Part shown: piece after piece, positions 1-38,448 of the stretch
Position numbering within the stretch: position 1 is the first letter of the stretch
Layout: every line of letters begins with the position of its first letter
From: a virus
Reading direction: 5' to 3' (one strand)
IMG/VR virus record: IMGVR_UViG_3300018423_000025
Location: 1-38,448 of that record
Length of the DNA stretch: 38,448 nucleotides
The notes under the pieces: model-generated
Database searches by the model: none
What the model was told of the DNA's origin: nothing
The model's input: the letters and a program-made list of their open reading frames with translations, nothing else
Translations under genes and position numbers: made by a program

Positions 1-2
1 AA

Positions 3-1874
3 ATAACACGCATATTAGCTGATAATAATATTAGAAACTTTTATTTAAGCGAGTTTACTGAGCAAAACTACACTGAATTAAATCTAAAATGGAATCAAGA
101 AACATACGATTCTTCGTCTAGCTCTGGTTACATCACTGATGGAGATATAAACTTTGCAGTTTCAACCGCAACATCAGGGCCATTAAAATACGTAGAGCCT
201 GGTGCATTGGTTAAGTTTACTCCGCCTGAAGGATATTATTTTGACAAAGATAATAAAATAGTGTTTGGCACTCCTGCTAACTTAGGAGACAAAACAGAAA
301 TATGGACTAAAGTTATAAATGTTTACGAAACAGGAACAAGTGTAACAGATGCAGGACTTGGAGGTATACTTTTAGATGATTTTGTGCCAACTGATGCTGT
401 TTTAAATAGTTTAAAAATTAAATATGTTAGAGATATTATTGATGATGTAAAAAATCAAATGATTGATCAAGTATTTTCTTATAAAACATTTGGATTGCGT
501 TACGATCTTGTTGACAGGCAATGGAAAGTAATCTTACAAGAAGATTTAAATGTTTTAGGAGATTTTAGTCTAGGTCTGGCAGGTGACGTTACTGGGCAAA
601 AACTAGATTCTAGTTGGGTTGTCTTATTTGAAACTAACGGAGACACCTACAATATAACCTATCGTACAATAAGATATATTTTTGAAAGCAAAAGTCAAAC
701 AAGATTCTATTTTGATAATAACAAAAAAATCTATGATAGTAAAACAGGAAAGATCATAAGAGACAAAGTTTCTGTTTTAAATATCAACAGAGATTTGTAC
801 AGTGAAGGAACAACATCTCCTTTTACAGTTGACTATGATTGGGCTATTAGCAGCGAGTTTAGAGACTTAAACGGTTATGTAGATAGTAAAAAAGTTGAAG
901 TTATTTTCTTTGATAATGACGACGACGGTGTTGTAGACAATCCAGAAATATTTGAAAAGATTGTTACATTTGGAGATACAGATTATATCTTTTTGAAAAA
1001 AGTTGCCTATGCAGATAGCGAGTTTTACCAATATTGCGATGATGTTATTACTGTTGGTACTCCAGATGCAACAGTCGACGGTGTTTGGTACGATGCAAAT
1101 AATGATACTTTTTATTCTACAAATAGCAGTACAAGAAAAGTTACAGAACTCACTGGATATAAAGCGTTCAGAGGACGTGATAATCTAAAGTTCCAATATG
1201 TACATGCCAGTGATGAAAATGCACGTATAGATCCTAGCAGCAGTAATATTATAGATCTTTTTGTATTAACAAAAACATATGATACATTATTTAGACAATA
1301 TTTGATTGGTAATGTGGCATCAATGCCATTGCCACAAAGCAGCGATAGTCTTTACAGAGATTATGGCGAATCAATCAATGCAATCAAAAGTATCAGCGAT
1401 GAAGTAATATACCATCCTGTAAAGTACAAAGTACTGTTTGGCGATAAGGCAGAAAATGCATTGAAAGCAACATTTAAAATAGTAAAATCAAAAGAGCGTG
1501 TTACAAATGATAATGATATTAAGTCAAGAGTTATTGAAGCAGTAAATCAATATTTTGCTTTAGAAAACTGGGACTTTGGAGAAACATTTTACTGGAGTGA
1601 ACTTTCTGCATATATAATGAACAGTTTGTCACCTGATATTACCAGTATTGTTATTGTTCCTAATGATAGCACTAGTGCATTTGGTAGTTTATTTGAAGTA
1701 AACAGTGAAAGCGATGAGTTGTTTATTAGCGGCGCAACTGTGGCAGACGTTGAAATCATTACAGCAAATACAGCAGAAAAACTCAAATCTCAAGGAAATC
1801 TAGTAACAGATACTTCAAACACAACAGCTGGAATACAAAGCACCACTAATATAATAGTAGGTGGAGGATATTAA
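3..1874 (+). CDS. Baseplate wedge subunit, T4 gp6-like (5' end outside window)
   Basis: The reading frame is open from the left edge to the stop at 1872-1874, so this is the last ~623 codons of a longer gene. A TTG at 207 can be read as a start, but the 68 codons before it are open and protein-like, so it is internal. The C-terminal part (about 1450-1760) carries the pattern of T4 gp6-family proteins: a Baseplate J-like fold with NQYFALENWDFGETFYWSEL, then IVIVPND, FGSLFEV and DELFISGATVADVEII. In T4, gp6 dimers form the inner ring of the baseplate and join neighbouring wedges; the same role is inferred here. The downstream giant structural gene starts inside the stop codon (TAATG), so the two are probably translationally coupled, as expected in a baseplate operon. 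The family call rests on remembered motifs. Confidence 0.8.
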   Translation: MTRILADNNIRNFYLSEFTEQNYTELNLKWNQETYDSSSSSGYITDGDINFAVSTATSGPLKYVEPGALVKFTPPEGYYFDKDNKIVFGTPANLGDKTEIWTKVINVYETGTSVTDAGLGGILLDDFVPTDAVLNSLKIKYVRDIIDDVKNQMIDQVFSYKTFGLRYDLVDRQWKVILQEDLNVLGDFSLGLAGDVTGQKLDSSWVVLFETNGDTYNITYRTIRYIFESKSQTRFYFDNNKKIYDSKTGKIIRDKVSVLNINRDLYSEGTTSPFTVDYDWAISSEFRDLNGYVDSKKVEVIFFDNDDDGVVDNPEIFEKIVTFGDTDYIFLKKVAYADSEFYQYCDDVITVGTPDATVDGVWYDANNDTFYSTNSSTRKVTELTGYKAFRGRDNLKFQYVHASDENARIDPSSSNIIDLFVLTKTYDTLFRQYLIGNVASMPLPQSSDSLYRDYGESINAIKSISDEVIYHPVKYKVLFGDKAENALKATFKIVKSKERVTNDNDIKSRVIEAVNQYFALENWDFGETFYWSELSAYIMNSLSPDITSIVIVPNDSTSAFGSLFEVNSESDELFISGATVADVEIITANTAEKLKSQGNLVTDTSNTTAGIQSTTNIIVGGGY

Positions 1875-4800
1875 TGGCATACGAAAAAAATCAAAACGAA
1901 TCACCTATTCCTACAGACGAAAACTTTACAAGAACAGCTAGTGAGTTTCTTCCTAAGTATTTTAGAACTGATACAAACAAAAAGTTTCTACAATCTAGTA
2001 TAGATCAGATGATTAGTTCTGGAACACTTGAAAAACTGAATAGTTTTGCAGGTAGAAGATATGCAAGAGCAACAAAAGTTGACGATGCATTTTATCCAGA
2101 TGTAACAGAAACAAGAGAAAATTATCAGTTTGAAACAAGCACTGTTATTAAAGATACTTTAGATAATGTGACGTTTTTTGGTGATTATATTGATTATTTA
2201 GGAGCCTTAAAGTACTATGGTGTGGATACAACAAATCATAATATTTTGAATAAGCAACAAAGTTATAGTTTAGATAGCCATATTGATTGGGATAAGTTTA
2301 CAAACTTTAGAGAATATTATTGGTTACCACTAGGGCCAAAACGTATAACAGTAGTTGGACAAAGTAAAAGCGTACAAAGTACATATAAGATTACTACTAG
2401 TAATCAAGATGACAACACAACTTATGTGTTTACACCTAATGGATTTACTAATAATCCAACGATCACCCTTTACAAAGAACAAACATATCGTTTTGAAATC
2501 AATGCACCTGGGCACGGGTTTGCATTTACTTATAATAGAAATGTTGAAGATTTAAATCCTACAAATGAAATAGAACAAAATAATCTTTCAAGGATATACA
2601 CAAAAGGTATTAAAAAGTTTGTCTATGATAGCGAAGGAAAACTAGCAGAAACTGATTTAGATTACATTGAAAATGGTGTTATTGAATGGACTGTACCTGT
2701 AGATGTACCTGAAGATTTATATTACATAAGCGAAACAGATATTAATACAAGTGGTATTGTGTTAAGTAAAGATATCACAGAAAACAGCGAAATCAATGTT
2801 GAAGAAGAAATACTAGGTAAAAAAACATACACAACAAGCAACGGTATTAAGTTGTCAAATGGTATGAAAGTTAGATTTGCCGGCAGTGTTACACCCGAAC
2901 AGTATGCAGATGGTGAATGGTTTATTGAAGGTGTAGGAGATAGCATCAGAATAATCAATCAGCAAGATCTTGAAGTTCCTGCTGTATTTACTGACGAAAT
3001 TGAAGTTCCTTTTGACACGTTCAACTTTGACGATGTGCCATTTGAAAATGCTGATAGTTATCCAGCTGTACAAGATTATATTGTGATTAATAGAGGCAGT
3101 GCTGACAGAAATCCTTGGAGTAGATATAATCGTTGGTTCCACAGAGATGTGATTATTGCATCAGCTGAAGCGAACAATGCAGATCCTGAGTTAGACGAAG
3201 TTTCAAGAGGCAAACGTCCTATTATTGAGTTTGATGCAGGACTGAAACTTTGGAATCACGGAAATAAAACAAAACAAAATATCAATCTTGTTGATACATT
3301 CACAACTGATGTTTTTAGTACAATAGAAGGTAGCTTGGGTTACAGTATTGATGGTGTCGAAGTAACTAACGGTATGCGTGTAATGTTTACAGCAGATCCT
3401 GATAGTTTTGTAAATGGAAAAATATATATTGTAAACTTTATAGAACATAATGGTAGAACTCAGATTAGTCTTGTTCCATCAACTGATTCAGATCCTGCAG
3501 AAGGCGACACAGTACTAGTTACTGGTGGAACAGAATACAAAGGAAAAATGTTTTTCTATGACGGAGATAAATGGAATCTAAGTCAAGAAAAAACAAAAGT
3601 TAATCAAGCACCATTATTTGATTTATTTGATAAAAATGAAACAAACTTAAATGATACTGTTTATTATCCTACAAGTAGTTTTAGAGGAAATAAAGTATTC
3701 AGTTATGCTCAGGGCACCGGTGCTAATGATAGTATTCTAGGTTTTCCATTAAAATATAGAAACATTAATAATATCGGCGATATTGTTTTTGATTTTAATC
3801 TTTTATCTGAAACTATTTCCTATCAAGACGAACTACAAAACGATTTTACTGTTAACAGTGACGTATTATTTTTAAAAAAATACAACTACACTGGCGATAC
3901 TTTCGAATATAAAAATGCCTGGACAAAAAGTAGTGCTCAAACTATCCAGCCGGTTATATTACAATACAATAATATGTTAAACAACTTTCCTATTGATTGT
4001 TTTAATAATGCAGGTAATTTAGACGATTTGTTTATCAAACTTTTTGTCAATGGAACAAAAAGAAATGATTACACTATTACAAAAAGAAATGGATTAGCAT
4101 TTGTCACACTTGACACTGATCTTGAATCAGCAGAACTTGTTGTTGTAAAATGTTATAGTAATGCGCCAAAAAATAATAATGGTGTGTATGAGATACCTCT
4201 TAACTATGAAAGAAATCCATTAAATGAAAATATAACAACATTTACTTTAGGAGAAGTAAATGATCATGTTAAAACTATAACTGATTTCCATCCAGAGTTT
4301 GCAGGCGATGCACTTGGTGTTAATAACTTGAGAGATCTAGGCCCACTAAGTCCGTATGGCAGATTATTAATGCAACACGAAGGTCCTCTAAATCTTCCAT
4401 TATTCCATCTTGTTTCAAAACAATACAATGCTGTTAAAGGCTTAGATGTTGCGAGGAAAAGTTATAATACATTTATAAGAAGCTTCTTAAGAGAAGCAGA
4501 AAAAAATGCTTTTTCTGGTAGTGTAAAAGAACATGTTGATTTTATTTTACAAGAAATAAACAAAGATAAAAGTCCTACACAAAATTTTTATACATCTGAT
4601 ATGGTTCCTTTTGGAGGATATACAGTTGAACAACATGATATAGATTTTAATGGACCGACATATATTGCGTTAAAGAAAACATTTACATTAGATTCTCTAA
4701 GTAATAAAGCAGTACTTGTTTACAGAAATGATGTGCAGTTAGTACACAATAAAGATTATACTTTCAGTGACGGGTTTGTGTATATTAGTATAGATTTAGT

Positions 4801-7800
4801 ACAGAATGATGTTATTAAAATATTTGAGTATGAAAACACAAATGGAAGTTTTGTTGCACCTACTCCTGTGAAGTTGGGATTATTACCTGCATACGAACCA
4901 GAGAAATATATTGATAACACCTATTTAGAATCAAAAACTGTTATTCAAGGACACGATGGTAGTATTACAGTTGGATATGACGATTATAGAGACGATCTTT
5001 TATTAGAACTTGAAAAAAGAATATACAATAATATAAAAGTAAAATATGATGCTGACATACTTAATGTATATGATTTTATACCAGGATACGATAGAACAAC
5101 TAACTTTAGTAAAAATGACATTGATGCATTAATGCTTGGAGGTTTTAGCGAGTGGTTATCTTTTGCAAACAATTTTGATTATACAAAAAATAATACAATC
5201 GAAGGTAATGGATTTACTTATAACTATAGTAGTACCAACGACTTTGCTGATAAAACTCTAAAAGGTTCGTGGAGAAATGTTTATAAAACATACTACGATA
5301 CAGACAGACCGCATACACATCCTTGGGAAATGTTAGGATTTACTGTAAAGCCAACTTGGTGGAATGAAGTTTATGGTCCAGCACCTTATACAGGAGATAA
5401 CTTTGTTTTATGGCAGGATTTAGAAAAAGGTATTGTTAGAGAGCCAAACAAACCTATTGTTGTAAAAGACAAATTTAAAAGAACCAACTTAACAAAACAT
5501 ATTCCTACTGATCAATATGGCAGACTTTTAGATCCAACTGCTAGTGGTTTGGCAAAAGGAACACTATTAAAAACTGTAAAAAATCCTTTTGTTTATGGAG
5601 ATCAAAGTCCTGCAGAAACAGCTTGGAGAAGAAGCAGCGATTTTGGATTTAGTTTATTACGAGCTTGGATGCTATTAAGTCCTGCAAAAGTTTTTGGTTT
5701 AGGATTTGACAGAAGTAGAATCACAAAAGATATTGTTGGAAATATTGTGTGGAGTGATACACAAAAGCGTGTAAAGCTGCAAGACATTGTTGTGCCTATG
5801 ATAAAAAGTGATATGCAATATTTGACAGCAGGCATTATAAACTATGTAACTGCAAATATTAGCACTCGTATTGATACAAAACTTTCTGATTATAAAGATG
5901 AACTTGCAAAGATTAAAAACCAACTAAGCATAAGATTAGGTGGTTTTGCAGATAAAGATAAAATCAAACTGGTACTCGATAGCAGAAGTCCTTTAAATAA
6001 AACAAGTGTGTTTGTACCAGATGAAAACTACAAAATATTCTTAAACAAAAGTTCAGTACAAGATATACCTTCTATTTCAGGAATGATCATTGAACAACTA
6101 AAAAATGCAGATGGCGAATCAACTGGTTTTACTATTAGAGGTTACGATATTGAAAATCCTGTGTTTAACTATTATCCTCATATTCCGCAGTTTAACGATC
6201 CTGGAATAACAGTTGGCGGTATTAGTGAAAGTTATGTAAACTGGGGTACAGATCAACTATACACTAAAGGCACAGTTGTATTTTATTCAGGTAGATACTA
6301 TAGAGCATCTATTACACATACCAGCGGTAATAGTTTTGATAACGAAAACTTTGTTGGACTATCCAAGTTGCCTGAAGTTGGCGGCATTGGAGCACAGATA
6401 AGAAAAGTATTTGATTATTCAAATCCACAAAAAATATATTATGGAGCATATTTTTCTAGCGTTCAAGAAGTAGTAGATTTTATGTGTGGCTATGAAGCAT
6501 ACTTAAAACAACAAGGATTTATTTTTAATAACGTAAGCGATGCAGGTGTTCTTGAAGATATGACACTTTGTATTAAAGAGTTTTTGTTTTTCAACACACA
6601 AAACTGGGATCAAGGTGCAGTAATCAGCACAAGTCCTGTTGCAAATAAACTTACATTCTTTAGAGATTATTTTGGTGTTGATGATATTTACGAACCGTTT
6701 TACAACTATAACTTGTTAGGTGGAAACGGACAAAAAATTGAACCAGCATTTGTAAACCTGTTTAGAGACAACACAGACTTTAATGTTCAGTCATTAGGCG
6801 AAGGTGTTTACCTTGCTAAACTACCTTTAATACAAACCGAACATGTTATTCTAATAGACAACGAAACAGTATTCAATGATGTTATATACGACACAATACC
6901 TGGATACAAACAAGAAAGAATAAAAGTTGTAGGGTATAGGACAGATTTTTGGGATGGTACACTTAATGTTCCAGGATTCTTCTATGACGAAGCAAAAGTA
7001 GTAGAATGGACACCAAACACTGATTATACTGTTGGCGATCTAGTAAAGTTTAAACAGTTTTACTATTCTAATGTAACTGGTCATACAAGCGGAGAAACTT
7101 TTGACAGTAGCCAATGGACACTATTAAGCAGTAGACCACAAGACCAACTATTTCCTAACTGGGATTATAAAGCAAAACAGTTTGCTGATTTCTACGATTT
7201 AGACACTGATAACTTTGATGCGGAGCAACAAAGATTAGGTCAGCACTTAATAGGTTACCAAAAAAGAGATTATCTAAATAATATTATTACAGATGCAACA
7301 AGTCAGTACAAGTTTTATCAAGGATTTATCCAAGATAAAGGAACAAAAAATGCACTTACAAAACTATTTGATCCATTGAGTAGTGCAAATGCAGATAGTA
7401 TTGAGTTTTTTGAAGAATGGGCATTACGTCTAGGACAATACGGTGCAATAGATAATATAGAAGAAGTTGAGTATGTTTTAGACGATAAAAAGTTTAAGAC
7501 AGAACCACAAATAGTTGAACTAGTTCAAAATAAAACACCAGCAAGAACTGATCTTACATTTGAAATAGCAGATTTTGAAGTATATGCAAAACCTTTAGGT
7601 TATAACCATAAACCATTTACTGTTAGAAATGATAATGAAATATACACAAGAGATGCTGGTTATGTTAGAGACAAAGATGTAGAATATAGTGTTGCATCTT
7701 ATGACGATTTAGCAAAACTAGATATTGAAAGCGTAAAAATAGGCGATAATATCTGGGTGCAAAAAATAAAACAATCTTGGACAGTTTTACAAAATGTTGA

Positions 7801-10800
7801 CACTGATTTAAAAGTGACAAGATTAGAAGTTAATAACGATAAGTTACAAGGCGTTCCTGGATATACAATAACTGTAGATACATATAACCATAACATCAAA
7901 AAAGACGATGTGATTGGTGTATATGCAAGTGTACAAGAAGGCAGAGGCTTCTTTAAAGTAATAAATGTTGAAGGCAAATCGTTTACAGTTCAAACGGAAA
8001 AAGATGTTGATGTAGAACAGTTCAACGATAGTAGTATTCCTGGTATTTCGAGATTTATTGCAAAAAGATATGCAGATGTTGATACCTGGAATACAGAGGC
8101 AAAAAACAAAAAAACTTATTGGCAGGATAAAGTTTGGTTAGATGCAGACGGCAACGGTGATTGGTCTGTTTACCAGCATAACAAATCTTGGAGTTTACAA
8201 GAAGAAACAAACAATGAATATGAAACTGATGTAAACTTTTTAACATCTTTTGCAAGTAATGCAACAAATACACATCTTGCAGTAGGAACTTCACTATATC
8301 AAAATCCAAGCAGTCTTGGTGCTGTAAAGATTTGGAATAGAACAAATGAATCATTTACAAAAACAGACATTTATGATTTAACACCAGATGTAGATTATCA
8401 TGATGACAATAGTGGATTTGGTTCTAGTATTGCAATAAGTGATGATGCAAAGTATATTGCAGTTGGTGCACCAACAGCCTCAAATGTTAAAACAAAGTTT
8501 GTAGGCGACCTTTATAGTTTAGACAGTGCAAATATTTTCTTTAATGACATTGTTGCAGACAGAGGGGTGCTGTGGAAAGCCAAAAAAAACATTAACGATA
8601 TTGACTACAAAGTTGGACAAGATGGAAGTACTATTAACAGTTTAAGTCAAGACTTTGAACCTGCTTACATGATACCTGCAGACGCAGACGGATTAGCAAG
8701 TGGATTAAATAGTCAAGGTTGTGTTTATATTTTTAAAAGAAGCGATTTACAATACTATGTTTTAGATCAAATAATCACAAGTCCAAACCCAGTTTCTGAA
8801 GAAGAGTTTGGATACAGTGTGCAGTTTAGAAACAATCCAGATACAGGATTAAAACTGTTTATTGGTGCACCAGGTGCAGACGCAGGAAAGATTTACTTTG
8901 TAGGATATGATGATATAAATGGTTGGCAGTATACAACTAACAGAGACTACAAAGGCGAGTATAGTGCAACGTATGCATACAACAAAGATGATATAGCATT
9001 ATATGATTACAAGTTTTATAAAGCATTAGATAACTTGACACCTGGACAAGCAGATCCAACGGATGCAACCAAGTGGGAAGAGCTAAGTGAAAATGCAACT
9101 TATACAGAGCATACCGGGTATGTACCTAACTATGCAGAAAGTTTAAATGCAGCAAGTCAAGGTATATTTGATCCAGGTTCTCGTATAGGCGAAAAGTTTG
9201 ATGTTAACAAACATGGTGATGTATTAGTATTTGCTGCTGTAAACACTGATAATACACCTGAAAGAAAAGTAGGAATATATGCAGCACCTAATCGACGTTG
9301 GCAATATATTCAAACAATAGAAATAGAAGACAGTACAAGTTTTGGAAAAAATATTGCTATTAATGATAACGGTGATAAAGTTGCTGTTAGTGCAATGCAA
9401 TATGATGGTTCTACGACTGATACCGGTGCTGTCTATGTTTTCAAAAAAACAGGCACTGGTTTGCAGGCATTTGCACTCGATCAACTTGTAGAAAATCCGT
9501 ATTCGGGTAAAGACAAGCTATTTGGTCAAAACATGAAATTTAGCGGAAACAAACTAGCTGTTTCTGGTAAAAATATTGACAACAGATATCAAACTATTTT
9601 TGATAATGACACAACTATTTTTGATGCAGGAAATACTGCTTTTGGATATTTAGAAGACAGCACCGGAGGCATAGTTGTATTTGAAGAAATAGCAAACAAG
9701 TTTGTGTATTCTGAAACTCTTGAATATTTAAGAGAAACTAGCAACTTTAACTTTGATTATTTTGACTTTGTAGATAATCATATTTACGTTGCATTTGAAA
9801 ATATGGTTCCTGCACTAGAAGGCGAAAGAATTGATACAGATACATATCCCGAATACTTAGATAGTACAAATGTAAACAAAGGTGTTATCGCTGATTTTAG
9901 AATCGCAAAAAACACAAACACATGGAATACACTAGTACAGCAAAGTGAAAAGATTGATATTTCAAATATTAATCGTGTGTTTATATACGATAAGAAAACC
10001 AAAGATATTATAACTAACTTAGATTTTGTGGATCCTCGTTTAGGAAAAATACCTGGACCTGCAGAGCAAGAAATTTATTATAAAACTTTCTATGACCCAG
10101 CAGTCTACACAACTAGTGATAATGTCAGCACAATCGTTGACAGTGGTATTAACTGGACAGATGAACAGGTAGGCAGATTATGGTGGAATGTAAGTAAAGC
10201 ATCGTGGTATAATCCTTACCAAGATTCGAACACATACAGGACTGCTTATTTCAATAAGTTATTACCAAGCTCTGAAGTAGAAGTTTGTGAATGGGTAGGA
10301 ACAACATTAACACCAAGTGAATGGAACGAGATTGCCAACACTGCTCAAGGGTTTGCAAAAGGTATAACTGGGACTACACTTTATGATGACAACACATTTA
10401 GCAGTAAGCCTGTTTTTGATGAAGTTAAACAATCATTTACAAACTACTATTACTACTGGGTAAAAAATACTTTGACTGTTCCGGAAAATGGAATAAGAAA
10501 ACTAAGTGCAGACGATGTTGCAAAAGTTATTAGTGCGCCACAGGACTATGGTTATAGATTTATTACACCACTGAGCACTTCTAGTTTTGCACTGTACAAC
10601 GTTGCATCTTTTGTAAATGGCAAAGATTCAATTTTGCATATTAGCTTTACTAAAGATCAAGATAATAAAAATAATATTCATTACGAATATCAGTTGTTAA
10701 GCGAAGGATTTGCTACAACTAAACTAGATTCGGAAATAGAACGAAAGTGGGTTGATAGTTTAGTAGGATATGACGAAAATGTTAGACCTGTACCAGATCC

Positions 10801-13800
10801 AAGTGTTCCTAGTGTACAACAAATAGGAGTTTTAAACTTCCCTAGACAAAGCATGTTTATTAATAGACTTGAAGCTGTAAAACAGTTTGTTGAAAGAGTG
10901 AACAGCGTGTTTATTCAAAATCCTATTGTTGATAACTTTGTGATCGATAAACTTTTAGAAAAAGACGAAGTACCACTTGCAAGTTCAGGGCAGTTTGATA
11001 CAACTGCTGATTCTACAAGTTTATTAAGATTTGTTGAAGTTGCTAAAGTTGTAAGTGCAGAGATTGAGCCTGTTATTGACAACGGTAGAATAACTGGAGC
11101 AAACATTATTAATCCTGGCAGAGGATATAAAAATGCACCTGTTATAAAAATAAACAGCGACACAGGATATAATGCAAGTATTAAAACAGTTATTGATAGT
11201 GTTGGTAAAGTTGTAGATGTTACTATTTTAGCCCAAGGGTTTGATTACGGAGCAGATACAAATTTTGTGGTTAGAGATTTTTCTGTATTGATAGAAAATG
11301 ATGAAACAATCGGCGGAAGATGGGCTATTTACAGCTATCAAAACAAAGAGTGGATTAGAACAAATAACCAAAACTTTGATACTACAAAATACTGGGATTA
11401 TGCAGATTGGTATGCATCCGGGTACGATTCGAATACAGCTATAAACCATATTGCAAGTTATACATATAACTTGTTTGGCTTATCAACAAATATTGGTGAT
11501 ATTGTTAAAATAGAAAATGTAGGTTCTGGAGGCTGGTTATTATTGAAAAAAATAGATGACCAGTTAGTAGAAGACTACACTGTAAACTATGAAACTATCG
11601 GACGTGAAAACGGAACAATACTTTTGAGCACAAGATTATATGATTATAGTTTCAAAACCAGTGGATATGATGCAAATATTTACGATAGTGGTTTCTATGA
11701 TAGAGAACCTGTACAAGAACTACGTAACATTCTGTCTGCTTTAAAAGAAGATATTTTTGTTGCAAACTTATATAATGAATACAATAAATGTTTCTTTGCA
11801 TCATTGAGATATGTATTTGCAGAACAGTCGAATGTTGATTGGGCATTTAAAACAAGTTTTGTAAAAGCCAAGCACAATGTGTCGGGGTTAGATCAAAAAC
11901 TAAGTTATCAAAATGATAACCTTGAAAGTTATCAAGATTATGTTAACGAAGTAAAACCATACAAAACAAAAATAAGAGAGTATGTTAGTGCATATGAAAA
12001 GGTTGATCCAACTGGTTCACTAGTAACTGACTTTGATTTACCACCAAATCACAACGAAGTAACAAAAGAAATACAAACCAGTGATGCTGTAATGCGAAAT
12101 AATAGCATTGAAAATATTGATAACAAGTACCAATCATATCCTTACAAGAGTTGGATTGATAATAATCAATATGATGTGATTAGTATTGAAGTTGCAAATG
12201 GCGGTAGTGGTTATTTGTCAACACCAAAAGTTATAGTTAGTGGAGATAATGGTACAACAGCCGAAGCCTTCTTGTCAAGAGGAAGTGTAAAAGAAATACA
12301 GATTACAAACAAAGGCGGAAAATATTATACTGCACCAACAGTTACTATAGAAGGTAATCTAGCAGATGACGGCGTTGCAGCAACAGCAAGTGCTATATTA
12401 GGCAATCCTAATGTACGTAGTACTCATATGGTTATGAAGTTTGATAGGGTATCTGGAAAAACTTATATTGCTGATATAGACACCACTGAAACATTTACAG
12501 GTACAGGTGCAAAAAACAAGTTTACTCTAGAATGGCCTATGAATGTTAACAATGAAACATTTGAAGTATTTGTTGATGATAAAAAACTATTATCAAGTGA
12601 ATTTACATATGGAAATGATGTAAACAGTGATAAAAGTTATAAAAGAAAACAAGGATATATCAATATTCTAAACGCTCCTAGTATAGATGCAGCAGTTGTA
12701 ATCAAATACAAAAAAGATATTTCTATGTTAAGTGCGGCAGATAGAATTACACAATATTATTCACCAACAACAGGTATGCTAGGAAAAGACTTAGCACAGT
12801 TAATGACTGGTGTTGAATATGATGGTGCAATATATGACAGCATTGACTTTGGTACCGATGCTGGTTTTGATATTGGTGGATTTGCAGGCACAGGATTTGA
12901 CACATTTGTAAACACATTTGAAGATGAAATATTTGAAATAACATCTGACAGTACTTTTGAAGAAACCTTTGTGTTATCTAAGCCTTTGGAGACTGGTTAT
13001 CAGTACAATGTTTTTGTAAAAGTAGCAGGTGAAACACAGTCGGATGATTGGAAGATATATAGACTAGATGATCCAGCATATGATGGCAGTACTGTTGCAG
13101 ACAACGAATATGCTCAAATGTTGACATTGGAAGGTGACGATAGCACAGCAAGTGTAACAGTTGACTTAACAGATATTAGCACTGCACCAGGTGATAAAGT
13201 TATTGTCAGCAAAAGCACAAGTGATGGCAGCTTTACACCTGTTGCTACAACATATGATACTGCACTTAGCGGCGGAGATTTGTCGTATACTACTGCAACT
13301 GGAATCGAAGCAGGCGATATTACAGTCGACGGCGACGGGTTCTATACACAAAATACTGCAAAAGGTCCTGAAGAAATGGTGCCTGGAAAAGTTCTTGACA
13401 CACTTGACATACAGGTATACACTAGAGCCAGTGATGGTGTTGCAAATATTGCTGTCGCTACATATAAAATACAAAACGACAGCACTGACGAATACAAACT
13501 ACCTGGATTGCCGCAATCAAATGATGGTGTTATTGTTAAACTAGATGATGTAATATTACCAAGTGAAAGGTATTCGATTGATTGGAACAATAATGTTTTA
13601 TTATTTGATGATAGTACGAGCAACGTAGGAGAGACGCTTGCAATCATCACTTACGGAACGAATGGTACAGGATTAATAGATACAGCAACTACAATATTTG
13701 ATGGTAGTACAACAGGTATTGTTACTTCTGTATCGTGGGATAATGATCGCGGTGCACTAGTTACAGTAAATGGTGTAGTTCAAGTTGAAAACGATGCGTA

Positions 13801-15649
13801 CAATCTTATTGAAAGTGATAATCGTGTAAAAATACAGTTTGAACCAGAAGTGTTAACAGAAGGCGATCATATTCAGTACACAATTTACAACAGTAAATCT
13901 CAAACCTATAGTCAGATTGTTATTGATAATACTTTTGAATCTGATGGAGAAAATGATTATCACAAGTTTACAGGAGATATTCCTGTACCATTTAATGCAC
14001 AGCCATTCTCTCATAGATTACTTGTAAAATCAAATAACAAAATTTTAAACCCAGGTTATAGTGTTAATATTAAAATCACTGATGCACGTTCGTATAGCTT
14101 AGATGCTTGGAACTTTGCAGACACCACTGCTATTGAGCAACAAGACGTATTGGTTTTTGAAGGAATGACTCAACTTGCTGATGATGCATGGAGTTATGAT
14201 CCAGTAAACTGTAAGATTGATTTGTTAAGAACTGACGTTGCACTAGAAGGATCGACAATCAGTGTATTTGTTATTAAAGAAGCAGAATATTTCTTTGTAG
14301 ATACTGAAGTACAGTTTGAAAGCATAGACAGTAGTGTTTTAGACATGACCGAGTTTGTAGAGACAGGCGATACATTAACTCTGCTTGCAGCAGACAGCAC
14401 TGAATACACCGGACTTGTTGAAAAGATAGTGGATAACTGTATTACTTTAAGATCGATACAAAAAGATATTAAAGATGCATTCCAAACCGATAACGAGTTT
14501 ATTGTAAGTGTAGCTGGAGAAGACAGTACTCAAGTAATGGTTTCAGGTGTTGAATACATACTAAGTGATAACTTGTCATTTGCTACACCACCAAGTAGCG
14601 GTGAAGAAATAGAAATATATCAGTTTAGTAATCACGATGTCAATAACTTTAATAGATATACATACAATGTGACCTCAACTACTGTGAATGCAGCAAGCGA
14701 CACATACATAAGAAGAAACTTGCTAAGTGCAGGAGTTGTTCAGTTAACAGATCCTATTATTGGTACACCTTATGCATGGGTAATCAAAAATGGAACGTTG
14801 TTAACACCTGGTGTTGACTATATTGTTAATGACGATTATAAAGCAGTAAGATTAAAAGATATACCTAACGAAGACGATGTCATTGACATTTTACAGTTTG
14901 GTGCACAGCCTGTTCATCCGAAGTTTGGATTTAGAATATTTAGAGACATGTTGGGTAGAACTCATTATAAACGTTTGAATGAAGGCAATAGTTACATTCT
15001 ACAAAGTCCTTTAAACTATTATGATAACACAATATATCTAGAAAGTGTTGAAGGACTTTATAAACCAAACAGAACTAAAAACTTACCTGGTGTGTTGTTT
15101 ATACAAGGTGAACGCATTGAATACTTTGAAATAAAAAATAACACTGTTACACAACTGCGTAGAGGAACACTAGGCACTGGTGTGAAAGATGTGTACGAAG
15201 AAGGCACCAAGTTGTATGGACAAGCATCAAATGAAACTATCGATTATCAAGATACAACAACAATACAAACTATAAAAGCAGTAGCAGTAGATAGCACTCA
15301 GTTTGTGTTAAATCGAATAGTTTCAAATATTAATGAAATAGATGTTTATGTAGCAGGCAGAAAACTTATAAAAAACCAGATATCAGTGTTTAATCCAACA
15401 TTAGCACTAGATAGTAGTGAAGGTGATACAACAGTTGAAGCTGAGTTTAGTTTAGAAACTAGAATAAGCAGTGATGGAAGTACACAAGAAACTGTGCTAC
15501 TATTAAGAGACGAACCAGTAGAAGGAACAGAAATAAAAATCGTAAGTCAAACCGGAAAAGTTTGGAACGATACAGGAAAGAGTTTAGGAGATTCAGACAA
15601 TCCAATATCTAAATTCTTGCGTAGAGCAACTATTAGCTTACCTAAATAA
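1874..15649 (+). CDS. Giant virion structural protein, 4591 aa
   Basis: A single uninterrupted frame of 4591 codons, about 36% of the window. It starts at ATG overlapping the gp6-like stop by one base, with GGAGGA five bases upstream. Visible pieces: a conserved-looking N-terminus (residues 1-160) of the type found in large marine T4-like structural proteins; chitin-binding-like W..Y..G segments near 1452-1500, 1709-1752 and 2358-2400; FG-GAP/beta-propeller-like repeats about 2120-2645; two GxGY..AP-type segments near 3070-3135 and 3435-3510; a segment containing EVKPYKTKIREY near 3356-3380; many short 'V.VNG..L...DY' modules, mostly after 3560; and a C-terminal segment with FIQGERIEYF and LRRGTLGTG near 4400-4450. 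By position it replaces T4 gp7 (about 1030 aa, baseplate wedge), but homology to gp7 is not visible. It is probably a baseplate-attached or fibre-like protein outside the cell. It has no signal peptide, and no transmembrane segment was noticed. Confidence 0.85.
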   Translation: MAYEKNQNESPIPTDENFTRTASEFLPKYFRTDTNKKFLQSSIDQMISSGTLEKLNSFAGRRYARATKVDDAFYPDVTETRENYQFETSTVIKDTLDNVTFFGDYIDYLGALKYYGVDTTNHNILNKQQSYSLDSHIDWDKFTNFREYYWLPLGPKRITVVGQSKSVQSTYKITTSNQDDNTTYVFTPNGFTNNPTITLYKEQTYRFEINAPGHGFAFTYNRNVEDLNPTNEIEQNNLSRIYTKGIKKFVYDSEGKLAETDLDYIENGVIEWTVPVDVPEDLYYISETDINTSGIVLSKDITENSEINVEEEILGKKTYTTSNGIKLSNGMKVRFAGSVTPEQYADGEWFIEGVGDSIRIINQQDLEVPAVFTDEIEVPFDTFNFDDVPFENADSYPAVQDYIVINRGSADRNPWSRYNRWFHRDVIIASAEANNADPELDEVSRGKRPIIEFDAGLKLWNHGNKTKQNINLVDTFTTDVFSTIEGSLGYSIDGVEVTNGMRVMFTADPDSFVNGKIYIVNFIEHNGRTQISLVPSTDSDPAEGDTVLVTGGTEYKGKMFFYDGDKWNLSQEKTKVNQAPLFDLFDKNETNLNDTVYYPTSSFRGNKVFSYAQGTGANDSILGFPLKYRNINNIGDIVFDFNLLSETISYQDELQNDFTVNSDVLFLKKYNYTGDTFEYKNAWTKSSAQTIQPVILQYNNMLNNFPIDCFNNAGNLDDLFIKLFVNGTKRNDYTITKRNGLAFVTLDTDLESAELVVVKCYSNAPKNNNGVYEIPLNYERNPLNENITTFTLGEVNDHVKTITDFHPEFAGDALGVNNLRDLGPLSPYGRLLMQHEGPLNLPLFHLVSKQYNAVKGLDVARKSYNTFIRSFLREAEKNAFSGSVKEHVDFILQEINKDKSPTQNFYTSDMVPFGGYTVEQHDIDFNGPTYIALKKTFTLDSLSNKAVLVYRNDVQLVHNKDYTFSDGFVYISIDLVQNDVIKIFEYENTNGSFVAPTPVKLGLLPAYEPEKYIDNTYLESKTVIQGHDGSITVGYDDYRDDLLLELEKRIYNNIKVKYDADILNVYDFIPGYDRTTNFSKNDIDALMLGGFSEWLSFANNFDYTKNNTIEGNGFTYNYSSTNDFADKTLKGSWRNVYKTYYDTDRPHTHPWEMLGFTVKPTWWNEVYGPAPYTGDNFVLWQDLEKGIVREPNKPIVVKDKFKRTNLTKHIPTDQYGRLLDPTASGLAKGTLLKTVKNPFVYGDQSPAETAWRRSSDFGFSLLRAWMLLSPAKVFGLGFDRSRITKDIVGNIVWSDTQKRVKLQDIVVPMIKSDMQYLTAGIINYVTANISTRIDTKLSDYKDELAKIKNQLSIRLGGFADKDKIKLVLDSRSPLNKTSVFVPDENYKIFLNKSSVQDIPSISGMIIEQLKNADGESTGFTIRGYDIENPVFNYYPHIPQFNDPGITVGGISESYVNWGTDQLYTKGTVVFYSGRYYRASITHTSGNSFDNENFVGLSKLPEVGGIGAQIRKVFDYSNPQKIYYGAYFSSVQEVVDFMCGYEAYLKQQGFIFNNVSDAGVLEDMTLCIKEFLFFNTQNWDQGAVISTSPVANKLTFFRDYFGVDDIYEPFYNYNLLGGNGQKIEPAFVNLFRDNTDFNVQSLGEGVYLAKLPLIQTEHVILIDNETVFNDVIYDTIPGYKQERIKVVGYRTDFWDGTLNVPGFFYDEAKVVEWTPNTDYTVGDLVKFKQFYYSNVTGHTSGETFDSSQWTLLSSRPQDQLFPNWDYKAKQFADFYDLDTDNFDAEQQRLGQHLIGYQKRDYLNNIITDATSQYKFYQGFIQDKGTKNALTKLFDPLSSANADSIEFFEEWALRLGQYGAIDNIEEVEYVLDDKKFKTEPQIVELVQNKTPARTDLTFEIADFEVYAKPLGYNHKPFTVRNDNEIYTRDAGYVRDKDVEYSVASYDDLAKLDIESVKIGDNIWVQKIKQSWTVLQNVDTDLKVTRLEVNNDKLQGVPGYTITVDTYNHNIKKDDVIGVYASVQEGRGFFKVINVEGKSFTVQTEKDVDVEQFNDSSIPGISRFIAKRYADVDTWNTEAKNKKTYWQDKVWLDADGNGDWSVYQHNKSWSLQEETNNEYETDVNFLTSFASNATNTHLAVGTSLYQNPSSLGAVKIWNRTNESFTKTDIYDLTPDVDYHDDNSGFGSSIAISDDAKYIAVGAPTASNVKTKFVGDLYSLDSANIFFNDIVADRGVLWKAKKNINDIDYKVGQDGSTINSLSQDFEPAYMIPADADGLASGLNSQGCVYIFKRSDLQYYVLDQIITSPNPVSEEEFGYSVQFRNNPDTGLKLFIGAPGADAGKIYFVGYDDINGWQYTTNRDYKGEYSATYAYNKDDIALYDYKFYKALDNLTPGQADPTDATKWEELSENATYTEHTGYVPNYAESLNAASQGIFDPGSRIGEKFDVNKHGDVLVFAAVNTDNTPERKVGIYAAPNRRWQYIQTIEIEDSTSFGKNIAINDNGDKVAVSAMQYDGSTTDTGAVYVFKKTGTGLQAFALDQLVENPYSGKDKLFGQNMKFSGNKLAVSGKNIDNRYQTIFDNDTTIFDAGNTAFGYLEDSTGGIVVFEEIANKFVYSETLEYLRETSNFNFDYFDFVDNHIYVAFENMVPALEGERIDTDTYPEYLDSTNVNKGVIADFRIAKNTNTWNTLVQQSEKIDISNINRVFIYDKKTKDIITNLDFVDPRLGKIPGPAEQEIYYKTFYDPAVYTTSDNVSTIVDSGINWTDEQVGRLWWNVSKASWYNPYQDSNTYRTAYFNKLLPSSEVEVCEWVGTTLTPSEWNEIANTAQGFAKGITGTTLYDDNTFSSKPVFDEVKQSFTNYYYYWVKNTLTVPENGIRKLSADDVAKVISAPQDYGYRFITPLSTSSFALYNVASFVNGKDSILHISFTKDQDNKNNIHYEYQLLSEGFATTKLDSEIERKWVDSLVGYDENVRPVPDPSVPSVQQIGVLNFPRQSMFINRLEAVKQFVERVNSVFIQNPIVDNFVIDKLLEKDEVPLASSGQFDTTADSTSLLRFVEVAKVVSAEIEPVIDNGRITGANIINPGRGYKNAPVIKINSDTGYNASIKTVIDSVGKVVDVTILAQGFDYGADTNFVVRDFSVLIENDETIGGRWAIYSYQNKEWIRTNNQNFDTTKYWDYADWYASGYDSNTAINHIASYTYNLFGLSTNIGDIVKIENVGSGGWLLLKKIDDQLVEDYTVNYETIGRENGTILLSTRLYDYSFKTSGYDANIYDSGFYDREPVQELRNILSALKEDIFVANLYNEYNKCFFASLRYVFAEQSNVDWAFKTSFVKAKHNVSGLDQKLSYQNDNLESYQDYVNEVKPYKTKIREYVSAYEKVDPTGSLVTDFDLPPNHNEVTKEIQTSDAVMRNNSIENIDNKYQSYPYKSWIDNNQYDVISIEVANGGSGYLSTPKVIVSGDNGTTAEAFLSRGSVKEIQITNKGGKYYTAPTVTIEGNLADDGVAATASAILGNPNVRSTHMVMKFDRVSGKTYIADIDTTETFTGTGAKNKFTLEWPMNVNNETFEVFVDDKKLLSSEFTYGNDVNSDKSYKRKQGYINILNAPSIDAAVVIKYKKDISMLSAADRITQYYSPTTGMLGKDLAQLMTGVEYDGAIYDSIDFGTDAGFDIGGFAGTGFDTFVNTFEDEIFEITSDSTFEETFVLSKPLETGYQYNVFVKVAGETQSDDWKIYRLDDPAYDGSTVADNEYAQMLTLEGDDSTASVTVDLTDISTAPGDKVIVSKSTSDGSFTPVATTYDTALSGGDLSYTTATGIEAGDITVDGDGFYTQNTAKGPEEMVPGKVLDTLDIQVYTRASDGVANIAVATYKIQNDSTDEYKLPGLPQSNDGVIVKLDDVILPSERYSIDWNNNVLLFDDSTSNVGETLAIITYGTNGTGLIDTATTIFDGSTTGIVTSVSWDNDRGALVTVNGVVQVENDAYNLIESDNRVKIQFEPEVLTEGDHIQYTIYNSKSQTYSQIVIDNTFESDGENDYHKFTGDIPVPFNAQPFSHRLLVKSNNKILNPGYSVNIKITDARSYSLDAWNFADTTAIEQQDVLVFEGMTQLADDAWSYDPVNCKIDLLRTDVALEGSTISVFVIKEAEYFFVDTEVQFESIDSSVLDMTEFVETGDTLTLLAADSTEYTGLVEKIVDNCITLRSIQKDIKDAFQTDNEFIVSVAGEDSTQVMVSGVEYILSDNLSFATPPSSGEEIEIYQFSNHDVNNFNRYTYNVTSTTVNAASDTYIRRNLLSAGVVQLTDPIIGTPYAWVIKNGTLLTPGVDYIVNDDYKAVRLKDIPNEDDVIDILQFGAQPVHPKFGFRIFRDMLGRTHYKRLNEGNSYILQSPLNYYDNTIYLESVEGLYKPNRTKNLPGVLFIQGERIEYFEIKNNTVTQLRRGTLGTGVKDVYEEGTKLYGQASNETIDYQDTTTIQTIKAVAVDSTQFVLNRIVSNINEIDVYVAGRKLIKNQISVFNPTLALDSSEGDTTVEAEFSLETRISSDGSTQETVLLLRDEPVEGTEIKIVSQTGKVWNDTGKSLGDSDNPISKFLRRATISLPK
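8231..9808 (+). repeat. FG-GAP-like beta-propeller repeats inside the giant structural protein
   Basis: At about residues 2120-2645, blades repeat a pattern of FG.S.A...D....AVGAP followed by G.VYIF. Clear examples are FGSSIAISDDAKYIAVGAP, then GCVYIFKR; FGYSVQF with LFIGAPGADAGKIYFVG; FGKNIAINDNGDKVAVSA, then GAVYVFKK; FGQNMKFSGNKLAVSG, then GGIVVFEE. This is the signature of integrin-alpha-type propellers. A chitin-binding-like segment (about 2358-2400) interrupts the series between blades. Calcium sites (DxDxDG) are not evident, so a lectin-like or purely structural role is equally possible. Confidence 0.65.
13525..15560 (+). repeat. Degenerate ~40-residue 'V.VNG..L...DY' protein modules
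   Basis: Within the last ~700 residues of the giant protein a short module recurs: a hydrophobic strand with a small residue pair (VDD, VNG, KNG, VAG), about eight residues to a DY/AY/RY-type position, a strand, then an acidic 'GD.I.I..Y' strand. Copies are seen near residues 3884-3929 (VKLDDVILPSERYSIDW), 3960-4009 (VTVNGVVQVENDAYNL), 4093-4139, 4219-4254, 4303-4344 (VIKNGTLLTPGVDYIVNDD) and 4491-4563. Further copies lie outside this interval near 723-764, 944-989 and 3563-3616. Divergence at the DNA level is high, so these are old duplications, probably small beta-sandwich units in a fibre stalk. Confidence 0.6.
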
Positions 15650-15652
15650 ATA
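15645..15652 (+). promoter_or_regulatory. Late-promoter-like octamer AATAAATA
   Basis: AATAAATA matches the T4 late promoter octamer TATAAATA at 7 of 8 positions and is followed by C. It overlaps the end of the giant structural gene and lies 19 bases before the ATG at 15672, leaving room for a short leader. T4 late promoters are read by the gp55/gp33-modified host polymerase; whether this phage carries those factors cannot be seen here. Confidence 0.45.
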
Positions 15653-15671
15653 CAGTATAAGGTACAAACAG

Positions 15672-16283
15672 ATGAATGATTTAAAAGATATTAACGGCAT
15701 ACATGTTGAAGGACACATAAAAATACATGATCCAGAATCAGGCGATGTATATGTGAATAAAAGAAATGCTATTCACTACGAAAACATGAGTATAGCCTTA
15801 GCAGAAAGTCTAGCCAATCAAGGACAAGGCTTTATCAATAGTATGAGTTTTGGCAATGGCGGTACTAGTGTTGATCCAACAGGTATTATTACATATCTAA
15901 CTCCTAATAGCACCGGAACAAATGCAACTTTATATAATCAAACATTTGACAAAGTTGTTGATGATAGAAGTGTAAACAATGTTGATCCAACTAGAAACAA
16001 AACCGAAATAAGACATGTTAGCGGAACCAACTATACTGATATTTTAGTCACATGTCTTTTAGATTATGGTGAGCCAGAAGGACAGGACGCATTTGATACA
16101 TCAGCAAATCAAGATGGTATATATGTGTTTGACGAGTTAGGATTAAAAAGTTATAGCTCTAGTGGCACAGGCAGATTGATTACTCATGTCATCTTCCACC
16201 CAGTACAAAAAAGTTTAAACAGACTGATACAAATCGATTATACTGTGCGTGTACAAAGTTTGAGTGGATTTAACGAGGGGTAA
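15672..16283 (+). CDS. Virion structural protein, marine T4-like family (203 aa)
   Basis: Starts at ATG 15672 with AAGG about 10 bases upstream. The sequence has features I recognise from a conserved structural protein of marine T4-like phages: HVEGHIKIHDPESGDVYVNK near the N-terminus, then SMSFGNGGTSVDPTG, DDRSVNNVDPTRNKTEIRHV and, near the end, HVIFHPVQKSLNR. No enzymatic motif is visible. It sits between the giant baseplate-region protein and the tail fibres, where T4 keeps gp8-gp11. A baseplate or fibre-attachment role is therefore likely but not shown; at 203 aa it is shorter than T4 gp8 (334 aa). It probably starts a late transcript, given the octamer just upstream. Confidence 0.7.
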   Translation: MNDLKDINGIHVEGHIKIHDPESGDVYVNKRNAIHYENMSIALAESLANQGQGFINSMSFGNGGTSVDPTGIITYLTPNSTGTNATLYNQTFDKVVDDRSVNNVDPTRNKTEIRHVSGTNYTDILVTCLLDYGEPEGQDAFDTSANQDGIYVFDELGLKSYSSSGTGRLITHVIFHPVQKSLNRLIQIDYTVRVQSLSGFNEG

Positions 16284-16286
16284 AAA

Positions 16287-18353
16287 ATGGCAGGCTATGA
16301 AGTAAGATTTACAGATTTCACCAACAAAGGAGCAATAACTGTCGATGACAACTCCACAAACAGTGATGAAACATCTATTACATTAATAGGTAGAAACTTT
16401 AGCGACTTTGGCGAACTGTTAAATACAAATCTTCTTCAAATGCTAGAGAACTTTGCTAACGCATCAAGCCCTAGCAATCCTGTTGAAGGGCAACTATGGT
16501 ATGATAATACAACAGGTGTTGATCAACTAAAAGTATATGATGGTGCAGTGTGGGTAAGTGCCGGAGGCATCAAAAAAGCAACTAGTGAACCAGAAGCAAG
16601 TTCTAGCACTATTGGAGATATTTGGGTTGATACTGCAAATAGTCAAGTTTATGTTTATACAGGCAGTGGTTATATTTTAGTTGGTCCAGACTATAGCGAA
16701 GGTGCTAGTACTGGTGCAAGGTTTGAAGAAGTTATAAACTCTACAAATATTACTGAAAATGTAGTTATTGACAGAGTAAACAATGTTCCAGTTGCAATCA
16801 CTGCACAAACTGAGTTTAGTTTAAAAAAGGCCGAAACAGGATTTCCTGTTTCAAATGTTCTTAAAAAAGGTATAAATCTTGCAAACGATGCAAAACTTTA
16901 TGGTGTTGCAACAGCAGCAGAAAATCTAGTTATTTCAAATAGCAATATTTCAGCAGCTACTTTTGCAAGAAAAGACATTACAAATAACTTTACAAAATCA
17001 CAAAACATAATTGATAATACTGGTTTGTCTATTGGAGAAAATGGTCTACTAAGATTAAGTATCACAGGTAGCACAGCACAAATTAGACACACAGCAACGG
17101 ATGGTGCATTAGATTTTAAAACTAATGATTCAGGAACTGTGCGCACTGCAATACGTATCACACCAGACAGAAAAGTAGGTATTGCAAACGAAGCACCTCA
17201 AGAGGCATTAGATGTTACAGGCAATGCTCAAGTAAGTGGTACTTTGAAAGTTAATAGTGGTAACGGTAGCACAAGTTTTAGCACTGGTGCACTAGTTGTG
17301 TCAGGAGGACTTGGAGTAAGTCAAAACATGTATCTAGGCGGAAGTTTAGATGTTGCAGAAAATCTTGTAGCAAAAAACATTACCCCAAAAGATAATCTTT
17401 CTTATAACTTAGGTACAACTACTTTAAAATATAATAATGTGTATGCAAATAACTTTGTTGGTAATCTTACTGGTACAGTTAATGGTAACATAAGTGGTAC
17501 AAGTGCCTCTGCAGGAAAACTAGCTAGTCCTACTACATTTAGAATGTCGGGTCATGTTACTGCACCAGAGTTTACATTTGACGGCAGCGGAACTAGCACA
17601 AAAGAGTTTGTAACAACTGTTAGTGAGGCATTTATCACTGGACAATCGTTATCAACTACTATCGAAGGCACAGACGATATATTGATTGCCAGAGGCACAG
17701 ACATTAAAAGAGTCAAGCAATCAACTTTAGTAAGCACAGTTCCAACTTTTACACTAGGCATGATTATGCCATATGCAGCAGAGGAACTTCCAGCATCAGA
17801 AGTTCTTTGGGTGTTATGTCACGGACAGGAACTTGTAAAAGCAAACTATCAATCACTTTATGATTTGATTGGAGATACATATGGAGCACCCTCGAGTGCA
17901 CTCTATTTTAAAGTTCCAGATTTAAGAGGTAGATATGTTTTAGGTCATGTTCCTGACGATGTATCTTATATCGATACAAACCGTGTATATGATAAAGCAA
18001 GCGAAAGTGATTCGTTTGGTGCTTCAAGTGTGATGGGCACAACAGCAGGTCAAGAAAGTGATTGGATTACAAAGGATCAGCTTCCAAATCACGAACACAG
18101 TTTAGAAGGTGATGCAGCAAATCAATACCTAGCAATGACAAATGCAGGCGATGGATCAGACACTGGTGCCGCAGCTAACAACTTGTTAGGAAATACAGCA
18201 GGGTACGGAATAGACAGGACAGGCGGTGTTGAAGATGTAACATTCACAACAGAAAATATTGACAATGTCAATCAAGAGGTTGGTACCAAGTTTAAGGTTA
18301 CTAGTCCTAGTGTTGTAATGAACTATATCATGTACATTGGACCATCTACATAA
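16287..18353 (+). CDS. Tail fibre protein with phage tail collar domain (688 aa)
   Basis: ATG 16287 follows GAGGGG by six bases. The N-terminus (1-75) carries the module shared with the next two genes: an ITVDD-type strand, TLIGRN, LLQMLENFANASSPSNP, then GQLWYD and LKVYDG..W. A second half-copy follows (GDIWVD...VYVYTGSGYILVG). The middle (about 330-420) is low-complexity fibre sequence with ALVVSGGLGVSQNMYLGG and NLTGTVNGNISGTSASAG. Residues ~486-555 form a tail collar domain (TLGMIMPYAA, WVLCHGQEL, YQSLYDLIGDTYG, FKVPDLRGRYVLG), as in T4 gp12. It is followed by QLPNHEHS, an HxH resembling the gp12 metal site. In T4, gp12 binds the host surface irreversibly; a receptor-binding role is inferred. 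Twelve bases separate it from the next fibre gene. Confidence 0.85.
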   Translation: MAGYEVRFTDFTNKGAITVDDNSTNSDETSITLIGRNFSDFGELLNTNLLQMLENFANASSPSNPVEGQLWYDNTTGVDQLKVYDGAVWVSAGGIKKATSEPEASSSTIGDIWVDTANSQVYVYTGSGYILVGPDYSEGASTGARFEEVINSTNITENVVIDRVNNVPVAITAQTEFSLKKAETGFPVSNVLKKGINLANDAKLYGVATAAENLVISNSNISAATFARKDITNNFTKSQNIIDNTGLSIGENGLLRLSITGSTAQIRHTATDGALDFKTNDSGTVRTAIRITPDRKVGIANEAPQEALDVTGNAQVSGTLKVNSGNGSTSFSTGALVVSGGLGVSQNMYLGGSLDVAENLVAKNITPKDNLSYNLGTTTLKYNNVYANNFVGNLTGTVNGNISGTSASAGKLASPTTFRMSGHVTAPEFTFDGSGTSTKEFVTTVSEAFITGQSLSTTIEGTDDILIARGTDIKRVKQSTLVSTVPTFTLGMIMPYAAEELPASEVLWVLCHGQELVKANYQSLYDLIGDTYGAPSSALYFKVPDLRGRYVLGHVPDDVSYIDTNRVYDKASESDSFGASSVMGTTAGQESDWITKDQLPNHEHSLEGDAANQYLAMTNAGDGSDTGAAANNLLGNTAGYGIDRTGGVEDVTFTTENIDNVNQEVGTKFKVTSPSVVMNYIMYIGPST

Positions 18354-18365
18354 GCAGGAGTAAAT

Positions 18366-20195
18366 ATGAGTTATAAAATAAACAAAACAGACGGTACATT
18401 ACTTGTAGATCTTGTAGATGGTAAAATAGATTCAGATTCCATAGATGTAACACTTATAGGTAGAAATACCACAAGTTATGGCGAAGTTATGAATGAAAAC
18501 TTTGTCAAGATATTGGAGAACTTTGCCAATGCAGCCGAACCTGATAATCCACTACGTGGACAAATATGGTACGATACAAGCGATGGACGTTTAAAAGTAT
18601 TTGACGGCACAAGATTTAGAAATACAGACACTACAGTTCTTGGAGCAAGTCAACCTACAATGCTTGCAGGCGATATTTGGATTGATAGTGCAAATCAACA
18701 AATGTATTTTAGTGATGGTGTAGATGTAATACTTGCAGGACCTACGTATACAAGCACACAGGGCTACACAGGAGTTGAACCAGTAACATTAGTTGACAGA
18801 TTTGGACAAAGAAAAACTGTAACGATTTACAAGATTGGAAACCAACCTGCAATGTTGATCAGTAGAGAAGCATTTACTGCTGCTTCAACAACTGACAATC
18901 TTACAAAACTCACAGGATTTACAACGGCTATTAAATCGGGTATCACGATTGCAACTGCACTTAGTGATTTTTCTTTTTATGGAAACGCAGATAGCACAAC
19001 AAAGTTGAGCGACGGTACTACTACTTTTGTCCCTAATGATTTTTTAATAAAAGCATCAACTAGTACTCAAGAAGTTTCAGCAAGATTGCAAGTTACCAAC
19101 ATTGAAGGTTTAAAAGTTGGACCAAATCTAGAAATATTACTAAAAGCTGAAAGCAATAAGGTTGTATTACGATCTACTTCTAATACAGATGATTTAGCAT
19201 TACAAGTCACAAGATCTAATGTGGCAACAGATGCTATTTTTATAGACAATGATGTGTTTAGATTAGGATTTAAAACATCAACTCCAGAATATGATTTTGA
19301 TTTTGCAGGAGATATGAGAGTTACAGGCGATCTAACAGTTCAAGGTGACACTACATATATTTCTACACAAACATTACAACTTGAAGATCATCAGATTGAG
19401 TTGGCAGTTGCAGATGATAGTAGTACATATCCTGATAGTGCTGCTATTGATGACGCAGGTATTGTTATTCGCGGCGGTCCTGAAGGTTACGAATCTAATA
19501 CAAAGTCTTGGACTTGGAAAAATGCAACTGACGCTTGGACTCCACATGCCTACATAGATTTACCTTCTGGATATCATTATAAAATAGGCGGATCTGAAGT
19601 GCTATCATCAACTGCACTTGCAACAAGTGTTACTAGTGCATTAGGCATAACACAGATTGGTACATTAACAGAACTTACAGTTGATAACTTTACTTTTAAC
19701 AGTAGTACATTGACAATGGCTACTCCTTTAACTCTTACAATCGGCGGCGATATTACATTTACAAATGAAAACAAGTTACTTAATGTAGGAACACCAGATG
19801 TTAGCGATGATCCAAACACTGCTGCAACAAAAGAATATGTTGATAATGCATCATTAGAACGTGACGAAGCATTTTCTTTAGATACAACAGGATTAACAGA
19901 CGTACAAATAGCTGATGTTATTGAAGATTTATTTCCAGCTATAACAAAAAACCCTGGAGTATATTGTAAAGTGCATTGTACTAGTTATAGTGGTACATAC
20001 GCTTATGACGCAGGCGATGGACTTACAAAAAGTTTTGTTACAGTTGACAAAAACGGCGTTGAAAACCAAAGTGTTTTACAAGACGTTGCATTTGCTGAAC
20101 AAACAAACCAAACTGTTACACTCACAGTAACACGAACATTAAAAAGATTTGTAGTAAACGGTGCTCAGCAATGGGAGTTTGATACGGATTTATAG
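18366..20195 (+). CDS. Tail fibre protein, N-terminal paralogue (609 aa)
   Basis: ATG 18366 is preceded by AGGAG at a spacing of five bases. Residues 1-80 repeat the shared N-terminal module (TLIGRNTTSYGEVMNENF, LENFANAAEPDNPLRGQ, WYDTSDGRLKVFDG), followed by GDIWIDSANQQMYF. The middle has DFAGDMRVTGDLTVQGDTTY and LQLEDHQIELAVAD, a pattern common in marine T4-like tail fibres. Further on, NTAATKEYVDNA marks a coiled or triple-helical segment. The last ~120 residues (from LSLDTTGLTDVQI-like sequence to the end) differ from both neighbours, and no collar domain is present. It is probably a trimeric fibre component whose conserved N-terminus docks to the baseplate or another fibre and whose C-terminus is variable. 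Confidence 0.75.
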   Translation: MSYKINKTDGTLLVDLVDGKIDSDSIDVTLIGRNTTSYGEVMNENFVKILENFANAAEPDNPLRGQIWYDTSDGRLKVFDGTRFRNTDTTVLGASQPTMLAGDIWIDSANQQMYFSDGVDVILAGPTYTSTQGYTGVEPVTLVDRFGQRKTVTIYKIGNQPAMLISREAFTAASTTDNLTKLTGFTTAIKSGITIATALSDFSFYGNADSTTKLSDGTTTFVPNDFLIKASTSTQEVSARLQVTNIEGLKVGPNLEILLKAESNKVVLRSTSNTDDLALQVTRSNVATDAIFIDNDVFRLGFKTSTPEYDFDFAGDMRVTGDLTVQGDTTYISTQTLQLEDHQIELAVADDSSTYPDSAAIDDAGIVIRGGPEGYESNTKSWTWKNATDAWTPHAYIDLPSGYHYKIGGSEVLSSTALATSVTSALGITQIGTLTELTVDNFTFNSSTLTMATPLTLTIGGDITFTNENKLLNVGTPDVSDDPNTAATKEYVDNASLERDEAFSLDTTGLTDVQIADVIEDLFPAITKNPGVYCKVHCTSYSGTYAYDAGDGLTKSFVTVDKNGVENQSVLQDVAFAEQTNQTVTLTVTRTLKRFVVNGAQQWEFDTDL

Positions 20196-20245
20196 TTTCC
20201 AGCGTATAACTGGTAAATACATAAACATAACAAGGTTAGGTAACT

Positions 20246-21814
20246 ATGGCATATACAATTAATAGATTCAATGGAACTGTTCTTACAAGTGTTGAAGACG
20301 GAACAGTTGATCAAACAACAGATTTAAAACTGATAGGTAAAAACTATTCAGGATATGGTGAAGCACAAAACGAAAACTTTTTGTTTTTATTGGAAAACTT
20401 TTCAGGAACTGCTGCACCAACAAAACCTATTACTGGTCAACTATGGTTTGACAACAGTGGTAATAGACTGAAAGTTTATGATGGTACACAATGGAAAGGT
20501 ACAGGTGGTGCCGAGGTAGCCGCTGCTACTCCAACTAGTAGAGCAGAAGGTGATTTATGGTGGAATACAACAACTGATCAGCTTTATGGTTTAAATGAAT
20601 CTAACACTTGGGTATTGATTGGACCGCAAAAAGCAGGCACAGGTACAACTTCTATGCAAAGTTTTACAATCTTTGAAGACAGTACAGGTGTAGCTAAATC
20701 AGTGATTGCAGCCGTAACAAACAATAAAATCGTATCTATTATTAGTCCTAACAATGATTTTGTTCCTGCTGTTAATACATTACAAACAGAAATACCTGCA
20801 GAAATAAAAACTGCCACAGGTGAACTAAAAACTGCTGGTGTATTTCCTACAATCAAAAAAGGTATCACATTATTTGGTGCAGCATCTGACGGTAACACAT
20901 ATACATCGGATCATTATTTTTGGGGAACAGCAGCCGCAGCTAATGGTCTAGTTGACGGTTCTGGTGTATATCACGCAGAAAATGAATATGTTAAAACAGC
21001 GTCTTTAGATTTTAGATCAGGTGCAACTGCTGCACAGTTTCCAGATCAAGGATTTACAGTAGGTACTGATAATGCAGATATTACAATGCGTATTAGACAG
21101 GCAGGAGATCCAAGCGGTGACGGCGTAACAGGAGACACTCCTGTGCTAGAGTTAGATCATAATATGCTTGAGTTTTTATCAAGTGGTGCAAGCACAACTA
21201 TTGCTACACTTACAAATACTCATTTTTATCCATTTGGAAACTCAACTTATACATTAGGTAAAAGCACAAACAAGTTTTTAAATGTACACGCAACAACATT
21301 TACTGGTCAAGCAACTGCTGCTGATACATTATCAGTAGGTGGTACAAACAGAAGTGCTGCAACTGCTGCAACACCAAATACTATTGCTGCACGTGATGGC
21401 AGCGGAAACATTACAGCAAATGTTTTCACTGGTACTGCAACAAAAGCTCGATATGCTGACCTTGCAGAAAAGTACACAGTAGAAGAAGGTGTAGAGCATC
21501 CGGTAGGAACAGTTATGATGGTTGGCAAAAACAGCAAGTTTGAGATTGAGCCATATCAACTTGGGGGTGTAGCAGTTGGTGTTATAAGTGAAAAACCTGC
21601 TTACCTTATGAATGAAGATTGTGATGGACAGCCTATTGCATTAAAAGGTCGTGTTCCTGTTAAAGTTGTATTTCCGGTAGGAAAAGGACAAAAACTTTAC
21701 GGTTGGTCAGATGGCACTGCATCTACTATTCCTACTGACACAGTTGTAGGTGTAGCTTTAGAATCAAATACAGCTCAAGAAGAGAAATTAGTTGAGGTAT
21801 TACTACAGGTATAA
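20246..21814 (+). CDS. Tail fibre protein, third N-terminal paralogue (522 aa)
   Basis: The third copy of the shared N-terminal module (LIGKNYSGYGEAQNENFLF, LLENFSGTAAPTKPITGQ, LWFDNSGNRLKVYDGTQW), followed by GDLWWNTTTDQLYG. The C-terminal ~130 residues hold a different domain beginning TKARYADLAEKYTVEEG, then HPVGTVMMVG, GVISEKPAYLMN, ALKGRVPVKV and VVGVALES, a block common at the ends of marine phage fibres. The 50-base gap before it contains a poor late-type match (GGTAAATA, 6 of 8) and a short CCAG/CTGG inverted repeat. The ribosome site is weak (AGG about ten bases upstream). A structural fibre or receptor-recognition role is inferred from the context. Confidence 0.75.
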   Translation: MAYTINRFNGTVLTSVEDGTVDQTTDLKLIGKNYSGYGEAQNENFLFLLENFSGTAAPTKPITGQLWFDNSGNRLKVYDGTQWKGTGGAEVAAATPTSRAEGDLWWNTTTDQLYGLNESNTWVLIGPQKAGTGTTSMQSFTIFEDSTGVAKSVIAAVTNNKIVSIISPNNDFVPAVNTLQTEIPAEIKTATGELKTAGVFPTIKKGITLFGAASDGNTYTSDHYFWGTAAAANGLVDGSGVYHAENEYVKTASLDFRSGATAAQFPDQGFTVGTDNADITMRIRQAGDPSGDGVTGDTPVLELDHNMLEFLSSGASTTIATLTNTHFYPFGNSTYTLGKSTNKFLNVHATTFTGQATAADTLSVGGTNRSAATAATPNTIAARDGSGNITANVFTGTATKARYADLAEKYTVEEGVEHPVGTVMMVGKNSKFEIEPYQLGGVAVGVISEKPAYLMNEDCDGQPIALKGRVPVKVVFPVGKGQKLYGWSDGTASTIPTDTVVGVALESNTAQEEKLVEVLLQV

Positions 21815-21817
21815 ATA
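21810..21817 (+). promoter_or_regulatory. T4-type late promoter TATAAATA
   Basis: A perfect TATAAATA octamer followed by C overlaps the stop codon of the third fibre gene and ends 18 bases before ATG 21836. AAAGGA lies in between at the right distance for translation. Sequence and placement fit a T4-like late promoter for the structural pair that follows. Confidence 0.6.
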
Positions 21818-21835
21818 CCCTAGTAAAGGAATGAT

Positions 21836-22723
21836 ATGGCAGTAGGAGAAATAATCACAGTAACTAGGTACAACCAAATGCAAGCAAAGGTTGCTCTAGT
21901 TTACGGAAATGGTTCAGGTACATATGGATATGGACAAACACTGAATAGTTCAGCAGTATCAACCTCAGATACTGTGAATGCTTTTCATATGACAAACTTA
22001 AAATCAGATATGACTAATGCTAGAGTGCACCAAACAGGTGCTGCACCTACTTTGTCTAATGTAGTAGCCCAAGAAGATATCACTGATGCAGTGTATGCAC
22101 AGTATGAAACTCAATCGACAAACATTTTAAATGACGCTGCTCTTATATTTGCAACAACACAAGCAAGTGCAGAAGATAAACTTACTACTCAAAGAACAAC
22201 AAACTGGGGCGGCACTTCTGAAGTGCAAAGTGTAGAGCATCATTTTACAGTTACATTTAATTCAGAAGATCATAGAAGACATTTTTTTAATAGTGGCGGA
22301 GAAATACGTTTGACTGCTAGTTTAACTGGTGGCACAGGTTCTAAATACACAGAATGGAACGGTATGCTGTCTGCTCTAGGTACAATAAAAGTTACATCGC
22401 AAAATACTACTGCTGATAGCGGCACTAGTTCTGGATTAGGAAACTTTGATTTAACAACATCGTATCAAACTTTACTTATAAAAACAGGTAGTGGTGTATA
22501 TGTCGATAATGACTATACACTTAAAGCAAAAGCAAATGGAGCAGTGATTACATTTGTTGCAGAATTTAATGATGATGCAGCAGGCAGCGGTGCTGGCGGC
22601 CATGGTCCTATAGACGAATCAGTAACTGGCACACTTACAAGTTCTGTAAGTCAACTTAGAGCAACAGGTTCGTATGTTGAGGTAGCCACTCCAATATATA
22701 ATACAACAACATCTTTAGCTTGA
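21836..22723 (+). CDS. Structural protein, first of a paralogous pair (295 aa)
   Basis: ATG 21836 has AAAGGA five bases upstream and a TATAAATA octamer before that. The protein shares a scaffold with the next gene: an N-terminal GEIITVTRYNQMQ, a VHQTGA motif, a centre with TTNWGG.SEVQSV.H..TVT, FFN.GG.I...ASLTG, MLSA..TI and KTGSGVY.DNDYT, and a C-terminal PIDE.VTGTLTS. I recognise this as a recurrent marine T4-like virion protein type without a settled function. No enzymatic motif is visible. It is placed directly after the fibres, so an accessory fibre or decoration role is plausible. Confidence 0.65.
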   Translation: MAVGEIITVTRYNQMQAKVALVYGNGSGTYGYGQTLNSSAVSTSDTVNAFHMTNLKSDMTNARVHQTGAAPTLSNVVAQEDITDAVYAQYETQSTNILNDAALIFATTQASAEDKLTTQRTTNWGGTSEVQSVEHHFTVTFNSEDHRRHFFNSGGEIRLTASLTGGTGSKYTEWNGMLSALGTIKVTSQNTTADSGTSSGLGNFDLTTSYQTLLIKTGSGVYVDNDYTLKAKANGAVITFVAEFNDDAAGSGAGGHGPIDESVTGTLTSSVSQLRATGSYVEVATPIYNTTTSLA

Positions 22724-22750
22724 CAAAACTGTTTTAATATGTAATAAATG
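22720..22750 (+). promoter_or_regulatory. Possible promoter before the second structural paralogue
   Basis: TTGACA (22720-22725) overlaps the previous stop codon, but no good TATAAT stands 16-18 bases downstream (TAATAA at 22742 matches only 3 of 6). AATAAATG (22743-22750) is a 6-of-8 late-type octamer. Either reading is weak. The spacing to the next gene would fit the late-type reading. Confidence 0.25.
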
Positions 22751-22753
22751 TAC

Positions 22754-22760
22754 AAAGGAG
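22754..22760 (+). promoter_or_regulatory. Ribosome binding site that selects a TTG start
   Basis: AAAGGAG ends seven bases before TTG 22768. The encoded N-terminus (ATGGKILATDYNSM) lines up with that of the upstream paralogue (AVGEIITVTRYNQM), so TTG is the real start and no ATG is needed. Confidence 0.7.
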
Positions 22761-22767
22761 AATAGTT

Positions 22768-23787
22768 TTGGTAGCAACTGGCGGAAAAATCTTAGCAACT
22801 GATTACAATAGTATGCGTACTAATGTAACTGGTATTTTGGTTGCTTTGTGGGGCCAGAGTGCAACTAGTAGCAACGTATCTGCTACAGTTGACAGCGTTA
22901 CCGAGGACCAACTATTTGATTTATATATTGATATACAAAAAGTTTCAGTACATCAAACTGGTGCTTTAGATGCTACTATAGCTGCTGTTAGTGCAGGAAA
23001 CACTATCGGCGCAGATACTAGTTTCAACTTTAATACATCTACTGGTACTAAAACAGCTATCACAGATGGTACGTTAATGGGATTTAATGACTATATTAAT
23101 GCTGTGACAACAATACAAAACTTTGATGATGAAGTAACAGGTTATCCCCCTCCTAACTTTGATATTAGTTCTCCAGAAACTAGCCAAAGAACTACTCAAT
23201 GGGGCGGAGCAAGCGAAGTACAAAGTGTTTATCATGTAATGACTGTAACATGGACTAATGCATCACAAAGAGCATTTTTCTTCAATGCAGGTGGATCTAT
23301 CAAGTTTGATGCAAGTCTAACAGGTTCAAGTGGTGCAAAAGGCACAGATTGGGCAAGTATGCTGTCTGCAATGGCAACTATTGATTTTGACAAATATGCA
23401 ACAACTGCATCAAGTGGTACACCAGCATTAAACAGCGGTTTTGATGATCTAACTTCGAACTATCAGATTATTTTTACAAAAACAGGTAGTGGCGTATACG
23501 CAGATAACGATTATACAATATCTGCACGTTTAGATGGTACCACTGCTGTAAGATTTAGAATCGAGTTTAATGACGGCGATGTTGGTGAAGGTGGTCAAGG
23601 GATCGGCGGAGTTAATGATCCTATTGACGAAACTGTAACAGGAACACTAACAAGCAATGTTCGTACTAGTACACCAAATAGTAGTTTTACAGTTAATGCA
23701 GTAAACTATACAGCTTGTAGTCTTACAGCACCCACAATGTCTACAAGCACAAACATTTCTCAAGATTTAAGTACTCCTCCTACATAA
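22768..23787 (+). CDS. Structural protein, second of a paralogous pair (339 aa), TTG start
   Basis: A paralogue of the preceding gene. It shares the N-terminal KILATDYNSM strand, SVHQTGA, the central TTQWGGASEVQSVYHVMTVT, FFNAGGSIKFDASLTGSSG, MLSAMATI, KTGSGVYADNDYT, and PIDETVTGTLTSN near the end. It is 44 residues longer, mostly through insertions around residues 65-130 and in the C-terminus. The TTG start is supported by AAAGGAG at seven bases and by the alignment of N-termini. This is the last gene of the tail region: a sigma70-type promoter lies immediately after its stop, and the accessory operon follows. The function is unknown; a virion role is inferred from its paralogue and place. 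Confidence 0.65.
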   Translation: MVATGGKILATDYNSMRTNVTGILVALWGQSATSSNVSATVDSVTEDQLFDLYIDIQKVSVHQTGALDATIAAVSAGNTIGADTSFNFNTSTGTKTAITDGTLMGFNDYINAVTTIQNFDDEVTGYPPPNFDISSPETSQRTTQWGGASEVQSVYHVMTVTWTNASQRAFFFNAGGSIKFDASLTGSSGAKGTDWASMLSAMATIDFDKYATTASSGTPALNSGFDDLTSNYQIIFTKTGSGVYADNDYTISARLDGTTAVRFRIEFNDGDVGEGGQGIGGVNDPIDETVTGTLTSNVRTSTPNSSFTVNAVNYTACSLTAPTMSTSTNISQDLSTPPT

Positions 23788-23790
23788 AAC

Positions 23791-23819
23791 TTGACTTTTT
23801 GTTTTCACTAATATATAAT
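23791..23819 (+). promoter_or_regulatory. Strong sigma70-type promoter opening the accessory operon
   Basis: TTGACT (23791-23796) and TATAAT (23814-23819) are separated by exactly 17 bases, which is 11 of 12 consensus bases at ideal spacing. It lies in the 52-base gap after the last structural gene, about 20 bases before AAAAGGAG and the ATG at 23840. No TATAAATA octamer is present in this gap. The host polymerase could read it directly, so the genes from 23840 to 33535 may be expressed early or constitutively during infection, unlike the upstream late genes. Confidence 0.75.
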
Positions 23820-23839
23820 AATTTAAAAGGAGTTCTTCA

Positions 23840-24187
23840 ATGGATGAAAGACTAGAAAAAGCTCTTGACTTCAGTAACTATATGATTACTTTAGACAATA
23901 CAAAAAGAGTTTTAAAAGAACAATATCAAGATGATCTATTACATTTTTGTAATGGTGGGCAGTTTACAGTAACTCCTGGACTTGTAAGTTTTTGTCAGAG
24001 TTTATTAGCACTAGGGCAAGAAGAAACTGTGATTATTGATGATAATGATATTCCTATTCATATTGAAGATTTAAAAAAGTTTGCTAATGAAATGGTTAAT
24101 GTTTACACAAAAGCTGCAAACAAGTATATTACAGAATATAACAAGTTAAAAGTAAACAGAACAGTTGAAGGTATTATTGAAGTATGA
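23840..24187 (+). CDS. Small conserved T4-like phage protein, 115 aa
   Basis: ATG 23840 follows AAAAGGAG at seven bases, the best ribosome site in the operon. The sequence (DERLEKALDFSNYM near the start, LKEQYQDDLLHFCNGGQFTV, then IIDDNDIPIHIEDLKKF and EYNKLKVNRTVEGIIEV) is mostly helical and hydrophilic. I recognise similar small proteins at the end of structural modules in marine T4-like phages, none with a known function. It overlaps the following glycosyltransferase by four bases (ATGA), so expression is coupled. No membrane segment, signal peptide or catalytic motif is visible. A chaperone, regulator or structural accessory are all possible. Confidence 0.65.
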   Translation: MDERLEKALDFSNYMITLDNTKRVLKEQYQDDLLHFCNGGQFTVTPGLVSFCQSLLALGQEETVIIDDNDIPIHIEDLKKFANEMVNVYTKAANKYITEYNKLKVNRTVEGIIEV

Positions 24188-25029
24188 GTCAAGGTGTTGT
24201 ACTTATAGCTAGAAATAATACTGAAATCGACTATATTAAACAAGCAGTTTTTCTTGCAAAACGTATAAGCAAGTATTTAAACTTGCCCACAACATTGATC
24301 ACTGATAACATTGAATATCTACACAAAACTTATCCAAAAGATATAGATGTATTTGATAAAGTTATTGAGATTGACAATGATAAAAAGTATAGTTACAAAA
24401 AATATTTTGATGGTATTTTTTCAAAAAAACAACTAGAGTTTAAAAATGGAAATCGTAGTAGTGTATATGATTTAACACCATATGAAGAAACATTATTACT
24501 AGACACTGATTTTGTAGTATCTAATAATATTTTTAAAAATTGTTTTAACCAATCTAAAGATTTTTTGATATATGATTCTGCTTATGATTTTGCAGGGTGG
24601 AGAGATCCTAACGAGTTTACATATATAAGCGAAATAGGACCAAAGTTTTATTGGGCAACTTGTGTATTTTTTAGAAAGACTGAGCAAAATAAAATATTTT
24701 TTGATTTAGTATCGCACATACAAGATCATTATGCACATTACAGAAATCTATACAAATTAAATACAAATGTATTTAGAAATGATCATGCATTTAGTATTGC
24801 AATACATATTATGAATGGATTTACAGATAATAACTTTGCAGGTAAAATGCCAGGAACAATGTATTATTGCACTGACAAAGACGTACTTTTAGATTTACGA
24901 GAAGACAACTTTTTGTTTTTAGTTCAAAAAAGAAATGAAAGTAACGAATATACTCCTTTAAGAATAAAAGGTAGTAATGTGCATGTTATAAACAAGTACA
25001 GTTTGAATAGGATTATTGATAATGCCTAA
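24184..25029 (+). CDS. GT-A-type glycosyltransferase-like protein (281 aa)
   Basis: The N-terminus (GVVLIARNNTEIDYIKQAVF, then LAKRISKYLNLPTTLITDN) is the nucleotide-sugar binding alpha/beta start of GT8-like folds. LLLDTDFVV at D107-T108-D109 is the DxD metal site. The middle has a YWATCVFFRKTE segment, and a second half (NDHAFSIAIHIMNGF) resembles the acceptor side of GT-A enzymes. It is paralogous to the next gene: both begin by describing a query residue, a YIKQA helix and an LDTD site. The start overlaps the previous stop by four bases. The donor sugar and acceptor cannot be read from the sequence. A cytoplasmic enzyme acting on a host glycan or phage component is inferred. Confidence 0.7.
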   Translation: MSQGVVLIARNNTEIDYIKQAVFLAKRISKYLNLPTTLITDNIEYLHKTYPKDIDVFDKVIEIDNDKKYSYKKYFDGIFSKKQLEFKNGNRSSVYDLTPYEETLLLDTDFVVSNNIFKNCFNQSKDFLIYDSAYDFAGWRDPNEFTYISEIGPKFYWATCVFFRKTEQNKIFFDLVSHIQDHYAHYRNLYKLNTNVFRNDHAFSIAIHIMNGFTDNNFAGKMPGTMYYCTDKDVLLDLREDNFLFLVQKRNESNEYTPLRIKGSNVHVINKYSLNRIIDNA

Positions 25030-25852
25030 CTTTACTATGTTAGCAGAAAATAAAAACAGTGATTATATAAAGCAAGCCTATCTTGCTGCATGTAGTATTA
25101 AACGATATAATAAAAATGCAAATATCTGTTTGATTACAAATGATGAAGTAAGTGCAAAACAAAAAGCAGTATTTGATGAGATTGTAGATATTCCGTGGTA
25201 TAGCGAAACTGAATCTAGATTTAGTGCTGAACACAGATGGAAAGTGTATCATGCTACACCGTTTGATAAAACATTTGTATTAGACACAGATGTATTAGTT
25301 TTAGAAAATATTGAACACTGGTGGAACTTTTTAGAAAAGAAAGATTTGTATTTTACATCAAATGTAAAAACTTACAGAGGAACAAAATACACAACTAACT
25401 ACTACAGGCAATCATTTAGAACACATCAACTTCCTGATATTTATTGTGCATTATATTATTTTAAAAAGTGTGACTTTTCGCATAAGTTTTTTAAACTACT
25501 AGAAATGATAATGAATAACTGGGAGATGTTTTATGGACAGTTTGCAGGAGGTAAATACTTTCAGAAGTTTCCAAGTATGGATGTAAGTTGTGCTATTGCT
25601 GTAAAGTTGCTTAACATTGATAAACAAGTAACTAGTAATACAAGTTTTCCTAATATTACACACATGAAGTTGCACGGACAAGATTGGTGGGATATTAAGA
25701 CCGAGACATGGCAAGATAAAGTTGGCGTGTATTTAGATAACGATTGCGACTTGTTTATTGGTAACTACAAACAATCTGGTGTTTTTCATTATACTGAAAA
25801 AGACTTCCTTACTGACGAAATAGTTGAGATATTTGAAAAAGGAATAGCATGA
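25022..25852 (+). CDS. GT-A-type glycosyltransferase-like protein, paralogue (276 aa)
   Basis: The start is ATG 25022. A TTG two codons earlier (25016) is only three bases from AGGA, whereas the ATG is nine bases away, so the ATG is preferred. It overlaps the previous gene by eight bases. Motifs are AENKNSDYIKQAYLAACSIK, ICLITND, HRWKVYHATPFDKTFVLDTD (DxD at D88-T-D90), IYCALYYFKKCDF, and FPSMDVSCAIAVKLL, matching the layout of the preceding gene. The C-terminus has HMKLHGQDWWD and GVFHYTEKDF, a usual His-containing end of GT8-like enzymes. The pair may transfer different sugars or act as a heterodimer. The substrate is unknown. Confidence 0.7.
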   Translation: MPNFTMLAENKNSDYIKQAYLAACSIKRYNKNANICLITNDEVSAKQKAVFDEIVDIPWYSETESRFSAEHRWKVYHATPFDKTFVLDTDVLVLENIEHWWNFLEKKDLYFTSNVKTYRGTKYTTNYYRQSFRTHQLPDIYCALYYFKKCDFSHKFFKLLEMIMNNWEMFYGQFAGGKYFQKFPSMDVSCAIAVKLLNIDKQVTSNTSFPNITHMKLHGQDWWDIKTETWQDKVGVYLDNDCDLFIGNYKQSGVFHYTEKDFLTDEIVEIFEKGIA

Positions 25853-26421
25853 GCGTATTTGTAAATGTTGACAAATATGTGTCATTTGATGAAAATGGCA
25901 CACTCTTAGGTATTTACAACAGAGAACCTACTGATGCAAACTACATCAAAGTAGAGCCTAGTGATGTGGAAACATTAATCACAGGTAAAGAGCAGTTTAG
26001 ACATTATCTAGTTATATTTGATAGTGATCAAAAAAAGCATGTTCTAAAACATATCTATAATGAAGATAACTACATGCCAAATATCAATGATCAAATATTT
26101 AAACTTCCTAGAACAAAAAACAATCCAGACTTAACTGTAACACAAGACATAAAAAATAAAAAATGGACATTTACAGTTGCAGAAGAAATATGCGAAAACT
26201 TTAGAAAAAATAACTTAAACTTTAACCAAGTAATGGGTTTTAGTATTACACGTAAAAATAATCCAAATCATTTACATCGTTTTTTTACTATTGACATTTC
26301 TAGTGTGATTACAGGTGATTATTCTATTGACTTTGACAGCGATTTAGAACTTGACCCTGACGGGTTTAGCGTGTATACTTCTAAGAGACTAGAAAGTTAT
26401 TATCACGAGGTATTACTATGA
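25849..26421 (+). CDS. Orphan protein of unknown function, 190 aa
   Basis: Starts in an ATGA overlap with the previous gene and ends in an ATGA overlap with the next, so it is firmly embedded in the operon. The first part (FVNVDKYVSFDENGTLLGIYNR) looks like a small beta-rich domain that begins with an asparagine-rich turn. The second part has VTQDIKNKKWTFTVAEEICENF, and HRFFTIDISSVITGDYSIDFDS is beta-rich. I do not recognise a family. There are no cysteine clusters, no signal peptide and no membrane helix. In context it could be a partner, a substrate or a structural component for the adjacent glycosyltransferases and radical SAM proteins. Nothing in the sequence decides between these. Confidence 0.6.
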   Translation: MSVFVNVDKYVSFDENGTLLGIYNREPTDANYIKVEPSDVETLITGKEQFRHYLVIFDSDQKKHVLKHIYNEDNYMPNINDQIFKLPRTKNNPDLTVTQDIKNKKWTFTVAEEICENFRKNNLNFNQVMGFSITRKNNPNHLHRFFTIDISSVITGDYSIDFDSDLELDPDGFSVYTSKRLESYYHEVLL

Positions 26422-27335
26422 CTGAATTTAGGGTATTAGATTATGATATAATTTACCTAAGCTATGATGAGCCAAATGCTGAAAAGAACTATGCAGACTT
26501 GTGCAAAAAGATTCCTTGGGCAAAAAGAGTACATGGTGTTAAAGGTAGCGATGCAGCACACAAAGCCTGTGCTGAGTTATCAGAATCTGATAGATTTATT
26601 ACAGTTGACGGTGATAATATTATTAATCCTGACTTCTTAACAAAAAGTTTTAATTTAGATGATCACGAAGATGGACATTGGAATAAAAATGTTAGTTTAG
26701 ATGAATGTGTAATCAGTTGGAGTGCAAAAAACACAATCAACGGATTAGAGTATGGCAACGGTGGTATCAAATGCTGGCCTAAGCAAAAAGTATTAACCAT
26801 GCGTACTCACGAAAATGCTGATCCTAATAATGCACATGCACAAGTTGATTTTTGTTGGGATATTGAATACATTCAGATGAATGGTTGTTATAGTGAAATA
26901 ATGAATAACGGATCTCCTCAACAAGCATGGAGAGCAGGTTTTCGTGAAGGTGTAAAGATGGCACTTGATAGAGGACTAAAGCCGACAGTAGAAGAGTTTC
27001 AGAAGAATCATTGGAAGAACTTGCATAGATTATATGTTTGGTTAATGGTAGGTGCAGATGTAGAAAACGGCGATTGGGCAACCTATGGCGCAAGAGAAGG
27101 CTTGTACAAAACCATGTGTACTGATTGGGACTTTGTAAATGTGCGTGACTTTGATTGGTTAAATGAATATTGGGATAATAAAGATATTTCAGATATTGAT
27201 CAACAATCACAAGAACTTGGATACAAGTTGATCGAAGAACTTGAGTTGCCTATTGCTGCTGAGCCATTAAACGGCAATCAAAGTTTGTTCTTTAAAACTG
27301 TATACACCAATCCGCCTAGAACAGCAAAGAGATAA
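26418..27335 (+). CDS. Glycosyltransferase-like protein with DGDN motif (305 aa)
   Basis: The N-terminus YDIIYLSYDEPNAEKNYADL followed by RVHGVKGSDAAHKACAEL and FITVDGDNIINPDFL (D64-G-D66-N67) is typical of a phage protein family usually labelled glycosyltransferase. The GT-2-like features are a first strand ending in a YLSYDEPNA loop and a DxD-like metal site. Further on, WSAKNTINGLEYGNGGIKCW and DFCWDIEYIQMNG may form the acceptor pocket. It starts in an ATGA overlap and ends one base before the first radical SAM gene. It is unrelated in sequence to the two GT-A genes above, which suggests at least two linkage types in the pathway. Donor and acceptor are unknown. Confidence 0.6.
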   Translation: MTEFRVLDYDIIYLSYDEPNAEKNYADLCKKIPWAKRVHGVKGSDAAHKACAELSESDRFITVDGDNIINPDFLTKSFNLDDHEDGHWNKNVSLDECVISWSAKNTINGLEYGNGGIKCWPKQKVLTMRTHENADPNNAHAQVDFCWDIEYIQMNGCYSEIMNNGSPQQAWRAGFREGVKMALDRGLKPTVEEFQKNHWKNLHRLYVWLMVGADVENGDWATYGAREGLYKTMCTDWDFVNVRDFDWLNEYWDNKDISDIDQQSQELGYKLIEELELPIAAEPLNGNQSLFFKTVYTNPPRTAKR

Positions 27336-27336
27336 T

Positions 27337-28719
27337 ATGTCAGAAAACACAGACAAGTTAAAAAGTATTAATGCTATTACTACACGGCATTTTTCACCTA
27401 CATTTTGTTTTGCAAAATGGTACCATACAACAATATATTTGCAAACAGGTGAAACACACAGTTGTTATCACCCTGCTCCGCATCAGATTGATGTTGACGA
27501 GCTCCTAACCAATCCTAGTGCGTTACATAATACAAAGCAAAAAAAGCAAGAACGCAGAGAGATGTTAGAAGGCAAACAATGCAATGGTTGTAACTATTGC
27601 TGGAATATTGAAAACATGGGCGACGATTATATTAGTGATCGACATATACGTAGTGGTAGTATTTACAGCGAAGAAAGATTACAAGAAGTAAAGTTTAATC
27701 CTTGGGACTTTAATGTTAATCCTGAATACATTGAGATTTCGTTTGGTAACGAATGCAACTTCCGTTGTGGGTATTGTCACCCGAAAGCCAGCAGTAGATA
27801 TTATAACGAAATACGACAGCACGGTCCGTATGATATGGTTAAAAATCACAGAAATGATATTGATTGGTTTCGTGTATACGAAGAAGATCGCAACCCTTAT
27901 TTACGTGCTTGGTGGAAATGGTGGCCCGAAGTTAGCAAGACACTGAACATTTTGCGTGTTACTGGCGGAGAGCCTACAATACAAAAAAGCACATACAGGT
28001 TGTTTGATGAACTTGAAAAGGATCCAAAGCCGCATCTTGAACTTAATGTAAACAGTAACTTAGGCGGTAAAGAAAAACAACTTGAAAAGTTTACCGATAA
28101 TGTTAATAGTTTATTAAGCCAAAATAAAATCAAAGCATTTAAACTTTTTAGCAGTATTGATACTTGGGGCAATCGTGCAGAGTATATTCGTGACGGATTA
28201 GATATTGAAGTTTTTGAACGTAACCTAGATTACTTTATGCGCAATACAACTGCACCGGTGACATTTATGATTACGTTTAGTCTTTTTAGTGTAACAACAT
28301 TTGAAACACTACTTGAAAAAATGTTAGAATGGCGCCGTAAATACAACGATGTTAACAGTGGTAGATGGCAAAGAATACATTTCGATACACCATATCTAAA
28401 AGAACCTTTGCAATATGATATAAATATTTTGCCCAAAGAACAATACTTACCTTACATGGAAAAGCATTTACAGTTTATCAAAGATAATGTGCAAGAAGGT
28501 AGTAAACATCATTTTAGTGAACTAGAGTATGAAAAGTTTCGCAGGGTAGTTGATTATATGAAAACTACTCAATACACACCTGATAGAGTTAGAGAAGGAC
28601 GTAGAGACTTTTGGAACTTTTTTAAAGAACAAGATCGCAGACGTAATCTTGACTTTGAAGCTACCTTTCCTGAAATGAATGACTTTTTTGAGTTGTGTAA
28701 GGAAGCTAATGGATTTTGA
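27337..28719 (+). CDS. Twitch-type radical SAM protein, variant 1 (460 aa)
   Basis: Radical SAM enzymes cleave S-adenosylmethionine at a 4Fe-4S cluster to start radical chemistry. The cluster motif CxxxCxxC is C140-NFR-C144-GY-C147, and SAM-binding TGGEP is at 209-213. The N-terminal region has a second cysteine set (C24, C43, C82, C85, C88) that fits the auxiliary cluster of twitch-domain radical SAM proteins, placed before rather than after the core. The C-terminal ~170 residues (IHFDTPYLKEPLQYDINILP, then FPEMNDFFEL) close with the FPEM-type end also seen in the next two proteins. It lies one base after the GT-like gene and overlaps the next radical SAM gene. The substrate is not known; peptide, glycan or nucleotide are all open. 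Confidence 0.85.
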   Translation: MSENTDKLKSINAITTRHFSPTFCFAKWYHTTIYLQTGETHSCYHPAPHQIDVDELLTNPSALHNTKQKKQERREMLEGKQCNGCNYCWNIENMGDDYISDRHIRSGSIYSEERLQEVKFNPWDFNVNPEYIEISFGNECNFRCGYCHPKASSRYYNEIRQHGPYDMVKNHRNDIDWFRVYEEDRNPYLRAWWKWWPEVSKTLNILRVTGGEPTIQKSTYRLFDELEKDPKPHLELNVNSNLGGKEKQLEKFTDNVNSLLSQNKIKAFKLFSSIDTWGNRAEYIRDGLDIEVFERNLDYFMRNTTAPVTFMITFSLFSVTTFETLLEKMLEWRRKYNDVNSGRWQRIHFDTPYLKEPLQYDINILPKEQYLPYMEKHLQFIKDNVQEGSKHHFSELEYEKFRRVVDYMKTTQYTPDRVREGRRDFWNFFKEQDRRRNLDFEATFPEMNDFFELCKEANGF

Positions 28720-29938
28720 TAAAGAAAAGTTATTGAACAGTAAAACGTTTTGTATGTTTCCGTGGATACATATGAATGTTACGCCAAAAGGAGATGTATA
28801 TCCTTGTTGTAGCAGTGATTATACAGATCCGTTTGATAATGTAAAAAATAAACCTTTGTCTGAAATATTCAACGATGATTTGATGCGTGAACTGCGTTTG
28901 CGTATGCTCAATGATGAAAAAAGTAGTATTTGTGAATATTGTTACAAACATGAGAAAAGTTCACCTTTTAGTTTTAGAACTTATAGTTTGGAAAACTTTA
29001 GCAAATATTTTGACGAAGTTGTTCCTACTACACAAGAAGACGGAACTGTACCTGAGTTTAAAATGAGATACTTTGATGTCCGTTTCAGTAATATTTGTAA
29101 CTTTAAATGTAGAACATGTGGAGCAGAATTTAGCAGTCAGTGGGCACAAGAAATGAAACAGCACGATCATGTTCCGCCTAACTATAGGATTATAAATCAT
29201 GCAGATTCTAGTGGAAAACTTTTAGAAGAAATCAAGTCACAAGTTTGTCATATGGATATGGCATATTTTGCAGGTGGCGAACCCTTAATCACTGATGAAC
29301 ATTATCAAATATTAGAAGCCATGATCGAAGGTGGTTATAACAAACAAATCACATTACGTTACAACACAAACATGAGTAACTTTAAATATAAGAAATATGA
29401 TGTTCTAGATTTATGGAGCCGATTTAAAAAAGTTGAAATCAGTGCCAGTTTAGATCATTACGGTAAACGTGCTGAATACTTGCGACATGGAACAGACTGG
29501 GGAGTAGTTGAAGAAAATCTAAAAAGTATTAGAAACTTAGATTTTATTGATTATCAGTTTAACACTGTATTGAGCGTATTTAACTATAGAACACTAGCAG
29601 ATTTCTTTACATACCTAATGGAAAAAGATTTATTTAGACATAAAGATAGTATTAGTATATATAGGGCTATTACACCTAGTTATTTTTGTGCCCATGCAAT
29701 GCCAAAAAATCTTAAAGAAATCGGAAATAGCAATAATCAAAAGTTATATAACTTTATGCAAAACGATAACTGGTGGCCTGCTTTACACGTTAAAGATGCA
29801 GTAAGTTTTGCAAACGAGCAAGATACATGGGACGAACAAAAAGAACAGTTTCAACATCATATACAAAGACGTGACGAAATACGCAACGAAGATTTTTGTA
29901 AAACCTTTCCAGAACTTGCGGAGATGATGGATGGATAA
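28709..29938 (+). CDS. Twitch-type radical SAM protein, variant 2 (409 aa)
   Basis: ATG 28709 is preferred over an ATG ten codons earlier because AAGGAA lies just before it and its N-terminus (DFDKEKLLNSKTFC) lines up with the next gene's (DKEHLLKENKAFC). The N-terminal auxiliary cysteines are C15, C33-C34, C75 and C78, within FCMFPWIHMNVTPKGDVYPC and ICEYCYKHE. The radical SAM motif is C130-NFK-C134-RT-C137, followed by GGEP at 189-192. Later motifs shared with the next protein are FKKVEISASLDHYGKRAEY, RHGTDW, and FCKTFPELAEM at the end. It is therefore a recent paralogue of the third radical SAM gene with cysteines at almost identical positions. Overlaps with both neighbours imply coupled translation. 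Confidence 0.87.
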   Translation: MDFDKEKLLNSKTFCMFPWIHMNVTPKGDVYPCCSSDYTDPFDNVKNKPLSEIFNDDLMRELRLRMLNDEKSSICEYCYKHEKSSPFSFRTYSLENFSKYFDEVVPTTQEDGTVPEFKMRYFDVRFSNICNFKCRTCGAEFSSQWAQEMKQHDHVPPNYRIINHADSSGKLLEEIKSQVCHMDMAYFAGGEPLITDEHYQILEAMIEGGYNKQITLRYNTNMSNFKYKKYDVLDLWSRFKKVEISASLDHYGKRAEYLRHGTDWGVVEENLKSIRNLDFIDYQFNTVLSVFNYRTLADFFTYLMEKDLFRHKDSISIYRAITPSYFCAHAMPKNLKEIGNSNNQKLYNFMQNDNWWPALHVKDAVSFANEQDTWDEQKEQFQHHIQRRDEIRNEDFCKTFPELAEMMDG

Positions 29939-31214
29939 AGAACATTTATTAAAAGAAAACAAGGCATTTTGTATATTGCCATGGATTCATATGCATGCCT
30001 GGCCTGACGGAAGAGTTATGCCTTGTTGTATTGCTGACAGTGATCAACCATTTGCAAATCTTAAACAAAGTAGTATCGAAGAAGCCTGGAATAGTGACAG
30101 GTATAAAGAATTACGTCTTGCAATGCTTAATGGAGAACGTTTAGATTGTTGTAGACGTTGCTATGAGTTAGAAGATAGAACATATGTGTGGACATTACGG
30201 AAAAATCACAATCATTGGTATGGAGACAAGCATTTTGATCTTGTAAGACAAACCAACGATGATGGTAGTATTGATGAAATGCGTATGGTATACCTTGATG
30301 TACGCTTTAGCAATATATGTAATATGAAATGTCGTAGTTGTGGACCAGAACTTAGTAGTTTACATGCTAAAGAACATGGCGAGTTATATGGTAAACATGA
30401 AGTTGCAAATATTCTTAATAACGACGGCGAGATTATTATTAATATTGCAAAACAAAATAACTTCTGGGAAGACTTGCAAAAATATTTGCCAGACTGTGAA
30501 GAAGTATATTTTGCTGGAGGTGAAGCACTTATCACCGAAGAACATTACAAAATACTAGACAAGTGGCTTGAAACTAACAAAACAGATGTAGCTTTACGCT
30601 ACACAACTAACTTTAGTAACTTCAAGTACAAACGTAAAAGTATACTTGAGTATTGGAAACAGTTTAGAGATATACATGTTAGTGCAAGTTTGGATTGTAA
30701 TGGTGCAAGAGCAGAATACAGTAGACACGGCACAGATTGGAATGTAATCGAACAGAACCGTTTACAGATGATGGAAGAAGTTCCTCATGTGCATTTTGAG
30801 TTAACTCCTACCATAAGTTTATATAATGTTTGGAACTGGCCCGATTTCCATATGGATTGGGTTGAAAGAGGACTTGTTGATATTGAGAATTGTAGATTAA
30901 ACATGCTTACTGGGCCTGACTTTATGCGTGTTGATTATATACCCGAACATTACAAACAAGAGTTACGTGCAAAATATATCGATTACAAAGCCTGGGCATT
31001 TGATAAAATCAAAGATAGAGCAGTTGCAAAACCTGAAATAATCAAAGATGTAATAGGCAAAATTGATAGTGTAATACAGTTTTTTAATGCAGGCACACTC
31101 AACGAAGATAAACTTAAACAGTTTTTTGAAAACAATCATCGTCTTGATCAATACAGAGGTGAAGATTTTTGGAGTACATTTCCTGAAATGGAGTGGTTAA
31201 GAAGTTATGTCTAA
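29931..31214 (+). CDS. Twitch-type radical SAM protein, variant 3 (427 aa)
   Basis: ATG 29931 overlaps the preceding stop by eight bases, with GGAG seven bases upstream. Auxiliary cysteines are C14, C32-C33, C73-C74 and C77, in FCILPWIHMHAWPDGRVMPC and DCCRRCYELED. The core motif is C130-NMK-C134-RS-C137, and the SAM-binding glycine loop reads GGEA (196-199 region) instead of GGEP. Shared with variant 2 are DVRFSNICN, RYTTNFSNFKYK, HVSASLDCNGARAEYSRHGT and a FPEMEWL end. Conservation of both cysteine sets makes a working two-cluster enzyme likely. Paralogy with variant 2 suggests that the two act on related substrates or as a complex. Confidence 0.86.
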   Translation: MDKEHLLKENKAFCILPWIHMHAWPDGRVMPCCIADSDQPFANLKQSSIEEAWNSDRYKELRLAMLNGERLDCCRRCYELEDRTYVWTLRKNHNHWYGDKHFDLVRQTNDDGSIDEMRMVYLDVRFSNICNMKCRSCGPELSSLHAKEHGELYGKHEVANILNNDGEIIINIAKQNNFWEDLQKYLPDCEEVYFAGGEALITEEHYKILDKWLETNKTDVALRYTTNFSNFKYKRKSILEYWKQFRDIHVSASLDCNGARAEYSRHGTDWNVIEQNRLQMMEEVPHVHFELTPTISLYNVWNWPDFHMDWVERGLVDIENCRLNMLTGPDFMRVDYIPEHYKQELRAKYIDYKAWAFDKIKDRAVAKPEIIKDVIGKIDSVIQFFNAGTLNEDKLKQFFENNHRLDQYRGEDFWSTFPEMEWLRSYV

Positions 31215-32169
31215 GTTACTCAAAATCACTCCAATGGCAGAGCCTTACGCATGTATTACTTGGCAAGTCAACAACTTTTGTAACTTTCAATGTACATATT
31301 GCAATCCTGGTAACTGGGCAGGCGATGTAAGAAACAATGGTAATCTAGATCAGTATATTGAAAATGTAACAAAAATATTTCAAACGTACAAAGATAAAGG
31401 TTACAAATATTTTAAAATATTCTATAGTGGCGGCGAACCTACTCATTGGGAAAATTTTATTCCTCTTACAGAATATTTAAAAGACTGGTTAGGAGATACT
31501 CTAACAGTTAGTGTTAATACAAACTTATCTCGTCCTGTAAAATATTGGGAACAACATCATCATTTATTTGATGATATTATTGCAAGTTTTCATATTGAGT
31601 TCAGTAAAAAAGATAGATATATTGAAAATGCAAAGTTTTTGTGCGACAAAGTAAACTATTTGTGTACAAAAATGCTGATGCACGAAGAACGCTTTTGGGA
31701 GATTGTTGAGTTTGGAAATCGGGTAAGAGAAGAAGTACCAAACTATAACTTAGAATGGACACCTCTGTTTGATGAAATGAGTGTGAATGCAGGACCTTGG
31801 GAGTACAGTGATCCTGAAAAAGTAAAGTTTTTAGAAGAAGCACAGTTTGAAACTGTTGAAAAACTTCCCAAACCTTACAATCCAAACAAAGCTGTAAGCA
31901 TGGCACATTATACTGATACTATTGAACCTATTAACAGTAACAAGATTATTGCTGCTAGACAAAACTTTTTTAAAGGATGGAAATGTTTTGTAGATGATGC
32001 ACTGTTTATTAATCCTAGAGGAGAAATCAGTAGTGCAAGTTGTGGTGTAGGACGAAACCACGGTAATATTTTACAAAAAAACTTGCAATTTACCACAAGA
32101 CCTGTTATATGTAGTAAAGAGCATTGTCATTGCGGAACTGATATTATTATACCAAAAGAACGATTATGA
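31207..32169 (+). CDS. Radical SAM protein with C-terminal cysteine cluster (320 aa)
   Basis: A shorter fourth radical SAM protein with a different layout. The core motif C25-NFQ-C29-TY-C32 lies near the N-terminus and is followed by SGGEP (74-78). The auxiliary cysteines lie at the C-terminus: C260 in WKCFVDDALFINPRGEI, C279 in ASCGVG, and C302, C307, C309 in ICSKEHCHCGTD. This resembles a SPASM/twitch cap placed after the barrel, the usual order in peptide- and sugar-modifying enzymes. The middle has NTNLSRPVKYWEQHHHLFDD and IASFHIEFSK. It overlaps the previous gene by eight bases and the next by four. The substrate is unknown. Confidence 0.85.
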   Translation: MSKLLKITPMAEPYACITWQVNNFCNFQCTYCNPGNWAGDVRNNGNLDQYIENVTKIFQTYKDKGYKYFKIFYSGGEPTHWENFIPLTEYLKDWLGDTLTVSVNTNLSRPVKYWEQHHHLFDDIIASFHIEFSKKDRYIENAKFLCDKVNYLCTKMLMHEERFWEIVEFGNRVREEVPNYNLEWTPLFDEMSVNAGPWEYSDPEKVKFLEEAQFETVEKLPKPYNPNKAVSMAHYTDTIEPINSNKIIAARQNFFKGWKCFVDDALFINPRGEISSASCGVGRNHGNILQKNLQFTTRPVICSKEHCHCGTDIIIPKERL

Positions 32170-32816
32170 ATATAGAAGAATGGCAAATATTTTATAAGTA
32201 TCAAAACAGAGGAATGGTACGTCCTAACATTGTTTATGTTCCTCGCATTAGTCCAAATAAAAGCATATTTTGTATGCAATATCAATATGATCGCAGATAC
32301 TTTTTTGATAGAGCAGGATATACCCAAGCACATATCGATTTCTTTTTTGAAAATGAATGCAAATGGCTAGAGCATGTTCAAAAAGAAAAGTTTGCTCCAG
32401 AGATTATTGATATCGATAAAAAGAAACAACTGATATTTTTCAAATGGTATGATACAAGTTTAAATCATTTAATAGAAAAAGCCAAATGGAAGAATGATTA
32501 CACAAATAAAGTAAATGATGTTCTTGATGCATTAGAAAAACATAATATGATTAAAATGAACTTTTATCCTCATAATGCATATTTAGATGATAATGATAAT
32601 GTACGCATACATGATTTTTATGCATGTGCTAGTTTAAACTCTCCTTATATCCATATGGATAAAATTGAAGTTATTTTAGGTAATATCAACAAGTTTTATT
32701 ATGAAAGACATACAACTGACGGATTAGTAAATCTCAAAGATATGTATATTGAAGTTATTAAAAATAATAGAGGAGAATGGCCAGTTTGTCTAACTACAAA
32801 TTTACAAACTTACTAA
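32166..32816 (+). CDS. Small protein-kinase-fold protein with altered catalytic loop (216 aa)
   Basis: The layout resembles a compact aminoglycoside-phosphotransferase-like kinase: a helix FENECKWLEHV with a possible salt-bridge Glu, APEIIDID, a hinge-like IFFKWYDTSLNHLIE, then the catalytic-loop-like segment M131-N132-F-Y-P-H136-N137 and a metal-loop-like RIHDFY at D150. In active enzymes the loop reads H-x-D-x-H-x-x-N; here Asn replaces the catalytic Asp and the first His is Lys. The N-terminal lobe is very short and no glycine-rich loop is clear. It may be a pseudokinase, a minimal lipopolysaccharide-kinase-like enzyme, or a scaffold. It overlaps the radical SAM gene by four bases and the SGNH gene by about 30-40. 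Confidence 0.5.
   Translation: MNIEEWQIFYKYQNRGMVRPNIVYVPRISPNKSIFCMQYQYDRRYFFDRAGYTQAHIDFFFENECKWLEHVQKEKFAPEIIDIDKKKQLIFFKWYDTSLNHLIEKAKWKNDYTNKVNDVLDALEKHNMIKMNFYPHNAYLDDNDNVRIHDFYACASLNSPYIHMDKIEVILGNINKFYYERHTTDGLVNLKDMYIEVIKNNRGEWPVCLTTNLQTY
32771..32775 (+). promoter_or_regulatory. Ribosome binding site for the SGNH-like gene
   Basis: AGGAG ends one base before ATG 32777, too close for initiation there, but ten bases before TTG 32786 in the same frame. The site therefore favours TTG as the start. Confidence 0.5.
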
Positions 32817-33535
32817 TAAACGGGTGTAGTCATTCTGCAGGTAGTGAAATATTTAGAAGTGGACTAGGAGATCACCCAGAAAACAGGAAAAGATCTTTTG
32901 GAGCAAAGTTTGCTAATAGGCTAGGAGTATCCAAAGTTGATCTAAGTGTACCTGGTGCAAGCAACGATTATATTGCAAGAACAACTTTATTTTATATATT
33001 AGATAATCCTAGACGTGCAAAAAATACACTGTTTCTTATACATTGGACAGGAGAACATAGAACAGAAATGTTTTATGATACACCTGATGACAGTGGAAAT
33101 GATGTATATGATTATGTAGATTATACACCTGATAAGCAATCAGGTCATGTGCATCATGATCATAGTAGTAAGCTATTTCCAAGAAAGTTTAACAATAATC
33201 AAAAAGTTCTACGTAAACATTTATTTTATAATTCTACGCATTGGTATGTGCAAAGATATTTGAATATTATACAAACACAGGCAAATATACAAAATATCGG
33301 AGCTCAGTTTATTTTTGCAAATGCTTTCCAAGCCTGTAAAATAGGAGGCAGATATCAGTTTTATAGAAACAAAGTCGATAGGACTAGATTTAAAAACTTT
33401 GATAAGCCAGAAGAAAGTTTTTGGGAACATTGCAAGAGCCGCGGGTTTGATATTAGCGGACAAAAGTATTGGCACCATAAAGAAGATGCACACCAATACT
33501 GGGCAGATAAACTATTCGATGATTATTTCACCTAG
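32786..33535 (+). CDS. SGNH/GDSL-like hydrolase or acyltransferase, first copy (249 aa)
   Basis: The preferred start is TTG 32786 (see the AGGAG upstream); ATG 32777 would add three residues. Block I is INGCSHSAG with the putative nucleophile Ser15. Block II-like PGASND follows at about 46-51. Block V is DAHQYWADKL near the C-terminus, with the catalytic His in D-A-H. The usual GxND of block III is missing; in its place stands LFLIHWTGEHRTE, a W..R pattern also found in the two other SGNH-like proteins of the window. SGNH enzymes remove or transfer acyl groups on glycans; O-acetylation or deacetylation of a surface sugar is a reasonable inference. It is the last gene of the co-directional operon and overlaps the converging gene by 24 bases. 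Confidence 0.65.
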   Translation: MSNYKFTNLLINGCSHSAGSEIFRSGLGDHPENRKRSFGAKFANRLGVSKVDLSVPGASNDYIARTTLFYILDNPRRAKNTLFLIHWTGEHRTEMFYDTPDDSGNDVYDYVDYTPDKQSGHVHHDHSSKLFPRKFNNNQKVLRKHLFYNSTHWYVQRYLNIIQTQANIQNIGAQFIFANAFQACKIGGRYQFYRNKVDRTRFKNFDKPEESFWEHCKSRGFDISGQKYWHHKEDAHQYWADKLFDDYFT

Positions 33536-34843
33536 TTCCGCATTTATTCTGTTGTAAAAGTCTGGTATCAGTTTTATTTGATTATGATTGTGTACTAGTA
33601 TTTCTTCCATATCCTCATACATAAGCCTCATTTCTTCGATTGTAAATGAATCTATGTATTCAATTGTTTCGCATATCCTTGCAAGTCTATCTTTGTTGCT
33701 TATAATATCATCATAATCTTCTGGCCAATACTTGTCAAATGTTTTAAATCCCATATCTTTAAGCATTTGCAAAACACCTGGTGCCCCGCACAATAAAAAT
33801 GGTCTGTAACTTTTGATAGCATTGAGTGTTTTTTCACTTATGTTAGGCCATGGTTGTGTAACACGACTTTCTTGCACAATAGCACAAAAACTTTCAAAAT
33901 ATGTATCTGTAGGATCGTGCGTAGTTCTTGCGTTGCCGCCTGCGTCTTCTGGTTCTATACTATCATTTGGTCCTTTTTTTGTAGGGTTATTGACAGCAAA
34001 ACTTAGTGGAACTTTTTGTTGCAATATATCATTGCCTAGCAGTAATGTTTTAGATAGTGTTGGATGACGCAGTTCAAACTCTTTCCAAGAAAACCACATT
34101 CTACGTTTCATGTCTTCATTTGTCATTCCAAAATAAAAACTAACATTGTTAGTATCTATCATATTTTTTCCTGCTAAAAACGCAGTGATAAAATGTCTAC
34201 TTGGATCATAACGCCATGCTCCGCTCCAAAACTTTTTTTGTATTTTTTCGGGAAAAAACTCAGGAGGCATTTCTTCTCTATTTTGGATAAAGTTTTTTCT
34301 GTCTCTAAGTTTTACATGACATGTCCACCATTCAACAAAAAGGTCCATAGACAATAGTTTTAGATTTGGATATTTTGGTTGATAATATTCCCAACATTTA
34401 TAATCTGTGCAATATACGTTTACATTTTCAAATCCATGACGCCCTGCCCATTCGTTTAAACTGTCGAGTTCGTATGCTCTAATATCTTTAAGTTCGTCGG
34501 GTGAGTTGTCTATTTTTAATATATGAGGTTGTTTGTATTTTTCAGGATTGTATTTGTAGTGTGTAAGAGGTTCATAAAAATAAAATCCTAAAGTTTTACT
34601 TGCTAATATTTTTCTATGTTGTTCGGTGATAATCAAACTATCTAAATAGTCAATAGTGTGTGTACCGTTGAATACAGCAATAGGATGACTACTGTCAGTT
34701 ATATTTGATTCTCGTATTAAATCAACAAGTTGTTCTATTTTGCTGATATCTTGCATAGATCGTCTTTCGCCATTACTTCCAATAAGTTCGGGCAAAAGAT
34801 TATTTTTTGGTCTAAAATATATTCCCATAAACCAGTTTGACAA
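33512..34843 (-). CDS. Glycosyltransferase-like protein (443 aa), TTG start
   Basis: Encoded on the - strand and starting at TTG 34843 with AAAGGA nine bases upstream; the first ATG is five codons inside. The C-terminal third has SEKTLNAIKSYRPFLLCGAP, then GVLQMLKDMGFKTFDKYWPE and DYDDI, a pattern typical of the nucleotide-sugar binding half of fucosyltransferase-like and related GT-B proteins in marine phages. The N-terminal half has an FYFYEPLTHY segment, DYKCWEYY and FVEWWTC but no known motif. Its 3' end overlaps the + strand SGNH gene by 24 bases. A TATAAATA octamer on the same strand precedes it. It probably adds a sugar in the pathway of regions 2 and 3, or modifies a virion glycan late. 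Donor unknown. Confidence 0.6.
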   Translation of the reverse strand: MSNWFMGIYFRPKNNLLPELIGSNGERRSMQDISKIEQLVDLIRESNITDSSHPIAVFNGTHTIDYLDSLIITEQHRKILASKTLGFYFYEPLTHYKYNPEKYKQPHILKIDNSPDELKDIRAYELDSLNEWAGRHGFENVNVYCTDYKCWEYYQPKYPNLKLLSMDLFVEWWTCHVKLRDRKNFIQNREEMPPEFFPEKIQKKFWSGAWRYDPSRHFITAFLAGKNMIDTNNVSFYFGMTNEDMKRRMWFSWKEFELRHPTLSKTLLLGNDILQQKVPLSFAVNNPTKKGPNDSIEPEDAGGNARTTHDPTDTYFESFCAIVQESRVTQPWPNISEKTLNAIKSYRPFLLCGAPGVLQMLKDMGFKTFDKYWPEDYDDIISNKDRLARICETIEYIDSFTIEEMRLMYEDMEEILVHNHNQIKLIPDFYNRINAELGEIIIE

Positions 34844-34852
34844 GTTTTTGTA

Positions 34853-34858
34853 TCCTTT
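34853..34858 (-). promoter_or_regulatory. Ribosome binding site selecting TTG 34843
   Basis: On the - strand AAAGGA lies nine bases before TTG 34843, whereas the first in-frame ATG would be 24 bases away. This supports the TTG start. Confidence 0.55.
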
Positions 34859-34876
34859 AGCATTAAATATATTAGA

Positions 34877-34884
34877 TATTTATA
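34877..34884 (-). promoter_or_regulatory. T4-type late promoter on the - strand
   Basis: Read on the - strand this is a perfect TATAAATA, 33 bases upstream of the TTG start at 34843, with AAAGGA between. It lies in a 51-base divergent spacer. It suggests that the antisense glycosyltransferase-like gene is late-expressed, unlike the sigma70-type operon it converges on. Confidence 0.6.
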
Positions 34885-34894
34885 GGAACATTTT

Positions 34895-35683
34895 ATGGAA
34901 GTACATGATAACGGTTTGTTGATAAATCCTGAGCGTATAAATCAAACTATGGCATTTATGGGTCCAGAAGAAGAAGAAGCGTTTAAAAAAGAGTGTGAAA
35001 GAAACCCAGAATGGGAATGGGCAAATCTTCCTATCGAATATAAGTTTAATGAATTTGGGCATAGGACAAAATCTTTAAAAGATTTGAGTCCTGGGTTTAT
35101 GATGACATTTGGTTGTAGTTATACCGAAGGTGTTGGATTACGTCACGAAGACACATGGTCTTGGAAAGTAGCCGAAGCAAGATGTACAGATGTATATAAC
35201 GCAGCAGCACAAGGAACAGGTTGCGATGTAGCATGTTATCAAGCATCACAATGGATTAAAAACGGATTTCCTATTCCACACCTAGTTATTGTTCAGTGGC
35301 CTGCACATACAAGAAAAAGTTTTGTTCTAAATAAAGATGATCATTTCGGTTTTAAAGATATGGCCGAAGATAACGGTATTGATGGCAAATGGTATAGACG
35401 AAGATATATTATGGACGAGGGTGAGTGTATCTGGAACAATCGTTTGTGGTTTGATCATTTTAATCTGTTATGGAAAAGTGTTGGTGTTCCTGTGCTTAAC
35501 TTCACATGGGAAATGGATTATCAACCTATACTTAGAAGTCCTTATCAAGTTTGGCCTATTAGATGTAAAAATGGTAGTATGAAAGCAAGAGACCTAATGC
35601 ATGATGGCATCGAGTGGCATCAAGAAACTGCTAATAAAATTTTACCGTTGTTAGATTTACCCGACTTCACGAACAAGATCTAG
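34895..35683 (+). CDS. SGNH/GDSL-like protein, second copy (262 aa)
   Basis: ATG 34895 has AGGA eight bases upstream. A 70-residue N-terminal extension (including GPEEEEAFKKECERNPEWEW and NEFGHRTKSL) precedes block I, MTFGCSYTEGVG, with putative nucleophile Ser75. Block II-like NAAAQGTGCD follows. The block III region reads LVIVQWPAHTRKSF, the W..R pattern of its relatives, again without GxND. A C-terminal RDLMHDGIEWHQETA supplies the D..H of block V. It resembles sugar O-acyl esterases or acyltransferase domains used in polysaccharide loci. The last 27 bases overlap the converging amidinotransferase gene. Function as enzyme or binding protein is open. Confidence 0.6.
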   Translation: MEVHDNGLLINPERINQTMAFMGPEEEEAFKKECERNPEWEWANLPIEYKFNEFGHRTKSLKDLSPGFMMTFGCSYTEGVGLRHEDTWSWKVAEARCTDVYNAAAQGTGCDVACYQASQWIKNGFPIPHLVIVQWPAHTRKSFVLNKDDHFGFKDMAEDNGIDGKWYRRRYIMDEGECIWNNRLWFDHFNLLWKSVGVPVLNFTWEMDYQPILRSPYQVWPIRCKNGSMKARDLMHDGIEWHQETANKILPLLDLPDFTNKI

Positions 35684-36664
35684 TGTGCAACAATGAAAAC
35701 ACCCACCTAGTGTTCTAGCATGACGCAATGGTAGCATAGCACATTCTATTCCATGTGCTTCTAATGCTTTACGAGTTGGCTCTTGATGCTCTTCTAATAC
35801 AACCAAGTTTGGATTTACACTAAACAAGTTAACATTCCACGTCCATATACTACTATTACATAGTCCTGGATAGTGTCCAGCATCAACAGGGTCTGGTGCC
35901 CAAATAATATCCCAATCGTTAAAAGGAGCAGGTAAAACATCTTTGTCTTTAATACGACTTGGATTAGCTAAAAGCAGTCCTTCACGAAGGAAAGCAACGG
36001 TGCTATCTATATGCATGTAACTATACACATTTTCAAGTCTGTGCACACGTACATCTCCTGGTTCCATAAAATCGTATCTTGGTTTATTAATAAAATCTTG
36101 TAAATATGCAGCACCTGCTTTGTTACCACTATTGCTGACCAAGTACAAAATGTCATCATTTGCACGTATAGCATTAGCAGCGTCAAAACAAGGTGCTACT
36201 TCAGTGAGGGCAAGACGATCAGGATCGCCTACACAAGTTTCATCGTACAGGTTAGTTCGATCAATCCGATGAGACATATTAACACCTGCTATGTGAGGGA
36301 GCATGTGATGAAACTCGTTGGTTCTTGCTGTTAAACTCATAGGGGCAGCAAGTAGTTTTTGGCCATGAACAAATACAGTATCACGTGGGCAATAGTTGTA
36401 ATATTCAACATCTGGTGTACGTTTAGGTCTTACAACTTCAACGCCTTCACCTTCTAAAAATTTTACAAACGTTTCAAGATCTTCGTTGCTTTCTTCTACA
36501 ACTTGATCTGGATATAAACCAGCCTTGATATCGCTTACATCTTTTTTGTCTGCATAGTTGATACAACGTAAACTTATATCCATTTCGGGAATACGGCAAT
36601 AATCGGCTACGCCAACTACAACCTTCTTTAGTGGATCCCACTCATTAGTGCTATAAATATTCAT
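35657..36664 (-). CDS. Glycine/inosamine-type amidinotransferase (335 aa)
   Basis: Amidinotransferases move the amidino group from arginine to an amine, making a guanidino compound plus ornithine through a cysteine intermediate. All key positions can be matched by eye to the AGAT/StrB family: CPRD with D95, PCFDAAN with D161, YMHID with catalytic H218, and GGCFHCCTLD with catalytic C325. The length is usual for short bacterial and StrB-like members (about 340-350 aa; human AGAT is longer). It begins at ATG 36664 with no clear ribosome site. The stop overlaps the SGNH-like gene. The acceptor could be glycine, an amino sugar or an inosamine; an aminotransferase gene two genes away supports an amino-sugar-like acceptor. 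Subcellular site is cytoplasm. Confidence 0.82.
   Translation of the reverse strand: MNIYSTNEWDPLKKVVVGVADYCRIPEMDISLRCINYADKKDVSDIKAGLYPDQVVEESNEDLETFVKFLEGEGVEVVRPKRTPDVEYYNYCPRDTVFVHGQKLLAAPMSLTARTNEFHHMLPHIAGVNMSHRIDRTNLYDETCVGDPDRLALTEVAPCFDAANAIRANDDILYLVSNSGNKAGAAYLQDFINKPRYDFMEPGDVRVHRLENVYSYMHIDSTVAFLREGLLLANPSRIKDKDVLPAPFNDWDIIWAPDPVDAGHYPGLCNSSIWTWNVNLFSVNPNLVVLEEHQEPTRKALEAHGIECAMLPLRHARTLGGCFHCCTLDLVREVG
36652..36659 (+). promoter_or_regulatory. T4-type late promoter TATAAATA
   Basis: A perfect octamer on the + strand, 25 bases upstream of ATG 36685 and followed by AAGGA. It lies inside the first codons of the antisense amidinotransferase gene, so the two divergent genes overlap in control sequence. 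Confidence 0.55.
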
Positions 36665-36684
36665 ACTATATTTAAGGATTATAT

Positions 36685-37497
36685 ATGGGTAGATTATTCA
36701 CTTTTGGTTGCAGTTTTACTAGCTACATGTGGCCAACTTGGGCAAACATTGTTGCATATGATCAAGAAGCAGAACACTACAATTTAGCATTGCCTGGTTT
36801 AGGAAATGTTGGAATACATCATAGGATTATCGAGGCAGATATAAAATACAAGTTTCAGCCCGAAGACAAAATAATGATTTTATGGACCAGTTTTAGTAGA
36901 GAAGACAGATTTATCGACGGACGTTGGCAAGCAGAAGGTAGTGTGTTTAATGCTGGTTGTAGATACGATAACCGTAGTTGGCTCAAAAATCACTGGAGTA
37001 TGCAAAACGATCTTGTAAAAAATATGACTGCTATTATTACAGTTAATAAGTTGTACAAGGATAATATTATTTGGCAAGGGCATAGTTTTACTCCATATAA
37101 TAATGAAGCAGCACTAATATACGACGAATCAGAACACTATAACTTGCTTAAAGATTTTTATTCAAAAGAAATACCTCACATAGATTGGCATATGTTTGAA
37201 ACTAATAAACCTTTTGGTACACTACAAGATAGTCATCCTGATATACTAGGTCATTTGCAAAAAGTTAGAGATTGGATTTATCCAAGTTTAGGACTAGAGT
37301 TAAGATCTAAAACTGAAGATCGTTTTACACTTATGCAACATTTTATTGTCGATTTTGTATTAGAAAATAAGATTAAGGAAGACTTAGACAAAGTATATGA
37401 TTTTATACATCGCAATCTTTATTTACGTGATGATTTTCAAGATATTAAAAAGTATTCAAGAAATATTTATGTTTTTGAAGATATGGAGTTTAGTTAA
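36685..37497 (+). CDS. SGNH/GDSL-like protein, third copy (270 aa)
   Basis: ATG 36685 is preceded by AAGGA about six bases upstream and a late octamer. Block I lies at the N-terminus (FTFGCSFTS, Ser10), block II-like LPGLGNVG near 34-41, the relatives' W..R pattern in IMILWTSFSREDRF, and block V is DSHPDILGHL with D182 and H184. The last ~65 residues (VLENKIKEDLDKVYDFIHRN and on) form a helical extension absent from the other two copies. The catalytic serine and D-x-H are kept, so activity is plausible. The three SGNH-like genes differ strongly, so they are not recent duplicates. Its 3' end overlaps the converging aminotransferase gene by 42 bases. Confidence 0.62.
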   Translation: MGRLFTFGCSFTSYMWPTWANIVAYDQEAEHYNLALPGLGNVGIHHRIIEADIKYKFQPEDKIMILWTSFSREDRFIDGRWQAEGSVFNAGCRYDNRSWLKNHWSMQNDLVKNMTAIITVNKLYKDNIIWQGHSFTPYNNEAALIYDESEHYNLLKDFYSKEIPHIDWHMFETNKPFGTLQDSHPDILGHLQKVRDWIYPSLGLELRSKTEDRFTLMQHFIVDFVLENKIKEDLDKVYDFIHRNLYLRDDFQDIKKYSRNIYVFEDMEFS

Positions 37498-38055
37498 ATC
37501 TGGATAGTCTTCTGTGCCCCAAATTTTTGGTAAGGTACTTATTGCGTCAGATAGTTTATCTAAACCTAGTTGTGCAGTTTCTGGAGTCATATAATAATGA
37601 TATCCCATAGTTGAAATATCTTGTTCAGCCCATGGTGCATCTCTATGACGCCCGTCATAACCTAGTTTAATAAGAGCATCTCTATCCTCTTTATTGTCTA
37701 ATAATATTACACCACCTCTGCCTAAACTCAAATGTTTTTTGTATTGAAAGCTGATACACATAAAGGTACCCGGTATATAACTATACTGTCGCCACATAGT
37801 TGCAGCATCTATTATTTCATCAGTAATATAATAATATTCTTTCCATCTATCTTTTGCAAAGTTCCATTTTATATTAAGTTTACTAAAGGTCATAGGAATG
37901 CTCAAGTAAGTATTTTTAGGACATTTTGCTTGATTTACTTGTTTATAACGTAAACATAGTTCAACAGCATGTGTACAACAATCTGTGCTCACTGCATAAG
38001 GTGCACCAAAAAAATCAGCTATTCTGTTTTCAAATGTGTTAACTATGTCAAACAT
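37456..38055 (-). CDS. Compact DegT/DnrJ/EryC1-type aminotransferase (199 aa)
   Basis: PLP-dependent DegT enzymes aminate keto-sugars or inososes. Recognisable landmarks in order are FENRIADFFGAPYAV, IIDAATMW with PLP-contacting D83, and ISFQYKKHLSLGRGGV with the Schiff-base lysine probably K107, then an LGYDGRHRDAPW loop and YYMTPETAQLGL. Typical members have about 370 residues. This one is about half that: the stretch between the N-terminal helix and the D83 strand is much shortened, and the C-terminal domain is nearly absent. The frame is intact and key residues remain, so it may be a minimal working enzyme rather than a decayed one. ATG 38055 has no visible ribosome site. A CATAAATA octamer five bases upstream is too close for an ordinary late promoter. 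Confidence 0.72.
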   Translation of the reverse strand: MFDIVNTFENRIADFFGAPYAVSTDCCTHAVELCLRYKQVNQAKCPKNTYLSIPMTFSKLNIKWNFAKDRWKEYYYITDEIIDAATMWRQYSYIPGTFMCISFQYKKHLSLGRGGVILLDNKEDRDALIKLGYDGRHRDAPWAEQDISTMGYHYYMTPETAQLGLDKLSDAISTLPKIWGTEDYPDLTKLHIFKNINIS

Positions 38056-38065
38056 AAGTATATTT

Positions 38066-38448
38066 ATGTATGAACTAGAGAACCATCATGACAATACTGG
38101 TAGATATGTGTTTTATGCTTGGGGGCCTGACGGTCCAGAACCTGTCGAAAAAGCATTACGTCATCCTCGAACCAAAGAAATAACTATAGTAGGACCCGAA
38201 GAGTGGGAACCTGTGCTTTTAGGCGGCGATCGTGACACTGTAGATGAAACTTTAAAGTTTGCCGAAAGGAAAAATATTAAATTAAATGCGTATTATGGTG
38301 CAGTTATGGATAAACAACTTAATAATAGATATCAGCATATAGATTTTAATATCAAGCATTGGCCTAATTATTTTGGACATAGAATAGCGTATAGAAGCAA
38401 GTTTGGCATTTATCCTCAGAAGCCTGAAGCAGATATTCTGAAGAAACA
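38066..38448 (+). CDS. Unknown protein, 3' end outside window
   Basis: The frame starting at ATG 38066 (or an in-frame ATG at 38045, overlapping the - strand gene) runs to the right edge without a stop, giving at least 127 codons. The encoded sequence begins MYELENHHDNTGRYVFYAWG, then has ITIVGPEEWEPVLLGGDRDT, KFAERKNIKLNAYYG and YFGHRIAYRSKFGIYP. The composition is that of a real coding region. No clear ribosome site precedes either start. The alternating hydrophobic strands and the FAERKNIKLNAYYG segment recall the N-terminal Rossmann-like half of the GT-like proteins nearby, but I cannot assign a family. It continues the alternating-strand pattern of this region. Confidence 0.6.
   Translation, partial: MYELENHHDNTGRYVFYAWGPDGPEPVEKALRHPRTKEITIVGPEEWEPVLLGGDRDTVDETLKFAERKNIKLNAYYGAVMDKQLNNRYQHIDFNIKHWPNYFGHRIAYRSKFGIYPQKPEADILKK

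What the first reader, a model, noticed from the sequence alone, without database searches (positions are those of the whole stretch)
23840..38055. Candidate phage-encoded glycan or guanidino-compound biosynthesis and decoration system
At least three and possibly four glycosyltransferase-like proteins, four radical SAM enzymes, a kinase-fold protein, three SGNH-like proteins, an amidinotransferase and a DegT-type aminotransferase lie together beside the tail-fibre genes. All fit building or altering a sugar-like product. It might remodel the host surface to block superinfection, modify the virion fibres, or make a small molecule. The combination is not one I know as a described system.
Basis: inference. 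Interest (0 to 1): 0.85.

Follow-up and report, generated by a model that had tools for sequence, protein, structure and literature searches.

The report
Phage genes for a guanidino sugar
A fragment of a probable giant water phage carries a compact enzyme that probably puts an amino group on an activated sugar and a partner that probably turns it into a guanidino group, a sugar decoration for which I found no report in viruses, next to other glycan genes and the tail-fibre genes.

Summary
The gene list is largely right: five glycosyltransferase-like genes (one cut by the window end), four radical SAM, three SGNH-like, a StrB-type amidinotransferase (AMT) and a 199-aa 'mini-DegT'; the kinase is unproven. 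'One pathway' is not supported. AMT and mini-DegT form a module: same strand in 50 of 52 loci; mini-DegT near 35 of 40 AMT clusters at >=42% identity. Mini-DegT models at pLDDT 96, Foldseek's top hit is GDP-perosamine synthase, and the PLP lysine is kept. Elsewhere a methyl-, acetyl- or formyltransferase stands in for AMT; two such caps share a locus in 4 of 111 (24.7 expected) and, in new loci, 1 of 84 (13.9 expected). Inferred: 4-keto-6-deoxy sugar nucleotide, then 4-amino (mini-DegT), then 4-guanidino (AMT), then transfer, perhaps by GT10-like GTd. Radical SAM genes look accessory: opposite strand in 12 of 13 two-stranded loci, near 7 of 20 new AMT loci. Sugar, nucleotide and target are unproven; relatedness-corrected tests have too few contrasts.

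The parts
37456..38055 (-). mini-DegT: compact DegT-type PLP sugar aminotransferase, 199 aa; proposed 4-amino sugar nucleotide synthase
   Evidence: PF01041 1.1e-13; profile vs PDB: perosamine synthetase 7e-12 with the lysine column aligned; AF2 pLDDT 96.1; Foldseek top 3dr4 GDP-perosamine synthase, VIA Z 18.5 to 3bn1; invariant D83, K107
35657..36664 (-). AMT: StrB-type L-arginine amidinotransferase, 335 aa; proposed to amidinate the 4-amino sugar
   Evidence: PHROG 25854 1.6e-27; profile vs PDB: StrB1 2.5e-101, human AGAT 6e-60, SxtG 2.4e-55; invariant D161, H218, C325
33512..34843 (-). GTd: GT-B-like glycosyltransferase, nearest in fold to GT10 fucosyltransferase; proposed transferase of the modified sugar
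   Evidence: AF2 pLDDT 86.9; VIA Z 11.5 to alpha1,3-fucosyltransferase with GDP, tied with T4 BGT 11.0; GTd-family gene on AMT's strand in 25 of 32 loci
38036..38446 (+). N-terminal part of a second GTd-family glycosyltransferase, cut by the window end
   Evidence: complete 364-aa copy in L002:7535-8629 scores 217 bits with the GTd profile
24184..25029 (+). GTa: GT-A type glycosyltransferase (weakly GT8/glycogenin-like)
   Evidence: alignment A5, invariant D107 and D109; glycogenin-1 E 6e-4
25016..25852 (+). GTb: relative of GTa (TTG start)
   Evidence: in alignment A5; Npun_R2821 family 2.3e-4, under its cut-off
26418..27335 (+). GTc: GT-A-like protein with VDGDN motif
   Evidence: A6, invariant D66; no family hit
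27337..28719 (+). rS1: twitch-domain radical SAM protein
   Evidence: NF033640 1.5e-91
28679..29938 (+). rS2: twitch-domain radical SAM protein
   Evidence: NF033640 5.5e-109; SPASM 1.9e-12
29931..31214 (+). rS3: twitch-domain radical SAM protein
   Evidence: NF033640 2.4e-114
31207..32169 (+). rS4: radical SAM protein, below the NF033640 cut-off
   Evidence: Radical_SAM 3e-6; NF033640 38.6 of 170 bits
32166..32816 (+). kinase-fold-like protein, weak; Asn where the catalytic-loop Asp is expected
   Evidence: PHROG kinase 0.0056; alignment of 6
32777..33535 (+). SG1: SGNH-like protein, DUF6071
   Evidence: PF19547 4e-12; A7
34895..35683 (+). SG2: SGNH-like protein
   Evidence: A7 alignment GCS...H
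36685..37497 (+). SG3: SGNH-like protein
   Evidence: A7 alignment, invariant G8 C9 S10 H184
25849..26421 (+). 190-aa protein of unknown family in the GT block
   Evidence: no hit; found in the same place in relatives
23840..24187 (+). 115-aa protein of unknown family between tail genes and GT block
   Evidence: no hit

Best explanation
The window is a fragment of a probable jumbo myovirus whose glycan island near the tail genes holds at least two modules. Module 1 (minus strand: GTd, AMT, mini-DegT) makes and uses an unusual sugar: a sugar-nucleotide 4,6-dehydratase (of host or phage; a candidate SDR gene lies just past the window end) gives a 4-keto-6-deoxy sugar nucleotide, mini-DegT transaminates it to a 4-amino-4,6-dideoxy sugar nucleotide (GDP-perosamine type), AMT moves the amidino group of arginine onto that amine to give a 4-guanidino-4,6-dideoxy sugar, and a GT10-like transferase attaches it to a glycan. 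Mini-DegT is a common platform to which phages (and some bacterial contigs) fit one amine cap: amidino, methyl, acetyl or formyl. Module 2 (plus strand: GTa-c, four radical SAM, SGNH proteins) builds or trims other glycan parts or modifies proteins. Shown: gene identities, linkage, the one-cap-per-locus pattern, strand separation. Inferred: each reaction, the sugar amine as AMT substrate, the sugar and the nucleotide. Unknown: whether the product sits on the host surface or the virion.
For: AMT profile nearest StrB1, whose acceptor is a cyclitol amine (recalled). Mini-DegT fold and lysine match GDP-perosamine synthase. Linkage: mini-DegT within 8 ORFs of 35 of 40 AMT 90%-clusters at >=42% identity, same strand 50 of 52. 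One cap per locus: 4 of 111 with two caps, 24.7 expected; 96 with exactly one, 51.1 expected; repeated with first-sample profiles on 84 new genes: 1 with two, 13.9 expected; 63 with exactly one, 35.7 expected. GMD beside non-AMT mini-DegT: first sample MT 22 of 22, LBH 9 of 17, FT 6 of 9; new MT 16 of 19, LBH 24 of 24; often as WbuC-cap-mini-DegT-GMD, also in 10 of 16 MAG/SAG contig loci. Cultured cyanophage S-SCSM2R has mini-DegT, 2OG, AMT and glycosyltransferases together; cultured Flavobacterium phage immuto has a mini-DegT relative, a 'pilin glycosylation protein' (PglD-like by my reading) and an epimerase gene. GTd nearest GT10 with GDP. An SDR in 18 of 18 window-like records searched.
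Against: No dehydratase within 8 ORFs in 26 of 52 AMT-type loci, and GMD in only 3 of 52; the SDR beside the window cassette is nearest to UDP-glucose 4-epimerase in the PDB (2e-31, against 1.1e-26 for dTDP-glucose 4,6-dehydratase), and the nearest dehydratase-like gene lies on the other strand in 10 of 11 two-stranded loci, so GDP and the source of the 4-keto sugar are open for the window. AMT-type loci mostly carry a 2OG-like gene (35 of 52; 18 of 20 new) whose role I cannot place; it is on AMT's strand in 28 of 36 loci but 5 of 13 two-stranded ones, and is not near the window cassette. AMT relatives below 42% identity mostly lack mini-DegT (3 of 15 have one). Mini-DegT is about half the usual length; activity is untested. 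The permutation tests ignore relatedness; on the tree only 5 independent AMT contrasts (6 for MT) exist, none of 13 tests is significant, and AMT against acetyltransferase goes neither way (1.0 same, 1.2 other). AMT types fall mainly in one clade (47 of 51 rows, itself not strongly supported). GTd ties with T4 DNA glucosyltransferase.
Confidence: 0.55

Rival explanations
1. AMT acts on a small free amine (glycine, an amino acid or a polyamine), as surveys that label viral homologues 'glycine amidinotransferase' assume, and its place beside mini-DegT reflects shared use of amino-acid donors.
For: AGAT, HsvA and SxtG are in the same superfamily; a viral gene is labelled K00613 glycine amidinotransferase in PMC8226683 (passage); distant AMTs lack mini-DegT (12 of 15).
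Against: StrB1 scores far better than AGAT (2.5e-101 against 6e-60); where AMT stands by a mini-DegT, other likely amine caps are nearly always absent.
Confidence: 0.17
2. One pathway uses all genes: radical SAM enzymes oxidise or rearrange the sugar (BtrN-like, recalled) before transamination and amidination.
For: Radical SAM genes lie within 8 ORFs of mini-DegT in 40 of 52 AMT-type loci against 13 of 59 others; in L031, L109, L154 and L160 one directly follows mini-DegT.
Against: Only 7 of 20 new AMT loci have one; the nearest one is on the opposite strand in 12 of 13 two-stranded loci; the first sample is biased to relatives of the window; independent contrasts not significant.
Confidence: 0.13
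3. The modified sugar is put on phage DNA bases, by GTd-family transferases like T4 glucosyltransferases.
For: GTd matches T4 BGT almost as well as GT10 (Z 11.0 and 11.5).
Against: No thymidylate synthase-superfamily gene (that this is the source of hydroxymethyl bases is recalled) in any of 8 window-like contigs searched, though these are fragments and 5 of 14 control genomes also lack it; relatives of mini-DegT lie among polysaccharide genes in MAG/SAG contigs (my reading).
Confidence: 0.08
4. Mini-DegT is not an aminotransferase but a deoxygenating dehydratase (ColD-like) or a non-catalytic partner.
For: It lacks much of the C-terminal part; ColD shares the fold (Z 17.2).
Against: The PLP lysine is invariant in 39 sequences, whereas ColD and E1 have a histidine there (recalled; mutant names in the titles agree); amine-modifying partners.
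Confidence: 0.1
5. The genes make a diffusible aminoglycoside-like small molecule.
For: Aminotransferase plus StrB-type amidinotransferase is the logic of streptidine formation (recalled).
Against: I noticed no cyclitol-forming gene, but made no search for one; the GMD/WbuC/GT context is that of polymer glycans.
Confidence: 0.04

Closest known systems
Mimivirus UDP-viosamine pathway (R141 dehydratase, L136 PLP aminotransferase, L142 N-acetyltransferase), fibre glycans (PMC4691112, passages)
   Same: Virus-encoded dehydratase, PLP sugar aminotransferase and 4-amino cap in one glycogene cluster
   Different: Cap is acetyl; L136 is, as I recall, full length; eukaryotic virus. Here the cap in the window is an amidinotransferase and the aminotransferase is about 200 aa
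GDP-perosamine synthase and its N-acyl/N-formyl caps in bacterial O-antigens (recalled; structures 3bn1, 3dr4)
   Same: Fold and lysine; GMD neighbour in most non-AMT mini-DegT loci
   Different: About 366 aa against 199 aa; AMT type rarely has GMD beside it (3 of 52)
StrB1 inosamine-phosphate amidinotransferase (streptomycin)
   Same: Best profile match 2.5e-101 over the whole length
   Different: Acceptor unknown here; no cyclitol genes noticed (not searched for); neighbour is a mini-DegT in phages
Synechococcus phage S-SCSM2R glycan cassette (PQ898602)
   Same: mini-DegT (annotated AHBA synthase), one radical SAM, 2OG, AMT, glycosyltransferases in one run
   Different: No twitch radical SAM array or SGNH protein annotated in the stretches seen (not the whole genome)
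Flavobacterium phage immuto cassette (MW353176)
   Same: A mini-DegT relative (29% identity) between sugar genes
   Different: Acetyl-type partner (my reading); no AMT annotated in the 18.6 kb seen

Membership tests
StrB/AGAT L-arginine amidinotransferases | sequence family and catalytic Asp/His/Cys (roles recalled) | tested here: met
   StrB1 2.5e-101 over profile positions 3-322; D161, H218, C325 invariant in 31
StrB/AGAT L-arginine amidinotransferases | amidino transfer from arginine to a defined amine | not testable with these tools
   needs enzyme assay
DegT/DnrJ/EryC1/StrS sugar aminotransferases | fold and PLP lysine | tested here: met
   VIA Z 18.5 to 3bn1, 194 residues; lysine column aligned (my reading), invariant
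DegT/DnrJ/EryC1/StrS sugar aminotransferases | full length of about 360-400 aa with C-terminal domain | tested here: not met
   199 aa; sequence match in two blocks, residues 5-52 and 97-175; the structural match reaches residue 334 of the target, so a remnant of the C-terminal part may remain. Filed as a compact relative
GDP-perosamine pathway | GDP-mannose 4,6-dehydratase in the set | tested here: inconclusive
   GMD by 22 of 22 MT-type but 3 of 52 AMT-type loci; the window's neighbour is another SDR
NF033640 twitch radical SAM | score over 170 bits | tested here: met
   rS1-rS3 307.5-382.6 bits; rS4 fails with 38.6
GT10 fucosyltransferases | fold | tested here: inconclusive
   Z 11.5 but T4 BGT 11.0; no Foldseek hit at E <= 0.001
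GT8/glycogenin (GTa, GTb) | sequence match and DxD | tested here: inconclusive
   E 6e-4 over about 100 columns; DxD invariant; Pfam Glyco_transf_8 in 1 of 25 at 0.004
SGNH/GDSL hydrolases | nucleophile Ser and C-terminal His blocks | tested here: inconclusive
   invariant GCS and His in 27, Pfam GDSL only about 0.01 in 2 of 27
protein kinase/APH fold (32166-32816) | catalytic-loop Asp | tested here: not met
   Asn at the expected place in all six aligned; the place is my reading
streptomycin guanidino-cyclitol pathway | inositol oxidation and phosphorylation genes | not tested
   no dedicated search was made

The most novel reading that the evidence does not exclude
A phage-borne, mix-and-match sugar-amine system: a minimal 195-230 aa DegT aminotransferase makes a 4-amino-4,6-dideoxy sugar nucleotide and each phage lineage fits one cap. 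In the window lineage and many others the cap is an arginine amidinotransferase, giving a cationic 4-guanidino sugar, which would be the first virus-encoded guanidinylated sugar nucleotide, shown on the virion fibres or the host surface.
Probability: 0.4. Interest if true: 0.78.

Novelty: new variant of a known kind. Interest (0 to 1): 0.62.

Why it matters
If right, phages in seas and lakes make guanidino sugars with two enzymes, an unexpected use of the StrB family outside antibiotic synthesis, and viral 'glycine amidinotransferase' labels (as in PMC8226683) may need re-reading as glycan genes. The one-cap-per-locus pattern gives a directly testable model of how phages swap the charge and shape of a surface sugar, possibly to escape receptors, superinfection or defence. 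The 200-aa aminotransferase would also be an unusually small member of its fold.

Tried and rejected
Profile searches of GTd found no believable relative (best 0.38, Ferritin in 5 of 28 members, best 1e-4, taken as spurious); the structure model was needed. The 'UGD' label in my scripts was contaminated by the GTd family (133 of 193) and is used in no claim. The exclusivity permutation does not correct for relatedness; an independent-contrast test was tried (output cut; all 13 results seen) and has too few contrasts, so I repeated the count on new loci, which are still relatives of one another. The four cap classes were chosen after looking at the first sample. Rows dropped before counts: repeated mini-DegT C-termini and proteins outside 150-260 aa, 94 of 199 as identical to old ones or repeats, then 21 of 105 by a 90% identity filter. 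20 of the 84 new genes had none of the four caps; of 17 inspected, by my reading 2 have a GNAT-like, 2 an FkbM-like and 2 a cupin gene next to mini-DegT, 4 have no gene between WbuC and mini-DegT, 7 are unclear. The distant AMT group (L051-L055, L058-L061, L064, L066, L068, L069: AMT without DegT) does not fit the model well. 2OG genes: 5 of 10 window-like contigs had a match, one strong (5e-45), the best of the other four contigs 1.8e-15, none beside the cassette. A PF16363 search is not specific for GMD: all 14 control genomes ring. Literature: no paper found that describes this module in searches (open-access library only; listings, abstract starts and passages seen, no paper read whole).

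Full report
What is there. The window (38,448 bp, 34% GC) is an IMG/VR virus fragment. Its first ORF matches baseplate wedge proteins best in jumbo phages (Agrobacterium phage Atu_ph07, 490 kb, 32% identity; Salicola phage SCTP-2; RaK2-like), so the source is probably a jumbo myovirus; the host is unknown. From 23,840 on lies a glycan island beside tail genes (one with a Collar domain). There are five rather than three or four glycosyltransferase-like genes, since the ORF cut by the window end is of the GTd family.

AMT. A profile of 31 sequences matches StrB1, the inosamine-phosphate amidinotransferase, at 2.5e-101, ahead of HsvA (2.8e-62), human AGAT (6e-60) and SxtG (2.4e-55). Asp161, His218 and Cys325 are invariant; that these are the catalytic residues is recalled.

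Mini-DegT. The 199-aa DegT protein is not a broken gene: 34 different versions of 195-233 aa were found in the first loci, with invariant residues. The sequence match to the best full-size relative is in two blocks, with a shortened middle and most of the C-terminal part missing; the structural alignment stretches further (to residue 334 of the target). The AlphaFold2 model has pLDDT 96.1 and pTM 0.92. Foldseek ranks GDP-perosamine synthase first (1.2e-9); VIA-align gives Z 18.5 to it, with several other sugar aminotransferases tied (best 19.5). So the fold says sugar aminotransferase family; it does not fix the sugar.

Linkage. An AMT scan of IMG/VR (2.9 million contigs) gave 69 loci, 52 with a DegT in the locus. 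Over all first-sample loci, clustered at 90%, 35 of 40 AMT clusters at 42% identity or more have a mini-DegT within 8 ORFs, but only 3 of 15 below that. Gene order varies, but AMT and mini-DegT share a strand in 50 of 52.

One cap per platform. Mini-DegT is far commoner than AMT: each mini-DegT scan of viral contigs stopped at about 600 stretches. Its neighbours are a GMD/SDR cluster, AMT, a glycosyltransferase cluster, a WbuC cupin, a 2OG-like protein, methyltransferase, hexapeptide acetyltransferases and formyltransferase. Within 8 ORFs of 111 unique mini-DegT genes lie 52 AMT, 24 MT, 19 acetyltransferase (LBH) and 9 formyltransferase (FT); 4 loci have two kinds (24.7 expected under independent shuffles, least 15 in 20,000), 96 have exactly one (51.1 expected, most 71). 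Because these classes were chosen after seeing the data, I repeated the count with the first-sample profiles on new loci: of 84 new non-redundant mini-DegT genes, 20 have AMT, 24 LBH, 20 MT, 1 FT; 1 has two kinds (13.9 expected), 63 exactly one (35.7 expected), 20 none. In the frame WbuC-slot-mini-DegT-GMD the slot holds MT in 33, LBH in 20, FT in 3 and something else in 12 (redundant loci counted). The frame stands in 10 of 16 loci from MAG and SAG contigs labelled Prochlorococcus, Marinimicrobia, Alphaproteobacteria and Bacteroidota (some of the 16, such as L117, may themselves be viral); none of the 16 has AMT. On the tree five labels (AMT, MT, LBH, FT, none) change 26 times where 4 is the least possible and 51 the shuffled mean, so caps are swapped; but AMT lies mostly in one clade, and with 5 or 6 independent contrasts none of 13 tests is significant; most lean the expected way, AMT against LBH does not.

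The simplest reading is that mini-DegT makes a primary amine on a sugar nucleotide and the cap modifies it. With GMD beside it (MT 22 of 22, LBH 9 of 17, FT 6 of 9; new MT 16 of 19, LBH 24 of 24) the amine is most likely that of GDP-perosamine. AMT would then give a guanidino sugar. For AMT-type loci the dehydratase is less clear: GMD in 3 of 52, another SDR in 24 of 52 (one locus has both), none in 26. The window's relatives have an SDR one or two ORFs from mini-DegT, past the window end (four loci read; an SDR found in 18 of 18 records searched); it carries S-T-M-E and YxxxK (five sequences), which I read, from recall, as dehydratase-like, yet its best PDB relative is a UDP-glucose 4-epimerase. 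AMT-type loci carry a 2OG-like gene (invariant HxD, H and R; Pfam only 0.0086) in 35 of 52 against 3 of 59 others, and in 18 of 20 new ones against 0 of 43 new MT or LBH loci; in some it seems fused to a GTd-like domain. It is absent near the window cassette. Its role is open.

GTd. The model is GT-B-like; the best VIA match is alpha1,3-fucosyltransferase with GDP (Z 11.5, rmsd 4.3 over 265), tied with T4 beta-glucosyltransferase (11.0), with no Foldseek match at E <= 0.001. A GDP-sugar donor would suit the model but is not shown.

Radical SAM, SGNH and GTa-c. In 14 two-stranded loci the nearest radical SAM gene is on AMT's strand in 1 of 13, GTc 0 of 8, dehydratase-like 1 of 11, SGNH 3 of 8, 2OG 5 of 13, against DegT 14 of 14, GTd 6 of 7 and 87 of 210 for any ORF. 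Radical SAM genes are near 40 of 52 AMT-type loci in the first sample, biased to the window's relatives, and 7 of 20 in the second. Loci such as L186, L188 and L201 show mini-DegT, 2OG and AMT with none in view, though L188 and L201 are short. So I take them as a neighbouring module. T4-like phages rich in radical SAM genes were noted before (12 in one genome, PMC5332604, passage).

Cultured phages. S-SCSM2R (Synechococcus WH7803) has glycosyltransferases, mini-DegT (annotated AHBA synthase), radical SAM, 2OG, AMT and a GT2 in a row, plus sugar epimerases and GT10/GT11 genes 32-40 kb away. Flavobacterium phage immuto has a mini-DegT relative, a pilin-glycosylation protein and an epimerase. These make the idea testable.

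Known or new. The nearest viral precedent I found is the Mimivirus viosamine pathway with an N-acetyl cap (PMC4691112, passages). I found no paper on a viral amidino-capped sugar or on mini-DegT (searches listed under Tried and rejected). An ocean AMG survey excluded genes on contigs with lipopolysaccharide-island genes (PMC11360552, passage), which may be why such loci were passed over. I rate it a new variant of a known kind: virus-encoded nucleotide-sugar synthesis with an unusual enzyme pair and a swappable cap.

Noticed in passing
L042, L044, L163, L193 (ORFs labelled OG of 553-611 aa): A 2OG-like domain appears fused to a GTd-like glycosyltransferase domain beside AMT.
   Followed up: no
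L111-L123 (genome contigs): A WbuC-cap-mini-DegT-GMD cassette stands in 10 of 16 MAG/SAG contig loci (Prochlorococcus, Marinimicrobia, Alphaproteobacteria, Bacteroidota), so the platform is probably not phage-only.
   Followed up: partly
L039, L044, L163, L193 (ORFs of 990-2199 aa): Very long ORFs with GTc-like matches lie at the end of some cassettes.
   Followed up: no
L051-L055, L058-L061, L064, L066, L068, L069: In contigs of up to 353 kb a distant AMT (34-38% identity) stands without any DegT; in the four read it follows a 2OG-like gene and a nucleotide-sugar-dehydrogenase-like gene.
   Followed up: partly
window 1874-15649: A single 4591-aa ORF follows the baseplate wedge gene.
   Followed up: no
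window 16287-21814: Three successive tail genes begin with similar N-terminal stretches (GQLWYD/GQLWFD/GQIWYD), apparent paralogues (my reading).
   Followed up: no
L002:557-5525 (right of the window in a near-identical contig): Four more radical SAM-like genes (two scanned, the others by blastp or by motif) and a 201-aa protein without NCBIfam hit lie past the window end.
   Followed up: partly
S-SCSM2R record 190687-190784: A wcaG ncRNA is annotated just before the sugar epimerase and GT10/GT11 genes of the cyanophage.
   Followed up: no
S-SCSM2R SSCSM2R_305: The mini-DegT is annotated as 3-amino-5-hydroxybenzoic acid synthase, likely a misnomer.
   Followed up: partly
L117 (PBPT01000016, 335 kb, labelled Neomarinimicrobiota MAG): Carries mini-DegT, GTd, GTc and radical SAM genes like the phage loci, so it may be a phage genome binned with a bacterium.
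   Followed up: no
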